The translations under genes and the position numbers were made by a program. The notes beneath the pieces are model-generated. The model did not search any database. It was not told the origin of the DNA and was given only the letters and a program-made list of their open reading frames with translations. A stretch of 64,000 bases of DNA. Source: Rhodobacter capsulatus (lineage in GTDB: Bacteria; Pseudomonadota; Alphaproteobacteria; Rhodobacterales; Rhodobacteraceae). Where the stretch lies: NCBI RefSeq assembly GCF_003254295.1, contig NZ_QKZO01000002.1, positions 390,820 to 454,819 on the forward strand, read 5' to 3'. Positions 1 to 64,000 of this stretch are shown here, piece by piece. Every line of letters starts with the position of its first letter. The stretch's first letter is position 1.

Positions 1-3066
<3,066 letters not shown>

Positions 3067-3070
<4 letters not shown>

Positions 3071-4500
3071 TGCGCCAGCAACCGGTCGTAAAGTGCCGCG
3101 TAACGTGCGGCAGAACGCGACCACCCAAGATCGGACTTCATTGCCCGCTTCATCATCGCCGTCCAGATCCTGCGATCGGCATGCAGCTTGCACAGCTGCC
3201 GCATCCCCTGTCGCAGTGCCAACGCATCGACCGGATGGAACACGACGCCCGTCGCCGCCTGCCCCGCCAAGCTTGCCGGGGAAGCCCCGATCACCGTGTC
3301 GGCAAGGCCTCCGACTGCTGAAACCAGGGGCAGGCAGCCGTAACGCAACCCATAAAGCTGCGTCAGACCGCAGGGTTCGAAGCGCGAGGGCACAAGCACC
3401 GCATCTCCGCCCGCAAACATTCGATGGCTCAGCGACTCGTCATAACCGATCCGAACTCCGACCCGGCCGGGGAAGCGCGCGGCCAGACCGCGCACGAGAT
3501 CCTCGGCCCAGGAATCGCCAGAGCCGAGGATGGCAAGCGCCCCGCCTCTGGCGACCAATGCCTCGATCGCAGTCGGCAAAAGGTCGATCCCCTTTTGGGC
3601 CGTCAGCCGCGACACCAAGATCACCAAAGGTCCGTCGATCTTCTTCTCAAGTTGAAATTCAGCCTGTAACGCCTTGCGATTTCTTGACTTCCCGGAAATG
3701 TTCGTGGCCGAGAACGAAAGGCAATCCGGGTCGGTCTCCGGGTTCCAGACACCATCATCGATGCCATTCAGAATCCCGACAACCACACCGGCCCGTGCGG
3801 CGATCACCCCCTCGAGCCCTTGGCCATATTCACCGCGCATCAGTTCCTCGGCGTAGCGGGGGCTGACGGTTGTGATCGCATCGGCGGTCGTCAACCCGGC
3901 CTTCAGGGTCGAGATGTCCCCCCAGAACTCATAGCCATCGCGATGGAAGGCTTCGCGCGGCAAGCGCAAGGCTCCCATCTTGTCGGCCCCCACACGCCCC
4001 TGAAAGGCAATGTTGTGAATTGTGATCACACTTGGCAGGGATGCGCCTGCATAGCGCAGATAGGCAGGCGCAAGACCGCCTTGCCAGTCATGCGCATGCA
4101 GCACATCCGGTTGCCAGTCACCCAGCCCCTCACGAGAGACCGCGGCCGCCGCCCAGCACAAGGCAGCAAACCTCTCGGCGTTATCGCCGAAATCGCCATG
4201 GAGATCAGAATAGGGCCCGCCCGCCCGATCATAGAGATGCGGCGCATCCAGCGCCATCACCGCCATCGTCCCGACCTTGCCCAGATGCAATTCCGCCGGT
4301 CCGCCAAAAAGGTCCGGATCGCTCCGGACGACGGTCGTCGCCCCAAGCCGATCCAGCACGCCCCGATAGGCGGGGATCATCACCCGCATATCCCAGCCCT
4401 GTCCCGCCAAGGCTTCGGGCAAGGCCCCCACCACATCGGCCAAGCCGCCGGTTTTCACCAGCGGAACCGCCTCGGACGCAACGGAAAGAACGCGCTTCAT
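3067..4500 (-). CDS. glgA: Glycogen synthase (ADP-glucose-dependent, GT5)
   Basis: Transfers glucose from ADP-glucose to the non-reducing end of alpha-1,4-glucan. It is 477 residues, the usual length. The substrate-binding motif KTGGLADV sits at residues 16-23, and the C-terminal Rossmann half has VPSRFEPCGLTQLYGLRYG. The ATG at 4500 is preceded by an AGGGGA ribosome-binding site; a possible start 8 codons upstream would add residues outside the family pattern. It lies 57 bases after glgC and overlaps glgX by 4 bases. Confidence 0.95.
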
Positions 4501-4557
4501 CCCCGTCCCCTTGATTATACGCATCTGGTTGCAGTTTGACTCAAAGCTGTTGCCGCC

Positions 4558-5829
4558 TCAGTCCAGAGCCGCTGCCCTAGCGTCAAGCATGCTTTGCGTG
4601 ATCAGCACAATCCCCCCCTCAGTGCGGCGGAACCACTTCGCATCTTCTTCCGGTTCCACCCCGACGACGAGCCCCGGCGGAACCTTCACGCCGCGGTCGA
4701 TGACGCAATTCTTCAGCTGGGCACGTTCGCCGATATCGACATAAGGCAGCGCGACAACATGTTGAACTGTCGACCAACTATGGGCTCGGCATCCGGTGAA
4801 CAGCAGCGAATTGCGCACTTCGGAACCCGAGACGATACAATCCCCCGAGATCAGCGAGCTGACCGCACTGCCGCGCCGCCCGTCTTCGTCATGGATGAAT
4901 TTCGCCGGCGGCACGATCTCGGCATAGGTCCAGATCGGCCAGGCATTGTCATAAAGATCAAGCTTCGGCGTAAATTCGGTCAGGTCGATATTGGCCTGCC
5001 AGAAGGCGTCGATGGTGCCGACGTCGCGCCAATAAGGCTCGTGTTCCAGCCCGGAGGTCACGCAGCTTTCAGAAAAACGATGCGCCATCGCCTTGCCGTA
5101 TTTCACGATCTGCGGGATCAGGTCATGGCCGAAGTCGTGGCTGGAATGCGGATCCTCTGCATCGCGGATCAGCAACTCGCGCAGGAACACCCAGTCGAAG
5201 ACATAGATCCCCATCGAGACCAGCGAATGGGTCGGATCTTCGGGCAACCCCGGCGGATTGGTCGGCTTCTCGATGAACTGGGTGATGCGTCCGGTCTTGT
5301 CCGCCGCCATGCAGCCGAAGGCCGAGGCCTCGGCACGCGGCACGGTCAGACAACCGATCGTCACATCGGCCTTGCTCAGCACATGCTGCAGCAACATCAC
5401 CTCATAATCCATCTTGTAGATGTGATCCCCGGCCAGAATGATCACGTATTTGACGTCATAATCCTCGATGATGTCGATATTCTGCGCGACCGCATCGGCC
5501 GTGCCAAGATACCATTTGCTTTCGTCAATCCGCTGGCTTGCCGGAAGAATATCAAGATATTCATTACGTTCCGCGCGGAAGAAGTTCCAGCCACGCTGCA
5601 TGTGACGGATCAGGCTGTGCGCCTTGTATTGCGTCGCGATCGCCATTTTGCGAATGCCGGAGTTGAGCGCATTCGACAATGCGAAATCGATGATGCGCGT
5701 CTTGCCGCCGAAATAGACAGCGGGTTTCGCACGCCGGTCGGTCAGTTCCTTCAGACGGCTTCCCCGACCGCCCGCCAGAACGAAGGCCATGGCCTGTGAC
5801 GAAAGCCTCTGGTTCGGTTGCGGTTTCAT
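4558..5829 (-). CDS. glgC: Glucose-1-phosphate adenylyltransferase
   Basis: Makes ADP-glucose from glucose-1-phosphate and ATP, the committed and allosterically controlled step of bacterial glycogen synthesis. It is 423 residues, standard for GlgC. The nucleotidyltransferase signature AGGRGSRL is at residues 19-26, followed by [20 protein letters not shown]. The catalytic [11 protein letters not shown] and the sugar-binding IEKP segment are present, and a C-terminal left-handed beta-helix follows. It starts 18 bases after glgB. Confidence 0.96.
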
Positions 5830-5847
5830 GCTTTCCTCCCTTACGCC

Positions 5848-8016
5848 TCAGGCGGGCGTGAACATCACCACGGAGAGTGGTGGCAGATAGACCTCGGCGC
5901 TGAACGGGCGTCGCGCGGTGGCGATCTCATCGGCCTCGATCGCGCCGAGATTTCCCCAGTTGGCACCGCCATAATAGCCGCTGTCGGAATTGAAGATCTC
6001 GCACCAGGTCCCCGCCTGGGGCAGGCCGATGCGATAGGTGCGGTCGAGAGGCGTCAGATTGGCTGCAACCACGACCGGATCCGCCCCCGGTGCACGACGT
6101 TCGAAGACATAAACCGAGGCTTCGGCATCATCCGCCTCGATCCAGTCGAAACCGGAGGGGTCGCAATCGCCCCAATGCAGCGCCGGGGTATCGCGGTAAA
6201 GCTTGTTCAGATCGCGCACCAGCGCCTGCATGCCGCGGTGCAGCGGGTCGTCCAGAAGGTGCCAGTCAAGGGCCCCCTGATGCGCCCATTCGCGGCCCTG
6301 CGCGAACTCCTGCCCCATGAAAAGCAGTTTCTTGCCCGGATGCGCCCATTGAAACGCATAAAAGGCCCGCAGGTTGGCGAATTTCTGCAACCCGTCTCCC
6401 GGCATCTTGCCCAGCATCGATCCTTTGCCGTGAACCACTTCGTCATGGCTGATCGGCAGGATAAAGTTCTCGCTGTAAGTGTATGAACTTGCGAATGTAA
6501 GTTCGTTGTGATGCCAGCGGCGATGAATCGGATCGCGAGAAAAATACCGCAGGCTGTCATTCATCCAGCCCATGTTCCACTTGTAGCCGAAGCCAAGCCC
6601 GCCCAGATGCACCGGCCGGGTCACGCCCGGAAAAGCCGTGCTTTCCTCGGCCACTGTCATGATCCCCGGGGCGCCGCCATAGGCCTCGGCATTGACGTCT
6701 TTCAGAAAATCGATCGCCTCCAGGTTTTCTCGACCGCCATGGATATTGGGCACCCATTCGCCATCCCGCCGCGAGTAGTCGCGATAGAGCATCGAGGCCA
6801 CGGCATCGACCCTGAGCCCGTCGAGGTGATATTCCTCAAGCCAGAACAGCGCATTGGCCAGCAGAAAATTTTTCACTTCGCGCCGACCGTAATTGTAGAT
6901 CAGCGTGTTCCAATCCTGATGGAACCCTTCTTTCGGATCGGCATGTTCGTAAAGCGGCGTTCCGTCAAAGCGGCGCAACCCGTGATCGTCGGTTGGAAAA
7001 TGCCCCGGCACCCAATCCAGGATCACCCCCACGCCCCGGCGATGCGCGGCATCGACAAAGGCCGCGAATTCCTCGGGGCGACCATGGCGGATGGTCGGCG
7101 CATAAAGCCCGATCGGCTGATAGCCCCAGGATCCGTCAAAGGGAAATTCGGTTATCGGCAAAAGCTCGATATGCGTGAACCCTATCTCGACGACATAATC
7201 GACCAGTTGTCCGGCCAGTTCGTGATAGCTCAGAGGGCGTCCCCCCTGGTCCCAGACCCGCCGCCAGGACCCGAGATGCACCTCGTAAATCGAGATCGGC
7301 GCATGAATGTCCTGCATCTTCTGGCGTTGCCCGATCCAGGCGCCGTCGCCCCACAGATGCAGTCCAAGCTCGCGCACCTGAGACGCCGTCTGCGGCGGAT
7401 GCTCGGCCCCGAAGCCGACCGGATCGGCCTTGAGCGGCTGAACGACGCCATCGGCCGACAGGATTTCATATTTGTAGACCTCGCCCGCCATCAGGCCGGG
7501 CACGAAGATTTCCCAGACCCCGGTGGCGCCACGCCGACGCATCTGATGCCGCCGACCGTCCCAGATGTTGAAATTGCCAACGACGGAAACCCGTCGCGCC
7601 GAGGGCGCCCAGACCGCGAAATGCACGCCGCGGATCCCCTCGTGCCAGATCACATGCGCGCCCAGAACCTGCCAGAGACGGCGGTGCGTCCCTTCTCCGA
7701 TCAGATATTCGTCGATCTCGCCAAGCACCGGACCGAAGGCATAGGCATCCTCGAAATCCCAGGTGGATTGCGCGTTGCGAGCCCGAAGACGATATCTGCC
7801 CCCTTCCCATTTTCCTGAAAAGAGTCCGCCGGTTACATGTTGAAGCTCAGCTTCCGTCCCGGTTTCCCGGGAAATTGCCCAGACGTGTTCGGCCCCCGGC
7901 ACGAGCGCCACGACACGGCCCCCCTCCGGGGTCTGATGCCAGCCCAGAACAGAAAAAGGATCGTCATGCCGGCCCTCGGCCAGCGCCAGCGCCTCGGCAG
8001 ACAAGATCATCGACAT
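5848..8016 (-). CDS. glgB: 1,4-alpha-glucan branching enzyme
   Basis: Cleaves alpha-1,4 linkages and re-attaches the oligosaccharide through alpha-1,6 bonds to branch glycogen. The 722-residue protein has the two-part N-terminal CBM48/beta-sandwich region (DPFSVLGWH near residue 20; [18 protein letters not shown]). The GH13 barrel motifs are [41 protein letters not shown] and [13 protein letters not shown]. It lies 10 bases after glgP, within one operon. Confidence 0.96.
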
Positions 8017-8026
8017 TCCTTCACCT

Positions 8027-10423
8027 TCAAAGGGCGGATTCGGTCTCCCAGATATCCGTCATGTAACCACGAATGGCGCGGTCGGAGGAGAAAAACCCCA
8101 TCCGCGCCGTGTTCAAGATCGCCATACGCCACCACCGATCCGGCTCGGCAAAGGTCTGGTCGACTTCCATCTGCGCATCGCGATAGGCCTCGAAATCCGA
8201 AGCCACCAGGAAATAATCGCTGTGCCACATGTTATGGACAAGACCGTGATAGCGGCTGGGCTCCTCGGGACAGAAACGCCCCTCGGCAATCATCTGCAAA
8301 ACGTCCTGCAACGGCTGGCTTTTCAGGATCGCATGGCGGGCATGTTCGGGATCCTTGCGCCGCTCCACCACCTCTTCCGCGGTCAGGCCGAACAGGAAGA
8401 AATTCTCCGCCCCGACCTCGTCGCGGATCTCCACATTGGCGCCATCCAGCGTTCCGATGGTCAGCGCGCCGTTCAGCGCGAATTTCATGTTCCCCGTGCC
8501 CGAGGCCTCCTTACCCGCGGTCGAGATCTGTTCGGACAGATCCGCCGCCGGGATCAAACGTTCCGCCATCGAAACATTGTAATTCGGCGGATACACGATC
8601 TTCAGCCGATCCCCGACGTAAGGATCGTTGTTCACCACCCGCGCCACATCGTTGATCAGCCGGATGATCTCTTTCGCGGCCTGATATCCGGGCGCGGCCT
8701 TGCCGCCGAAAATCTTCACCCGCGGCACCACCTCGGCGGTCGGGTTGGAGCGGATCACATGCCATTCGGCAATCGTTTGCAGGATGTTCAGCAGTTGCCG
8801 TTTGTATTCGTGGATCCGCTTGACCTGAACGTCAAACAGTGCGTCCGGGTTGACCACCACCCCCTGTGTTTGCGCGATCCATTGCGCCAAAGCGATCTTG
8901 TTTTCTCGCTTGGCTTTCGCAAAGTCGTCGCGGAACGTCTTGTCTTCACTCAGTTTATCCAGTTCGCGCAGGCGATCGAGATCTGCCTCCCAGCCCGAGC
9001 CGATCGCCCCGGAAATCAACCGCGACAGCGCCGGATTGGCCATGCGCAACCAACGCCGCGGGGTGACCCCGTTGGTCTGGTTGATGATCCGCCCGGGATG
9101 CAGCTTGTCAAGTTCGGGGAACAGGTTCTTCTTCACCAGCTCCGTATGCAGCGCCGAAACCCCATTCACCTTGTGCGAGGTGATGAAGGCCAATTCGCCC
9201 ATCCGCACTTCGTGATGCTTGACGATCCCCACATAATGCGGTCGCGTCGGGTTCATCCGCAAATGCCAGGCATCGATCGCCTCGATGATCTGCATATGCC
9301 GCGGCAGAACCGAGCTCATCAGATAGGTCGCCCAGCGTTCCAGCGCCTCGGGCAACAGCGTGTGGTTGGTATAGCCCAGACATTTGACGCCGATCTCCAG
9401 CGCCTCTTCGAAACTCATGCCATGCACGTCGCTGAGCAGCCGGATCAGCTCGGGACCGGCGATGGCGGGATGCGTGTCATTCATCTGGATCGCGACGTGA
9501 TCGGGCAGATCGGTCAATGCCAGACCGGCCGTCAAATGACGGCGCAAGATGTCCTGCAACGCCGCCGAGGTCAGGAAATACTCCTGCTTCAGACGCAGTT
9601 CCTTGCCCTGGAACGTGGTGTCATCGGGATAGAGCACGCGGCTGAGGGTGCGCGCCAGGGCCTCCGGCTCCGCGGCGGCGGCAAAATCGCCATGGTTGAA
9701 GCGCGCCAGATCGAAAGGCGTCGTCGGCTTTGCCGCCCAAAGCCGCAAGGTGTTTGCCCAGCGTCCCTGCCAGCCGATCACCGGCATGTCATAAGCTTCG
9801 GCAATCACCGTTTCCGCCGGTGCCCAGACCGATTTGCCGTTCACGATCTCGACCGTGCCCTTGAAGCCGATCTCATAGCAGACTTCGGGCCGCTCGAATT
9901 CCCAGGGGTGGCGCTGCTTCAGCCAGTCTTCGGGGGTCTCCACCTGCCGACCGGCATCGAACCACTGCCGGAAAAGCCCGTGTTCGTAGCGGATGCCATA
10001 GCCATAACCGGCACAGCCCAGCGTTGCCATGCTTTCCATGTAACAGGCCGCAAGCCGCCCCAGACCGCCGTTCCCAAGCGCCGCATCCGGTTCGTCCTCG
10101 ACGACCTGATGCCAGTCCTGCCCCAGCCCCTCGATGGCCTCGCGCGCAATCGCCCGCATGCCCAGATTGATCGCGGCATCCTCGAGCACCCGCCCGATCA
10201 GGAATTCCATCGACAGGTAATAGACCCGCTTGCGGCCCTGGTCATAGGTTTGCCGGGTGGCGTCGAACCAGGGCCCGACAATGTGATCACGCAGCGCAAG
10301 GCTCAGCGCCATGCGCCAGTCGTAAAGCGAGGCATGGCCCGCATCCTTGCCCATGGAATAGGTCAGATGGCGCAGGATTTCCGCCCGGAAAGCCTCGACG
10401 CTGGGCGCGCTTGCATCTCTCAC
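8027..10423 (-). CDS. glgP: Glycogen/starch/alpha-glucan phosphorylase
   Basis: PLP-dependent release of glucose-1-phosphate from glycogen ends. Seen: the active-site segment [19 protein letters not shown], the PLP-lysine region [15 protein letters not shown], and [13 protein letters not shown]. The frame is open for 45 more codons upstream, but a GTG at 10423 is preceded by AAGAAGGG at good spacing and gives the usual N-terminus (798 residues); TTG at 10429 is an alternative. First gene of the glg operon, divergent from the GH13 glucosidase, so synthesis and breakdown genes share one transcript. Confidence 0.94.
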
Positions 10424-10512
10424 TGTCAAACCCTTCTTCGTTCTCCCACCCCCTTGATGGGATGCCGCCCCGCCGCCGTCAAGCCGAACCCGCCCCATCG
10501 GACGTTCTGTCA

Positions 10513-10540
10513 TTGCCGCGGCAAGGAATGCGCCTATGCT
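10513..10540 (+). promoter_or_regulatory. Candidate promoter with palindromic operator in the glgP/glucosidase divergent region
   Basis: TTGCCG (10513-10518) and TATGCT (10535-10540), 16 bases apart, form a sigma-70-like promoter for the rightward glucosidase gene. The perfect 12-base palindrome TTGCCGCGGCAA at 10513-10524 covers the -35 element. It has the CG-centred dyad shape used by LacI-type repressors. The regulator is not in the window, so its identity is inference. Confidence 0.4.
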
Positions 10541-10568
10541 TGCTTCATATAGTGGCACGGAGATGACG

Positions 10569-12155
10569 ATGGGCAGAGATTGGTGGCGGGGCGCAGTAAT
10601 CTACCAGATTTATCCGCGCAGCTTTCAGGATTCGAACGGCGACGGCATCGGAGACCTGAAAGGCATCACCGAAAGGCTGCCGCATGTCGCAAAGCTCGGC
10701 GCCGATTCGATCTGGCTCAGCCCGATTTTCCGCTCGCCGATGGACGACATGGGCTATGACGTGTCGGATTATCGCGACATCGATCCGGTGTTCGGCACGC
10801 TTGCGGATTTCGACGCGCTGCTCGCGCGCGCCCATGAGCTTGGCCTCAAGGTGATCATCGACCAGGTGCTCAGCCATTCCTCGGACCGCCATCCCTGGTT
10901 TGCCGATTCGAAAAAGCGTGGCGCCAAGGCCGATTGGTATGTCTGGGCCGATCCGAAGCCCGACGGATCGCCGCCGAACAACTGGCAGTCGGTCTTTGGC
11001 GGATCGTCCTGGGAATGGGCGCCCGAGCGCGGCCAGTATTATCTGCACAATTTCCTGATCTCGCAGCCCGATCTGAACCTGCGCAACCCCGAGGTCCAGG
11101 ACGAGATGCTTGATGTGCTGCGGTTCTGGCTCGACCGCGGCGTCGACGGCTTCCGGCTCGACACGGTGAACTACTACATCCACGATGGCGCGCTGCGCGA
11201 CAACCCGCCGATGCCCCCCGATCCGGAGCGCTGGCCGCCGGTCTCGACCTATGACATGCAAGATCACGCCCATGACAAGAACCGGCCGGAAAACCTTGAT
11301 TTCCTTGCGCGAATGCGCAAGCTTCTGGATCAGTACGAGAACCGCTGCATGGTCGGCGAGATCGGCGAAGTCCCCCATCGCGCGCTGCCCCTGATGGCCG
11401 AATACACCTCCGGGGCGGCGCATCTGCACATGGCCTACAGCTTTGACATGCTGGGGCCGAAATTCGCCCCGGCGCATTTCCGCAAGGTGCTTGACGGCTT
11501 TTTCCGCGCGGCCCCCGACGGCTGGCCGTCCTGGTCCTTCTCCAACCACGATGTCAATCGCCACGTCACCCGCTGGGCGAAACACGGCCAACAGGATGCG
11601 GTGGCGAAACTGGCCATTTCGATGCTGGCCTCCTTTGAAGGCACGATCGGGCTCTATCAGGGCGAGGAACTGGGCCAGACCGAAACCGAGCTCGCGTATG
11701 CCGAACTCACCGATCCGCCCGGGCTGCGCTTCTGGCCGGAAAACAAGGGGCGCGATGGCTGTCGGACGCCGATGGTCTGGGATGGCACGGCCGAGGGCGG
11801 CTTCAGCACCGTCAAGCCCTGGCTTCCGGTCAAGGCCCCGCAGCTGGCCCGCAATGTCGCGGCGCAGGAAGCCGATCCCGCCTCGGTGCTGCATCATTAC
11901 CGCGCCGTTCTGGCCTTCCGCCGCAGCAATGCCGCGCTGCGGACCGGCCGCACCCGCTTCCTCGACCTGCCCGATCCGGTGCTGGGCTTCCGACGCGAGA
12001 CCGACACCGAAAGCCTGACCTGCCTGTTCAATCTCGGCCCCGATCCGGTGACGCTCAGCGGGATGATCGGCACGCCGACCGGGCCGGTCGTGGCGGCAAC
12101 GATCAGGGATGGCACCGTTCAGCTTGGCCCGAATGGCGTGCTCTGGCTGCGCTGA
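10569..12155 (+). CDS. Alpha-glucosidase / oligo-1,6-glucosidase-like GH13 enzyme
   Basis: Predicted cytoplasmic hydrolase releasing glucose from short alpha-glucosides. The 528-residue protein begins MGRDWWRGAVIYQIYPRSFQ, typical of the alpha-glucosidase/sucrase subfamily. Visible motifs are the calcium-type loop DSNGDGIGDLKGI, VIIDQVLSHSSDRHPWF, GVDGFRLDTVNYY (nucleophile Asp), MVGEIGEV (acid/base Glu) and FSNHDVNRH. GGAG six bases upstream favours the ATG at 10569 over 10563. Substrate cannot be fixed from sequence: maltose-type, isomaltose-type or trehalulose-type activities all occur in this group. It stands alone, divergent from glgP. Confidence 0.85.
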   Translation: MGRDWWRGAVIYQIYPRSFQDSNGDGIGDLKGITERLPHVAKLGADSIWLSPIFRSPMDDMGYDVSDYRDIDPVFGTLADFDALLARAHELGLKVIIDQVLSHSSDRHPWFADSKKRGAKADWYVWADPKPDGSPPNNWQSVFGGSSWEWAPERGQYYLHNFLISQPDLNLRNPEVQDEMLDVLRFWLDRGVDGFRLDTVNYYIHDGALRDNPPMPPDPERWPPVSTYDMQDHAHDKNRPENLDFLARMRKLLDQYENRCMVGEIGEVPHRALPLMAEYTSGAAHLHMAYSFDMLGPKFAPAHFRKVLDGFFRAAPDGWPSWSFSNHDVNRHVTRWAKHGQQDAVAKLAISMLASFEGTIGLYQGEELGQTETELAYAELTDPPGLRFWPENKGRDGCRTPMVWDGTAEGGFSTVKPWLPVKAPQLARNVAAQEADPASVLHHYRAVLAFRRSNAALRTGRTRFLDLPDPVLGFRRETDTESLTCLFNLGPDPVTLSGMIGTPTGPVVAATIRDGTVQLGPNGVLWLR

Positions 12156-12290
12156 TGCGCCTGGAACGGATAAGGAACATACTCCATCCCCTTGATCTTG
12201 CGGCAAATATCCTGGAGAGAGACGGGATGTGACAGAACTCCGGTGGAAGGCTTTCCCGTCGAACGGGCTGCCCCGCACCCCCCTTCGGGA

Positions 12291-13322
12291 TCAGGACACC
12301 GGCAGCAGGATCAGGAACCGGCTGCCCTGTCCCTTTTCGCTTTCGATCTTCATCCGCCCGCGATGGCGCAGCACGATATGCTTGACGATCGCCAGCCCCA
12401 GCCCGGTACCGCCCTGTTCCCGCGAGCGATGGGTGTCGATGCGATAGAACCGCTCGGTCAGCCGCGGCAAATGGATCGGATCGATGCCTTCGCCGCGATC
12501 CGCCACCACGACCCGCAAGGCCGCGCCCCGCAGAACCGGCTCATAATCGATCTTATCGACAGAAATCCTCACCTCGCCGCCGCTGCCGCCGTATTTGATC
12601 GCATTCTCGATCAGATTGGTGAAAACCTGCGTCAGCTGGTCGGGATCGGCCGGGATCTTCAACCCCTCGGTCAAGCCCTCGCGAAGCAGCTGCACCTGCC
12701 GCGCCTCGGCCAGCGGCGCCAGCGCCTGCATCGCGCCGCGCAGCACCGCCCCCAGATCCGTGCCCGTCGTCGGCCGCCGCCGCTCCTCGGCCTCGACCCG
12801 GCTGAGCGACAGAAGATCGCCGACCAGCCGGTTCATCCGCCCGGCCTCCCGTTCCATGATCGCCAGAAAGCGGTCGCGCGCCACCGGATCATCCTTGGCC
12901 GCACCGCGCAGCGTCTCGACAAAGCCCATCAGCGCTGTCAACGGCGTGCGCAGCTCGTGGCTGACATTGGCGACGAAATCGCGCCGCATCGCCTCGGCCG
13001 TCTCGACCGCGGTGCGATCTTCGAAGGTCAGCACCAGGGAACCCTCGGCCAGCGCGGCGACCGTGACCAGCACCTGCGCCTCCCGCCCCTGACTGCCCAG
13101 CCGCAGCCGCACCTGCTGCCGTCCCTGCCCGTCCAGCACCGCCTCGACCGCCTCGATCAGCGCGGGCTGGCGCAGCACCGTCACCAGCGTCCGCCCCACC
13201 AGCCCCGTCCCCAGCAGCGTTTCGGCGCCGGAATTGGCATGCAGCACCCGCTGCGCGGGAGACACGAGCAGAATCGGAAACGGTAACGTTTCAGCCAAGG
13301 AGATTGTTGACGAATCCGCCAT
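12291..13322 (-). CDS. PhoR-like sensor histidine kinase (orphan)
   Basis: Two-component sensor kinase of 343 residues with PAS-like N-terminus (PFPILLVSPAQRVLHANSGAE shape), then HisKA with the phospho-acceptor box VSHELRTPLTAL and HATPase_c with N box NLIENAIKYG, G1 DRGEGID and G2 GGTGLGLAIVKHI. No transmembrane segment is visible, so it is probably cytosolic or membrane-associated through partners. The domain order resembles PhoR, but there is no phoB, phoU or pst gene nearby; its neighbours are a convergent glucosidase and a divergent hypothetical. The ATG at 13322 was chosen because the upstream codons do not resemble kinase sequence. Confidence 0.85.
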   Translation of the reverse strand: MADSSTISLAETLPFPILLVSPAQRVLHANSGAETLLGTGLVGRTLVTVLRQPALIEAVEAVLDGQGRQQVRLRLGSQGREAQVLVTVAALAEGSLVLTFEDRTAVETAEAMRRDFVANVSHELRTPLTALMGFVETLRGAAKDDPVARDRFLAIMEREAGRMNRLVGDLLSLSRVEAEERRRPTTGTDLGAVLRGAMQALAPLAEARQVQLLREGLTEGLKIPADPDQLTQVFTNLIENAIKYGGSGGEVRISVDKIDYEPVLRGAALRVVVADRGEGIDPIHLPRLTERFYRIDTHRSREQGGTGLGLAIVKHIVLRHRGRMKIESEKGQGSRFLILLPVS

Positions 13323-13453
13323 TTTTCGGTCACCCTGACATTTCCAATGCTTGACCCGAACAAGCTTCGGGGAAACGATACGCAAGTTCAAGGCCGCATG
13401 CAAAAGCCAGGGGGGCTAAGCTTTTGCACAATTCGCGGAGTAAAGTGTCATAA

Positions 13454-13471
13454 GCGATGGGGTTCCATCGC
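13454..13471 (+). promoter_or_regulatory. Leader hairpin upstream of the 13488 gene
   Basis: A perfect 7-base stem (GCGATGG / CCATCGC) with loop GGTT lies 17 bases before the ATG at 13488. A weak promoter-like pair TTGCAC (13424) and TCATAA (13448) precedes it. It may be a translation-control hairpin; no T-run follows, so it is not an obvious terminator. Confidence 0.3.
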
Positions 13472-13487
13472 AATACCGGATGGAACG

Positions 13488-13883
13488 ATGCCCCCGCCGA
13501 TTGATGCACCAAAAGGCAGCCAACGTCTTGACCCCGCCGAGCTGTCGCTGGCCGGGCGCCGCATTCTGGTGGTCGATCCGTCGCAATCCCTGCCGCGTGC
13601 GCTGCGCGGCGTGCAGGGCGCCTCGATCACCATCGCGCGGCTGGCCATGATCGACGCCGAGATGCTGGCCCGCGTCTGCCCCGATGTCGTGCTTGCGCCG
13701 CTGTTCAGCCCGGGGCATGACATTCTGGACCTTGCCCGTCTGCTGGACCGGCTTGGCTATCAGGGGCCGCTGCGGGCCTATTCGCCGCCCCTGCCCAATA
13801 CCGCGATCGTCTGCGCCGAAGTGCGGCAGATCTGGGGGCCGCGCGATTTCGACATCCTCGAAGTGCCGCCCGCGTGGAACTGA
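13488..13883 (+). CDS. Receiver-like hypothetical protein
   Basis: A 131-residue protein of unknown function. After a proline-rich start it has alternating beta/alpha segments: ILVVDPSQSLPRALRGV, ITIARLAMIDAEMLARVCPD, VVLAPLFSPGHDILDLARLL. These recall a response-regulator receiver fold, but the phospho-acceptor aspartate is not evident, so a pseudo-receiver is possible. The ATG at 13488 has GGA upstream; the frame is open to 13347 but those codons cross the hairpin and promoter-like region. Divergent from the histidine kinase, which could be a partner, and convergent with the gamma carbonic anhydrase gene. Confidence 0.6.
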   Translation: MPPPIDAPKGSQRLDPAELSLAGRRILVVDPSQSLPRALRGVQGASITIARLAMIDAEMLARVCPDVVLAPLFSPGHDILDLARLLDRLGYQGPLRAYSPPLPNTAIVCAEVRQIWGPRDFDILEVPPAWN

Positions 13884-14402
13884 TCAGACCGGCGTCAACC
13901 CGCGGGCGAACCGTGCCGCATTGGCGCGGTAATGCACGGCCGATTGCAACAGCCGCGCCTGCGCCACCGCGTCCAGCATCCGCACCACCTTGCCCGGCGC
14001 CCCCATCACCAGCGATCCGTCCGGGATCTCCTTGCCCTCGGTGATCAAAGCCCCGGCGCCGATCAGACAGCCCCGGCCGATCTTCGCGCCGTTCAGCACA
14101 ATGGCCCCCATCCCGATCAGAGAGCCCTCGCCGATCGTGCAGCCATGCAGCATCGCCCGATGCCCGATGGTGCAATGCGCCCCGATGACCAGCGGAAAGC
14201 CGATGTCTGTATGGCAGATCACCGCTTCCTGCAGGTTCGTGCCGGCCCCGACCCGAATCTCCTCGTTGTCGCCGCGCAAAGTGCAGCCAAACCAGACCGA
14301 GGCGCCCTCCTCCAGCACCACCCGCCCGATCACATTCGCATCGGGCGCCACCCAGACATCCGGCCCCAGCACCGGGGCAACCCCGTCAAGCGCATAGATC
14401 AT
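13884..14402 (-). CDS. Gamma-carbonic-anhydrase-like hexapeptide-repeat protein
   Basis: A 172-residue left-handed beta-helix protein of the YrdA/PaaY/CaiE group. Isoleucine-rich hexapeptide turns run from about residue 15 to 130 (for example [16 protein letters not shown]). Metal-ligand-type histidines occur in AVICHTDIG and GHRAMLHGC. Most members are small metal-binding proteins of uncertain activity, some with carbonic anhydrase activity. The start overlaps the gmk stop (ATGA), so it ends the yicC-gmk operon; its 3' end abuts the convergent 13488 gene. Confidence 0.85.
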
Positions 14403-15043
14403 CGTGCCTCGAACTCCCTGTTCAGCCCGCGCACGAACTCGGTCAGCCCCGGCTGACGCACCGCCCGTGCCCGTTCCGCCTGCAAAATCGTCACCAGCTC
14501 GGCCTCAGAGGCCGCGATATCGCGGTTGATCACCACGTAATCATATTCGCCCCAATGGCTGATCTCGTCGCGGCTTTTCGCCATCCGCCCGGCGATCACC
14601 GCGTCGCTGTCCTGCGCGCGCATCCGCAACCGGCGCTCCAGATCGGCGATCGAGGGCGGCAGGATGAAGATCGACACCACATCCTGCGCCAGCTTCGAGC
14701 GCCGCACCTGCTGCCCGCCCTGCCAGTCGATGTCGAGGATCACATCCCGCCCCTCGGCCAGCCGCGCCTCGACCGGGGCCGAGGGCGTGCCGTAAAGATT
14801 GCCGAAAACCTCGGCATGTTCCAGCATCTCGCCCGCCGCCACCATCGCTTCGAATTCGGCACGGTTGCGGAAGTAATATTCGCGCCCGTCTTCCTCGCCC
14901 GGGCGCGGGTTGCGCGTCGTCGCCGAGACCGAAAACGACAGCGACGCATCCCAGGCCATCAGCCGCCGCGCCAATGTCGACTTCCCCGCCCCCGAAGGCG
15001 AGGACAGGATGATCAAAAGGCCCCGGCGCCGCATCTCGGCCAT
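14399..15043 (-). CDS. gmk: Guanylate kinase
   Basis: Phosphorylates GMP to GDP with ATP. The 214-residue protein has the P-loop [15 protein letters not shown] near residues 14-28, the GMP-binding [19 protein letters not shown] and the lid region [17 protein letters not shown]. It follows yicC by 3 bases and overlaps the beta-helix gene by 4 bases. A yicC-gmk pair is a common bacterial arrangement. Confidence 0.96.
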
Positions 15044-15046
15044 GAC

Positions 15047-15967
15047 TTACTCCACGTTCTGAATCTGCTCGCGCATCTGGTCGATCACATGTTTCAGGTC
15101 AAGCCCGATCGCCGTCAACGCGGTCGATCCCGATTTCGAGCACAGCGTATTCGATTCACGCACGAATTCCTGCGTCAGAAAGTCGAACTTGCGCCCGATC
15201 GGCCCAAGATCAGTCAAAAGCGCCCGCGCCGCCGCCACATGCGCCCGCAGCCGGTCGATTTCCTCGGTCACATCGGCCTTGACCGCCAAAAGCGCCAGCT
15301 CCTGCGCCACCCGCTGCGGATCGCCCCCGGTCTCCAGCACCCGCGCCAGCGCCGCCTGCAGCGCCGCCGCCACCTCGGGCCGCCGCGCCGCGGCCACTTC
15401 GGCCGCGCGCTCGGTCAAGTCGGCGATTCTGTCGATCTGCGCCACAATTATGCCACCAAGCTGCCCGCCTTCCGCCGCACGCATTGCCAGAAAATCAACC
15501 AATAGCCGGTCCAGATCGGTCAGCAGCGCGTCGCGCAGCGGCCCTTGTTCCTCGGTCTCGGCACCGCTTTGATCCAGCACGCCGCGCAGCGACAGCAGGT
15601 CCGTGGCCCGGGCGGGCGCCAGATTGACCCCGTTCAGCCGCGCCGCTTCCTCGACCTCGCGCAGCGCCGCCAGCGCCGCCGCCAGACCCGGGCCGGAAAG
15701 GCGCAGCCGCTCTGCCCCACTTCCCCGCGCAAGCTTAAGAGAAAGCTGGATATTCCCGCGCGAGACCCGCTGCGTCAACGCCGTTCGCACCGCCGCTTCC
15801 AGCCCCTCCAGCTCGGGCAGGCGCAGCCGCAGATCCAGGCCCTTGCCATTGACGGAGCGGATTTCCCAGACCCAGTCGTGACCATGGCCGGAGCCAGAAA
15901 CCGAGGCAAAGCCGGTCATCGAGAGCGGGCCTTGCGGCGTGCGGGCGATAGAGACAGGTTTAACCAT
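15047..15967 (-). CDS. yicC: YicC family endoribonuclease-type protein
   Basis: A 306-residue YicC protein; E. coli YicC is linked to RNA degradation and stationary-phase stress. It has the conserved N-terminal SMTGFASVSG and IRSVNGKGLDLRLRLP, and the C-terminal DUF1732 region ending GRKFDFLTQEFVRESNTLCS with KSG and ITxIGLDLKHVIDQMREQIQNVE-type sequence. First gene of the yicC-gmk-carbonic-anhydrase operon; divergent from the PAS gene at 16163. Confidence 0.93.
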   Translation of the reverse strand: MVKPVSIARTPQGPLSMTGFASVSGSGHGHDWVWEIRSVNGKGLDLRLRLPELEGLEAAVRTALTQRVSRGNIQLSLKLARGSGAERLRLSGPGLAAALAALREVEEAARLNGVNLAPARATDLLSLRGVLDQSGAETEEQGPLRDALLTDLDRLLVDFLAMRAAEGGQLGGIIVAQIDRIADLTERAAEVAAARRPEVAAALQAALARVLETGGDPQRVAQELALLAVKADVTEEIDRLRAHVAAARALLTDLGPIGRKFDFLTQEFVRESNTLCSKSGSTALTAIGLDLKHVIDQMREQIQNVE

Positions 15968-16075
15968 TTAAGACTTTAGTTCCCCATGTGGCCGAAAAAA
16001 GGCGTATTAAGACTTCAGTAAGCATTTCACTCCCGGGGTCAACCAAAAGACCCGGAACGCCAAAGGCCGGGGGTG

Positions 16076-16149
16076 CAGGGGACAGCAGCCTCGGGCTGCG
16101 GGGACAGTCGCAGCCGCAAGCTGCATCGGGATGGCGCGGCTGCGGCCGC
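16076..16149 (+). repeat. Tandem GC-rich hairpins in a leader (REP-like)
   Basis: Three consecutive hairpins: GCAGCC-TCG-GGCTGC (16085-16099), GCAGC-CGCAA-GCTGC (16110-16124) and GCGGC-TGCG-GCCGC (16136-16149). The first two are each preceded by GGGGACAG, so the unit is a degenerate tandem repeat. It sits in the 195-base divergent region between yicC and the PAS gene, just before the latter's start. Confidence 0.5.
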
Positions 16150-16162
16150 AAACACGGGAAGA

Positions 16163-16930
16163 ATGACGATGGACCGCGACTTCGACACAGTTGAAAAAGT
16201 GGCACGGCTTGGGCAGGCTGGCGTCGGGCGGCGCATCGTGGCGCAGATGCGGGCCTATTGGGAGGGGCTGCGCGCCGGTCGCGACGTGCCCGCCCGGGCC
16301 GACATCGACCCGCGCGGTCTGGAAAACGCGCTCGAATATGCCTTCATCCTCGAACGCGTCGCCCCCGGCATGGGCCGCTTCCGTCTGGCCGGCATGCATC
16401 TGAACGATCTGATGGGGATGGAAATCCGCGGCATGCCGCTGACCGCGATGTTCACCCCCGAGGGCCGCAAGCGCGTGGCCGACGCGACCGAGGCGGTGTT
16501 TCAGGGCCCCGCCATCGCGGAACTGGTGCTGACCGCCGAGGCCGGGATCGGCAAGCCGCCGATGACGGCGCGGCTGCTGCTGCTGCCGATGACATCGGAC
16601 ATGGGCGATGTGACCCGCATCCTTGGCTGTCTGGTCGGCGAAGGCCAGGGCATCGGCCGCACCCCGCGCCGGTTCCTTGTCGATGCCGCGCATGTGCAGC
16701 CGATCACGCCCTGCGCTTCTGCCGCGCCGCTGCCCGCGCCGGTCCGTCCCGAGGCCTTCGGCCTGGGCAAGCGCCTGCCGCATCTGAACGCGCCGAAAAC
16801 GCCGACGCTCGCCCCCGCGCCCGCCGCCCAGACCCCCGCCTCCCAGACCCCGGTGGCGCAGCCGCCGCGGCAGCCGGTTTCGGCGATGACGCCCGAGGAA
16901 CGCCGGGCGATGTTCCGGGTGGTGAAGTAA
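16163..16930 (+). CDS. PAS-domain protein (PAS_5 type)
   Basis: A 255-residue protein of a family common in Rhodobacterales and Rhizobiales. The N-terminal 150 residues fit PAS_5 (RAYWEGLRAGRDVPARADID, then LEYAFILERVAPGMGRFRLA and GMEIRGMPLTAMF). The C-terminal 80 residues are rich in Ala, Pro and Thr and probably disordered, ending EERRAMFRVVK. No output domain is present, so ligand and partner are unknown. GGGAAGA precedes the ATG. A strong terminator follows 13 bases after the stop. Confidence 0.8.
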   Translation: MTMDRDFDTVEKVARLGQAGVGRRIVAQMRAYWEGLRAGRDVPARADIDPRGLENALEYAFILERVAPGMGRFRLAGMHLNDLMGMEIRGMPLTAMFTPEGRKRVADATEAVFQGPAIAELVLTAEAGIGKPPMTARLLLLPMTSDMGDVTRILGCLVGEGQGIGRTPRRFLVDAAHVQPITPCASAAPLPAPVRPEAFGLGKRLPHLNAPKTPTLAPAPAAQTPASQTPVAQPPRQPVSAMTPEERRAMFRVVK

Positions 16931-16943
16931 GATCCCCGCAAGA

Positions 16944-16978
16944 AAAAGGCCCGGCGTCATTGCCGGGCCTTTTCTTTT
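16944..16978 (+). terminator. Intrinsic terminator after the PAS gene
   Basis: A 12-base stem AAAAGGCCCGGC / GCCGGGCCTTTT (16944-16955 and 16962-16973) with a 6-base loop and a T-rich tail. The A-run on the other side lets it also serve the convergent DAHP synthase gene. Confidence 0.88.
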
Positions 16979-17002
16979 GAACCAGGGACTTGCGGGGCGA
17001 TC

Positions 17003-18373
17003 TTAAAGCCCCGCCGCCTTTTTCATCACGCGCAGGTCCTGCAGTTCCTCGGCCACAAGGAAGGCCAGTTCCAGCGATTGGCTGGCATTCAGCCGCGGAT
17101 CGCAGGCGGTGTGATAGCGGCTCGACAGATCTTCATCGGACACTGCCCGCACGCCACCGGTGCATTCGGTCACATCCTTGCCGGTCATCTCGAAATGCAC
17201 GCCGCCCGGGATCGTGCCCTCGGCCTTGTGGATCGCAAAGAACTCGCGCACCTCGCGCAGCACGGAATCGAACGGCCGCGTCTTGAAGCCCGAGGCCGAT
17301 TTGATCGTGTTGCCATGCATCGGATCGCAGGTCCAAAGCACCTGCGCCCCCTCGGCCTGCACGGTGCGGATCAGCCGCGGCAGATGCTCGCCGACCTTGC
17401 CCGCGCCAAAGCGCGCGATCAGCGTCAGCCGCCCCGGCTCATTTTGCGGATTGAGCTTCGCCATCAACAGCTTGAGATCTTCCTCGGTGGTCGAGGGCCC
17501 GCATTTCAGCCCGATCGGATTCTGCACGCCGCGGCAGAATTCGACATGGGCGCCATCGACCTGCCGGGTCCGGTCGCCGATCCACAGCATATGCCCCGAG
17601 CCCGCGATCGGCAGCCCGGTCGTGCTGTCGATCCGGCACAAAGCCTCTTCATATTCCAGCAGCAGCGCCTCGTGGCTGGTGTAGAAATCCACCTTGCCCA
17701 GCTGATGCGCCGTTTCCGAGGTCACGCCCGCGGCGGTCATGAAATCCATCGCATCCGAGATCCGCTCGGCCACTTCGCGATAGCGCGCCGCATCGGCCTC
17801 GTCGGTAAAGCCGGAAATCCAGCTTTGCACCCGGTGAATATCGGCATAGCCGCCGGTCGAAAACGCCCGCAGCAGATTGAGCGAGGAGGCCGCCTGGGTA
17901 TAGGCCTGCAGCATCCGGTTCGGATCGGGCAGCCGGGCTTCCTGCGTCGCCTCGAACCCGTTCACGATATCACCGCGGTAGCTCGGATATTCGACACCGC
18001 CGATGATTTCGGTGGGCGCCGAACGCGGCTTGGCGAATTGCCCCGCCATCCGCCCGACCTTGATCACCGGCACCTTCGCGCCCCAGGTCAGCACGATCGC
18101 CATCTGCAGCAGCACCTTGAAGGTGTCGCGCAGGTTGTCGGCGGAAAATTCGGTGAAGCTTTCGGCGCAATCGCCGCCCTGCAACAGGAAGGCCTCGCCC
18201 TTCGCGGCCTTGGCCAGATCGGCCTTGAGCCTGCGCGCCTCGCCGGCAAAGACCAGCGGCGGCATCTTGCCCAGCTGCGCCTCGACCGCGGTCAGGGCCG
18301 CAGCGTCGGGATAATCGGGCATCTGCACCCGCGGCTTCGCGCGCCAGTCCGATTTCATCCATGCCTTGGCCAT
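17003..18373 (-). CDS. aroG: Class II 3-deoxy-7-phosphoheptulonate (DAHP) synthase
   Basis: Condenses phosphoenolpyruvate and erythrose-4-phosphate, the first shikimate step. The 456-residue length and plant-like sequence mark class [65 protein letters not shown] and [18 protein letters not shown]. The frame is open far upstream, but the ATG at 18373 has GGGAG nearby and gives the family N-terminus [13 protein letters not shown]. The symbol is used loosely; class II enzymes are named aroG, aroH or aroF in different genomes. Confidence 0.93.
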
Positions 18374-18538
18374 AGTCCACTCCCTTCGGGGCTTTTCGTC
18401 GCCCGGCCTTATAAAGCGATGCGTGAAATAGAACAAACCCGTTTTTCGGCCTTGGTGCCCGGGCTGGCAGGCTCCTTGCCCTGCCCCAAAGGCCCCCTTG
18501 CGCTGCGATGCAAAGCCTGATTTCGTGCATGAAACGAC

Positions 18539-19654
18539 ATGAAAGACGTCGCAAAAATGCGCCTCCCCTCGACCACCCCCCGCACCCATACTCGTCCCGC
18601 GCCGTCGCAGGGCACCGTGCGCCTGACCGCGCCCGAACGCTCGCGCCGCTATGTGTTTTTGCTGCTCGACCGCTTCACCATGATGGCCTTTGCCAGCGCG
18701 ATCGAGCCGCTGCGACTGGCCAATCAGGTCTCGGGGGTAAAGCTTTACGACTGGAAACTGGCCTCGGACGACGGCCAGGATGTCACCTGTTCGAACGGCA
18801 CGGTGTTGCGCGTCGACATGGGGCTGGACGAGATCTCGCGCGATGACACCGTGCTGGTCTGCGGCGGCATCGATGTGGCCGAGGCGACGACGAAGCCGAT
18901 CCTGAACTGGCTGCGCCGCGAGGCCCGGCGCGGCGCGGCGGTGGGCGGCCTGTGCACCGGCGCCTGGGCGGTGGCCAGGGCCGGTCTGCTCGAAGGCAAG
19001 CGCGCCACCATCCACTGGGAGAATCAGGACAGCTTCCTTGAGGATTTCGAAGGCGTGAAGCTGACGAAATCGGTCTTCGTGATCGACGGCAACCGGCTGA
19101 CCTCGGCCGGGGGGACGGCCTCGATCGACCTGATGCTGAAGCAGATTGCCCGCGATCATGGCGAGGGTCTGGCCAATACGGTCGCCGATCAGTTGATCTA
19201 CAACTCGATCCGCACCGACCAGGACACGCAGAGGTTGTCGATTCCGACCCGGATCGGCGTGCGCCATCCGAAACTGGCCCAGGTGATCGGCCAGATGGAG
19301 GCGAATATCGAAGAGCCGATCAGCCCGGCGAAACTGGCCGAGGATGTGGGCATGTCCACCCGCCAGCTGGAACGGCTGTTCCGCCGCTATCTGAACCGCT
19401 CGCCGAAGCGCTATTACATGGAGATCCGCCTGCAAAAGGCGCGCAACCTGTTGATGCAAACGGAAATGAGCGTGATCAACGTGGCCTTGGCCTGCGGCTT
19501 CGCCTCGCCCTCGCATTTCTCGAAATGCTACCGCGCGCATTACCAGACCACGCCCTACCGCGAACGCGGCACCTCGGGCGGGGGCGAGGAAGAGGCGGCT
19601 GAAATCTTCGCGGAAACCGCGTTGGAGGGGCTCGACGCGGATTTTCTTGACTGA
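18539..19654 (+). CDS. GlxA family AraC-type transcriptional regulator
   Basis: A 371-residue regulator: residues 36-200 form a DJ-1/PfpI-like class I amidotransferase domain (nucleophile-position Cys in GGLCTGAW, Cys139) and residues 250-340 an AraC dual helix-turn-helix ([20 protein letters not shown] and [20 protein letters not shown]). This family includes GbdR, ArgR and CdhR, which sense quaternary amines or amino acids. It lies just upstream of the liv operon in the same orientation and divergent from DAHP synthase, so control of amino-acid uptake is plausible but not shown. ATG at 18557 is an alternative start. Confidence 0.85.
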
Positions 19655-19780
19655 TGCGTCAGAATGTTGCGCAAAACAGGCCCGTTCCGACCGAAACTTG
19701 ACCAACTGGCCTATTTTCTTTTCCAGTTTCCGGTTCTAACCTGCGCCGCCAGGACAATGTTCCAACTTGGGAGTGAACAC

Positions 19781-20965
19781 ATGAAGAAGCTTCTCCTGGC
19801 AAGTGCCACGCTGGCGCTGACCGCTGGCGGTGCCTTTGCCGACGAAGTGAAACTGGGCATCTCGCTCGGCTTCACCGGTCCGCTCGAATCGATGTCGCCC
19901 GCGATGGCGCAGGGTGCCGAACTGGCGATGAAGGAAGTGAGCGACTCGGGCAAGTTCATGGGCGGCGCGACCGTCGTGGGCGTGCGGGGCGACAGCACCT
20001 GCATCGACTCGGCGGCAGCCTCGGCCACCGTCGAAAAACTGATCACCGCCGATGGCGTCAAGGGGATCGTCGGCGGCATGTGCTCGGGCGAAACCGTCGC
20101 CTCGCTGCAAAACGTCGCCATGCCGAAGGGCATCGTGATGATCTCGCCCTCGGCCACCTCGCCCGCGCTGTCGTCGCTCGAGGACAACGGCCTGTTCTTC
20201 CGCACCTCGCCCTCGGATGCGCGCCAGTCCGAAGTGATGACCGACATCATCATGGAACACGGCATCAAATCGGTGGCGCTGACCTATACCAACAACGATT
20301 ACGGCAAGGGCCTGGCCGACAGCTTCGCCGCGGCTTTCGAAGCCAAGGGCGGCAAGGTCACGATCAATACCGCGCATGACGACGGCAAGCCGGATTACTC
20401 GGCCGAAGTCGGCTCGCTGGCCTCGGCCGGCGGCGAAGCGCTGGTGATCGCGGGCTATGTCGATCAGGGCGGCTCGGGCATCCTGCGCGGCGCGCTCGAC
20501 ACCGGCGCGTTTTCGACCTTCGTCTTCCCCGACGGCATGGTCGGCGGCAAGCTCGAGACCGATTTCGGCAAGGAAGTGAACGGCTCCTTCGGCCAGATGC
20601 CGTCGTCGGAAGGCGAAGGCAAGGACAAGTTCCTCGCCCTCGCGACCGCCGCGGGCTTTGACGGCACCGGCGTCTATTCGGGCGAGGCCTATGATGCGGC
20701 CTCGCTGATCCTGCTGTCGATGGCGGCCGCCAATTCGACCGATCCGGCCGTCTACAAGGGCAAGGTGATGGATGTCGCCAATGCTCCGGGCGAAAAGATC
20801 CTTCCCGGCGAGCTGGGCAAGGCGCTGGACCTGATCGCCGCCGGTCAGGACATCGACTATCAGGGCGCGACCTCGGTCGAGCTGATCGGCGCGGGCGAAT
20901 CCGCCGGCACCTTCCGCGAAATCGAGATCAAGGACGACAAGATCGAAACCGTCAAATACCGCTGA
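19781..20965 (+). CDS. Branched-chain amino-acid ABC transporter, periplasmic substrate-binding protein
   Basis: A 394-residue type I periplasmic binding protein (LivJ/LivK, HAAT family). The signal peptide MKKLLLASATLALTAGGAFA is cleaved before DEVKLGISL. The ligand fold contains GFTGPLESMSPAMAQGAELA and IVGGMCSGETVAS. GGGAG at ideal distance fixes the ATG. A hairpin just downstream separates it from the other transporter genes, which would let the binding protein be made in excess. Substrate may be leucine-type amino acids, or another compound such as an amide. Confidence 0.9.
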   Translation: MKKLLLASATLALTAGGAFADEVKLGISLGFTGPLESMSPAMAQGAELAMKEVSDSGKFMGGATVVGVRGDSTCIDSAAASATVEKLITADGVKGIVGGMCSGETVASLQNVAMPKGIVMISPSATSPALSSLEDNGLFFRTSPSDARQSEVMTDIIMEHGIKSVALTYTNNDYGKGLADSFAAAFEAKGGKVTINTAHDDGKPDYSAEVGSLASAGGEALVIAGYVDQGGSGILRGALDTGAFSTFVFPDGMVGGKLETDFGKEVNGSFGQMPSSEGEGKDKFLALATAAGFDGTGVYSGEAYDAASLILLSMAAANSTDPAVYKGKVMDVANAPGEKILPGELGKALDLIAAGQDIDYQGATSVELIGAGESAGTFREIEIKDDKIETVKYR

Positions 20966-20986
20966 GGTTTCGAAAGAGATCGAAGC

Positions 20987-21013
20987 AGCCCGGAGAAATC
21001 CGGGCTGTTTCCT
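20987..21013 (+). terminator. Attenuating hairpin between binding-protein gene and livG
   Basis: An 8-base perfect stem AGCCCGGA / TCCGGGCT with loop GAAA (20987-21006) followed by GTTTCCTTTG. The weak T-tract suggests partial termination, fitting a transcript rich in the first gene, or a hairpin that protects the upstream mRNA. Confidence 0.65.
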
Positions 21014-21073
21014 TTGAAAACAAAGCCGAAAACGGCACAGAGACCGGCCCTTCGGGGCCACCGAGGGGACTTC

Positions 21074-21862
21074 ATGATCCGGGTCGAGAACCTGCACAAG
21101 CACTTTGGCGGCTTTCACGCCGTCGACGGTGCCTCGCTAGACATCGCCAAGGGGTCGATCACCGGGTTGATCGGTCCGAATGGCGCGGGCAAGTCGACGC
21201 TTTTCAACGTCATCGCCGGGGTGCACAAGCCCACCTCGGGGCGGGTGACGATGGCGGGCGAGGACATCACCGGCCTGAAACCGCATGAGCTGTTTCACAA
21301 GGGGCTGTTGCGCACGTTTCAGATCGCGCATGAATTCCCCACGATGACGGTGCGGGAAAACCTGATGATGGTGCCCTCGGGCCAGTCGGGCGAGCGGCTT
21401 CTGAACGCCTGGTTCGGCCGCGGAAGGATCGCCGAGGAAGAGGCGGCCCTTCTGAAGAAAGCCGATGAAGTCCTTGACTTCCTGACGATTTCGCACCTCA
21501 GGGATGAACGCGCCGGAAACCTTTCGGGGGGCCAGAAGAAGCTTCTGGAACTCGGCCGCACGATGATGGTCGAGGCGAAGATCGTTTTTCTGGACGAGGT
21601 CGGCGCCGGGGTGAACCGCACGCTTCTCAACACGATCGGCGATGCGATCGTGCGGCTGAACAAGGAACGCGGCTACACGTTCTGCGTGATCGAACATGAC
21701 ATGGATTTCATCGGCCGCCTGTGCGATCCGGTGATCGTCATGGCCGAGGGCAAGGTGCTGGCCGAGGGCAGCCCGGCCACGATCATGCAGAACGAAGCGG
21801 TGATCGAGGCCTATCTGGGCCGCGGGCTGAAGAACAAGATCAAGGCGGAGGCGCAAAAATGA
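21074..21862 (+). CDS. livG: Branched-chain amino-acid ABC transporter ATPase LivG
   Basis: A 262-residue cytoplasmic ATPase. Walker A is GPNGAGKST (about residues 34-42), the signature is LSGGQKKLLELGR, and Walker B is IVFLDEVGAGVN, where the usual LDEPxAGL is altered to Val-Gly. The H-loop is IEHDMDF. GAGGGGA precedes the ATG at 21074; an upstream in-frame start would run into the hairpin. Its stop overlaps the livF start by 4 bases. Confidence 0.92.
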   Translation: MIRVENLHKHFGGFHAVDGASLDIAKGSITGLIGPNGAGKSTLFNVIAGVHKPTSGRVTMAGEDITGLKPHELFHKGLLRTFQIAHEFPTMTVRENLMMVPSGQSGERLLNAWFGRGRIAEEEAALLKKADEVLDFLTISHLRDERAGNLSGGQKKLLELGRTMMVEAKIVFLDEVGAGVNRTLLNTIGDAIVRLNKERGYTFCVIEHDMDFIGRLCDPVIVMAEGKVLAEGSPATIMQNEAVIEAYLGRGLKNKIKAEAQK

Positions 21863-22563
21863 GCTTTCTCGACGCCTCCGAGATGACCGGCGGCTATGGC
21901 GCCGCCGACATCCTGCACGGTTGCACGCTCAAGGTCGAAAAGGGCCAGATCGCGGTGATCGTCGGCCCGAACGGCGCGGGCAAATCGACCGCGATGAAGG
22001 CGGTCTTCGGCATGCTGCGTCTGCGCGGCGGCCGGGTGACGCTGGATGGCGAGGACATCACCGCGCTTTCCCCGCAGGAACGGGTGAAGAAAGGCATGGG
22101 CTTCGTGCCGCAGGTGAACAACGTCTTCCCGACGATGTCGGTCGAAGAGAACCTGGAAATGGGCGCCTTCATCCGGCAGGATGATTTTCGCGACACGATG
22201 GAGCAGGTCTATGAGCTGTTCCCGATCCTGCGCGAAAAGCGCCACCAGAACGCCGGGGAGCTTTCAGGCGGGCAGCGCCAGCAGGTCGCCGTCGGCCGCG
22301 CGCTGATGACGAAACCCAAATTATTGATGCTGGACGAACCCACCGCGGGGGTCTCGCCGATCGTCATGGACGAGCTTTTCGACCGGATCATCGAGGTGGC
22401 GCGGACCGGAATCTCGATCCTGATGGTGGAGCAGAACGCCCGTCAGGCGCTCGAGATCGCCGATCAGGGCTATGTTCTGGTGCAGGGCGCGAACAAATAC
22501 ACCGACACCGGGGCGGCGCTGATGGCCGATCCCGAGGTCCGCCGCACCTTCCTGGGGGGTTGA
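21859..22563 (+). CDS. livF: Branched-chain amino-acid ABC transporter ATPase LivF
   Basis: A 234-residue ATPase, partner of LivG. Walker A is GPNGAGKST, the signature is LSGGQRQQVAVGRAL and Walker B is LLMLDEPTAGVSP, with the H-region replaced by MVEQNARQAL, which is normal for LivF. The ATG overlaps the livG stop (ATGA). It ends one base before the next ATG. Confidence 0.93.
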   Translation: MSFLDASEMTGGYGAADILHGCTLKVEKGQIAVIVGPNGAGKSTAMKAVFGMLRLRGGRVTLDGEDITALSPQERVKKGMGFVPQVNNVFPTMSVEENLEMGAFIRQDDFRDTMEQVYELFPILREKRHQNAGELSGGQRQQVAVGRALMTKPKLLMLDEPTAGVSPIVMDELFDRIIEVARTGISILMVEQNARQALEIADQGYVLVQGANKYTDTGAALMADPEVRRTFLGG

Positions 22564-22564
22564 G

Positions 22565-22945
22565 ATGAAAACGCCCCTTCTGGCAGCGCTGCTTTTGGCC
22601 GCGCCGGTGCAGGCCGAGACGATCCACCCCGACCGCGCGCTTGTGCTGAACTGTCACTTCACCCAGTCCTGCATCTCGGGCGGCTGCGGCGAGGAAGATT
22701 ACAACGTGACCCTGGAAACCCGGGGCGCCGAGGCCACCTTTCGCGACCACCGCGCCAAGATCGCTTTGGCGGGTGGTTTCGATCCGGTCAGCGGACAAAT
22801 GAGCTTTGCGTCGCAACCCTCTGACGGGTCTTCCTATTTCTTCTCCGACTTCGGCGCCTCCGGGGCCGTTTTGTCGATCCACACCCAATCCGAGGGACAA
22901 GCCCTCGTGATCGCCTTCGAAGGCCGCTGCGAGGAGGTGCAGTGA
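22565..22945 (+). CDS. Secreted hypothetical protein inside the liv operon
   Basis: A 126-residue protein with an N-terminal signal peptide (MKTPLLAALLLAAPVQA, cleavage before ETIHP). The mature part has cysteines in LNCHFTQSCISGGCGEE and near the C-terminus (GRCEEV), so disulfides are likely in the periplasm. No family recognised. It sits between livF (1 base away) and livH (1-base overlap), so it is cotranscribed and translationally coupled with the transporter. Confidence 0.75.
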   Translation: MKTPLLAALLLAAPVQAETIHPDRALVLNCHFTQSCISGGCGEEDYNVTLETRGAEATFRDHRAKIALAGGFDPVSGQMSFASQPSDGSSYFFSDFGASGAVLSIHTQSEGQALVIAFEGRCEEVQ

Positions 22946-23952
22946 TGGATATCCTCAATGCCCTCGTGGCGATCCTGAATTACATCATCGTTCCCGCCAC
23001 CGCCTATGGCGCGCAACTGGCGCTGGGCGCGCTCGGCGTGACGCTGATCTACGGCATCTTGCGGTTCTCGAACTTCGCCCATGGCGACACCATGGCCTTC
23101 GGCACCGGGCTGACCATCCTTGTCACCTGGGGGCTGCAATCGATGGGCGTCTCCTTCGGGCCGTTGCCGACGGCGCTGCTGGCCCTGCCCTTCGGCATCG
23201 CGCTGACCGCGGCGATGGTGCTGGCCACCGACAAGGTGGTTTACAGCTATTATCGCAAAGTCCGCGCCGCGCCGATCTACATCACCATGGTTTCGGTCGG
23301 TGTGATGTTCGTGATGAACGGCCTCACCCGCGTGCTGATCGGCGTCGACGAGATCAAATTCGCCGATGGCGCCCGGTTCCTGATCTCGGCCGCCGATTTC
23401 AAGGCCGCAACCGGCCTGACCGAGGCGCTGGCGATCCGCGGCAGCACCGCGATCACCGTGATCACGGCCGGTCTGGTGGTCTGGGCGCTGTTCTGGTTCC
23501 TTGCAAAGACCCGCACCGGCAAGTCGATGCGCGCCTATGCCGACAACGAGGATCTGGCGCTGCTTTCGGGGATCGATCCGAACCGCGTCGTCGCCGTGAC
23601 CTGGGTGATCGCCGCGGCGCTTGCCACCATCGCGGGCACGCTTTACGGCCTCGACAAGTCGTTCAAGGCCTTCAACTACTTCCAGCTGCTGCTGCCGATC
23701 TTCGCCGCGGCGATCGTCGGGGGCCTGGGCAATCCGCTGGGCGCCATCGCCGGCGGCTTCGTGATCGCCTTTTCCGAGGTCTCGATCACCTATGCCTGGA
23801 AGAAGGTGGCGATGTATCTGATCCCCGGCTACGAACCCGAGGGTCTGCTGCAACTGCTGTCCACCGAATACAAATTCGCGGTGAGCTTCGCGATCCTGAT
23901 CATCGTGCTGCTGTTCAAGCCCACCGGTCTGTTCAAAGGAAAATCGGTATGA
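22945..23952 (+). CDS. livH: Branched-chain amino-acid ABC transporter permease LivH
   Basis: A 335-residue inner-membrane permease with about eight hydrophobic segments; typical motifs are GVTLIYGILRFSNFAHGD and FAAAIVGGLGNPLGAIAGG. GGAGG seven bases upstream favours the ATG at 22945 over the adjacent GTG at 22942. Its stop overlaps the livM start (ATGA). Confidence 0.93.
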   Translation: MDILNALVAILNYIIVPATAYGAQLALGALGVTLIYGILRFSNFAHGDTMAFGTGLTILVTWGLQSMGVSFGPLPTALLALPFGIALTAAMVLATDKVVYSYYRKVRAAPIYITMVSVGVMFVMNGLTRVLIGVDEIKFADGARFLISAADFKAATGLTEALAIRGSTAITVITAGLVVWALFWFLAKTRTGKSMRAYADNEDLALLSGIDPNRVVAVTWVIAAALATIAGTLYGLDKSFKAFNYFQLLLPIFAAAIVGGLGNPLGAIAGGFVIAFSEVSITYAWKKVAMYLIPGYEPEGLLQLLSTEYKFAVSFAILIIVLLFKPTGLFKGKSV

Positions 23953-25298
23953 GCACGCATCAACCGAAAGCCGCGAAGGGCGGCAAATGGCGCGCCCCCG
24001 CGATGTTCGGGGCGCTTGCGGTCCTGTTCCTGCTGGAAGGCACGGTCTCGAACAGCTTCTTCTCGGGGCATTGGGACAATGCGCTCGGCATCCTGCGGGT
24101 GGGGCTGATCTCGGCGATCCTCGCGCTCGGCGTGAACATCCAATGGGGCTATGCGGGGCTCTTCAACACCGGCGTCGTCGGTTTTCTGGCGCTGGGCGGC
24201 CTTGCGCCGGTGCTGGTCTCGATGCCGCCGACCCTGGGCGCCTTTTCTGCCGGGGGCTGGGGCGTGCTCTTCGCCATGGTCATCGCCATGGCCACCCTCG
24301 TCGCCGCCGTCTTCCTGCATGGCCGTCTTGACACGAAGCTGCGCGGCTGGGCGGTGGCCGGGGTTCTGCTGCTGGGCTTCATCGCCTATCGCACGCTCTT
24401 CGACCCGGCGGTCGAGGCGATTCAGGCGATCAACCCCTCGGCCTATGGCTATCTGGGCGGCATCGGCCTGCCGGTGCTGATCTCCTGGCCGGTGGGCGCG
24501 CTTCTGGCCGCCGCCGCCGCCTGGGTGGTGGGCAAGACGGCACTTGGCCTGCGCTCGGACTATCTCGCCATCGCCACGCTCGGCATCGGTGAAATCATCG
24601 TCGCCGTTCTGCGCAACGAGGAATGGCTGGCCCGCGGCGTTTTGAACGTGAACGGGATTCCGCGGCCCTGGCCCGTGCCTTACGAGACGAACCTGCAACA
24701 GGATCCGGGCTTTGTCGCGCGCGCGACCAGCTTCGGGCTTGACCCGATGACCGGCTCGACGCTGCTGGTGAAGGTGCTTTATTGCCTGCTTTTCGTCGCG
24801 GTTCTGGGCCTTCTGATCTGGGCGGCGCAGCTGGCGCTGAACTCGCCCTGGGGCCGGATGATGCGGGCGATCCGCGACAACGAAGTCGCCGCCGCCGCGA
24901 TGGGCAAGAACGTCACCGGGCGGCATCTGCAGATCTTCATCCTCGGCTCGGCGGTGCTGGGCCTGGCGGGGGCGATGCTGATCTCGCTTGACGGACAGAT
25001 GACGCCTTCGGGCTACAACCCGCTGCGCTACACCTTCCTGATCTGGGTGATGGTGATCGTCGGCGGCTCGGGGAACAACTGGGGCTCGGTGCTGGGCGGC
25101 CTGCTGATCTGGTTCGTCTGGATCAAGGCGGGCGAATGGGGCCCGACGCTGATGGGCATGGTCTCGACCCATCTGGCCGAGGGCACGCTGAAGACCCATC
25201 TGCTCGACTCGGCGCCGCACATGCGCCTGGTGATCATGGGGCTGATCCTGCTTGCCGTGCTGCGCTTCAGCCCACGCGGCCTGCTGCCCGAACGCTAA
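23949..25298 (+). CDS. livM: Branched-chain amino-acid ABC transporter permease LivM
   Basis: A 449-residue permease, longer than many LivM because of an extra hydrophobic N-terminal region. Family motifs include LALGVNIQWGYAGLFNTGVV, GLRSDYLAIATLGIGEIIVA and the EAA-like RMMRAIRDNEVAAAAMGKN. Last gene of the liv operon, followed by a clear terminator. Confidence 0.92.
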   Translation: MSTHQPKAAKGGKWRAPAMFGALAVLFLLEGTVSNSFFSGHWDNALGILRVGLISAILALGVNIQWGYAGLFNTGVVGFLALGGLAPVLVSMPPTLGAFSAGGWGVLFAMVIAMATLVAAVFLHGRLDTKLRGWAVAGVLLLGFIAYRTLFDPAVEAIQAINPSAYGYLGGIGLPVLISWPVGALLAAAAAWVVGKTALGLRSDYLAIATLGIGEIIVAVLRNEEWLARGVLNVNGIPRPWPVPYETNLQQDPGFVARATSFGLDPMTGSTLLVKVLYCLLFVAVLGLLIWAAQLALNSPWGRMMRAIRDNEVAAAAMGKNVTGRHLQIFILGSAVLGLAGAMLISLDGQMTPSGYNPLRYTFLIWVMVIVGGSGNNWGSVLGGLLIWFVWIKAGEWGPTLMGMVSTHLAEGTLKTHLLDSAPHMRLVIMGLILLAVLRFSPRGLLPER

Positions 25299-25303
25299 GA
25301 CCG

Positions 25304-25332
25304 AAAAGGGGCCCTCACCGGCCCCTTTTCCG
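25304..25332 (+). terminator. Bidirectional terminator after livM
   Basis: A perfect 10-base stem AAAAGGGGCC / GGCCCCTTTT (25304-25313, 25320-25329) with a 6-base loop. The flanking A and T runs allow it to stop the liv operon and the convergent cysteine-rich gene. Confidence 0.88.
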
Positions 25333-25333
25333 T

Positions 25334-25588
25334 TCAATCACAGGCGCAGCCGGGCCCTTTGTGGCAGCTTTTGGAGCGGCTGATACAACTGTCGCCGCAA
25401 GCCTTGCCTTTGCTGCAATGCTTGCAACAGCCCGCATAAATTGCCTCGGGCGGCGCGGGGGTCAAAAGCGCGACCGCCGCCCGCGTGTCCTGCAAGGACC
25501 CGGTCTCGGCGCCCCGATCATCGGCAAAAGCCGGAGAGCACAGAAAGACGCCCAACAATACCGCGGCGACAACAGATTTCATGTTCAT
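25334..25588 (-). CDS. Small secreted cysteine-rich protein
   Basis: An 84-residue protein with a signal peptide (MKSVVAAVLLGVFLCSPAFA from the second Met). The last 33 residues hold eight cysteines in the pattern GCCKHCSKGKACGDSC ... SCHKGPGCACD. This C-terminal Cys motif recurs in small exported bacterial proteins of unknown role; disulfides or metal binding are possible. Monocistronic, convergent with livM and divergent from guaA. Confidence 0.7.
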   Translation of the reverse strand: MNMKSVVAAVLLGVFLCSPAFADDRGAETGSLQDTRAAVALLTPAPPEAIYAGCCKHCSKGKACGDSCISRSKSCHKGPGCACD

Positions 25589-25612
25589 GGCGAGAATATC
25601 CGATCAAGAAGA

Positions 25613-25626
25613 TTAACCAAGGTTAA
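25613..25626. promoter_or_regulatory. TTAACC-AA-GGTTAA inverted repeat upstream of guaA
   Basis: Six-base arms with a 2-base spacer in the 113-base divergent region. It resembles a CtrA-type TTAA-N-TTAA site, but the spacing is 6 rather than the canonical 7, so the match is imperfect. Confidence 0.25.
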
Positions 25627-25701
25627 GGCGCCGCGCCGCGACTGTCACGCCGGAACTTCTGCGCTCTTGCTTTCCGGCCCTTCCCCCCCTATTCCCCAGC
25701 C

Positions 25702-27258
25702 ATGACCCAGCATCAGCGCCTTCTCATCATCGACTTCGGCTCGCAGGTGACCCAGCTCATCGCCCGGCGCCTGCGCGAGCTTTCCATCTATTGCGAAATC
25801 CACCCCTATCAGAAGGTGACCGACGCCTTCCTTGCGGATTTCGCCCCCAAGGCCATCATCTTCTCGGGCGGCCCGGATTCGGTCACCCGGGAGGGTTCCC
25901 CCCGCCCGCCGAAATCCGCCTTCACCCTTGGCGTGCCGATCCTTGGCATCTGCTACGGCCAGCAGGTGATGATGCAGGAGCTGGGCGGTCTTGTGGAAAC
26001 CGGCCACGGCACCGCCGAGTTTGGCCGCGCCTTCGTGACCCCCACGGAAAATGTCCTGCCGCTTTTGCGCGGCTGGTTCGACGAGGGCCCCGAGCAGGTC
26101 TGGATGAGCCACGGCGACCATGTCTCGCGCATCGCCCCGGGCTTTGAAGTCTACGGCACATCGCCCGGCGCGCCCTTTGCGATCACCGCCGATGTCTCGC
26201 GCCATTTCTACGCCGTGCAATTCCACCCCGAAGTGCACCACACGCCGAAAGGCGCCAAGCTTTACGAAAACTTCGTGCGTCTGGCGGGCTTCACCGGCGA
26301 CTGGACGATGGCGTCCTACAAGGACGACGCGATTGCGAAAATCCGCGCGCAGGTGGGCGACAAGCGGGTGATCTGCGGCCTTTCGGGCGGCGTCGACAGC
26401 TCGGTCGCGGCCGTGCTGATCCATGAAGCCATCGGCGATCAGCTGACCTGCGTTTTCGTCGATCACGGTCTGATGCGGCTCAACGAGGCCGACGAAGTCG
26501 TGACGATGTTCCGCGACAATTACAACATCCCGCTGATCCACGCCGACGAGGCCGATCTTTTCATCGGCGCGCTCGAAGGCGTCTCGGACCCGGAAGTGAA
26601 GCGCAAGACCATCGGCAAGCTCTTCATCGATGTCTTCCAGCGCGAGGCGAACAAGATCGAGGGCGCCGAATTCCTGGCCCAGGGCACGCTTTACCCGGAC
26701 GTAATCGAATCGGTCAGCTTCTCGGGCGGCCCCTCGGTCACGATCAAGTCGCACCACAATGTCGGCGGCCTGCCGGAAAAGATGGGGCTGAAGCTGGTCG
26801 AGCCCTTGCGCGAACTTTTCAAGGATGAAGTCCGCGCCCTTGGCCGCGAGCTTGGCCTGCCGGAGAAATTCATCGGCCGCCATCCCTTCCCGGGCCCGGG
26901 TCTCGCCATCCGCTGCCCCGGCGAAATCACGCGGGAAAAACTCGATATCCTGCGCAAGGCCGATGCGGTCTATATCGACCAGATCCGCAAGCACGGGCTT
27001 TACGACGCGATCTGGCAGGCTTTCGTGGCGATCCTGCCGGTGAAGACCGTCGGCGTGATGGGCGACGGGCGCACCTATGATTACGCCTGCGCGCTGCGCG
27101 CGGTGACCTCGGTCGATGGCATGACGGCGGATTACTACCCGTTCAGCCATGAGTTCCTGGGCGAAACCGCGACGCGGATCATCAATGAAGTCAAGGGCAT
27201 CAACCGGGTGACCTACGACATCACCAGCAAGCCTCCGGGCACGATCGAATGGGAGTGA
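25702..27258 (+). CDS. guaA: GMP synthase (glutamine-hydrolysing)
   Basis: Converts XMP to GMP with ATP and glutamine. The 518-residue protein has an N-terminal glutamine amidotransferase (nucleophile in ILGICYGQQ, His-Glu in FHPEVHHT), then an ATP pyrophosphatase domain with P-loop [14 protein letters not shown] and a C-terminal dimerisation domain ending [10 protein letters not shown], the invariant GuaA tail. Monocistronic, ended by the hairpin at 27279. Confidence 0.97.
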
Positions 27259-27278
27259 CCCGCAAGGGTCGCTTCTGC

Positions 27279-27312
27279 AAGGCCTGACCGCCCGGCGCGG
27301 TCAGGCCTTTTT
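27279..27312 (+). terminator. Terminator between guaA and aroB
   Basis: A 13-base perfect stem AAGGCCTGACCGC / GCGGTCAGGCCTT with a 5-base loop and a T-run to 27312. It lies between convergent genes and can act on both. Confidence 0.88.
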
Positions 27313-27318
27313 CATGGC

Positions 27319-28425
27319 TTACCGCCGCGCCAAGGCCTCGGTCAGCAGGTCTTTCAGCACCTCGCGCGGCACCTCCGAGGTCACGAAAGCCGCGCCGATC
27401 CCCCGCGCCAGAATGAAGCGCAGCTTGCCATCCAGCACTTTCTTGTCTTGCCCCATAAGCGCGATCAGCCCCTCGGCATCCGGCAAATCCCCCGGAATAT
27501 CAGCCAGTTCCACCTTCATCTTCATGTCGCGCAAATGCGCCCGCACGCGCGAGGGCGCCTCTTGCGAACACAGCCCCAAGCGTTGGCTCAGCTCGAAGGC
27601 CAGCGCGCAGCCGATCGCCACCCCCTCGCCATGCAAAAGCCGGTCGGAATAGCCCGTCGCGGCTTCCAGCGCATGGCAGAAGGTGTGACCCAGGTTCAAA
27701 AGCGCCCGGTCGCCTTCCTCGGTCTCGTCGCGCGCGACGATCTCGGCCTTCATCTCGACGGATCGGCGCACCGCATGTTGCCGCAAGGCCCGGTCGCCCG
27801 CCGCCATCGCCGGGCCGTTCGTCTCGAGCCAGTCGAAAAACGCGGCATCCCCCAGAAGCCCGTATTTCACCACCTCGCCGTAACCGGCCAGAAAATCGCG
27901 CGGCGGCAGCGTGTCGAGCAGCCCGATATCGGCCAGAACCAGCGCGGGCTGATGAAAGGCGCCGATCAGGTTCTTGCCCGCCGCGACATTGATCCCGGTC
28001 TTGCCGCCGACCGAACTGTCGACCTGCGCCAGAAGCGTCGTCGGGATCTGCACAAACCGCACGCCGCGCCGCAGCACCGCCGCGGCAAAGCCCACCAGAT
28101 CGCCGATCACCCCGCCGCCAAAGGCCACGACGATATCCTTGCGCTCGACCTTTTGCGCCAGAAGCCATTCGCAAACCCGTTCGAAATGCGGCCAGCTTTT
28201 CGTGCCCTCGCCCGAGGGCAGCGTCATCGACACCATCTCGACATCGCCCAACCCCGCCCGCAAGGCCTCCAGATGCAACCGGGCCACGGTCTCGTCGGCG
28301 ACCACCGCCACCTTGGGCTTGCGCAACAAGGGCGCGATTTCCGCCCCCGCCCGCGCCAGCAGCCCGGCACCGATCCGCACCTCATAGGCGCGCGCGCCCA
28401 GCTCCACCTTCACCACTTCGGTCAT
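27319..28425 (-). CDS. aroB: 3-dehydroquinate synthase
   Basis: Second shikimate enzyme, forming 3-dehydroquinate from DAHP with NAD and a divalent metal. It is 368 residues. Seen: VAFGGGVIGDLVGFAAAVLR, IPTTLLAQVDSSVGGKTGIN, AGYGEVVKYGLL, and the metal-ligand segment NLGHTFCHALE plus LLHGEGVAIG. Its ATG directly follows the aroK stop (TGAATG), so the pair is coupled. Confidence 0.96.
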   Translation of the reverse strand: MTEVVKVELGARAYEVRIGAGLLARAGAEIAPLLRKPKVAVVADETVARLHLEALRAGLGDVEMVSMTLPSGEGTKSWPHFERVCEWLLAQKVERKDIVVAFGGGVIGDLVGFAAAVLRRGVRFVQIPTTLLAQVDSSVGGKTGINVAAGKNLIGAFHQPALVLADIGLLDTLPPRDFLAGYGEVVKYGLLGDAAFFDWLETNGPAMAAGDRALRQHAVRRSVEMKAEIVARDETEEGDRALLNLGHTFCHALEAATGYSDRLLHGEGVAIGCALAFELSQRLGLCSQEAPSRVRAHLRDMKMKVELADIPGDLPDAEGLIALMGQDKKVLDGKLRFILARGIGAAFVTSEVPREVLKDLLTEALARR

Positions 28426-28989
28426 TCAATCCTCCGCGAACAGCCCCGGGTGGCCCCGAAGCGCTTCGATCACCTTTTGCGCCATCTGCTCGATCGACAG
28501 CCCCGGCTCGGCCGCCACCGCCACCTGCGCCAGCGCATAGACGGGATAGCGCCGCTCGATCAGCTCGGCGAGCGTCCCCTTCGGGTCGGGCGTGCGCAAC
28601 AGCGGCCGCGTCGTCTTGCCCTTGACCCGGGTCCAGAGCAGCTCCAGATCCGCCTGCAGCCAGACCGAAACCCCCAGCCGCGCGATCATCGCCCGGTTCG
28701 CCTCCGACAAAAACGCGCCGCCGCCGGTCGAGACCACCCCGGGCGTGCCCGCCAGCAGCCGCGCGATCACCTCCGATTCGCGGGCGCGAAAGAACGGCTC
28801 GCCATCGCGTTCGAAAATCTCCGCGACCGAGCGTTGCGCCGCCTTGACGATTTCCTCGTCGCTGTCGTGAAACGGCACCCGCAGCGCCCGCGCCAGCGCC
28901 GTGCCCACCGCGGTCTTGCCCGCGCCCATCATGCCCACCAGCACGATCGTCTTTTGCAGATGCGGATGCACTTGCTCTTGCCCGGTCAC
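28426..28989 (-). CDS. aroK: Shikimate kinase
   Basis: Phosphorylates shikimate. It is 187 residues from a GTG start at 28989 preceded by GGGAGG. P-loop GMMGAGKTAVG, shikimate-binding DSDEEIVK and FRARESEVI, and STGGGAFLSE are present, with the lid region KTTRPLL. The GTG was chosen over a longer upstream frame because of the ribosome-binding site and normal length. Operon aroK-aroB, divergent from the 29179 gene. Confidence 0.94.
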   Translation of the reverse strand: MTGQEQVHPHLQKTIVLVGMMGAGKTAVGTALARALRVPFHDSDEEIVKAAQRSVAEIFERDGEPFFRARESEVIARLLAGTPGVVSTGGGAFLSEANRAMIARLGVSVWLQADLELLWTRVKGKTTRPLLRTPDPKGTLAELIERRYPVYALAQVAVAAEPGLSIEQMAQKVIEALRGHPGLFAED

Positions 28990-29178
28990 GCAGCCCTCCC
29001 CGGCCCGGCGCCCGCGGGCGCTTGCGCATTCGTGATCTTTGCGCCCCTCAATGGCGTGAACTTTGTCGAAATGCCATATATAATCTTGCCAGCGCGACGT
29101 TTCGGCGGCATCCCCGCAGCAACGGCGCGCCGCCGGTGCAGGCGATCGCGGACGAGCATAAGAAAAGAAAGCAGACAC

Positions 29179-29433
29179 ATGGGGCGCATGTTCAAGGCCA
29201 TTTTCGTTCTTCTTCTGACGGCGGTGCTGGGCACGCTCGGCTATGCCTATTTCGGCGACATGCAGGCCGATCCGGTCGAGATCCGCAGCCCCGTCGCCCT
29301 GCCCGATCTGGCCCCGGCGCCGGCCCCCGCCGCCGCTTCGCCCGCCGCCCCGGCCCAGACGTCCCCGGCCCCGCAGGCCCCCGCGCAACCGGCCCCGGCG
29401 ACCGAAGCTGCGGGGGCGGGGCTTGACGATTGA
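29179..29433 (+). CDS. Small single-pass membrane protein with Ala/Pro tail
   Basis: An 84-residue protein: residues 5-24 form one membrane helix (FKAIFVLLLTAVLGTLGYAY), followed by about 25 ordinary residues and a Pro/Ala-rich tail. No known domain. The likely TTG start of the next gene overlaps its end by 11 bases, and xerD follows, so all three are probably cotranscribed. Confidence 0.6.
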   Translation: MGRMFKAIFVLLLTAVLGTLGYAYFGDMQADPVEIRSPVALPDLAPAPAPAAASPAAPAQTSPAPQAPAQPAPATEAAGAGLDD

Positions 29434-31000
29434 TCGCCGCCTGCTTCTGGCCCTGACGCTGGGGCTTTGCCCGGCCTCCGCGGCGCTGGCCGAGGCGCCG
29501 ATGTCGGCGATCGACTGGCTGTCGACCTCGGTCAGCGGCGTGCCGGTCCGCCCCGGCGGCGGCTCGGTGGCGGTGCTGCCCCCCGTCGCGGGCGAGGCCC
29601 CGGTTTCGGGCGGGGGCACGGTGGAGCGCATCGGCGTCGCCTCGCTGGATTCTGCGCGCAATGCCGACAGTCTCGGGCTATTGCCCGCCAGCCGTCTGGG
29701 CCTGCCGCGCGGGCTTTGGGGCGCGACGCCCGAGGTCGATCTGGCCGCGGCGCTGCGCAAGGAGCGGCTCGACACCCTGCCCGCGGTGCAGGCGTTCCTG
29801 CTCGAACTGATGCTGGCCGAGCTGGACCCGCCGATCACCCCCGCGCCCGAGGGGAAGAACGTGCTGTTTCTGGCCCGCATCGACCGGCTGCTGGATCTGG
29901 GCGCGCTGGATCAGGCGATGGCGCTGCTGGAACAGGCCGAGCCTTCGGACCCCGAGATTTTCCGGCGCCGCTTCGATGTCGCCCTGCTTCTGGGCGAAGA
30001 AGACCATGCCTGTGAAATCATGGAGAAAACCCCCGCGGTCGCGCCCTCTTATCCGGCCCGGATCTTCTGCCTGGCGCGGCGGTCGAAATGGGATGCGGCG
30101 ATGCTGACGCTGGGCACCGGGCGGGCGCTTGGGCAGATCGACAGCGAAACCGCGCTGCTTCTGGAACGGTTTCTCGATGACGAGGGCGCCGATGGCGCCG
30201 ACGATCTGCCGCCGCCCGCGCGGCCAACGCCGCTCAAGTTCCGGCTGATGGAGGCGATCGGCCAGCCGATGGCGACGACAACCCTGCCCGTCGCCTTTGC
30301 CCATTCCGACCTGCGCGCCAATGCCGGCTGGAAGACCCAGATCGAGGCGGCCGAGCGGCTCTCGCGCATGGGAGTGCTCGATCCGAACCAGCTGCTGGGG
30401 CTTTACACCCAGGACCGCGCTTCTGCCTCGGGCGGGGTGTGGGACCGGGTTTCCCTTGTTTCCCAAATGGATGCGGCCCTTTCTGCAAGTGATGTCGGGC
30501 GCGTCGAGCAGATCTTGCCCGCCGCCTGGGATCTGATGCAGGCGCAGGAGCTGGAAACCGCTTTCGCCGCGATGTTTGCCACGCGTCTGCTGGATCTGCC
30601 GCTGACCGGCGAGGCCAGGCGGCTGACGCTGCGGCTGGCGTTGCTGACCGGCGCTTTCGAGCGTGTCGCGCTGACCCGGGCGGAGGCCGCGGCCGAGGAG
30701 CCGCTTCTGATCGCGCTCGCCCGCGGCAACACCGCGCAGGTGGAGGCGCAGGATCTTCTGGGGCTGACGGTGAAGCGGGTCTTCGACGCCGCGCCCGCCG
30801 CCCTGCCCGAGGCCTATGCGGGCCTCGGGCCCGACCGGCTGGGCGAGGCGCTGCTGGCGGCGGTCGATGACATTTCCGAAGGCGCCAAGGGCGATGCGCG
30901 GCGGCTTGAATCCGGGCTGACGCTGTTGCGCAAGGCCGGGTTCGAAAGCCTGGCGCGGCGCACGGCCTTGCAGCTGATCATTCTGGAGCGGCGCGGATGA
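29423..31000 (+). CDS. Exported hypothetical protein upstream of xerD
   Basis: A 525-residue protein of a type conserved in Rhodobacterales just upstream of xerD. From a TTG at 29423 (preceded by GGGGGCGGGGC) it begins with a signal peptide (LLLALTLGLCPASAALA). The rest is helical with repeat-like leucine/alanine-rich pairs, suggesting TPR or Sel1-type solenoid structure, but no motif is decisive. The frame is open upstream to 29243; those codons are Arg/Pro-rich shadow of the 29179 gene. It overlaps xerD by 4 bases. Confidence 0.7.
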   Translation: MTIDRRLLLALTLGLCPASAALAEAPMSAIDWLSTSVSGVPVRPGGGSVAVLPPVAGEAPVSGGGTVERIGVASLDSARNADSLGLLPASRLGLPRGLWGATPEVDLAAALRKERLDTLPAVQAFLLELMLAELDPPITPAPEGKNVLFLARIDRLLDLGALDQAMALLEQAEPSDPEIFRRRFDVALLLGEEDHACEIMEKTPAVAPSYPARIFCLARRSKWDAAMLTLGTGRALGQIDSETALLLERFLDDEGADGADDLPPPARPTPLKFRLMEAIGQPMATTTLPVAFAHSDLRANAGWKTQIEAAERLSRMGVLDPNQLLGLYTQDRASASGGVWDRVSLVSQMDAALSASDVGRVEQILPAAWDLMQAQELETAFAAMFATRLLDLPLTGEARRLTLRLALLTGAFERVALTRAEAAAEEPLLIALARGNTAQVEAQDLLGLTVKRVFDAAPAALPEAYAGLGPDRLGEALLAAVDDISEGAKGDARRLESGLTLLRKAGFESLARRTALQLIILERRG

Positions 31001-31950
31001 TCCCGATGCTGCCGCGCGAACGCATCGCCGTCTTCCTTGAGGCGCAGGCGGCCGAGGCCGGGGCGGCGCGCAACACGATCGCCGCCTATGGCCGCGATCT
31101 GAGCGATTTTCTGGACTTCACCACGGCGAAGGGCCTTGATCTGGTCACGCTTGACCGCGCCGCGGTGGAGGATTGGCTGGTCCGGCTCGAAGCCGAGGGG
31201 TTGGCCAAGGCGACCCGGGCGCGGCGGCTTTCGGCGGTGAAGCAATTCTACCGCTTCGCCTATGACGAGGGCTGGCGGGTGGACAATCCGACCTTGCAGA
31301 TCTCGGGGCCGGGCAAGGCGCAGCGGCTGCCGAAGACGCTGAGCATCGAGGAGGTCGAGGCGCTTTTGGAGGCCGGACGCGATCAGGGCCGCAGCCCGGC
31401 CGAGCAGATCCGCAACCGCTGCCTGATAGAGCTGCTTTATGCTACCGGCATGCGGGTGAGCGAGCTGGTCGGCCTGCCGGTGGCGGCGGCGCGCGGCAAT
31501 CCGGCGATGCTGATGGTGCGCGGCAAGGGCGACAAGGAACGGATGGTGCCGCTCTCTGCCCCGGCGCGCGAGGCGCTGGCAGCCTGGCTGGTCACCCGCG
31601 ACGCGGCCGAGGAGGCGGCGCGGATCGCCCGCCGCCTGCCGCCCTCGCGCTATCTTTTCCCGTCCTCGGGCAAGGAGGGGCATCTGACGCGGCAGGGATT
31701 TCATGCGCTGCTGAAAGAGATCGCGCTGGCGGCGGGGCTGGATCCGGCGCGGGTGACGCCGCATGTGCTGCGCCATGCCTTTGCCACGCATCTGTTGCAG
31801 GGCGGCGCCGATCTGCGGGTGATCCAGACGCTTCTGGGCCATGCCGATCTTTCCACCACCGAAATCTATACCCATGTGCTGGAGGAGCGGCTGAAGGATC
31901 TGGTGCTGGGCCACCACCCGCTGGCGCGCAGGGATGATCCTCCCGCTTGA
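30997..31950 (+). CDS. xerD: Tyrosine recombinase XerD
   Basis: Resolves chromosome dimers at dif with XerC. The 317-residue protein has an N-terminal SAM-like core-binding domain and catalytic residues Arg in TGMRVSEL, Lys in VRGKGDKER, His-x-x-Arg in HVLRHAFATHLLQGG, His in LLGHADLSTT and the nucleophile Tyr in IYTHV. XerD rather than XerC is inferred from LPKTLSIEEVEALL and its context. Coupled to the upstream gene by a 4-base overlap. Confidence 0.92.
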   Translation: MIPMLPRERIAVFLEAQAAEAGAARNTIAAYGRDLSDFLDFTTAKGLDLVTLDRAAVEDWLVRLEAEGLAKATRARRLSAVKQFYRFAYDEGWRVDNPTLQISGPGKAQRLPKTLSIEEVEALLEAGRDQGRSPAEQIRNRCLIELLYATGMRVSELVGLPVAAARGNPAMLMVRGKGDKERMVPLSAPAREALAAWLVTRDAAEEAARIARRLPPSRYLFPSSGKEGHLTRQGFHALLKEIALAAGLDPARVTPHVLRHAFATHLLQGGADLRVIQTLLGHADLSTTEIYTHVLEERLKDLVLGHHPLARRDDPPA

Positions 31951-31983
31951 TCCCGGCGCCGCAACGCGCCATCATCGGTCATC

Positions 31984-33333
31984 ATGACAGACATCTCCAT
32001 TCTTGCCGCCCTTTCCGCCTTTGCCGATCGCCTCGACATGGCGTTCTGGCTCAATGCCGGGGCCATCGTCGTTCTGCTGATGCTCTCGGCGTTCTTTTCG
32101 GGCTCGGAAACCGCGCTGACGGCGGCTTCGCGCCCGAAGCTGCGGGCCCGCGCCGACAAGGGCGACAAGGGCGCCGAGGCCGCGCTGAACATCACCGAGG
32201 ACAGCGAGCGGCTGATCGGCGCGCTGCTTTTGGGCAACAATGTCGTCAACATCCTCTCGGCCGCGCTGGCGACGGCGCTTTTGACGCGGCTGTTCGGGCA
32301 GTCCGGGGTGGCGCTGGCGACGCTGGTGATGACGGCTTTGGTGCTGATCTTTTCCGAGGTGCTGCCGAAGACCTGGGCGATCAGCAACCCCGAGACGGTG
32401 GCGGCGCGGGTGGCGCGGATCGTGCGGGTGCTGATCCGGCTGCTGATCCCGATCGTGACGGTGGTGCGGATGATCGTGCGCGCCATTCTGTGGGTTTTCG
32501 GGCTGCGCACCGATGCGAACCAGAACATGTTCTCGATCCACGAGGAAATCGCCGGGGCGCTGGCGATTGGCGCCTCCGAGGGGACGGTGGACAAGGCCGA
32601 CCGCGACCGGCTTTTGGGGGCGCTCGATCTGGGCAACCGTACCGTCGCCGAGATCATGCGCCACCGCAGCCAGATCGAGATGATCGACGCCGAGGACGAC
32701 CCGAACGAGGTGCTGGCGCAGGTGCTGGCCTCACCGCACACAAGGTTGCCGCTTTACAAGGGCGAGCGGGAAAACGTGGTCGGCATCCTGCATTCCAAGG
32801 ATCTGTTGCGCGCGGTCGAGCGGTTCTTGCGCAGCGGCGATGGCAAGCTCGATTCCGTCAGCGATCTTGACCTGATGAAAGTGGCGATGAAGCCCTATTT
32901 CATCCCGGAAACGACGCCGCTCGATGAACAGATGCGGGAATTCCTGAAGCGGCGCACCCATTTCGCGCTGGTCGTCGATGAATATGGCGATCTGAAGGGG
33001 TTGTTGACGCTGGAAGACATTCTGGAAGAGATCGTCGGCGAGATCACCGACGAATTCGACCCCCGCGCGGCGCGACAGCTGAAACCGACCGAGACGGGCG
33101 ATTATCTGGTCGAAGGCGCGATGACGATCCGCGATCTGAACCGGGAAACCGACTGGGCGCTGCCCGATGACGAGGCGCATACGGTGGCGGGCCTCGTCAT
33201 CCACGAGGCCCAGTCCATCCCCGAGGTCGGTCAGGTATTCTCCTTCCACGGCTTCCGCTTCGAGGTGGCGGGGCGCAAGGAGAACCGGATCAGCCAGCTG
33301 CGCATCCGCCCGCTTGAAGGCTTGCCGCGCTAG
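31984..33333 (+). CDS. CNNM/CorC-HlyC family membrane protein with CBS pair
   Basis: A 449-residue inner-membrane protein. Residues 20-175 carry the CNNM (DUF21) region (LLMLSAFFSGSETALTAASR, FSEVLPKTWAISNPE). Two CBS domains follow, with VVGILHSKDLL and HFALVVDEYGDLKGLLTLED. A CorC_HlyC domain closes it (EGAMTIRDLN ... AHTVAGLVI). The family is linked to magnesium/cobalt efflux or regulation; older hemolysin names are doubtful. Three bases from the convergent lipA stop. Confidence 0.88.
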   Translation: MTDISILAALSAFADRLDMAFWLNAGAIVVLLMLSAFFSGSETALTAASRPKLRARADKGDKGAEAALNITEDSERLIGALLLGNNVVNILSAALATALLTRLFGQSGVALATLVMTALVLIFSEVLPKTWAISNPETVAARVARIVRVLIRLLIPIVTVVRMIVRAILWVFGLRTDANQNMFSIHEEIAGALAIGASEGTVDKADRDRLLGALDLGNRTVAEIMRHRSQIEMIDAEDDPNEVLAQVLASPHTRLPLYKGERENVVGILHSKDLLRAVERFLRSGDGKLDSVSDLDLMKVAMKPYFIPETTPLDEQMREFLKRRTHFALVVDEYGDLKGLLTLEDILEEIVGEITDEFDPRAARQLKPTETGDYLVEGAMTIRDLNRETDWALPDDEAHTVAGLVIHEAQSIPEVGQVFSFHGFRFEVAGRKENRISQLRIRPLEGLPR

Positions 33334-33336
33334 CGA

Positions 33337-34299
33337 TCAGCGGCCCAGCTTCGCCAGCCGCGCCGTGCGCAGCTTGGCGAAATCCTCGCCCGCGTGATAG
33401 CTCGACCGCGTCAGTGGCGTCGCCGAGACCATCAGGAAGCCCTTGCCATAGGCCGCCTTTTCATAATCGGCGAAGTCCTCGGGGGTGACGAAGCGGGACA
33501 CCGCATGGTGTTTCGGCGTCGGCTGCAGATACTGGCCGATGGTCAGGAAATCGATGTCGGCGGCGCGCATGTCATCCATCACCTGCAGCACGCCCTGCCG
33601 GTCCTCGCCCAGACCGACCATGATGCCGGATTTGGTGAACATCGCCGGGTCGAGTTCCTTGACCCGTTGCAGCAGCCGCAAGGAATGGAAATAGCGCGCC
33701 CCGGGCCGCACGGTCGGGTAAAGGCCGGGCACGGTCTCAAGGTTGTGGTTGAACACGTCCGGCCGGGCTTCGACAACCTTTTCAAGCGCTTCCGGGCCAC
33801 ACTTGAGAAAGTCGGGGGTCAGCACCTCGATCGTCGTCTCCGGCGCGCGATGGCGCACGGCACGGATCGTCTGGGCGAAATGCTCGGCCCCGCCATCCTC
33901 CAGATCGTCGCGATCGACCGAGGTGATGACCACATGTTTCAGCCCCAGCGTCGCCACCGCATGGGCCACCCGGCCGGGCTCGAAGGCGTCAAGCGCCTCG
34001 GGCTTGCCGGTGGCGACGTTGCAGAAACTGCAGCCGCGGGTGCAGGTCTCGCCCATGATCATCATCGTGGCGTGGCCGTGGCTCCAGCATTCGCCGACAT
34101 TGGGGCAGCCCGCCTCCTCGCAGACGGTCACCAGCTTGTTCGTCTTCAAGAGATCGCGGGTTTCCTTGTAGCCCTGCGAGGTCGGCGCCTTGACCTTGAT
34201 CCAGCCCGGTTTCTTCGGCTGGGCATTGTCGGGGCGATGCGCCTTTTCCGGGTGGCGCAGAACGGGCGCCTTGTGGGCCGGGTCCTGAGTGTCGGGCAT
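33337..34299 (-). CDS. lipA: Lipoyl synthase
   Basis: Radical-SAM enzyme inserting two sulfurs into the octanoyl chain on lipoyl-dependent enzymes. The 320-residue protein has the auxiliary cluster [12 protein letters not shown] (CX4CX5C), the radical-SAM motif [20 protein letters not shown] and the C-terminal SSYHAGE serine ligand. Monocistronic; it depends on Fe-S supply, for which the suf operon is in the same window. Confidence 0.96.
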
Positions 34300-34382
34300 C
34301 GGGCTTCCTTTCGCAGCGGGATTGCCCCCAGATAGGCCGAAAACCCGCCCGATGCAAATTGCCTGTGCCGCCCCGGCCCCGG

Positions 34383-35525
34383 CTAGCCGATCAAGGGCGC
34401 GGCGCCGCCATAGGTTTCGTCATAATGCCGCTTGAGCCGCATCAGCGCGATGCGCAGCACGATCTTGCCCGAGCGCGCCGACCAGCCCATGCGCTTTTCC
34501 GCCGATTCCAGCCCCTCGAGAAAACAGCAGCAGCGCAGAACCATGTCGCCCAGCCCCGGGCCAAGGTCGGAGAGCGCCGCCGCCACCCGTTCCCGGGCGC
34601 GCTCCGATCCGCCCGAACCGCCATGGCCCAGATCGGGCCGATACTGCCCCCGCGCGCCGCCGGTCATGAAGCGTTCCCAGTTCTGCGCCACCCGCGGCCC
34701 CATCTGCGCCAGTTCGAAATCCTCGCGCAGCCGTTCCCCCGCCGCCACCAGATCGGGCGCCAGAAACGGTCGCCCATCCGCATCGCGCCGCCGCGCCAGC
34801 ACCCCAAGCGGGCTTTCGGCCAGGTTCATCCGCAACCGCGTCACCCGGCCCTGCCCCTCGTGCACCAGGCGCTCGCCCCAGTCGCGGTGACGGTCGGCCT
34901 GCGGCGTGCCCTCCGCCTCGGGGTCGCGCCCCTCGGTCAGCGCCTCCGCCTCCAGCAACCGCTTCAGCGCCGCCCGCCCCGCCGCGGAGAGCTCGTAGCT
35001 CGTCACCCGGCCGCTGTGCTGCACCCCGATCCAGCCGTTCAGCGCAAAGCCCTGCGCCACCGCGCGCGCCACCACCGCCGTGCGCACCGTGCCCCGCAAC
35101 ACCACCGCCTTTTCCATGTCGGGCGCGATGATCAACAGCGCCCCCGGCTCGGCCAGACGGCGCAGCACCCGCCGCCCCTCGCGCGAGAGCGTCTCGAGGT
35201 CATGACCATCGGGCGCGGCCGCATCAGGGCGGGCTTGCGGCGCAGTCGGGCGGATCGGAGCGGTCATCGCAGTGTCATCCTCTCTGGGCGGGGCGGCAGA
35301 TGCAGCGGCAGCAAAACGGCCAAACCGGGTCAGGGCCTCGTCGACAAGCGGATCGTCGCGGCGTTGCTCGATCCGGCGCACCCGGCGCAGGATGGTCGAG
35401 GCATGACAGCCCTCGGCCCGCGCCAGTTGCCGGATCGGCACGCCGTCTTCGACGTGACGCAGATAAAGCCGTGCATGGTCGGGCAACCAGGCTGGCAGCA
35501 TCTCCCGATCTTGCATGGTCTTCAT
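34383..35525 (-). CDS. DUF6456-type helix-turn-helix protein
   Basis: A 380-residue protein. The N-terminal region has an HTH-like stretch ([20 protein letters not shown] then [15 protein letters not shown]). The C-terminal third ([40 protein letters not shown]) matches the alphaproteobacterial DUF6456 pattern as I recall it. Role unknown, probably DNA-binding. Starts at 35525 and 35516 are both possible; GGAG precedes them. Divergent from the 35742 gene across a 216-base AT-richer region. Confidence 0.7.
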
Positions 35526-35741
35526 CTCCGGTCTCCCATCGACACGCTGGCGCATGGATAGCGCAAACGGCATCTGCAACCGTGGGTTGCTTTGGTTACC
35601 CCATGGTTAAGAAATGGGGCGATCTCGAAAATTCTTTATAAACTCTAAAGATTTCCAAACGCAGCGTTCGGTTGAGCAAATATTCGCGCAACACCCGTTT
35701 CGGTTGTGACAGGCTGACCCGGACCGAGTGAGGGGATCACG

Positions 35742-36050
35742 ATGACCGACCAGATCGACCAGATGGCGCGTCTGCGCCGTCCGAAATTGCTGATCCGGGC
35801 CGCACGCTTCGGACAGCGCGATTACGACCGCAGCCGCGATCTGCGCCGGCTGCTGGCCGCCCGCGACCTGCCCGGCCCCGAAGACGCGCTGCGCAGCCTG
35901 ATGACCGAGGAAGCCGGGCTGGAAGCGGCCCGCCAGGCCGGATTGGCCGGTTACAGTTTCCTGCGTCACATCGAGGTGCTGATCGCGATGATGGCCGAGG
36001 CGCGGATGCTGCCGCAGGCCCGCCTGCCCGCGCAGATCCGCATCGCCTGA
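35742..36050 (+). CDS. DUF6477-like small protein
   Basis: A 102-residue Rhodobacterales-type protein starting MTDQIDQMARLRRPKLLIRA, with a helical C-terminal half (YSFLRHIEVLIAMMAEAR). Function unknown. GAGGGG precedes the ATG. It lies divergent from the DUF6456-type gene, a pairing that suggests shared control, and ends 38 bases from the convergent HerA-like gene. Confidence 0.7.
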   Translation: MTDQIDQMARLRRPKLLIRAARFGQRDYDRSRDLRRLLAARDLPGPEDALRSLMTEEAGLEAARQAGLAGYSFLRHIEVLIAMMAEARMLPQARLPAQIRIA

Positions 36051-36088
36051 CCCCGGATCAAGGCGCCCCCTGATCAACGCGCCCCTGA

Positions 36089-37639
36089 TCAACGCGCCTT
36101 GAACAGCGAGCCGAGCACCCCGCGCAGGATCTGCTGACCGGCCTCGCGGCCCAATTGCCGCGCCAGAGACTTGCCGAAGACCTCGGCGATGCTGTCGCTG
36201 CGCGCGGCCGACCCGGCCGGTCGGAGCGCGGCCTTGGGCTCGGGCTGCGGCGCCTCGAACCGGCGGGCGCGGTTGAACTCCAGCTTCGCCGCGGGTGCAT
36301 CCGCCGCGGCGGCCTCGGCACCGGCCTTTTGCGTCCGTGCCGTCAGGATCTCGAACGCCGAGGGCCGGTCCACCGCGTGATCATATTTCGCGCCAAGGGG
36401 CGAGGCCGCGCGCAGCGCCGCGCGTTCCCCGGCCGCAAGCGGGCCGAGCCGCGATTGCGGCGGGCGCACCAGCGTGCGCTCGACCATGCCGGGCGCGCCC
36501 TTCGGCTCCAGAAACGAGGTCACCGCCTCGCCGGTGCCCACTTCCCTGATCGCGGTCTCGGTGTCGAAACGCGGGTTCGGGCGGTAAGTCTCGGCGGCGC
36601 GTTGCAGATCCTTCTGATCCTTGGCGGTAAAGGCGCGCAGCGCATGCTGCACCCGGTTGCCGAGCTGACCCAGGATGTCCTCGGGCACGTCGGCGGGGTT
36701 TTGCGTGATGAAATAAAGGCCGACGCCTTTCGAGCGGATCAGCCGCGCCACCTGTTCGATCTTGTCGAGGAGCGCCTTGGGGGCGTCGTCAAAGAGCAGA
36801 TGCGCCTCGTCGAAGAAGAAGACGAAACGCGGACGCTCAGGGTCGCCGACCTCGGGCAGCTCCTCGAAAAGCTCCGACAAGAGCCAGAGCAGGAAGGTCG
36901 CATAAAGCCGCGGGCGGACCATCAGCCGGTCGGCGGCCAGGATGTTGATCTGCCCGCGCCCGTCCGGCGCCAGCGTCATCATGTCGGCCAGATCAAGCGC
37001 CGGTTCGCCGAAAAACTGCGCCGCGCCCTGATTTTCGAGGATCAGAAGCTGGCGCTGGATCGCCCCCACCGACTCGGCCGAGACAGTGCCGTAGCGCAGC
37101 TTCAGCTCGGCGGCGCGTTCGCCCACATGCACCAGCATCGCCCGCAGATCGGCCAGATCGAGCAGAGCCAGCCCCTCGGCATCGGCCAGATGAAAGGCGA
37201 TGTTCAGCACGCCTTCCTGCGCCTCGCTCAGATCCAGCAGACGGGCCAGCAGAAGCGGCCCCATCTCGGTCACCGTCGCGCGCACCGGATGGCCCTGTTC
37301 GCCGAAAAGATCCCAGAACGTGACCGGATAGGCCCGATAGGCAAGATCATGGCCGATCATCGCGGCGCGGGTGCGAAAGGCCTCGTGCAGCGGGCCGGTC
37401 TCGGCGCCCGCCGCGGCAAGCCCCGCAAGGTCGCCCTTCACATCGGCCAGGAACACCGGAACCCCCGCGGCCGAAAAGCCCTCGGCCAGAACCTGCAGCG
37501 TCACCGTCTTGCCGGTGCCCGTCGCCCCCGCGATCAGCCCGTGCCGGTTGCCCGCTTTCAGCAGCAGCTCCTGCGGTTGGCCATAGCCCTCGCCGCCGCC
37601 GCCGACGAAGATCCCCGCCCCGGTCAGACCTGCGCTCAT
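36089..37639 (-). CDS. HerA-like DUF853 ATPase
   Basis: A 516-residue P-loop ATPase of the HerA/FtsK-like superfamily. Walker A is GATGTGKTVTLQVL (about residues 40-47 for the core); the Walker B segment is RFVFFFDEAHLLFDDAPKAL, followed by GVGLYFITQNPADVPEDILG. This bacterial DUF853 group is usually annotated as a helicase; it stands without a nuclease partner here, so substrate and role are unknown. The C-terminal 100 residues are Ala-rich, ending in a basic segment. Confidence 0.85.
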   Translation of the reverse strand: MSAGLTGAGIFVGGGGEGYGQPQELLLKAGNRHGLIAGATGTGKTVTLQVLAEGFSAAGVPVFLADVKGDLAGLAAAGAETGPLHEAFRTRAAMIGHDLAYRAYPVTFWDLFGEQGHPVRATVTEMGPLLLARLLDLSEAQEGVLNIAFHLADAEGLALLDLADLRAMLVHVGERAAELKLRYGTVSAESVGAIQRQLLILENQGAAQFFGEPALDLADMMTLAPDGRGQINILAADRLMVRPRLYATFLLWLLSELFEELPEVGDPERPRFVFFFDEAHLLFDDAPKALLDKIEQVARLIRSKGVGLYFITQNPADVPEDILGQLGNRVQHALRAFTAKDQKDLQRAAETYRPNPRFDTETAIREVGTGEAVTSFLEPKGAPGMVERTLVRPPQSRLGPLAAGERAALRAASPLGAKYDHAVDRPSAFEILTARTQKAGAEAAAADAPAAKLEFNRARRFEAPQPEPKAALRPAGSAARSDSIAEVFGKSLARQLGREAGQQILRGVLGSLFKAR

Positions 37640-37718
37640 CCGTTCCCCCGCTGCTGTCCCGGCCCGATCGGGGCCGCGTTCCTGATGCGTCGCGAGAATA
37701 CTTGTTTAACCCTTATGT

Positions 37719-37807
37719 GCCAGTCTGCAGATGTCCCGCTTCGGGCCCATTGGCCGCGGGACACTTCCTCCCTGTCAGACTGGCCGCGCCTTCGGGCGCG
37801 GTTTTTT
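37719..37807 (+). ncRNA. Candidate structured small RNA 1
   Basis: The 462-base gap between the HerA-like gene and the IalB-like gene has no credible ORF but strong RNA structure. An outer stem GCCAGTCTG (37719-37727) pairs perfectly with CAGACTGGC (37776-37784). Inside it TGTCCCGC (37732-37739) pairs with GCGGGACA (37756-37763). An unpaired stretch containing TTCCTCCC lies between, and a classic terminator CCGCGCC-TTCG-GGCGCGG-TTTTTT ends it. Anti-Shine-Dalgarno TCCTCC motifs are known in alphaproteobacterial Hfq-dependent sRNAs; function here is inference. No clear promoter found. Confidence 0.6.
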
Positions 37808-37863
37808 CGCTTTTTCACCCCGGATCGGGGCCAAAATCGCGCCCGACCGATCATTTTTGCGTG

Positions 37864-37892
37864 TTGACCTGCGGGATATTCCGCACTAGCGT
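37864..37892 (+). promoter_or_regulatory. Promoter for candidate small RNA 2
   Basis: TTGACC (37864-37869), a 17-base spacer, and TAGCGT (37887-37892). The -35 is near consensus; the -10 is weaker. Confidence 0.5.
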
Positions 37893-37898
37893 TTCCGC

Positions 37899-37969
37899 AA
37901 TGACATAGTCGGCCAGTCCGACAGGGGGAATACAGGGCTCCGGTCAACGGAGCCCTTCTTTATTTTATT
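37899..37969 (+). ncRNA. Candidate small RNA 2
   Basis: A short predicted transcript starting about 7 bases after the promoter at 37864-37892. It folds into hairpin GTCGG-CCAGT-CCGAC (37909-37923), a purine-rich AGGGGGAAT single strand, and a terminator hairpin GGGCTCCG-GTCAA-CGGAGCCC (37935-37955) with a long T-rich tail. No ORF with a ribosome-binding site lies inside. Nothing recognisable in the remaining 130 bases before the IalB-like gene. Confidence 0.5.
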
Positions 37970-38101
37970 CCCGCGGCCTCCCGCCCCCGCTCACGCAAGT
38001 TTCACCGCCAGCCTCCGCCGCCGCGGCCGGAGGGGCGCTTTTGCCCCTGACAGGCTTCGGGCGGCATGCTAAGGCGGCATCATCCCCTTGGAGGACATTT
38101 C

Positions 38102-38698
38102 ATGATCAAAAACACCGCTTCCCTTGCTCTTGTGCTGGCCGTCAGCCTTGCCGCGCCGATGGCGCTGGCCGAAGATGCCGCCCCGACCGCGACTCCGGCG
38201 CCCGCCGCCGAAGCCCCCGCGCCTGCTGCCGAAGCGCCCGCTGCCGAAGCCCCCGCCGAGCCCTATGTCAAGACCACGGAAGGCGACTGGAAAGTGCAGT
38301 GCATCCGCGTCGAAAGCGGCGACGAGCCCTGCGAGATGTTCCAGCTGCTGACCGACAAGGATGGCAACAAGGTCGCCTCGATCTCGGTTCTGGGGCTGCC
38401 GAAGGGCAAGGAAGCCGTGGCCGGGGCGACCATCGCCACGCCGCTGGAATCGGCGCTGACCGCCGGGGTGACGCTGCAGATCGACACGCAAAAGCCGATC
38501 ACGCTGCCCTATTCCTTCTGCTCGCAGGTCGGCTGCTTCTCGAACGTCGTGCTGAAGGCCGAAGAGCTTGACCTGTTCAAGAAGGGCAAGAAGATCGCCA
38601 TGACGATCGTGCCGATGCGCGCGCCCGATCAGAAGGTGGAACTGGAAATCTCGCTCAAGGGCTTCAGCGCTGCCTGGGATGCGATGCAGCCGAAGTGA
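38102..38698 (+). CDS. Invasion-associated locus B (IalB) family protein
   Basis: A 198-residue exported protein with signal peptide MIKNTASLALVLAVSLAAPM... cleaved near ALA-EDA. An Ala/Pro/Glu-rich linker (residues 25-52) is followed by the IalB domain (EGDWKVQCIRVE, PCEMFQLL, VLGLPKG, YSFCSQVGCFSN). The family was named in Bartonella but is widespread in free-living alphaproteobacteria, with unknown periplasmic role. The ATG at 38102 follows GGAGG. Monocistronic. Confidence 0.85.
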   Translation: MIKNTASLALVLAVSLAAPMALAEDAAPTATPAPAAEAPAPAAEAPAAEAPAEPYVKTTEGDWKVQCIRVESGDEPCEMFQLLTDKDGNKVASISVLGLPKGKEAVAGATIATPLESALTAGVTLQIDTQKPITLPYSFCSQVGCFSNVVLKAEELDLFKKGKKIAMTIVPMRAPDQKVELEISLKGFSAAWDAMQPK

Positions 38699-38733
38699 TC
38701 CAAAACTAAGGATCGCCCTGCAAGATATTGAAA

Positions 38734-38757
38734 GACGCCGCCTTTCGGGGCGGCGTC
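38734..38757 (+). terminator. Hairpin between IalB-like and ketosynthase genes
   Basis: A 9-base stem GACGCCGCC / GGCGGCGTC with a 6-base loop, overlapping the stop codon of the convergent ketosynthase gene. Weak T-tracts on both sides; probably a shared terminator. Confidence 0.65.
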
Positions 38758-39970
38758 ATGCTTTTGACAGGATCAGCACCGCGTTCAGGCCGCCAAAGGC
38801 AAAGGCATTGGTCATCACCGTGTCGACCCGCACCTGACGCGCGACATTGGGCACCACATCCAGCGGGCAGTCGGGATCGGGCGCCTCGAAGCCCAGTGTC
38901 GGCGCGATCACCCCCGCGTTCAGCGCCATCAGACAGGCCAGAAGCTCGATCGCCCCGGTGGCGCCGATGCAATGGCCGTGCATCGCCTTGGTGGAACTGA
39001 CCGGCAGCCGCGGCAGATCCGCGCCGAAAATATCCGACAGCGCCGCCGCCTCGGTCTTGTCATTGGCCGCCGTGCCGGTGCCATGGGCGTTCACGTAATC
39101 GACCGCCTCGGGCGTGATCCCGGCATCGCGCAGCGCCAGACGCATCGCCCGCGCCGCCCCCTCGCGCGAGGGCATGACGATGTCGCTGGCATCCGAGGTC
39201 ATGGCGAAGCCCTTGATCTCGGCCAGGATTTCGGCGCCGCGCGCCTTGGCGCCTTCAAGCGTTTCAAGCACGAAGACGCCCGCGCCCTCGCCCTGCACCA
39301 TGCCGTTGCGGCTGGCGCTGAACGGGCGGCAGCCGTCGGGCGACATCACCCGCAGCCCTTCCCAGGCCTTCAGCCCGCCGAAATTCAGCATCGATTCCGC
39401 CCCGCCCGCCAGCATGCCATCGGCAAGCCCGGCGCGGATCATCTGAAACGCCAGACCCAGCGCGTGGTTCGAACTGGCGCAGGCCGTCGCCACCGCGAAA
39501 CTGGGCCCCATCAGCCCGAATTCCATCGAAACATGGGACGCCGCCGCATTGCCCATCAGCCGCGGCACGGTGAAAGGATGAACCCGGTTCTTGCCCTCGG
39601 CATAAACCGCGCGATAGGCCTCGTTCACCGTCGCATTGCCGCCGCCCGCGGTGCCGATGATCGCGCCCCAGCGGGTGTGATCACAGCTTTCCTGCGGCAG
39701 ACCGGCCTGCGCCATCGCCTGTCGCGCCGCGACCAGCGCGAATTGCGTGAAACGATCGTAAAGCGACAGCTTGCCCTTGTCGAAATGGCTTTCGGGGGGG
39801 AAGCCCCGCACCTGCGCGCCGATCCGGATCGTCAGCCGCTCGACATCGGGAAAGTCGAGCGGACCGATGCCGCACCGCCCCTCCGCCATCGCGGCGAAAG
39901 TGCCTTGCACATCCGGGGCCAGCGCATTGACCGTTCCGGCCCCGGTGATGACGACACGTCTTTGGGTCAC
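38756..39970 (-). CDS. Beta-ketoacyl-ACP synthase (FabF/NodE-like)
   Basis: A 404-residue condensing enzyme. The catalytic triad is visible: Cys in VATACASSNHAL, His in YVNAHGTGTAAND and His in KAMHGHCIGATGA. The sequence is closer to specialised NodE/FabF2 types than to housekeeping FabF. It overlaps the acyl carrier protein start by 4 bases, and lpxD is upstream, so it probably makes 3-oxoacyl chains on that dedicated carrier, perhaps for lipid A. Confidence 0.88.
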   Translation of the reverse strand: MTQRRVVITGAGTVNALAPDVQGTFAAMAEGRCGIGPLDFPDVERLTIRIGAQVRGFPPESHFDKGKLSLYDRFTQFALVAARQAMAQAGLPQESCDHTRWGAIIGTAGGGNATVNEAYRAVYAEGKNRVHPFTVPRLMGNAAASHVSMEFGLMGPSFAVATACASSNHALGLAFQMIRAGLADGMLAGGAESMLNFGGLKAWEGLRVMSPDGCRPFSASRNGMVQGEGAGVFVLETLEGAKARGAEILAEIKGFAMTSDASDIVMPSREGAARAMRLALRDAGITPEAVDYVNAHGTGTAANDKTEAAALSDIFGADLPRLPVSSTKAMHGHCIGATGAIELLACLMALNAGVIAPTLGFEAPDPDCPLDVVPNVARQVRVDTVMTNAFAFGGLNAVLILSKA

Positions 39971-40242
39971 GCCAGCGCCGCCTGCGGCCCCGAGATCAGC
40001 CGCTCGACCGCGCGCACGATCGCGCCGACCGAGGAAATGTCGAACTCGCTTTGCGTCGGTTCGTTGGCGTTGAAGGGAACGGAAACCCCGAAGGTTTCCT
40101 CGATCGCGAAGATCATCTCGACAAGGCCGAGGCTGTCGAGCCCCAACTCGTCAAGCGTCATGTCCGGGCGCACTTCGGCCGGTTCCATCGCAGCTTCGCG
40201 GGCGATGATCGAGAGAATCTTGTCCTGCACGTCGGGCCTCAT
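39967..40242 (-). CDS. Acyl carrier protein
   Basis: A 91-residue acyl carrier protein with phosphopantetheine site DELGLDSLGLVEMIF (Ser in DSL). It diverges from housekeeping AcpP, with a C-terminal extension (SSVGAIVRAVERLISG). ATG at 40242 gives the normal length; a longer frame upstream overlaps lpxD. It sits between lpxD (7 bases) and the ketosynthase (4-base overlap), so it is likely dedicated to them. Confidence 0.88.
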   Translation of the reverse strand: MRPDVQDKILSIIAREAAMEPAEVRPDMTLDELGLDSLGLVEMIFAIEETFGVSVPFNANEPTQSEFDISSVGAIVRAVERLISGPQAALA

Positions 40243-40249
40243 CTGGCTG

Positions 40250-41350
40250 TTACTCCGTGCCCTTCTTCTGCGTGAGATTTGTAACAGTTTCCCGAAGTTC
40301 GGCCATTTGCGCAAAGAGTCGCGGCAGACGGCGGATGTTCTTCCAGGCTTCGACATGGGTTTCCATCTTCACCGCCGGATAGCCCAGCAGCACCCGCCCC
40401 GCGGGGGCATTGGTGAAGATCTTGGTGGCCCCGCCGGCGATCACGTCATCGCCAACGAAGATATTGTCGTTCACCCCGCATTGGCCGCCGAGCACCACCC
40501 GGTCGCCGATGCGCGAGGAGCCCGCGATGCCGACCTGACCGCACAAAAGACAATCGCGGCCGATCTGCACATTGTGGCCGATGTGGACAAGGTTGTCGAG
40601 CTTGGTGCCCGAGCCGATCATCGTCGCCCGCACCGTGCCGCGGTCGATGCAGACATTGGCGCCCAGCTCGACATCATCGCCGATGACGACGCTGCCCAGG
40701 CTGTGGATGCGGGTCCAGCTTTGTTCGGTGATCGTGTCGCGCTGACCCAGCGTCTCGCGGATTTCCTCGACGCCGGATTTTTCCGGCGTGACGAAGGAAA
40801 ACCCGTCCGCGCCCACCACAGCGCCGGGCTGGGCGATGAAGCGATCGCCAATCACCACCCGGGCGCCGATCTTTACGCCTTGCAGAACAAGGGCTTCCTC
40901 GCCGATCTTTACATCTTCGGAAATGCAGGCATGCGCCGCGATCCGCGCCCCGGCGCCAATGCGCGCGCCCCGCCCGATGACGACGAAGGGGCCGATCGCC
41001 GCCCCCGCGCCGATCTCGGCCGTGGGGTCGATCACCGCCGTCGGGTGAATGCCGGGTGCAATCTCGGGGCCCGGGTCGAAGGCTTTCGACAGCCCCGCCA
41101 TCGCCAGCCGCGGCCGGGCGACGAAAATCGCCGCCTTCAGCCCCAGCGCCCGCCAATCCGTGCCCTCGGGCAGGATCGCCGCCAGCGCCTGACCCGCGGC
41201 CAGCCCCGGGATGTATTTCGCACTCATCGCCAGCGCGATCTGACGCGGGCCTGCCGATTGCGGCTCCGAGGCGCCCTCGATCGGCAGGGACAGATCGCCT
41301 TCCGCCCGCGCCGCCAGAGCCCGTGCAATGGTTTCGACCGTCTGCGCCAT
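40250..41350 (-). CDS. lpxD: UDP-3-O-acylglucosamine N-acyltransferase
   Basis: Adds the amide-linked acyl chain in lipid A synthesis using acyl-ACP. The 366-residue protein has the N-terminal uridine-binding domain and a long hexapeptide left-handed beta-helix (IGAGAAIGPFVVIGRGARIG). The catalytic His is in LDNLVHIGHNVQIG. Unusually, it is not next to bamA, fabZ or lpxA in this window but heads an lpxD-acp-ketosynthase operon; a paralogue elsewhere in the genome is possible. Confidence 0.92.
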   Translation of the reverse strand: MAQTVETIARALAARAEGDLSLPIEGASEPQSAGPRQIALAMSAKYIPGLAAGQALAAILPEGTDWRALGLKAAIFVARPRLAMAGLSKAFDPGPEIAPGIHPTAVIDPTAEIGAGAAIGPFVVIGRGARIGAGARIAAHACISEDVKIGEEALVLQGVKIGARVVIGDRFIAQPGAVVGADGFSFVTPEKSGVEEIRETLGQRDTITEQSWTRIHSLGSVVIGDDVELGANVCIDRGTVRATMIGSGTKLDNLVHIGHNVQIGRDCLLCGQVGIAGSSRIGDRVVLGGQCGVNDNIFVGDDVIAGGATKIFTNAPAGRVLLGYPAVKMETHVEAWKNIRRLPRLFAQMAELRETVTNLTQKKGTE

Positions 41351-41398
41351 GGATCTTGCCTCTCGTTGACCGGCGCCGTGCCGCGCCTCGTCCCCGAT

Positions 41399-43045
41399 TT
41401 AATTCGTCAGCGGCCCCAATGCCACCCCCGCCTTGTCCAGAGCGGCAAAGAGCGCGGCATCCCGCCCGTAGACATCGTCGCGATACTCGATCCGGCCCTG
41501 GGCATTCGGGAAGGCGGTGAAATAGACCAGATGCACCGGAACGGGGTCGCGCAGCTTCACCGTCGTCTCGGCGCCGGTCTTCAGCACCGACTGGAAATAG
41601 CCCTCGGGGTCGGCCTCCTGCGCGGCGAGCAGCGCATAGGCCAGATCAAAGGGCCGCCCGACCCGGATGCAGCCATGGCTGAAGGCGCGGACATCCTTTT
41701 GAAACAGGGATTTCGACGGCGTGTCATGCAGATAGATATTGTGGGGATTGGGGAAGAGGAACTTCACCAGCCCCAGCGCATTGCCGTCCGAGGGCGGCTG
41801 ACGCATCGCAAAGGGAAAGTTGCGCGCGTTGTAGGCGGCAAAGTTCACCGAATCGCGCGACACCGCCCGGCCCCGGCTGTCGATCAGCTGGATATGCCCC
41901 GCCGCGCCCGCATTGCGCTGCATCATCGGCAGATATTCCTTGACGGTGATCGAGCGCGGCACCGACCAGCTCGGGTTGATCACCATCATCTCCATCACGT
42001 CGGAAAACTCCGGCGTGCGGCGGTCGCCCTGGTTCATGCCGACCACGGTCACCGTCTCGAAGCTCATCTTGCCGTCATCGACGATGCGGGCGGTGAAATC
42101 GGGCAGGTTCACCCAGATGTGGCGCCGGCCCAGATCAAGCCCGTTCATCCAGCGCAGCCGCTCCATCGCGACCAGGATCGCTTTCATCCGCTCCTCGGGG
42201 GCGCGGTTGATCCGCGAAAGCGTGCCCTCGCCCGCGACGCCATCGGCCTTGAGCCCTTGGTCCAGCTGATAGGTCTGCACCGCCTTGTGCAAGGCGCCGT
42301 CATAGGTCGCACTGACCGAACGCCCAAGATAGCCCATGCGGATCAGCCGGTCGCGCAGCGCGATGACGCCCGGGCCGCTGTCGCCCGGGCCAAGCCGCTT
42401 CGCCGCGACCTGCGGCCCCCAGCCGCCCGTGGCGATCTCGGCCTGCAGATCGAGCCGCGCCTTGAGAAGCGCCGCATAGCGCGGCGAATTCGGCGCCAGA
42501 TCGCGCAGGAACCGCGCCGGGGCGGGGCTGGCAAGCAGCCCGTTCAAAAGCGCCTGCGGATCGGGGCGGAGGATATCGCGCACGATCCCGGCATCGATCT
42601 TCTTCGGCTCGAGCGCGCCCGAGGAGATGTCGCGCGCCCAGGCGAGATAGGCCAGCGACATCGCCGCATCGAGCTGGCCGCGCTCGCGCTCGGTCTCGAT
42701 CGTGGCGAAACGGGCGCGCAGATCCTCGGCGCCATAGCGCGCCACCGGCAGGCCATTCGCACCGGCCTGATCAAGCGCGGCAAGAAAGGCGGCCCGACGC
42801 GATGCGGCCTCGGCGGTGGTCCAGAGCGGCGCATATCCGCGCGCGGCATAAAAGGCGGCCAGCGCGGGTTCGGCCGCGGCGGTTTCCGCCACCGCCTGGG
42901 CAAAGCCCGACAGCGACAGCGCCTGCGCCCGGGCCGGATCCGCCGCCACGAAAGGCGCGATGGCCGCCCCGGCCATCATCATCGCAACAAGGGCGGCCCG
43001 GCCAACCCCAAGACAAGATCCAACCCCAAGACAAGATGCAGTCAT
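41399..43045 (-). CDS. L,D-transpeptidase (YcbB/LdtD-type)
   Basis: Forms 3-3 cross-links or protein links in peptidoglycan. The 548-residue protein has a signal peptide, a scaffold region, a peptidoglycan-binding domain (PGDSGPGVIALRDRLIRMGY ... GEGTLSRIN) and a YkuD domain with catalytic SHGCIRVGRPFDLAYALL. ATG at 43045 follows GGGGAC. The signal peptide contains SCLGVGSCLGVG, from an 18-base tandem duplication. An alternative start at the MMM of MMMAGAAIAP would omit it. Divergent from the DUF882 gene. Confidence 0.9.
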   Translation of the reverse strand: MTASCLGVGSCLGVGRAALVAMMMAGAAIAPFVAADPARAQALSLSGFAQAVAETAAAEPALAAFYAARGYAPLWTTAEAASRRAAFLAALDQAGANGLPVARYGAEDLRARFATIETERERGQLDAAMSLAYLAWARDISSGALEPKKIDAGIVRDILRPDPQALLNGLLASPAPARFLRDLAPNSPRYAALLKARLDLQAEIATGGWGPQVAAKRLGPGDSGPGVIALRDRLIRMGYLGRSVSATYDGALHKAVQTYQLDQGLKADGVAGEGTLSRINRAPEERMKAILVAMERLRWMNGLDLGRRHIWVNLPDFTARIVDDGKMSFETVTVVGMNQGDRRTPEFSDVMEMMVINPSWSVPRSITVKEYLPMMQRNAGAAGHIQLIDSRGRAVSRDSVNFAAYNARNFPFAMRQPPSDGNALGLVKFLFPNPHNIYLHDTPSKSLFQKDVRAFSHGCIRVGRPFDLAYALLAAQEADPEGYFQSVLKTGAETTVKLRDPVPVHLVYFTAFPNAQGRIEYRDDVYGRDAALFAALDKAGVALGPLTN

Positions 43046-43233
43046 TCTGTCCCCGCCACAGAAAAGCAACCTGCAACCTGTGGGAAAACCGGGGCCAAGT
43101 CCACCCCGCAGGCGGTTTCGCCGGGGCTTTCCCCGCCTCGGCGGCGCGACAGATGCAAACCGGCCACAGAAGCGGGCTCTGGCAAGAAATTGCCGACAGG
43201 TCCGGTTTTCCCTACCCGCGAAAAAATGACAAT

Positions 43234-43262
43234 TTGAAACACGATTCGCTTCGTGCCATAAG
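43234..43262 (+). promoter_or_regulatory. Candidate promoter of the DUF882 gene
   Basis: TTGAAA (43234-43239), a 17-base spacer, and CATAAG (43257-43262), about 80 bases before the ATG at 43340. Confidence 0.4.
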
Positions 43263-43339
43263 ATTGCCACGGAATCCGGGTAAGTCCGGATCAAGCCGCA
43301 AACTTCAGACGGCACAGACCGAGGGACAGGCGAACCGAT

Positions 43340-43900
43340 ATGGGCACGATCACGACTTCTCGTCGCGGGCTTCTTGCGGCCTTTGCTGCCACGCTTGTGG
43401 TAGCTGCCCCGAAAGCCTCCAACGCCTTCAGCTTTCTGCGTGGCGCGGGGGATATCCGTCGGATCCACATGTATTCCGGCCGCACCGGCGAAAGCCTCGA
43501 CACCATCTACTGGATCGAAGGCGAATATATCCCCGAGGCGCTGAAGGAAATCACCCGGTTCATGCGCGACTGGCGCACGAATGACATCAAGACGATCGAT
43601 CCGCGCACCGTCGATATTGCCGCCGCCTCGCATCGTCTGCTCGACACTTCCGAACCCTACATGCTGCTGTCGGGCTACCGCTCGCCCGCGACCAATGCGA
43701 TGCTGCGCTCGCGTTCGGGCGGGGTGGCGCGCAATTCGCTGCACATGCGCGGGATGGCGGCGGATCTGCGGCTGAAATCGCGCTCGGTCGGGCAGATCTA
43801 TTCCGCCGCCCTGTCCTGCCATGCGGGCGGCGTCGGCAAATATGCGCGCTCGGATTTCGTGCACATGGATTGCGGCGACATCCGCAGCTGGCAGGGCTGA
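43340..43900 (+). CDS. DUF882 (M15-like) exported murein peptidase-family protein
   Basis: A 186-residue protein with a twin-arginine-type signal (TSRRGLLAAFAATLVVAAP). The body has the M15-like zinc-site pattern: SGYRSPATNAML, HMRGMAADLRL and DFVHMDCGDIRSW. DUF882 proteins are predicted D,D- or L,D-carboxypeptidase-like enzymes. Divergent from the L,D-transpeptidase gene, so both cell-wall genes share an upstream region. Confidence 0.87.
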   Translation: MGTITTSRRGLLAAFAATLVVAAPKASNAFSFLRGAGDIRRIHMYSGRTGESLDTIYWIEGEYIPEALKEITRFMRDWRTNDIKTIDPRTVDIAAASHRLLDTSEPYMLLSGYRSPATNAMLRSRSGGVARNSLHMRGMAADLRLKSRSVGQIYSAALSCHAGGVGKYARSDFVHMDCGDIRSWQG

Positions 43901-43935
43901 GCCCGCCTTTCCCGCCTGAGGAAAACTTTCCGGAG

Positions 43936-43964
43936 AAAGCGTCGCCCTGCGGCGCTTTTCCGTT
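43936..43964 (+). terminator. Terminator after the DUF882 gene
   Basis: A 10-base stem AAAGCGTCGC / GCGGCGCTTT with one T-G wobble, loop CCT, and a T-run. It marks the end of host sequence before the integrated element. Confidence 0.8.
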
Positions 43965-44060
43965 TTGCGCCAATCCGTTGCGCGGTTTTCACGGCGGGGG
44001 ACAACTCTGCGTAAAAACGCATTCCGCATGTCTGTTTTGAGGAGGGTTTGGGGGAGAGAT

Positions 44061-44075
44061 TTGGCGCACCCGACA
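44061..44075. repeat. Left attachment site copy
   Basis: TTGGCGCACCCGACA, identical to the tRNA-Arg 3' end at 58072-58086. Flanking bases differ, so the repeat core is exactly 15 bases. Confidence 0.88.
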
Positions 44076-44387
44076 AACGCCGCAGGCCCTTTTCAAGCCG
44101 TTGCAATCAGTAATATTTTTCTTTTTATATCAATGCATTAGATGAAGATCGAGAAGCAGCCGATTTCATCGCCTTGCATCTTTTTGCAATATTTTTGCTG
44201 GCAGCATGGCAAGACGCAGATCGACGCTCGAAACTGGCACTGAGGGACGAAAAAAAACCTCCACCATCCACTCGACCGACCATTTTTTAGGCATCTGTCG
44301 TGAGGTGTGCAAAGGGGCAAAATCGAACCTCCAAAACAGGGAGATCGAACCTCGAAGCGCCGCGCGCCCGCCAATCTGCTGACCAAC
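44076..44387. other. AT-rich left end of the element, no gene
   Basis: About 310 bases without a credible ORF and clearly more AT-rich than the surroundings. ATCGAACCTC occurs twice, at 44322-44331 and 44344-44353, exactly 22 bases apart (about two helical turns), with related GATCGA/TCGAA words around it. This is what integrase arm-type or regulator binding sites would look like; identity is inference. Confidence 0.5.
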
Positions 44388-44400
44388 TGACTGATTGGAG
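44388..44400 (+). repeat. TGACTGATTGGAG box, copy 1
   Basis: The 13-base word TGACTGATTGGAG lies directly before the integrase ATG and recurs at 46795-46807. It includes a GGAG ribosome-binding core, but the identity extends well beyond it. Confidence 0.5.
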
Positions 44401-44401
44401 C

Positions 44402-45748
44402 ATGGAACGCGCGATGCCAAAGATGGCGAAGGAACTCGGCCCCCTCGACATAAAGAGGGCGGCTCACCCTGGCACCCACGAACGGAACATCTGGGTGCAG
44501 GTCGGCGGCGTGTCCGGTCTCATTTTGCAAGTCTCTCCGGGGAACGCGAAGTCTTGGTTGCTGCGCACGCTGATCGGCGGCAAGCGGCGGGCCGTTGGCT
44601 TGGGCGCCTATCCCGAGGTCTCGTTGGCCGAGGCGCGCGACCGGGCGCGGCAGGCGAAGGCGAAGGTGCGGGACGGTATTGACCCGATCGAGGAACGGAA
44701 GGCGACCCGCGCCGCTCTGGCGGCGGCGCAGCGGCGCACATTGACCATGGCTGATGCGCTCGAAATGTGGATCGAGGCCAAGGGGGCGCAAATCGGAAAC
44801 GAAAAGGCCATCAAATACTTGCGCAGCACTTTTGAGACGTATGCCGCCGCCGAAGTCGGCAGGATCGCCGTCTCGGAGATCGAGACGCGCGACATTCTCC
44901 GGGTGTTGCAACCGATCTGGCTGACGAAGACTGAAACTGCGCGAAAGCTGCGGATGCGATTTGAGGCGATCCTGAACTGGGCTGCCGTCGCGGGCCATCG
45001 CCCGCACGACGCCCCGAACCCGGCGCGGTGGAACGGCAATCTGGCCGAACTGCTGCCCCGCCCCGATGCGGTGGCCAAGGGCGCAAATCAACCGGCAATC
45101 GCACAGGCCGATCTGCCCGCGTGGTGGGCCGCCCTCGCGAAGCGCGGTGGCATGGGGGCGGCGGCCCTTCGCTTCGCCTGCCTGTGCGCGAGCCGCAGCG
45201 GCGAGGTGCGGGGCGCACGATGGGAGGAAATCGACCTAGAAGCTGGGCTGTGGATCGTCCCCGCCGACAGAATGAAGATGAAACGCGAACACCGCGTGGC
45301 GCGGTCGCCCGATGCGGTGGCCTTGCTCCGCGACCTGCCGCGTGCCGAGAGTGACCTAGTGTTTTGGGCACCGCGCGGCGGCGCCCTGTCCGACATGACC
45401 CTAAGCAAGGTAATGCGGGATATGCAAGCAGACGCCGAGCGCGCAGAGCAAAAGGCCGGTGAGCCGGTGGAGAAGGCCGGTTGGCGAGACCTCCGCACGG
45501 GCCGCCCTGCTGTGCCGCATGGGCTTCGCTCGTCGTTTCGAGACTGGGCCGCAGATCACGGCGTCGACCACACACTGGCCGAACTGGCTCTGGCCCATGA
45601 TGTCGGTGACGCGACCGAACGGGCCTATCGTCGGACCGATCTTCTTGAGCGGCGGCGTCAGGTCATGTCTCAGTGGTCGGACTTTCTCCATGGGCGGGCT
45701 GCGGAAACCGTAGTGCCGTTCCCTGCCCCGCTGGCGGTGCGGTCATGA
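44402..45748 (+). CDS. int: P4-type tyrosine integrase
   Basis: A 448-residue site-specific recombinase with the N-terminal DUF4102-like arm domain (VSPGNAKSWLLRTLIGGKRR, LGAYPEVSLAEARDRA). Catalytic residues counted from this start: Arg265 (ASRSGEVRG), His373 and Arg376 (HGLRSSFRD), His399 (LAHDVGD) and Tyr409 (RAYRR). It reads away from the left att copy, so it sits at the end opposite the tRNA. ATG at 44414 is an alternative start, since GGAG is only one base before 44402. Overlaps the next gene by 4 bases. Confidence 0.92.
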   Translation: MERAMPKMAKELGPLDIKRAAHPGTHERNIWVQVGGVSGLILQVSPGNAKSWLLRTLIGGKRRAVGLGAYPEVSLAEARDRARQAKAKVRDGIDPIEERKATRAALAAAQRRTLTMADALEMWIEAKGAQIGNEKAIKYLRSTFETYAAAEVGRIAVSEIETRDILRVLQPIWLTKTETARKLRMRFEAILNWAAVAGHRPHDAPNPARWNGNLAELLPRPDAVAKGANQPAIAQADLPAWWAALAKRGGMGAAALRFACLCASRSGEVRGARWEEIDLEAGLWIVPADRMKMKREHRVARSPDAVALLRDLPRAESDLVFWAPRGGALSDMTLSKVMRDMQADAERAEQKAGEPVEKAGWRDLRTGRPAVPHGLRSSFRDWAADHGVDHTLAELALAHDVGDATERAYRRTDLLERRRQVMSQWSDFLHGRAAETVVPFPAPLAVRS

Positions 45749-46419
45749 CGGGCCTGCCACTCCAAGATCCCGCCCTGATCGCTGCGCTGATCGAGGCAGG
45801 AAAACGCACGGGGCGCGAACGGGCCGAAGCCCTTGCCCCCTTCTGGCTCCGCGTAGTTGCCGCAGATGACCGGCTGTCCCGGCTGCGCGATGACCCCGAG
45901 GCTCGCGGCCAGATCGAGGCCCTGCTTCTCCAACTGCGCGACGACGCCGAGGCGAACCCCTTTGTTCGCGAGTGGTCACGCCCCGAGGTGGAGGCGCTGG
46001 CGGCACGGGTGCTGGCCCTGCGCGAAGAACTCGCCGTTCTGGTCGATGACGCCCGCTCGCTGGGCAGGGCCGCCACGGGCGGGCCACTGGACGGATACAC
46101 GGCGGCCATGGCGTTCGCGCTGATCGACCTCTTCGACCGCCCCGAACTGGCCGCCGCCGAAACCGCAGCCGAGGCGCTGCTGGCCGCGCCCGGCAAGGCT
46201 GGCGGCCCGGGCGATTACACGGCGAACACGCGCCCCCGGCCAATTGCCGTTTTCGGCGCTGCGCTTGTTCCGCTGTTCCGCCGCGCAGGCATCCCCCTCG
46301 GCGGAAACGCAAACAGGGACAAGGCTTTCGCGGCCTTTCTTGATATGGCGCACGACTTTGCAACAGGTGGCCCGATCCCCGGTCGGAACGCCCTTCTGGC
46401 AGATCTGCGCCGCCTGTGA
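45745..46419 (+). CDS. Element protein of unknown function, coupled to int
   Basis: A 224-residue, largely alpha-helical and acidic protein. The ATG overlaps the int stop (ATGA), so it is translated with the integrase. A helical middle (EVEALAARVLALREELAVLV) could be a coiled coil; the C-terminal part (IAVFGAALVPLFRRAGIPLG) is more ordered. No family recognised; a recombination-directionality or satellite-specific role is possible but unsupported. Confidence 0.65.
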   Translation: MTGLPLQDPALIAALIEAGKRTGRERAEALAPFWLRVVAADDRLSRLRDDPEARGQIEALLLQLRDDAEANPFVREWSRPEVEALAARVLALREELAVLVDDARSLGRAATGGPLDGYTAAMAFALIDLFDRPELAAAETAAEALLAAPGKAGGPGDYTANTRPRPIAVFGAALVPLFRRAGIPLGGNANRDKAFAAFLDMAHDFATGGPIPGRNALLADLRRL

Positions 46420-46521
46420 TTTTCGCAACTTCCCGGCCCATCGGGGGAGTTACCGAAAGGTTTTGAGAGCCATCGAAATATGTTGAAATTGGTTGGCACC
46501 CCAACAAAACGAGGTGCAACG

Positions 46522-46707
46522 ATGTTCCTTTCCGACAAACAAACCGGTGAACGCTATAGCGTCAGCCGCGTGACCGTCTGGCGGTGGCGCAAGGCGGACC
46601 CGACCTTCCCCGCCCCTGTTCAGTTGTCCCCGGGGTGCGTCCGGTGGCGCCTTTCCGACTTGGAAGCCTGGGAGGCCGCCAAGGCCGCCGCGACTTCCGC
46701 CGCGTGA
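46522..46707 (+). CDS. AlpA-like excisionase/regulator
   Basis: A 61-residue MerR-like winged-helix protein: SVSRVTVWRWRKADPTFPAP with VRWRLSDLEAWEAAK, the standard AlpA/Xis pattern. In P4-type elements such proteins activate integrase or act as excisionase. GAGGT sits 6 bases before the ATG at 46522; an upstream ATG at 46480 would add 14 residues with no ribosome-binding site. Confidence 0.85.
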   Translation: MFLSDKQTGERYSVSRVTVWRWRKADPTFPAPVQLSPGCVRWRLSDLEAWEAAKAAATSAA

Positions 46708-46733
46708 AAGCCGCCCCCCCCCAAATCTCCACC

Positions 46734-46761
46734 TTGCGCGGCAATCGGATCGGGCTATTAT
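46734..46761 (+). promoter_or_regulatory. Promoter of the replication operon
   Basis: TTGCGC (46734-46739), a 16-base spacer, and TATTAT (46756-46761, 5 of 6 to consensus). The leader then holds the TGACTGATTGGAG box and hairpin CCCGGC-AATGC-GCCGGG (46829-46845) before the 46866 gene. Confidence 0.55.
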
Positions 46762-46794
46762 CTTCTCAAGCCGAAAGCCCACCCGGCCCGTGAT

Positions 46795-46807
46795 TGACTG
46801 ATTGGAG
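46795..46807 (+). repeat. TGACTGATTGGAG box, copy 2
   Basis: Identical to 44388-44400. Here it is in the leader, about 34 bases after the -10 and 58 bases before the ATG at 46866, so it is not simply that gene's ribosome-binding site. A short ORF starting at 46794 is out of context. Confidence 0.5.
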
Positions 46808-46865
46808 ACATAGCGGCGTCACCAGTCACCCGGCAATGCGCCGGGCATCACGAAAGGGGGCATCC

Positions 46866-47297
46866 ATGCCTTCATCGCAACGAAAAGGCCCCGAGAGCGC
46901 CCGCCAGCGCCCCGAGGCCATTCAACTCAAGATCACGGGAGAGGATACGGCGAAAGCCGTTCCTACACAAGCGGCAAGCCCGTTTGCGTGGTTGCAGGCG
47001 GTGGCGGAAGTCCACGGGGCGAGCCGCTTGACGCAGAGCGGCCTGAGGCCCGTCGATCTATACCTCGCCGTCTGGCTTGCGGGTCGCCTTGACCGCGTCA
47101 CCATGACCGCCCGGGCCGGATCGGATGAATGGGCGGCGGCCTGCGGGGTTCATCCGCAAGGCGCCCGGGGCGCGATCAAGCGCCTGCGCGACGCCGGTCT
47201 GCTCCGCGTGGTTGGGCACGAAAAACACGAAGGGCCGGGGCGCCCTGCGAACATCTACGCCGCGACCGTGCCCGGCGCGGATGGGGGTGCGGAATGA
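46866..47297 (+). CDS. Winged-helix protein, probable replication or regulatory factor
   Basis: A 143-residue protein. After a basic N-terminus, residues 55-143 form a winged helix: LRPVDLYLAVWLAGRLDRVT, then WAAACGVHPQGARGAIKRLR and DAGLLRVVGHEKHEGPGRPA (the wing). AAAGGGGG precedes the ATG. It overlaps the larger replication-like gene by 4 bases, and the two may act together at the iterons. Function inferred from fold and context only. Confidence 0.7.
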   Translation: MPSSQRKGPESARQRPEAIQLKITGEDTAKAVPTQAASPFAWLQAVAEVHGASRLTQSGLRPVDLYLAVWLAGRLDRVTMTARAGSDEWAAACGVHPQGARGAIKRLRDAGLLRVVGHEKHEGPGRPANIYAATVPGADGGAE

Positions 47298-48502
47298 ACG
47301 CAACCGCAAATCACCTCTCGAACCCGAGGGGCCGCGATCCTTTCGCAATCGCGAAAGAGCGATACGTTCTCGATGTCGTGCGCCACGCACAGGGAGAGGC
47401 GGCGACGAAAGTCGCCATCGCCCTAGCCCTCAGCATTGCAAGCCGGAAAGAGTTCGAGGCTTCTGGTGCTTTGCTGGCATGGCCATCCATGCGGACGATT
47501 TCCGAGGCGACCGGGATTTTCAGGAGCCGGATCGAACGCGGCGTCAAGGCGCTTGAGGCTTCGGGGCATTTGACCGTCGAGCGGCCGGAAAAGCGCGGCG
47601 CGACGCATCACAACCGCTACATCTTGCAGATCCCGTATGGCCGCACGGATGCGGCCAATCCAGATGACGCAATTGGCCGCACGACTGTAGCCAATTCAGC
47701 CGATGAAATTGGCCGTGCCGATGCGGCCAATCGGGAACAGGGAATTGGCCGCACAGCTGGGGCCAATATTGGCCGCACCGATGCGGACGCAATGGCCGCA
47801 CCGGTAGGGCCAAACCTTACTGAGAACCCGCCTGACGGCGCGGGGGCGTCAACGCCCCCAGCGCCCGACACGCCGGAGGACGGCGCGGTTTGTGATGTAG
47901 AGGCTCAAGATCAAGACGCGAATGCGGCCACAAGCGCGGGCGCGGTCGAACGCGCCCGCTTGACCAGCGGCGTTTCTTCCTTGGCAGATCGGGCGCGTGA
48001 GGCTCAAACGCTGATCCCCGTGACCGCCGTTGATTGTGGCGATGATCCTGCGGCGCTCCACTTCAAGGATGGGGTCGATGTTTCGCTCGATGAATTCGAC
48101 CGGTTGCACGCGCAGGCGCGCGAGGCGCTGGCGCGGCAAGACGCGGCGCGGGCGCTTGGTGATGCGCTGGAACTTCTCGACAATGAGGCTGATGAACTCG
48201 CGCCCGAGGTATTGAACGGGCTCGTTCAGAGTGACGCGGAAGCGCGCGCCGCAATCGCCGCCGCAGTAGTGGACGCCGTTGACGGCGCCGCCGAGGGGCG
48301 CGAGGGGCGGTGGAAGATGGTTGTTCGGGCCGTGCGGCGGGTGATCACCACCGAGTATTCGGGAGAACGCGGCATCGCTTGTGCCGACGCCGCCGAGGCG
48401 GTGTTGCGCGAGGCAACCCGACCGATTTTCCGTGAGCGTGACGCGGCCCGCAAGGCCGCGAAGGTCAAAGCCGAAGTCGTGGAGGAAAGCCAAAATGTCT
48501 GA
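47294..48502 (+). CDS. Replication-initiator-like protein with internal iterons
   Basis: A 402-residue protein. Residues 15-115 form a winged-helix DNA-binding domain (SMRTISEATGIFRSRIERGV, then LTVERPEKRG), as in phage replication O proteins. Residues 116-170 are a tandem repeat with recurring IGRTDAAN-like units; at the DNA level these are 24-base inverted repeats. The C-terminal 230 residues are acidic and helical with no ATPase motif, so a host or helper helicase would be needed. It overlaps the next gene by 8 bases. A phage lambda O-like role is inferred. Confidence 0.7.
   Translation: MNATANHLSNPRGRDPFAIAKERYVLDVVRHAQGEAATKVAIALALSIASRKEFEASGALLAWPSMRTISEATGIFRSRIERGVKALEASGHLTVERPEKRGATHHNRYILQIPYGRTDAANPDDAIGRTTVANSADEIGRADAANREQGIGRTAGANIGRTDADAMAAPVGPNLTENPPDGAGASTPPAPDTPEDGAVCDVEAQDQDANAATSAGAVERARLTSGVSSLADRAREAQTLIPVTAVDCGDDPAALHFKDGVDVSLDEFDRLHAQAREALARQDAARALGDALELLDNEADELAPEVLNGLVQSDAEARAAIAAAVVDAVDGAAEGREGRWKMVVRAVRRVITTEYSGERGIACADAAEAVLREATRPIFRERDAARKAAKVKAEVVEESQNV
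47635..47817. repeat. Six iteron-like inverted repeats inside the initiator gene (candidate origin)
   Basis: Copies of a 24-base unit with consensus arms ATTGGCCG ... CGGCCAAT. The GGCCG cores start at 47639, 47675, 47711, 47747, 47771 and 47794, giving spacings of 36, 36, 36, 24 and 23 bases. Copies 1-4 are the best; 5 and 6 have degraded right arms. The 36-base period keeps the reading frame. A small AT-rich zone for melting is not obvious next to them. Confidence 0.75.
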
Positions 48503-48938
48503 ACTTGTCGTTCTCGACGTCACCGTCTCACGCATTTTGGGCGGCTTGAACGCCTATCTGACCGCAAAGCGCCTCGCGCGCTTCCTCGACGCTGGGGACC
48601 GCGACGGTGCGACGGCGGAATGGCGCCGCCGCCGCGCCGAGGCCGAGCGGCAGATTTCCTCGAAGGTCGGGGTGCCCGAGCCGATCCGCGCCGAGGTGCT
48701 GCGCCGCTACTGCGGCGCCGTCCGGGAAGAGATCGTCAAGCTGCGCGGCAGCGCTGCAATAGGCATCGAGAACCGGACGAAATCCGACGATGGCCGCCCC
48801 GTCGCGAAAATCCTCGCGTTTCCGACCCGGACCGATCCGTTGCCGGTCCCATCTTTTGCCGCGTGGAACGGCCCGACGAACGACCCGGACGAGTGGGCGC
48901 GCTGGTCGGCGCGCGAGATGTTTGGCGGTGACGCATGA
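48495..48938 (+). CDS. Element protein of unknown function
   Basis: A 147-residue protein: an alpha-helical N-terminal half (LGGLNAYLTAKRLARFLDAG, EWRRRRAEAERQIS) with many Arg and Glu, then a linker and a C-terminal segment WARWSAREMFGG. No family recognised. It overlaps the initiator gene by 8 bases and the next gene by 4, so it belongs to the same operon. Confidence 0.65.
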   Translation: MSELVVLDVTVSRILGGLNAYLTAKRLARFLDAGDRDGATAEWRRRRAEAERQISSKVGVPEPIRAEVLRRYCGAVREEIVKLRGSAAIGIENRTKSDDGRPVAKILAFPTRTDPLPVPSFAAWNGPTNDPDEWARWSAREMFGGDA

Positions 48939-49330
48939 GCGGCACGGCCCCTGAAACCCGCCGCCGGTTCGCGCGGGTGCGGGGCGTCGTGATTGAATTT
49001 CCGGTGGCGCCCCGCCCGAAAGTCGCCCAGGGCGAACCGGCGCCGCCCCTTTTGCCGCCCGGTGGGCCTACGTTCTATATAGCGAGCGAAGATCTGCCGC
49101 CGCCGCCGTCGCGGCCGTGGTATCGACGCCCGCCGCCGATCTGGCAAACCGATAGCCGTACGTTTTGCATGGATGATCCGGGGCGGTTGCGGTTTGCACC
49201 GATGGCCGACACCGGCAGCGCATTCTTGGCACTTTGCGAGGACGGCGCAGCCTCGCCGAGACGCGAAAGCCGAGAGGCTGCAGCGCTTGCTTCGCAACTG
49301 GGTCGAACACGACCAAGGACGGCGATATGA
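48935..49330 (+). CDS. Proline-rich element protein of unknown function
   Basis: A 131-residue protein starting in an ATGA overlap with the previous gene. Rich in Pro and Arg (LPPGGPTFYIASEDLPPPPS), with little predictable fold. Its last 50 codons overlap a different frame (49173-49676) that looks more protein-like, so either the genes overlap by 158 bases or a frameshift has split one gene near 49.25 kb. Confidence 0.5.
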   Translation: MSGTAPETRRRFARVRGVVIEFPVAPRPKVAQGEPAPPLLPPGGPTFYIASEDLPPPPSRPWYRRPPPIWQTDSRTFCMDDPGRLRFAPMADTGSAFLALCEDGAASPRRESREAAALASQLGRTRPRTAI

Positions 49331-49676
49331 CCTCGCTACCGCGCTGGGGCTGAAACGTTCGGGTAACTCGCTCCGGGATATCGACGCTCGCGCGGAAATT
49401 GCCGTGTATCTGGTCGCGGTTGCCAGAACTGCCCCGGTTTCGGCACTGCCGCCGCCGCAGGCGGCAGAGACCCTGCGCAGGGCGTTCGAGCGGTGGTGCG
49501 CGGCAGTCTGGCCACTCTACTCTGAACGCCCTACTGCCCCCACCATCGGTCAACCCGGCGAAAGTTTTTGGCGCATTTGCGCGTATCGCCTCGCCCGGCC
49601 GTTGCCGAACGAGGCTCGCATAGCCGCGTTAATCGCCGCGGATCGTCAGTCAGAAATTTCAACTTCCGACTGTTAA
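49173..49676 (+). CDS. Element protein of unknown function, overlapping frame
   Basis: Up to 167 residues; the start is uncertain because the first 40 codons overlap the previous gene. From about residue 30 it is plausible helical protein: RLQRLLRNWVEHDQGRRYDL, then ETLRRAFERWCAAVWPLYS. No family recognised. It is followed by 46 bases and a strong ribosome-binding site for the next gene. Confidence 0.5.
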   Translation: MIRGGCGLHRWPTPAAHSWHFARTAQPRRDAKAERLQRLLRNWVEHDQGRRYDLATALGLKRSGNSLRDIDARAEIAVYLVAVARTAPVSALPPPQAAETLRRAFERWCAAVWPLYSERPTAPTIGQPGESFWRICAYRLARPLPNEARIAALIAADRQSEISTSDC

Positions 49677-49722
49677 GATCGAAGCGTCGGGGGCACCTTT
49701 CGATGAAGAAAAGGAGCCTCCG

Positions 49723-50226
49723 ATGACCCCCATCGAAAGAAAATATTCGGAACTTGGCGCGCAGTTGCATGGGCGGGCGCCGATCCCCACCAGCGTGCCC
49801 TTGCCGCCCCCGACGATCCCGAAACCGGCGGTTCCGACCGCGCAGATGACGGTTCAGGGCATCGACCTTGCCCCCGCCGCCCGCCTTGGCGCTCTGGCCG
49901 CAGTGCGTGATCAGCACCGGGCGCGCGCCAGGATGGCCTCCGACAAAATGCACGCCATCCGCGAGCAAATTTCCGAGCGCGAACTGCGCATCAAGCTGGT
50001 CGCGGAACGTGCAACCCCCGGCTTCGAAATCGAAGTCGAAGCGCAAGTGGCTGTTTTGGAATCAGAAATTTCGCAGCTTCGCGCCGCGCAGATGACCGCG
50101 CAGGCCGAGGCGGCCGAGGCTGGCGAAGCCGCTGGCGAAGCCGACCGGCTGTTCAAGTCCGCCCTCAAATTCTGCGACGAACGCGGCATCACCGTTTCGG
50201 TTATTTTTGCTGGGGAGCGCCGCTGA
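49723..50226 (+). CDS. Coiled-coil element protein
   Basis: A 167-residue protein: a Pro-rich N-terminus (LPPPTIPKPAVPTAQ) and a long coiled coil from about residue 55 to 145 (KMHAIREQISERELRIKLVA, AVLESEISQLRAAQ). AAGGAG upstream is strong, suggesting high expression and a new translation unit. Could be structural or regulatory; no family recognised. Overlaps the next gene by one base (TGATG). Confidence 0.65.
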   Translation: MTPIERKYSELGAQLHGRAPIPTSVPLPPPTIPKPAVPTAQMTVQGIDLAPAARLGALAAVRDQHRARARMASDKMHAIREQISERELRIKLVAERATPGFEIEVEAQVAVLESEISQLRAAQMTAQAEAAEAGEAAGEADRLFKSALKFCDERGITVSVIFAGERR

Positions 50227-50747
50227 TGTTCGCGCAGAAGTCGAAAAAACCCATGTCTGTCAATGACCTGCTCGGCACTGTCGATGCGATGCGCGACCAG
50301 ATCGCAGCCCTTCGCGAAGATCGCACCCAAGTCGAAAATGCGCCCCGCCCGCTGGCCGAGGTCATGGGCGACCTCGATGATCACCTCGACTTCCTATCGA
50401 CGGCTTCCGTCGATGCGCCGGGGCTCCACGGCCTGCGGGCACGCGGTGTCCCCGTTGAACTGAAGGCATCTGCGCCGATCACGCTTGGCCTCTTGGTCGC
50501 CGTGGCGCGCGAACCCCTTCGCCGCATCCTCGAAGAGCAACTGGGCGACCTCGAAGCCGCCCGCCCGGGCATGGCCGAGGCCGACCGGCAAGCCCGGCTG
50601 GCCGAACTGGATGGCCAGATCCTGCGGGCCGAGATGGCCGAAGAAGGCGCGATCCGCGGTCTGGAAGGTCTGGGCGTCAGCATTCAGCGGCGGGCTGACC
50701 TGAACCCGCTGGTCGCGCTGGCTGCCGATCAGGCCCTCGCGGGGTAA
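50226..50747 (+). CDS. Helical element protein of unknown function
   Basis: A 173-residue protein with two helical regions (MSVNDLLGTVDAMRDQIAAL; MAEADRQARLAELDGQIL) around a more hydrophobic middle (ITLGLLVAVAREPLRRILEE). It is coupled to the previous coiled-coil protein by a one-base overlap, so the two may form a complex. No family recognised. The last gene before a 370-base noncoding gap. Confidence 0.65.
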   Translation: MFAQKSKKPMSVNDLLGTVDAMRDQIAALREDRTQVENAPRPLAEVMGDLDDHLDFLSTASVDAPGLHGLRARGVPVELKASAPITLGLLVAVAREPLRRILEEQLGDLEAARPGMAEADRQARLAELDGQILRAEMAEEGAIRGLEGLGVSIQRRADLNPLVALAADQALAG

Positions 50748-51117
50748 CGGAATGCACGACATGGCGCCCGGTCTGGCCTCCTACCGACCCCGCTTTGTCG
50801 TGAAGACGTGCGCTGGGGTTGGCGCGCGCACGGCCCGGGTGCCCCTGCGCCCGGGCCATCACCCACACCGCCCACCGAAAGAGCCATCAGGAAGGCCGCG
50901 GGCGCACCTCTTGCGCGATGGCTATGCACCTAGAGGGCAAGGCGGGAGAGCCGCCCACGGCCCGCTGCGTGGCGCTGCTGGGCACCCCGCCCCCCCCTTA
51001 GGGACCGTATCCGGCCCCCCCGGCGCACGCGGCACTTCGGTGGCCCGGGTTTTCACCGATTTTCAGACCCCAGAATTTGCATTTTGGTTTGGTTTGCAAC
51101 CACGAAATGAGGACGAA
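50748..51117. other. Noncoding gap between replication-side and packaging-side genes
   Basis: 370 bases without a convincing ORF. It has a perfect hairpin GGCCCGGG / CCCGGGCC (about 50836-50861) with no T-run, two long C-runs near 50990-51020, and an AT-richer end before 51118. It separates the two functional halves and could hold a promoter, a packaging (cos/pac) site or a small RNA. Nothing decisive is seen. Confidence 0.5.
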
Positions 51118-51306
51118 ATGAACGAAAAACCCCAACAAAATAGGGCGATTGCCGAAAATCTGGACCCGCGCGCCCTTCGCGCCGCGCTGCAGGACAGGCA
51201 GGCGTCCCGTCCCGGTCTGGCCCAACTGCTCGACCGCGCCGCCGCGCAGATCCGGCCTGCCGGAGAGGCGCCGACCGGGAGTGAAGTGGATGATCGTGAT
51301 GACTGA
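51118..51306 (+). CDS. Small element protein
   Basis: A 62-residue protein with GAGG five bases before the ATG. Helical core RALRAALQDRQASRPGLAQL. The frame is open far upstream, but those codons lie in the hairpin/C-run region and lack protein-like composition. First of a rightward run of six genes that contains the scaffold-like and terminase-like proteins. No family recognised. Confidence 0.6.
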   Translation: MNEKPQQNRAIAENLDPRALRAALQDRQASRPGLAQLLDRAAAQIRPAGEAPTGSEVDDRDD

Positions 51307-51532
51307 ATTGCATGACTCCGCCCGGCAGTTCGTGGGTTTCGGCCATCCGCGCGAGGCGTTGAAGTTGTTAGCGACCGCGTCGCTGACAATTTCGAACGTG
51401 GCGCTGGTGCGCCAGTTTCTCGCGGCGTGGCCGCAATTTCAGTCGGTCAAACACGCCGTCACGTTCCGCGCCGTCGCCACTGCACGCACCGAGGCGGTAG
51501 AAGCCCTCACCGCCGCGCGCATCGAGAAATGA
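51290..51532 (+). CDS. Small element protein
   Basis: An 80-residue protein, ATG at 51290 with GGGAG upstream and a 17-base overlap with the previous gene; ATG at 51299 is an alternative. Helical with repeated Ala-Thr-Ala segments (ALKLLATASLTISNVALVRQ). No family recognised. Eleven bases before the scaffold-like gene. Confidence 0.6.
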   Translation: MIVMTELHDSARQFVGFGHPREALKLLATASLTISNVALVRQFLAAWPQFQSVKHAVTFRAVATARTEAVEALTAARIEK

Positions 51533-51543
51533 AAGGACTAGAA

Positions 51544-52335
51544 ATGACCCCGGAAGCCATCAAGCAAGAAGCCGCGCGCCGTGCCATGAACGAACCTGGC
51601 CTTTCCGCGTCCCAAAGGAAGGCTTTCGCCGCCAAGGTGGAGGCCGATCTGCGCGCCGAGGCCGATGCCGCCGCGCAGGCGCAGTCCGCCGCCGCCGAGA
51701 AGGCCGAGGCCAGCGCCGAACGGGCGAGGGTGTCGGGCGTGATCCGTGTTGGTGCCGATCTTGGCCGCGCCCGGCAGGCCGCCCGTCTTGCGCTGACCAC
51801 GGCACTTGACGCCTCTGGGGCGAAGGCGCTGCTCTCGACCCTGCCGACCGACATGCAGGCCACGCCAGAGGCGCTGGCGATCCCATCTGAAATCGGCAAC
51901 TTCGGCACCGTCGCCACGCAGGTCGAGCGGCGCCGCATCGCCTCAATCCTTGGCCACGAGGCAGCCGGTGGCAGGTTCCAGACCGCCACCGCCCTTGCCT
52001 TTTCGACCGGCCTCGACGTGACGCAGGCCGTGGCCGCGCTGCTGGCCGTGCCACGGCAGGAAGCGCAGCACTACCAGAGCCTCGAACAGCGCAGCCGCGA
52101 CGCGGGCGAATTCGGCGCGGACCTTTCGGGTGGTGCGGGCCGGTCGCAGGGTGAACGCACCACGGCCATGTGGAGCAAAGCAGTCGCAGCCGCGAACGCC
52201 AGCATCGGCGCGGCCCCCGCGCCCGCCACCGACACGCCCCCCGCGAACCCGTTCATGAATGACGCGGAACGCGCCGCCCTGAGCGGCGCTGCCGGGCTGG
52301 CCGGTGCGGCGCTGGCCGATCTGGGGCGGGGGTGA
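51544..52335 (+). CDS. Capsid-scaffold-like protein (C-terminal region of prohead protease, without the protease)
   Basis: A 263-residue protein. N-terminal helical, Ala/Glu-rich coiled-coil part (residues 1-57). Then two copies of a roughly 44-residue unit: residues 59-102 (ERARVSGVIRVGADL ... ALLSTLPT) and 128-171 (ERRRIASILGHEAAGGR ... AALLAVPR). The unit resembles the segment after the S49/ClpP domain in phage prohead proteases, which serves as scaffold (as in lambda C/Nu3). The protease itself is absent. AAAGGA precedes the ATG. It lies two bases before the first small-terminase-like gene. The match is from pattern memory; other helical proteins are possible. Confidence 0.55.
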   Translation: MTPEAIKQEAARRAMNEPGLSASQRKAFAAKVEADLRAEADAAAQAQSAAAEKAEASAERARVSGVIRVGADLGRARQAARLALTTALDASGAKALLSTLPTDMQATPEALAIPSEIGNFGTVATQVERRRIASILGHEAAGGRFQTATALAFSTGLDVTQAVAALLAVPRQEAQHYQSLEQRSRDAGEFGADLSGGAGRSQGERTTAMWSKAVAAANASIGAAPAPATDTPPANPFMNDAERAALSGAAGLAGAALADLGRG

Positions 52336-52337
52336 TC

Positions 52338-52838
52338 ATGGCCGCGCCCGCCGATTTGCCGCCCGATGCGATCACCACCGAGGCCGCTGCGCGTCTGCTC
52401 GGCCTCGGGCAAGAACGGGTGCGGCAACTCACCAAAGCCGGGTATGTGCCGCGCATCGCACGTGGCCACACGACCATCGGGGGGGCCATTCAAGGCTATA
52501 TCCGTTTTCTGAAATCCGAGGCCCGGAAAACCCCAGCCTCAACCGCCGCCAGCCGGTCGCACGATGCAAAGGCGGCGCTGATCGCCGCCTCGACGGCCCG
52601 GAGAAAGGCCGAAATGATCGACCTGAGTGAAGCCGAGGCAGTCGTCACCCGGATCGCCCGCACCTCCTGCACCCGCCTGCGCCGCGTTCCGGTTGGGGCC
52701 AAGCTGACCGGCCAGACGAGAACCACCCTCGCCACCGAGATCGCCGAAGCGGTCAAGGCTATCGAAGCTGCCCGCGACCGTGCGCTGGCGGCGCTGACGA
52801 CCGGCGATCTTCGTGACCTCGGGGGTGGCGATGACTGA
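52338..52838 (+). CDS. Nu1-like terminase small subunit homologue 1
   Basis: A 166-residue protein. The N-terminal winged helix (TEAAARLLGLGQERVRQLTK, AGYVPRIARG) and GAIQGYIRFLKSEAR match phage lambda Nu1-type DNA-packaging proteins. A helical dimer region follows with the characteristic ARRKAEMIDLSEAEAVVTRI. Small terminases recognise the packaging site; a large subunit is absent here, so it would have to work with one supplied by a helper phage. Overlaps the next gene by 8 bases. Confidence 0.65.
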   Translation: MAAPADLPPDAITTEAAARLLGLGQERVRQLTKAGYVPRIARGHTTIGGAIQGYIRFLKSEARKTPASTAASRSHDAKAALIAASTARRKAEMIDLSEAEAVVTRIARTSCTRLRRVPVGAKLTGQTRTTLATEIAEAVKAIEAARDRALAALTTGDLRDLGGGDD

Positions 52839-53322
52839 CGCGCCCCTTCCGCGATCCGTCGCCCGCCTGATGGCGCAGGTCATGCCGTTTGAAATTGCGG
52901 CGCGCGAACTGCGCGCGCCCGCCTCGGTGATCCGTCAGGCCTCGGGCGCCAATGGGCGCATTGCCTTCTCTGATGCCGTCGCTGCCGCAGTCACTTTCTA
53001 CCGCGCCAAGATCAGCGACGACGCTTTCGAACGTGCGCTGCGTCCGACCCGGCCCGGCCCCCGCCCTGGACAATACGGCCCGCCGCCTGAGCGCCTGCGC
53101 CTGCGTCGTGACGCTGCCTGCGCCGCCCAGCACCTCGCCACCGAGATCGAAGCTCAAACCCACCGCCTTTCCGCCGTGGCCCGCGCCCAAGCCCCGGAAG
53201 GCCCCGCCGATGCCCGCCGTGTCGCCAGGCTGGGCCAAGACCTTGAAGGGCTGGCAGCGGCCCTCGCGAAGCGTAACTCCCGCGCCCTCCGGGGCCTCGG
53301 ACCCAAGGAGATCAAGGGATGA
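52831..53322 (+). CDS. Element protein between the two terminase-like genes
   Basis: A 163-residue basic protein. The N-terminal 70 residues (VARLMAQVMPFEIAARELRA then NGRIAFSDAVAAAVTFYRAK) could be an HTH-like domain; the rest is helical and Arg-rich. It overlaps both neighbours (8 and 4 bases). Possibly a third DNA-packaging or DNA-binding factor, but no family recognised. Confidence 0.6.
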   Translation: MTDAPLPRSVARLMAQVMPFEIAARELRAPASVIRQASGANGRIAFSDAVAAAVTFYRAKISDDAFERALRPTRPGPRPGQYGPPPERLRLRRDAACAAQHLATEIEAQTHRLSAVARAQAPEGPADARRVARLGQDLEGLAAALAKRNSRALRGLGPKEIKG

Positions 53323-53765
53323 CCACCCCCAAGCCGACCGCCACCATCACACTTGCCGGACTTCGCAGGCTGACCGGGGCCGAGGCGGGCGAGTTGGAAA
53401 GCATGATCGCGGCGGGCACGCTGCCAGCTCTCGACGGCGACCGGCTGCCAATGGTCGAAGCGGTTCAAGCCTTCTTGCATCATCTCAGGGATACCGCCCG
53501 CACCGCCAGCGCCAGCGCGGCGATGGCCCGCGCCCGTGATGCCAGAGCCGAGGCATCCGAACTCGCCCTGGCGATTTCCCGCCGTGACCTTGTGCCGGAT
53601 GCAGAGGCCGAAACCGCCGCCGATTACGTCTGCGGCGTGATCGTGGACCGGGTTGGCGGCATGCCTGCCCGCGTCACCCGCGATCTTCGCGACCGGCGCC
53701 GGATCGAGGAAACCCTGCGGGCGGCGCAGGAGGGCATCGCGGCTGATCTGGCCTCCGACACCTGA
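53319..53765 (+). CDS. Nu1-like terminase small subunit homologue 2
   Basis: A 148-residue protein with the same layout as the 52338 product: N-terminal helix-turn-helix region (LRRLTGAEAGELESMIAAGT), then MVEAVQAFLHHLRD, then helical ARDARAEASELALAISRRDL and VPDAEAE, corresponding to the Nu1 linker and dimerisation helices. The first domain is more diverged than in homologue 1. Ends the operon, followed by a strong terminator. Confidence 0.55.
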   Translation: MTTPKPTATITLAGLRRLTGAEAGELESMIAAGTLPALDGDRLPMVEAVQAFLHHLRDTARTASASAAMARARDARAEASELALAISRRDLVPDAEAETAADYVCGVIVDRVGGMPARVTRDLRDRRRIEETLRAAQEGIAADLASDT

Positions 53766-53789
53766 TCGGTGGGGCGGTGGCTTGGGACA

Positions 53790-53820
53790 GGGGCGGCATC
53801 GTGCCGCCCCGTTTCGTTTC
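53790..53820 (+). terminator. Terminator of the packaging-side operon
   Basis: A perfect 9-base stem GGGGCGGCA / TGCCGCCCC (53790-53798, 53802-53810), loop TCG, followed by GTTTCGTTTC. Confidence 0.8.
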
Positions 53821-53953
53821 CGGCGCGGGCACGGGATGGCGTTTGCAATTCGAGAGACTTCTGCCCTCAGCGATACGCCGCGTTATTGAATGATACGCTT
53901 TTCAGTGCTATTTGAAGCACTCTGGAAGGCACCTCTTTTCGGCGGTGGAAAGC

Positions 53954-54202
53954 ATGGCGAACGTAATTCATGCCGGGGTGACGGCGAGTGTCACCGAACT
54001 CAAGCGCGACCCGATGGGCACGATGGCCGCCGGGCAAGGTGCTGCGGTGGCGATCCTGAACCGCAATCAGCCCGCGTTCTACTGCGTGCCTGCGGCGGAA
54101 TATGAGGCAATGGTCGAGCGCCTGGAAGATGCCGAACTGAATGCGCTGGCCGATGCCCGCGCGGGCGGCCCCTTCGTGCGCGTGTCGCTGGATGACCTAT
54201 AG
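53954..54202 (+). CDS. Phd/RelB-type antitoxin
   Basis: An 82-residue antitoxin: N-terminal DNA-binding part (SVTELKRDPMGTMAAGQGAA, VAILNRNQPAFYCVPAAEYE) and a C-terminal toxin-binding tail (LADARAGGPFVRVSLDDL). The pattern is that of StbD/Phd-type proteins. It overlaps the toxin by 11 bases. Autoregulation is expected; repeated GATACG words at about 53875 and 53893 are a possible operator. Confidence 0.85.
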   Translation: MANVIHAGVTASVTELKRDPMGTMAAGQGAAVAILNRNQPAFYCVPAAEYEAMVERLEDAELNALADARAGGPFVRVSLDDL

Positions 54203-54476
54203 TCTTGAGTTTCACGAAAGCGCCCTGAAGGAATGGAAGGCGCTTGGGGCATCGGTGCGCGAGCAATTCAAGAAGAAGCTGGCCGAGCGGCTGGAAAGCC
54301 CTCATGTGCCCGCGTCACGGCTGCATGGCGCGCAGAACCGTTACAAGATCAAGCTGCGGGCCTCCGGGCATCGCCTTGTCTATGAGGTGCGGGATGCGCA
54401 GATCGTGGTGGCGGTGATCGCGGTGGGCAAACGGGAACGCAACGCGGTGTATCGGGCCGCAGCCAAGCGCCAGTAG
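54192..54476 (+). CDS. RelE/ParE-type toxin
   Basis: A 94-residue toxin with the RelE fold: YSLEFHESALKEWKALGAS, LHGAQNRYKIKLRASGHRLV, YEVRDAQIVVAVIAVGKRER. RelE members cleave mRNA on the ribosome. With the antitoxin just upstream it forms a maintenance or anti-phage module. Confidence 0.87.
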   Translation: MTYSLEFHESALKEWKALGASVREQFKKKLAERLESPHVPASRLHGAQNRYKIKLRASGHRLVYEVRDAQIVVAVIAVGKRERNAVYRAAAKRQ

Positions 54477-54488
54477 ACGGGGGCAGGA

Positions 54489-54626
54489 ATGATCCGCGAC
54501 ACGATGACCGGCCCGGGGGCGGATGACGAGGCGACGGGTTCGCAGATCGCGCAGGCCCGGCCCTTCGCGGAGGCTTTCCCGGCGCTGGCCGAGGCGATGC
54601 GCAAGGCTTCCGGCCTAACCGCCTGA
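54489..54626 (+). CDS. Possible small protein downstream of the toxin
   Basis: A 45-codon frame, ATG at 54489 directly after AGGA, ending TGA. The second half (PFAEAFPALAEAMRKASG) is amphipathic and helical. Whether it is expressed is unknown; it is followed by 185 bases without a gene. Confidence 0.35.
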   Translation: MIRDTMTGPGADDEATGSQIAQARPFAEAFPALAEAMRKASGLTA

Positions 54627-54811
54627 TAGATGGTCGGATCGACGGAGGGGCCCATTTCTGGCCCACTGACGCGCCTCTTGCCCTGATGGCCGAGAGAGGT
54701 AGCGGGAACCCGAAGATGCGCACCACGCGCGAGCCTATGGCCGCTGCGGCCTTTCCCTGCCCTTGAGCGGGTGCCATCTTGTCGCATCCCCATAGCAGGA
54801 GGCAGCCGCCC

Positions 54812-55384
54812 ATGAACGCCCGAGCAACCGTGCGCAATCCCGAAATGGCCGCGCTCTTGGAGCAATACAGCGCCCGCTTCAATGCGCGCCGTGCCGAGGC
54901 CTATGCAGCCGCGAACGCCGCCCCCGAGCAATGGACCCCGAAGGCGGTGGGGGAAACCATGATCGAGGCCCTGCGCTGGGCGCAATGGGCGGCTGGCCGG
55001 GTCGGGTCGGGCGGCATCAAGACAGTGGCGCTGCCCTTCGTCGTGACGTTGGACGAACACCTTGCGAATGGCTGGGGCCTGCCAGAAACCGCGGGCGACG
55101 ACGAACCGGACCCCCGGCGGCTGCGGGTGATGCCCTCGCCCGTACAGGTGGCCCGCCATGAAGCCGCCCTCGATTGGCCCCGGCAATACCTGCGCGACCA
55201 TGAGGGCAGCGCCCGCATCCTCACCCTGTGGCTGCGCTGCAAGATCACCCGCAAGCCCTTCGATGCTGCCGTGAAGGCCCGGGGCACGATCAGCCGAACA
55301 ACGGCCTATGCTCTACGCGACCGGGCGCTGTCCGTCATTTCGCAGGGGCTCGACCGCGACGGGGTGCCGCATCACCGGCCTTGA
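54812..55384 (+). CDS. DUF6362-like helix-turn-helix protein
   Basis: A 190-residue protein with AGGAGG before the ATG. The C-terminal half (RHEAALDWPRQYLRDHEGSA, then GTISRTTAYALRDRALSVIS) ends in an HTH resembling the DUF6362 family often found beside phage packaging genes. The N-terminal half has an acidic helical start and a central beta-rich part. Function unknown, probably DNA-binding. Confidence 0.55.
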   Translation: MNARATVRNPEMAALLEQYSARFNARRAEAYAAANAAPEQWTPKAVGETMIEALRWAQWAAGRVGSGGIKTVALPFVVTLDEHLANGWGLPETAGDDEPDPRRLRVMPSPVQVARHEAALDWPRQYLRDHEGSARILTLWLRCKITRKPFDAAVKARGTISRTTAYALRDRALSVISQGLDRDGVPHHRP

Positions 55385-55464
55385 CCTTGCAGAGGCGGGC
55401 GAGGGCCGCAATGGTTGCCTCAGGTGCCCTTGCTCCCCGAACCACCACCACGGCGACGGCACCG

Positions 55465-55486
55465 GGGGCGGCTTCATGGCCGCCCC
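55465..55486 (+). terminator. Hairpin after the DUF6362-like gene
   Basis: GGGGCGGC / GCCGCCCC, 8-base stem with a 6-base loop. No real T-run follows, so termination is uncertain. Confidence 0.4.
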
Positions 55487-55512
55487 TTCCCGTTCCCGGC
55501 ATAGGCGCCCCC

Positions 55513-56151
55513 ATGGCAGAGATCGCCGAGAACCTGCACCGCCGGGAACTGGGGGAGATCGAGCGCGCCGAACTGATGGCCAGGTGGGTCGAGATCACCG
55601 CCGCAAAGCAGGACGCCAAGGAAGCGGCAGCAAAGGCTCAGGCAGATCAATCGCGCCAAGTTGGCGCGATTGAAAGCAAGCGCGCCGATGGCAAGGGGCA
55701 CCGTAAGCAAGGCGGCATCAAACAGGCCGCCCGTGAGATCGGCGTCCCTGAACAGACCGTTCGCCGCGCTGTGAAGATCGCTGCCCTCGCCCCCGAGGCG
55801 AAGAAGCTGGCGAAGCGCCTGAAGGCCCCGCAGGCAGTCTTGCTTGAGGCGGCGAAGCACGACGTTGCAGACGATCAAGTGGCGGTGATCCGTGGGCGGA
55901 TGCAGGAGAGCGCCGTTAAGATCGCGGCGCTTTCGCCCGTGCTTGAGCATCCGCACTTCGGAAAAAAGGTTCGCTGGTCGCGAGTGGCCAAACTGTCGCA
56001 AGAAGTCACGATAACGATACCTTTCGTTGAGGAATCTGCGCGAGGATGCAATATTGGTCTTGCGCTTCGGGAACTTGCTTTCCGAGCAAGGGGAACGGAA
56101 TGGCTTACAACGCACGCAAAGCAGCCCAAACAATCGCCTTCTTCGCTATGA
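55513..56151 (+). pseudogene. Truncated ParB-like protein
   Basis: The frame from ATG 55513 begins MAEIAENLHRRELGEIERAE, which matches the end of the ParB N-terminal (ParB/sulfiredoxin) domain, and continues with the HTH region (HRKQGGIKQAAREIGVPEQT, VRRAVKIAALAPEA). The N-terminal CTPase part is missing and no ribosome-binding site is seen. After about residue 130 the sequence no longer looks ParB-like and its end overlaps the Panacea gene. Most likely a remnant of a phage ParB-like gene; a short regulator made from the HTH part is possible. Confidence 0.55.
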
Positions 56152-56663
56152 AGAACGGCGAGCGTCCGCTTGAGGTCATCAAGGCTGTAAAGCTGGTCTA
56201 TCTTGCCGATCGTGAAAGCATCCGCCGGTTTGGTTTTCCGATCCAAGACGAAAGCCGGGTTTCGATGCCGCATGGCCCCGTGAACTCTGAAACCTATTCG
56301 ATGATCAACGGCGAATATGACACCGCAGCCTCCGGCTGGGCGGACTTCGTACGCGACCGCGAAGACAACAACCTTTCGTTGGCGCGCGACAATCTCACCG
56401 AAGACGACCTTGATGAATTGAGCGATGCCGACGTTGAAGTTCTGAATGCCGTCTGGGATCGCTTCGGCCACATGGGCAAATGGCAACTGCGCGACTGGAC
56501 ACATGTTCAGGCCAATGTGCCGGAATGGGAAAACCCCGGCCGGTCTTCTTGGCTCATTCCTCTCGAACGTATGATGGCTCACCTTGATGTTCAGAACGTC
56601 GAAGAGCAGGCAGCCGCCGTCCGCGACTTTGATCGCATCGACACTCTGTTCCGGGCGCTCTGA
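56100..56663 (+). CDS. Panacea-domain (SocA/DUF4065-like) antitoxin
   Basis: A 187-residue protein with the Panacea pattern: AAQTIAFFAMKNGERPLEVI, KLVYLADRESIRRFGFPI, SMPHGPVNSETYSMINGEYD. Panacea domains act as versatile antitoxins or as ClpXP adaptor-like proteins (SocA). AAGGGG precedes the ATG. Its partner follows 6 bases later, so it very likely forms a two-gene toxin-antitoxin pair. Confidence 0.8.
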   Translation: MAYNARKAAQTIAFFAMKNGERPLEVIKAVKLVYLADRESIRRFGFPIQDESRVSMPHGPVNSETYSMINGEYDTAASGWADFVRDREDNNLSLARDNLTEDDLDELSDADVEVLNAVWDRFGHMGKWQLRDWTHVQANVPEWENPGRSSWLIPLERMMAHLDVQNVEEQAAAVRDFDRIDTLFRAL

Positions 56664-56669
56664 AACTTG

Positions 56670-57053
56670 ATGGCCTATCGTCGCGCTGGAACCCTGCTTA
56701 TTCCGTCAGGCCCCGCCGCCGATCTGGGCCGCCGTCATCTTCATGTTGTCTGCAACGACACCGATGAAGACGGCCTGAACTTGCTGGTTTCCGTGACCAC
56801 TTGGACAAACAATCTGTGCGACCCGACCTGTCGGCTTGAGGCATACGAACACCCTTGGCTGACGCACTCTTCCTACATTCTCTATCGCAAGGCCGCGCTC
56901 CGCGAAGCCACGCAACTTGATGCAGGTATTGAGCAAGGTCTTTTCACCGTGCAAGAGCCGATGAACGGCCAAACCTTCCTTAGGATCAGGAATGGCGTCT
57001 GCGTATCACCGCAAACACCGCGCAAGATCAAGCGCTACTTCGGCTGCCTCTGA
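56670..57053 (+). CDS. Putative toxin partner of the Panacea protein
   Basis: A 127-residue protein that begins RRAGTLLIPSGPAADLGRRH and continues LHVVCNDTDEDGLNLLVSV, with a C-terminal SPQTPRKIKRYFGCL. The small beta-barrel-like start resembles MazF/PemK-type folds, but known catalytic residues cannot be assigned. Proteins of this pattern are often found next to DUF4065/Panacea genes. Toxin activity is inferred from position. Confidence 0.6.
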   Translation: MAYRRAGTLLIPSGPAADLGRRHLHVVCNDTDEDGLNLLVSVTTWTNNLCDPTCRLEAYEHPWLTHSSYILYRKAALREATQLDAGIEQGLFTVQEPMNGQTFLRIRNGVCVSPQTPRKIKRYFGCL

Positions 57054-57182
57054 GCCGCTATCAGCTGGCCTCGGCATCCACCGCAACGAAGTCTGCAAGC
57101 CGCGCGACTAGATAGCGCCGATCTGGGAGAGCCCGCATGGTTCTCGCACCGGAGGACGTGCGAGATCTGCACCGCCCGCCCG

Positions 57183-57812
57183 TCATCCTTCCATCGCCTC
57201 GATCAACTCCGGCCCATCATCGCGCAGCCCGAACGGCGCAACCGGGTGATGCGCCAGCATCGCCCCGGCCCCGAGGCCCGCCACATCGTCGGTGCTGGCA
57301 AGCCACGCCTCGCGCTCGTCGGCATTCAGGATCACCGGCATCCGGTCATGCAGCCCGCCCATCGCCGCCGTCGCCGCCCTCGTCATGATCGTGCAGGTCA
57401 GGAGATCGCGCCAGCGGCTCGCCAGACCGGCCAGATACAGGTTCGCCTCGTTGCCCCCGGGCCGGAAGAAATGCGGCTGGCGGGCGCCCTTTGGCCCGCT
57501 CCATTCATAGAACCAGCCGACCGGGACAAGGCAGCGGCCATGCCGCCAGACCTGACGAAACGTCGGCTTGTCCCGCGCATCTTCAATCCGGGCATTGAAG
57601 GTTGCCGCCTTCCAGTCCCGAGCCTCTGCGCCGTCGAACCATGACGAAATGAGGCCCCAGCGCGCTTCCATAGCGATCAGCGGCGTCTTGGCGAGGATCG
57701 CCACCGTCTCGGTCGGCTTGACGTTAAACCGGCCGCCGAACGGGTCGAGCTTGATCTGCGACATGTCCACTTCGGTGTTGCGCAAATTGGGGTCGATGAT
57801 CCGCCCGCACAT
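57183..57812 (-). CDS. SRAP (YedK/HMCES) domain protein
   Basis: A 209-residue protein with Cys2 (MCGRI) that, after Met removal, becomes the nucleophile forming thiazolidine crosslinks at abasic sites in single-stranded DNA. Other conserved parts are FNVKPTE, WGLISSW, FNARIE, CLVPVGWFYEWSGPKG and HDRMPVIL. Host YedK proteins protect replication forks; a copy on a mobile element may shield single-stranded replication intermediates. Leftward, between the TA module and the tRNA. Confidence 0.9.
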   Translation of the reverse strand: MCGRIIDPNLRNTEVDMSQIKLDPFGGRFNVKPTETVAILAKTPLIAMEARWGLISSWFDGAEARDWKAATFNARIEDARDKPTFRQVWRHGRCLVPVGWFYEWSGPKGARQPHFFRPGGNEANLYLAGLASRWRDLLTCTIMTRAATAAMGGLHDRMPVILNADEREAWLASTDDVAGLGAGAMLAHHPVAPFGLRDDGPELIEAMEG

Positions 57813-58071
57813 GCCCGCCGCCTCCCTGCCGTCGCTGCGTCCGGTTCAGAATGCCCGATGGCGCGGCGCTTGTCGCGCCGCGCTGCGGCCCGGGATGCGA
57901 AAAGGATCTGGCCGCCCTGCACCCGTCAAATTCGTCGCGCTGATCGGGAGCCGCCGCAACATTCAGTAACGCGACGTTGCATTTCGTGGCTGCAGGATTG
58001 GCTAGAGCGTTGGCTAGCAAGGAAAACGGCGTTCCGTTTTTTCTTTTAATTTCAAACGCTTATAATGATAA
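57813..58071. other. Right-end noncoding region of the element
   Basis: About 260 bases before the tRNA. It has TTGGCTAG twice (near 58000 and 58012), and a hairpin AAAACGG-CGTT-CCGTTTT (58023-58040) followed by a T-rich tract, which can terminate rightward transcripts. AT-rich next to att, like the left end. Confidence 0.45.
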
Positions 58072-58086
58072 TTGGCGCACCCGACA
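58072..58086. repeat. Right attachment site copy (3' end of tRNA-Arg)
   Basis: TTGGCGCACCCGACA, covering the last 14 bases of the tRNA including CCA, plus one base. Identical to 44061-44075. Confidence 0.88.
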
Positions 58087-58149
58087 GGATTCGAACCTGT
58101 GACCCCTGCCTTCGGAGGGCAGTACTCTATCCAGCTGAGCTACGGGTGC
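58073..58149 (-). tRNA. tRNA-Arg (CCG anticodon)
   Basis: A 77-base tRNA with CCA encoded. Acceptor GCACCCG / CGGGTGC, D-stem GCTC/GAGT, anticodon stem CTGCC/GGCAG with loop CTCCGAA, and T-arm ACAGG-TTCGAAT-CCTGT. The anticodon CCG reads the arginine codon CGG. Its 3' end is the integration site and is kept intact by the element. Confidence 0.96.
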
Positions 58150-58222
58150 CGCGTGACCGGTTGATACTCGAAAGCTTTTCCGGCTGCAACCGCTTTGACC
58201 GGAATTTCTTGCGTCCCTTTGC

Positions 58223-59443
58223 TCAGGCCAGAAGCTCGTGGCAAAGTTCCAGCGCCGAGACCAGCGCATCGACTTCCTCGGTGGTGTTGTAAAGCCCGAA
58301 AGAGGCCCGCGCCGTGGCACTCAGCCCCAGATGCGCCATCAGCGGCATCGCGCAATGCGTCCCCGCCCGCACCGCCACGCCGCGCTTGTCGAGAATCGTC
58401 GAGATGTCATGCGCATGCGCCGGACCGTCGAGCGTCATCGAAAAGATCGCCCCCTTGTCCTTGGCGTTGCCCTGAATATGCAGCCAGTTCAAGCCCTTGA
58501 ACTTCGCCTCGGCATAGGCGCGCAAGGCGGCCTCATGCGCGGCGACATTCTCCATGCCAAGGCGCATCAGGTAGTCGAGCGCGACGCCCAGGCCCACCTG
58601 CTGCACGATCCCGGGCGTGCCCGCCTCGAATTTCATCGGCGCGCTGTTGTAGGTGACGGCATCGCGGCTGACGGTGGCGATCATGTCGCCGCCGCCCAGA
58701 AAGGGGCGCATCTCCGCCATCCGCTCGCGGGTGATGTAGATCGCCCCCGAGCCGCTTGGCCCGTAAAGCTTGTGCCCGGTGATGGCGTAAAAATCGCAGC
58801 CCAGATCGGCGACATCGACCGGCGCATGCACCGCGCCCTGCGAGCCGTCGACCAGCACCGGCACGCCCTTTTCGCGCGCCCCCGCGCAGATCGTCTTCAC
58901 GTCAACCGCGGTGCCCAGCACGTTCGACATCTGGGTGATCGCCACCAGTTTCGTGCGCGGCCCGATCGCTTCCAGCACCTTTTCCGCGGGCAGGCTGCCG
59001 TCGGGCTCGATCTCGACCCATTTCAGCACCACGCCCTGCCGTTCGCGCAGGAAATGCCAGGGCACGATATTGGCGTGATGCTCCATGATCGACAGCACGA
59101 TCTCGTCGCCCGGCTGCAGCCGCGGCGCGGCCCAGGCGTAGGAAATCAGGTTGATCCCCTCGGTCGAGCCGGTGGTGAAGACGATCTCTTCCTCGGAACG
59201 CGCGCCCAGAAACCGGGCGATGATGCCGCGCACGGCTTCGTAGCGCTCGGTCGAAATATTCGAAAGGGTGTGCAAGCCCCTGTGAACGTTGGCATAATCC
59301 CGCGTGTACATCTGCGTCATCGCGTCGATCACGCAGGCGGGCTTTTGCGCCGAGGCGCCATTGTCGAGATAGACAAGCGGCCTGCCGTTCACCTGCCGCG
59401 ACAGGATCGGGAAATCGGCGCGGATCCGTGCGACATCGTACAT
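58223..59443 (-). CDS. sufS: Cysteine desulfurase SufS
   Basis: PLP enzyme removing sulfur from cysteine as persulfide for Fe-S assembly. The 406-residue protein has YLDNGASAQKP, VFTTGSTEGINLISYAW, the PLP lysine in YAITGHKLYGPSGSGAIY, and the catalytic Cys in VRAGTHCAMPLM. Group II, SufS-type by context. It is the last gene of the suf operon, 9 bases after the YIP1-like gene. Confidence 0.94.
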   Translation of the reverse strand: MYDVARIRADFPILSRQVNGRPLVYLDNGASAQKPACVIDAMTQMYTRDYANVHRGLHTLSNISTERYEAVRGIIARFLGARSEEEIVFTTGSTEGINLISYAWAAPRLQPGDEIVLSIMEHHANIVPWHFLRERQGVVLKWVEIEPDGSLPAEKVLEAIGPRTKLVAITQMSNVLGTAVDVKTICAGAREKGVPVLVDGSQGAVHAPVDVADLGCDFYAITGHKLYGPSGSGAIYITRERMAEMRPFLGGGDMIATVSRDAVTYNSAPMKFEAGTPGIVQQVGLGVALDYLMRLGMENVAAHEAALRAYAEAKFKGLNWLHIQGNAKDKGAIFSMTLDGPAHAHDISTILDKRGVAVRAGTHCAMPLMAHLGLSATARASFGLYNTTEEVDALVSALELCHELLA

Positions 59444-59452
59444 TCTGTCCCC

Positions 59453-60043
59453 TCAGCTTTCCGTCAAAAGCGCGGGGCTGAGCCCCGTCGCCAGAAGGCC
59501 CGAGCCGATCAGCATCGCCGAGCCGAAGAACACCACAAGCACCCCCGCCCCGGTCAGCAGCAGGTTTTCAAACCCGTGCAGCGCCGCGGTGAACAGCGTG
59601 ATCAGCCACAAAAGCACCCCGAAAAGCGCCAGCGTCATCAGCACGCCGATGATCGGGAAAAGCAGCATCACCGCCGCCTGCACCAGCTGCGCGCCCAGCA
59701 TGATCGCCTGAATCCAGACCATCAGCGCGAAAGCATCGCCAAACCGGCCCTGTCCGCCGAACTGACGCCCGAAGAAGGCCATCGCGAAGGCGGAATAAAG
59801 CAGCAAGGCGCCCTGAATCGCCGCCATCAGAAAGGGCGACACCGCCGGTCCCAGATCGATTCCGGTGATCAGGGAAAACAGGATCTCGCTGAGCAGCCCA
59901 AGCGCGGCGCCAACTGCGATCACCGCGCCAAAGGCCAGCCAGCGCGCCGCCGGACGGTCCAGAAGACGCGTCACCCGGACCGAAGCCGCGATCGGATCGG
60001 TGAAGCTCAGACGCACCAGCTGCAGATAAAGCGCAAGGGTCAT
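59453..60043 (-). CDS. YIP1-like inner-membrane protein 2
   Basis: A 196-residue protein with about five hydrophobic helices (LAFGAVIAVGAALGLLSEIL, FLMAAIQGALLLYSAFAMAF, LFPIIGVLMTLALFGVLLWL). It resembles the bacterial YIP1 family, whose role is unknown. ATG at 60043 overlaps the previous membrane-protein gene (ATGA), so the two are probably a complex. Confidence 0.75.
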   Translation of the reverse strand: MTLALYLQLVRLSFTDPIAASVRVTRLLDRPAARWLAFGAVIAVGAALGLLSEILFSLITGIDLGPAVSPFLMAAIQGALLLYSAFAMAFFGRQFGGQGRFGDAFALMVWIQAIMLGAQLVQAAVMLLFPIIGVLMTLALFGVLLWLITLFTAALHGFENLLLTGAGVLVVFFGSAMLIGSGLLATGLSPALLTES

Positions 60044-60528
60044 GTCCGGCCCTCGAATTGTGTCACCCGCAGACCGGCGGCCCAGATCACCGCGAAAACC
60101 GCGAAGACAACGGCCGCGACCGCATTCGCCTGCGGCCCCGGCCCGATCATGCCCTGGGTCAGGCCTTGCAGCAGCATCAGCGGCGAGACCGCGAAGAGCG
60201 CCCAAAAAAGCGCCAGCCGGCCGCCGTAGCCATCGCCGCGACCGCGAAACAGCCGGGTGGCCTGGGTGACCAGAAAGGCCAGCGCGTAAAAGAACGGCGT
60301 CGTCGCCGCCAGCGCCAGCGCCGTGCCCAGAAACAGGCCCGGCATCGGCACATCCGGGGTCTGGAAATGCTGCCGCGCCAAAGCGGGCCACTGCGCCACG
60401 AACATCAGCAACAGCGCCGAGAACAGAAAGCTGAACAGCCGCGGCTCCGAGCGCATCCGCGCCAGATGCTCCCGGATCACGACGCGCGGGCGCCGGTAGC
60501 TGCGCAGGATGTCTTCGACCGCGGCCAT
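60040..60528 (-). CDS. YIP1-like inner-membrane protein 1
   Basis: A 162-residue protein: cytosolic N-terminus (MAAVEDILRSYRRPRVVIRE) and four hydrophobic segments (FLFSALLLMFVAQWP, LALAATTPFFYALAFLVTQA, FWALFAVSPLMLLQG, VAAVVFAVFAVIWAAGL). Lies between sufD (10 bases) and its partner (overlap), inside the suf operon. Function unknown. Confidence 0.75.
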   Translation of the reverse strand: MAAVEDILRSYRRPRVVIREHLARMRSEPRLFSFLFSALLLMFVAQWPALARQHFQTPDVPMPGLFLGTALALAATTPFFYALAFLVTQATRLFRGRGDGYGGRLALFWALFAVSPLMLLQGLTQGMIGPGPQANAVAAVVFAVFAVIWAAGLRVTQFEGRT

Positions 60529-60538
60529 GTCTCTCTCC

Positions 60539-61807
60539 TCAGTCCCTGTGCCGCGAAAGCCAGGTCTCCAGCCGCGCGACGATCTCTTCCTTCAGCCCCG
60601 CATCCTCGATCTCGTCGATGGCATCGGCGAGGAAGGACAGGACCAGCAAGCCCTTGGCCTCTTCCTCGGGGACGCCGCGCGAGCGCAGATAGAAAAGCGC
60701 GGTCTCGTCGATCGCCCCGGTGGTCGAGCCATGCGAGCATTTCACGTCATCGGCATAGATCTCGAGTTCGGGCTTGGCAAGGAACTGGCTGTCATCATCG
60801 AGCAGAAGCGACTGGCTGATCTGATAGCCGTCGGTCTTCTGCGCGCCGGGTTTGACCAGGATCTTGCCCTGAAACGTGCCGATCGCGCCGTGTTTCAGCA
60901 CTTTCTTGAACACCTGACGGCTTTCGCAGCGCAGCCCCGCATGGGTGACGAAGACGGTGTCGTCATGCAGGAAAGCACCCGTCGCCCCGTCGCCAAGCGC
61001 GGCACCGGCGACATGGGCCACCGCATCATTGCCGATAATATCGATTACCGCTTCGTTACGGGTCAGCGCGCCATTCACAGTCACTGTAAAGCTTTTGAAC
61101 AGCGCCTTTTCGGCGACCCGGGCGAAGACATGGGTGACAGCACGGCGTTCGCTGTCGGGGCCCTGCGCGCGGATGTGATGGAAGCGGGCGCCTGCGGCCA
61201 GATCGACCTCCATCACCTTGTTGAACCGCGCCCCGGCCGGTCCGGTTTCCAGAAGCGTCAGCTCCGCCCCCGGTTCCAGCTGCACAAGATGATGCAGGAT
61301 CGGATCGGAAAGCTCTGATTTATGGACATAAATCAGATTGATCGGCTTTGCGGCCGCGGCCGTCACCCGGATCAGCACGCCATCCGTCGCCTGCGCCGTG
61401 TTCAGCGCGGCAAAGGGCCGTTTCACCGGATCCTGCCCCGCAGCTTCCAGCGTGCCGTAAAGCGCTTCGGCCCAGCCCGGGATCTTGTCGGCAATCCGCG
61501 CGATCTCGACCCCGGACAGCGCCAGATCATCCGAGGCCGCCGCATCGAAAACACCATCGACGAAGACAATCTTCAGCCGGTCAAGCGCATCGAAAAGCGG
61601 GGCCTCGTCCTCCGCGGCCGCTGTCGCCGGTGCAGGAGTGACCGCATTCAGCGCCGCCGGATCGGTCCAGCGCCAGTATTCGTCGCGCCGACCGGGCAGG
61701 CCCATCGCCGCTAGACGCGCCCGCGCCGCCGCCCGCGGCCCGGAAAGGCCCGGCCCGGCGGTCAATCCCGCCAGCCGCGCCGCAACCATTTCCTCTTTCG
61801 CCGCCAT
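60539..61807 (-). CDS. sufD: Fe-S cluster assembly protein SufD
   Basis: Scaffold partner of SufB and SufC. The 422-residue beta-helix protein has ELEIYADDVKCSHGSTTGAI, containing the conserved CSHGxT motif, and SRGVPEEEAKGLLVLSFLAD. The ATG at 61807 shares one base with the sufC stop (TGATG), and GGAGG lies 7 bases upstream; the adjacent GTG at 61810 is less likely. Confidence 0.95.
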   Translation of the reverse strand: MAAKEEMVAARLAGLTAGPGLSGPRAAARARLAAMGLPGRRDEYWRWTDPAALNAVTPAPATAAAEDEAPLFDALDRLKIVFVDGVFDAAASDDLALSGVEIARIADKIPGWAEALYGTLEAAGQDPVKRPFAALNTAQATDGVLIRVTAAAAKPINLIYVHKSELSDPILHHLVQLEPGAELTLLETGPAGARFNKVMEVDLAAGARFHHIRAQGPDSERRAVTHVFARVAEKALFKSFTVTVNGALTRNEAVIDIIGNDAVAHVAGAALGDGATGAFLHDDTVFVTHAGLRCESRQVFKKVLKHGAIGTFQGKILVKPGAQKTDGYQISQSLLLDDDSQFLAKPELEIYADDVKCSHGSTTGAIDETALFYLRSRGVPEEEAKGLLVLSFLADAIDEIEDAGLKEEIVARLETWLSRHRD

Positions 61808-62577
61808 CACTTCGCCTCCGTCAGGCCATGCGCGGCGAGGATCTCGGCATAGCCGTTCTTCTCGACTTCCAGCGCCAGATCGGGGCCGCCGGTGTGCAGG
61901 ATACGGCCATCGGCCATGATATGCACGACATCGGGCTGGATGTGATCCAGAAGCCGCTGATAGTGTGTGATCACAAGGAAGCTGCGCCCTTCCGACCGCA
62001 GCGCGTTCACGCCTTCGGAGACCAGCCGCATCGCATCGACATCAAGACCCGAATCGGTCTCGTCCAGAATGCACATCTTCGGTTCCAGCATCGCCATCTG
62101 CAGGATCTCGTTGCGCTTTTTCTCCCCGCCCGAGAAACCGACATTGACCGGACGCTTCAGCATCTCGGCGTCGATCTTCAGCGATTTCGCCTTGTCGCGC
62201 ACCAGTTTCAGGAATTCGCCCGCCGAGAGTTCATCATCGCCCCGCGCCTTGCGCTGCGCATTCAGCGCCGTGCGCAGGAAGGTCATGTTGCCCACGCCCG
62301 GGATCTCGACCGGATATTGGAAGGCCAGGAACAGACCTGCCGACGCCCGCGCCTCGGGCTCCATGTCCAGCAACTCCTGCCCCTGCAGCTTCGCCGAACC
62401 CGCGGTGACGGTATAGCCCGGACGGCCAGCCAGCACATAGCTCATCGTCGATTTGCCGGAGCCGTTCGGCCCCATGATCGCATGCACCTTGCCCGTCTCG
62501 ACCGTCAGGTTCATCCCCTTCAGAATGACCTTTTCGCCTTCTTCAAGTTTGACGTGCAGATTGTTGATTTCAAGCAT
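61807..62577 (-). CDS. sufC: Fe-S cluster assembly ATPase SufC
   Basis: ABC-type ATPase that powers the SufBCD scaffold. The 256-residue protein has Walker A GPNGSGKSTMSYVLAG, signature FSGGEKKRNEILQMA and Walker B MCILDETDSGLDVDA, all typical of SufC. It follows the methyltransferase-like gene by 30 bases and is coupled to sufD. Confidence 0.96.
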   Translation of the reverse strand: MLEINNLHVKLEEGEKVILKGMNLTVETGKVHAIMGPNGSGKSTMSYVLAGRPGYTVTAGSAKLQGQELLDMEPEARASAGLFLAFQYPVEIPGVGNMTFLRTALNAQRKARGDDELSAGEFLKLVRDKAKSLKIDAEMLKRPVNVGFSGGEKKRNEILQMAMLEPKMCILDETDSGLDVDAMRLVSEGVNALRSEGRSFLVITHYQRLLDHIQPDVVHIMADGRILHTGGPDLALEVEKNGYAEILAAHGLTEAK

Positions 62578-62607
62578 TTTTTCGTCCTTGCGGTCAGCGG
62601 CGCCGGG

Positions 62608-63201
62608 TCAGTTCGGGCGCAGATAGGTGGAAAGGATGAGGCCAAGTTTCTCGGCCGGGATGGCGGTGGGGGTCAGCTGGAACTCGGCCATGCGCCCGAT
62701 CCTGCGCACCGGCGGGCAGAAGCTTTCCATCAGGTGATAGCCCGGACGCAGCGTATAATCATCCCACAGCACCGTCACCGGCCGGGTGATGCGAAACAGC
62801 GTGGTCAGGAAACAGGCGGCGCGGAAGCGCCCGTCGATCAGCACCAGATCCGGGTGCACGAAATCGGGCCGGTCCCAGACCCCGATCGGATAAGAGGGCC
62901 ATTGCCGGAACGCGGAAGTATCCTTCGGCGCGCCCCATTCCTTGGTCGGCCCGATATCGCCGTGATGCAGCACAAGCCGCGCTTTCGGCGGGTTGGCATC
63001 GAACCAGCTGCGCATCATCGCCAGCCAGTCGGCATCGCTTTCGACCGAGAACACGACCTTGCCGGGCATCTCGGCCGCCAGCGCCGTCGATCCGCCCGAG
63101 CCATATTCCAGGATCACCCCGGCCGCGGCATAGGCCGCCCCCAAAGCCTCGGCCTCGGCCTCGGGCAGGGTCAGTTTCGGCCGTTCGATCCGGGGGCGCA
63201 T
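62608..63201 (-). CDS. Methyltransferase-like protein within the suf operon
   Basis: A 197-residue protein with a Rossmann-type SAM-binding start (VILEYGSGGSTALAAEMPGK, VVFSVESDADWL) and VLIDGRFRAACFLTTLF, as in class I methyltransferase-like proteins. Catalytic function unproven. ATG at 63201 has GAGGTG upstream and lies 10 bases after sufB; ATG at 63231 would overlap sufB by 20 bases. Confidence 0.7.
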   Translation of the reverse strand: MRPRIERPKLTLPEAEAEALGAAYAAAGVILEYGSGGSTALAAEMPGKVVFSVESDADWLAMMRSWFDANPPKARLVLHHGDIGPTKEWGAPKDTSAFRQWPSYPIGVWDRPDFVHPDLVLIDGRFRAACFLTTLFRITRPVTVLWDDYTLRPGYHLMESFCPPVRRIGRMAEFQLTPTAIPAEKLGLILSTYLRPN

Positions 63202-63211
63202 CGCCGCCACC

Positions 63212-64000
<789 letters not shown>

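What the first reader, a model, noticed from the sequence alone, without database searches (positions are those of the whole stretch)
44061..58086. Candidate phage satellite integrated in tRNA-Arg(CCG)
The 14.0-kb element has exact att repeats, an integrase, an AlpA-like switch, its own replication genes with iterons, a scaffold-like protein and two small-terminase-like proteins, but I find no large terminase, portal, capsid, tail or lysis gene. Known satellites (P4, PICIs) combine self-replication with a small terminase and/or a capsid-size factor that redirect a helper phage. I know of no described satellite of this make-up in Rhodobacteraceae. An eroded prophage is the main alternative.
Basis: partly seen in the sequence, partly recalled or inferred. 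Interest (0 to 1): 0.88.

Follow-up and report, generated by a model that had tools for sequence, protein, structure and literature searches.

The report
Phage satellite in a tRNA gene
A 14-kilobase piece of mobile DNA in this bacterium looks like a parasite of bacterial viruses: it lacks the genes to build or fill a virus particle but carries a packaging-site-like label and assembly-steering genes that could let it be packed into another virus's particles, and related elements sit in several related bacteria.

Summary
The element (44061-58086) lies between exact 15-bp att repeats at the 3' end of tRNA-Arg(CCG); two sister genomes carry the uninterrupted site. It is not a lone relic: with five relatives it makes six att-bounded elements at tRNA genes in four genera, 12.3-15.1 kb. 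They share orf173, a scaffold protein without protease and TerS-like proteins; no intact TerL, portal or major head gene was found in the six. Core genes are under purifying selection (dN/dS 0.12-0.56).

New here: a cos-like site at 51000-51010 (AGGGACCGTAT after a C run), exact or altered in relatives. In 38 of 80 IMG/VR loci holding it, TerL starts 641-1999 bp downstream on the same strand; the best TerL hit is elsewhere in none. Five elements share a 29-bp box after it that 39 of 39 phage sites lack. This suggests nicking by a helper TerL at a shared core, with satellite TerS choosing satellite DNA, and a scaffold that may resize the helper head. Packaging, resizing and helper are untested; no cos-matched resident helper was found. 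Some IMG/VR relatives carry a major head or tape-measure gene. New variant of a known kind.

The parts
44061..44075 (.). attL, 15-bp copy of the tRNA-Arg(CCG) 3' end
   Evidence: exact repeat; empty site in G002 and G003
44414..45748 (+). tyrosine integrase (P4-type arm domain)
   Evidence: phrog_1 1e-44, PF13356/PF22022/PF00589; 90% aa identity in G016, 53-62% in G067, G299, G369, 41% in G002. Not specific to this element type
45745..46419 (+). orf224, overlaps int by 4 nt
   Evidence: 89% in G016, dN/dS 0.13; the same overlap is reported for the essential iolg of PICMIs (PMC10803314, passage); no family hit
46480..46707 (+). AlpA-like regulator/excisionase
   Evidence: PF05930 25.0 bits, cut-off 21; phrog_66 2e-9
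46794..47297 (+). HTH protein, perhaps replication-related
   Evidence: weak hits only (phrog_1123 8e-4, O-like 0.04-0.06); 83% in G016
47294..48502 (+). replication initiator, O-like, with iterons at 47638-47809 inside the gene
   Evidence: phrog_391, phrog_8102; repeats D1, D2; relative in L262 (7e-52) with a similar repeat unit at the same place, by eye; other replication-like genes there in G016 and G002, by eye
48495..48938 (+). orf147, conserved hypothetical
   Evidence: homologues in G002, G299, L076
48935..49676 (+). orf131 and orf167b: matched by one reading frame in G016 and in G002, in two frames here
   Evidence: also in two frames in L076
49723..50226 (+). orf167, coiled-coil-like (by eye) core protein
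   Evidence: G016 60%, G002 48%, dN/dS 0.35-0.56; G067 4e-8 and L262 4e-7 directly, G299 only through G067; G369 and G158 match each other and were placed by position
50226..50747 (+). orf173, all-helical core protein of unknown fold
   Evidence: relatives in the ten other elements examined: G016, G002, G067, G299, G369, G158, L076, L081, L101, L262; not found in the partial copy on G000:C3; dN/dS 0.30-0.44; AlphaFold pLDDT 79, no Foldseek match at E<=0.001
50801..51110 (+). conserved region with no conserved reading frame, holding the cos-like site
   Evidence: three-way DNA alignment
50991..51010 (+). cos-like site; core AGGGACCGTAT at 51000-51010 after a C run
51036..51064 (+). satellite box (cosB-like by position)
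   Evidence: 0-3 mismatches in 5 of 10 elements where the site was found, 7-10 in the other 5; 9 or more in 39 of 39 phage sites
51118..51306 (+). orf62, short core reading frame
   Evidence: G016, G002; L076 weakly, L262
51290..51532 (+). orf80
   Evidence: 65% in G002; no hit in G016
51544..52335 (+). scaffold-like protein without protease domain; scaffold motif seen twice (by eye)
   Evidence: phrog_17040 (two stretches) and phrog_8399, searched from an upstream start at 51463; alignments; dN/dS 0.36-0.43; helical, low-confidence model, pTM 0.29
52332..52838 (+). TerS-like protein 1 (gpNu1-like HTH)
   Evidence: phrog_57 8e-8; 64-72% in G016 and G002, dN/dS 0.20-0.24
52831..53322 (+). orf163, between the two TerS genes, no family hit
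   Evidence: relatives in G016, G002 and G000:C3; none in PHROGs or Pfam
53319..53765 (+). TerS-like protein 2
   Evidence: phrog_57 1e-8; 70-73% in G016 and G002; one full and one partial copy in G000:C3
53954..54476 (+). cargo: Phd/YefM and RelE/ParE toxin-antitoxin pair
   Evidence: phrog_2268 4e-20, phrog_1213 9e-21; PF05016 over cut-off
54812..55384 (+). DUF6362-like, core
   Evidence: phrog_6836 4e-21; PF19889 below its cut-off; dN/dS 0.22-0.38
55459..56151 (+). ParB-like protein (within the reading frame 55228-56151; start uncertain)
   Evidence: phrog_3264 5e-6
56100..57053 (+). cargo: SocA/Panacea-domain protein and orf128
   Evidence: PF13274 6e-20; phrog_19071 1e-18, unknown function
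57183..57812 (-). SRAP (SOS-response associated peptidase) protein
   Evidence: PF02586 4e-42; 90% in G002, none found in the G016 element
58072..58086 (.). attR in the tRNA-Arg(CCG) 3' end

Best explanation
An integrated phage satellite, one of a family in Rhodobacteraceae-group bacteria. Shown from sequence: insertion at tRNA 3' ends, an O-like initiator with iterons, a conserved block of scaffold-like and TerS-like genes without a detected TerL, portal or major head gene, and a cos-like core shared with TerL-bearing phages. Inferred: when a cos phage of that type grows in the cell, AlpA-type control lets the element excise and replicate; the helper TerL nicks the shared core; the element's TerS-like proteins, binding the satellite box beside the core, choose satellite DNA over helper DNA; and the protease-free scaffold joins helper capsid protein to build a head suited to about 14 kb. 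A variable cargo slot follows the TerS genes.
For: Clean empty sites in G002 and G003. Six att-bounded elements at tRNA-Arg (twice), -Ser, -Gly (twice) and -Glu, repeats 14-19 bp, 12.3-15.1 kb. Conserved block while replication genes, cargo and (in G002) the integrase differ. dN/dS 0.12-0.56 in 20 of 20 comparisons. GpA TerL: none in G000, G299, G369, G158; outside the element in G002, G016, G067. Broad TerL, major head and portal families: no hit inside the elements of the seven genomes. Motif: 38 of 80 IMG/VR loci have TerL 641-1999 bp downstream on the same strand, 0 elsewhere, 27 no TerL hit, 15 too short. Exact motif in 4 of 394 family genomes, 3 of them at elements (G000, G369, G158), none for the reversed-pattern control. 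Box: 9 or more mismatches in 39 of 39 phage sites.
Against: No helper is demonstrated. The own genome has no GpA TerL hit and one motif site, the element's own. The GpA TerL loci of G002, G016 and G067 (about 3.7 kb each) hold no core with 0-1 mismatches, nor one with up to 3 after a C run. Not all GpA phages have the motif: L063, L064 and several named phages lack it. One conserved gene lies in two frames here. Five of 10 elements with the site lack the box, and the box pattern was written from some of the five that have it. 24 of 80 motif loci show neither TerL nor element genes, so chance or other sites are among them. Cos is read from position, not mapped ends. orf173 and orf167 have no known function. 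L076's protease also scores on a portal family, phrog_21 (5e-12), which I read as a protease part of that profile.
Confidence: 0.8

Rival explanations
1. An eroded prophage: lambda-like head genes were lost by deletion and what remains is drifting.
For: L073 keeps a 43-residue match to a TerL start at the TerS-scaffold junction, a likely relic of deletion from a phage gene order. A gene lies in two frames here. G000:C3 holds a fragmentary copy in which no integrase was found.
Against: The same block in six att-bounded elements of similar size in four genera, purifying selection among the three same-genus ones, the same functions missing each time, other modules exchanged around the block. Origin by deletion is likely; drift now is not.
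Confidence: 0.1
2. A genomic island not packaged by phage, whose TerS and scaffold genes only disturb phage assembly (a defence island).
For: Toxin-antitoxin and Panacea-type cargo; a satellite scaffold-like factor, Rcm, inhibits phage reproduction (PMC12409344, abstract).
Against: Such an island needs no cos-like site or box; both are conserved in the same-genus elements. PADLOC gave no convincing defence hit.
Confidence: 0.06
3. The satellite family is real but this copy is dead.
For: Gene in two frames, no matched resident helper found.
Against: Integrase, att sites, initiator, cos-like site, scaffold and both TerS genes are open and conserved. A helper need not be resident: PICMIs are satellites of virulent phages (PMC10803314, title). 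L076 also has the split gene.
Confidence: 0.1

Closest known systems
Gram-negative PICIs, EcCICFT073 type (PMC6092414, PMC9026076, passages)
   Same: int, AlpA, replication genes, size near 15 kb, island cos whose cosN is near identical to the helper's while cosB differs, island protein with a TerS-like winged HTH
   Different: two proteins with TerS-family hits in place of one Rpp, a phage-like scaffold protein, and an O-like initiator with no primase hit
SaPIs (PMC12409344 abstract; PMC10690885 passage)
   Same: some combine an own TerS with an internal scaffold-like size factor
   Different: TerS-bearing SaPIs are described with pac sites; here a cos-like site; the scaffold resembles the C-terminal part of phage protease-scaffold proteins
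Capsid-forming PICIs (as described in PMC10690885, passage)
   Same: relatives L076 and L081 carry a major head gene
   Different: no TerL or portal detected; the window element has no capsid gene
PICMI (PMC10803314, passages)
   Same: int with a 4-nt overlapping gene, AlpA
   Different: no terS, sid or ppi homologue and no cos or pac was found in the PICMI115 system (passage); the primase of the PICMI core has no counterpart hit here
AH14a/AH14b of Pseudomonas (PMC4936722, abstract and passages)
   Same: small integrated element thought to use a larger phage's capsid
   Different: AH14b is reported to lack structural genes; here scaffold and TerS genes are present

Membership tests
Phage satellite (general) | integrated between att sites, own integrase and replication gene | tested here: met
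Phage satellite (general) | lacks a complete set of virion and packaging genes | tested here: met
Phage satellite (general) | mobilised by a helper phage | not testable with these tools
   needs induction or infection
PICI | AlpA-type regulator near int | tested here: met
   AlpA in all E. coli PICIs per PMC6092414 passage
PICI | Pri-Rep type replication protein | tested here: not met
   O-like hits only, no primase hit
PICI | att sites never used by prophages; genes unique to PICIs | not tested
   not compared
P4-like | P4 capsid and control genes (Psu, Sid, Delta; names recalled) | tested here: not met
   no such family among the Pfam or PHROG hits
Capsid-forming PICI | major head protein, protease, portal, TerL and TerS encoded | tested here: not met
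   TerS-like genes only
PICMI | int, AlpA and primase core | tested here: not met
   int and AlpA found, no primase hit

The most novel reading that the evidence does not exclude
A satellite family that supplies the measuring and sorting parts of the virion and leaves the machinery to the helper: a scaffold to set head size, in some members (L081, L101, L262) a tape-measure protein of 771-873 aa, with tail or neck proteins, to set tail build, and TerS-like proteins that redirect a helper TerL to a private box beside a shared cosN. If so, these satellites would remodel head, tail and DNA choice together.
Probability: 0.3. Interest if true: 0.87.

Novelty: new variant of a known kind. Interest (0 to 1): 0.72.

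Why it matters
No held paper contains both 'phage satellites' and 'Rhodobacteraceae', and none of the 12 papers listed of 143 for satellite/Rhodobacterales terms describes such an element by title. A shared cos-like core beside an element-only box makes the question of how satellites divert packaging testable in a new host group. The range from relatives with a major head gene (L076, L081) to the scaffold-only window element suggests steps between full-capsid and capsid-remodelling satellites.

Tried and rejected
Resident helper: GpA TerL loci in G002, G016 and G067 checked for the motif, none. One search, run with up to 2 mismatches, gave scattered hits that I judged by eye to be chance; one search is the stricter repeat. 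Named phages: TerS2 had 1 weak hit (Microcystis phage, E 2e-4) and the scaffold none at E<=0.01 in 50,697 phage records. TerS1 in IMG/VR: 8 relatives of 63 stretches, 28-47% identity; the two read, L063 and L064, are TerL-bearing phage contigs without the motif. Scaffold in IMG/VR: 0 of 600 stretches. TerS2 in IMG/VR: 1 of 74, L262. orf173 fold: nothing at E<=0.001 in PDB or BFVD. Named phages and the motif: Paracoccus phage vB_PyeM_Pyei1 has AGGGACCGTTC after a C run between pyei1_p31 and TerS; the stretches read of Serratia phage BZS1 (with an annotated cosL of other sequence), AmM-1, Sc-Yong805-1, RcKemmy, AcaML1, LPPA56, CRP-811 and PBb001 lack it. Printed cos sequences seen for VarioGold and two Citromicrobium prophages differ from it (passages); the Paracoccus virome paper mentions a cohesive-end test in its methods, and no cos sequence was found in it by the terms tried. 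The motif letters AGGGACCGT occur in 70 papers, none of the 10 listed on phages by title. Rfam: only the tRNA. NCBIfam: no hit over cut-off. PADLOC: weak hits only. Not done: G310's motif site, the seven further scaffold-motif matches (long reading frames, guessed to be prophage proteases), and the 24 motif loci without TerL.
Full report
What is there. The element runs from 44061 to 58086. Exact 15-bp repeats mark its ends and the right one is the 3' end of tRNA-Arg(CCG). In G002 and G003 the same flanks meet without it, at 93-95% identity. The order is integrase, a small overlapping gene, AlpA, an HTH protein, an O-like initiator with iterons, small conserved genes, orf167 and orf173, a conserved stretch without conserved reading frame, a scaffold-like protein, TerS-like, orf163, TerS-like, toxin-antitoxin cargo, a DUF6362-like protein, more cargo, and an SRAP protein on the other strand.

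No machinery. The own genome has no GpA-type TerL hit. The broad TerL family hit all seven genomes searched, the major head family and the lambda-type portal family four each; no hit lies inside an element. In the own genome the head protein and a portal fragment lie on contig C18, a separate remnant.

A family. In the genus TerS2 is found in 4 of 18 genomes: G000, G002 and G016 strongly, G005 weakly (E 1e-5) in a different, TerL-bearing element. In 394 family genomes the scaffold profile matches 12: G000, G067, G299 and G369 strongly; G158 weakly (4e-5) but with orf173, AlpA, an integrase and DUF6362 nearby. The other seven were not pursued. Six elements have att repeats at a tRNA gene: window 15 bp, G016 14, G002 18, G067 16, G299 16, G369 19; lengths 14.0, 13.7, 14.1, 14.1, 15.1 and 12.3 kb. 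G000, G002 and G016 are one genus, so this is four genera. G369 contig C13 has the length of NZ_VSIY01000005.1 of Maritimibacter fusiformis, and its element proteins match that record at 100%.

Selection. Twenty pairwise comparisons over eight genes of the three same-genus elements give dN/dS 0.12-0.56. Some synonymous distances exceed 1, so the values are rough.

The cos-like site. The stretch 50801-51110 is conserved between window, G016 and G002. Its centre is a C run then AGGGACCGTAT. The 11-base core is exact in window, G369, G158, L076, L081 and L101, has one change in G016, G067 and L262, two in G002 and four in G299. An IMG/VR scan found 86 stretches, 80 of them examined as loci. With eleven TerL baits, 38 of 80 have their best TerL hit starting 641-1999 bp downstream (median 768) on the same strand, none elsewhere, 27 have no hit, and 15 have under 1.5 kb to look at. 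Three of the 27 (L076, L081, L101) carry element genes. In four phage contigs read in detail a reading frame precedes the site and TerS-like (by position) and TerL frames follow. In 394 family genomes the exact motif occurs in 4 (G000, G158, G369, G310), the reversed-pattern control in none. Paracoccus phage vB_PyeM_Pyei1 has a near copy, 9 of 11, at the same place. Other GpA phages read lack it. In enteric PICIs, too, cosN is near identical to the helper's and cosB is not (PMC9026076, passages).

The satellite box. Past the core, window, G016, G002, G067 and L262 share a 29-bp box with 0-3 mismatches to the pattern; G299, G369, L076, L081 and L101 have 7-10, and 39 of 39 phage sites (38 contigs and Pyei1) have 9 or more. 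The pattern was written from some of the same elements, so the good scores are partly circular; the phage contrast is not. The script's filter missed the site in L266, the G158 stretch, so its box was not scored.

Range of make-up. L076 (13.3 kb) has a protease-scaffold, major head protein, decoration protein and two TerS; L081 (11.7 kb) TerS, tape measure and major head protein; L101 (14.0 kb) scaffold, tape measure and neck protein; L262 (14.7 kb) scaffold, two TerS, tail protein and tape measure; G067 decoration and a baseplate-hub-family tail protein; G369 a neck protein. No TerL or portal was found in these by tblastn baits, apart from a 43-residue TerL-start match in G369; L076's protease scores on phrog_21, a portal family, as told under evidence against. 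The IMG/VR contigs may be trimmed, so absence there is weaker evidence.

How it probably works. Helper TerL and capsid proteins are required because none was found. TerS-like genes, a private box and a shared core suggest a redirected terminase, as in PICIs; a scaffold without protease suggests head-size control, as for CpmB and Rcm in SaPIs (PMC12409344, abstract). These steps are inferred. The predicted structure of orf173 matches nothing known; the scaffold model is helical with low confidence.

Verdict. A phage satellite of a family that failed at least one tested feature of P4-like elements, PICIs, capsid-forming PICIs and PICMIs. Searches for a printed description; only listings were seen for most papers, none of which names such an element in this host group, and most subscription papers are not held.

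Noticed in passing
G000:C3 about 263.0-271.7 kb (L009, L010): Fragmentary relative in the same genome: orf163, one full and one partial TerS2, DUF6362, SRAP and a restriction-like gene, no integrase found; tRNA-Ala(GGC) about 0.4 kb further on.
   Followed up: partly
L026 (G005:C18) 6749-17777: Another small element beside tRNA-Ser(CGA), read by eye as integrase, head genes, TerL and TerS: resembles a capsid-forming satellite.
   Followed up: partly
L267 (G000:C18) about 8.8-10.7 kb of the stretch: Prophage remnant: portal fragment, decoration and major head protein.
   Followed up: partly
L011 (G000:C4) 918-10541: Island read by eye as integrase next to tRNA-Arg(TCT), with its own SRAP gene (83% aa); SRAP sequences also on C3 and, broken up, on C15.
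   Followed up: no
L085, L113, L114, L123, L126, L127, L138, L150: A group of IMG/VR contigs holds the motif inside a repeat-rich, palindrome-like context with no TerL hit; probably unrelated to cos.
   Followed up: no
window 47638-47809 and L262 1780-3126: Iterons inside the initiator gene that also give repeated protein segments; similar unit in two distant elements.
   Followed up: partly
downstream of TerS2 in the window, G016 and G002: The cargo slot differs in each: Phd-RelE here, a BrnT-like pair in G016, restriction-like and XRE/ImmA-like genes in G002 (the last two genomes named by eye).
   Followed up: partly
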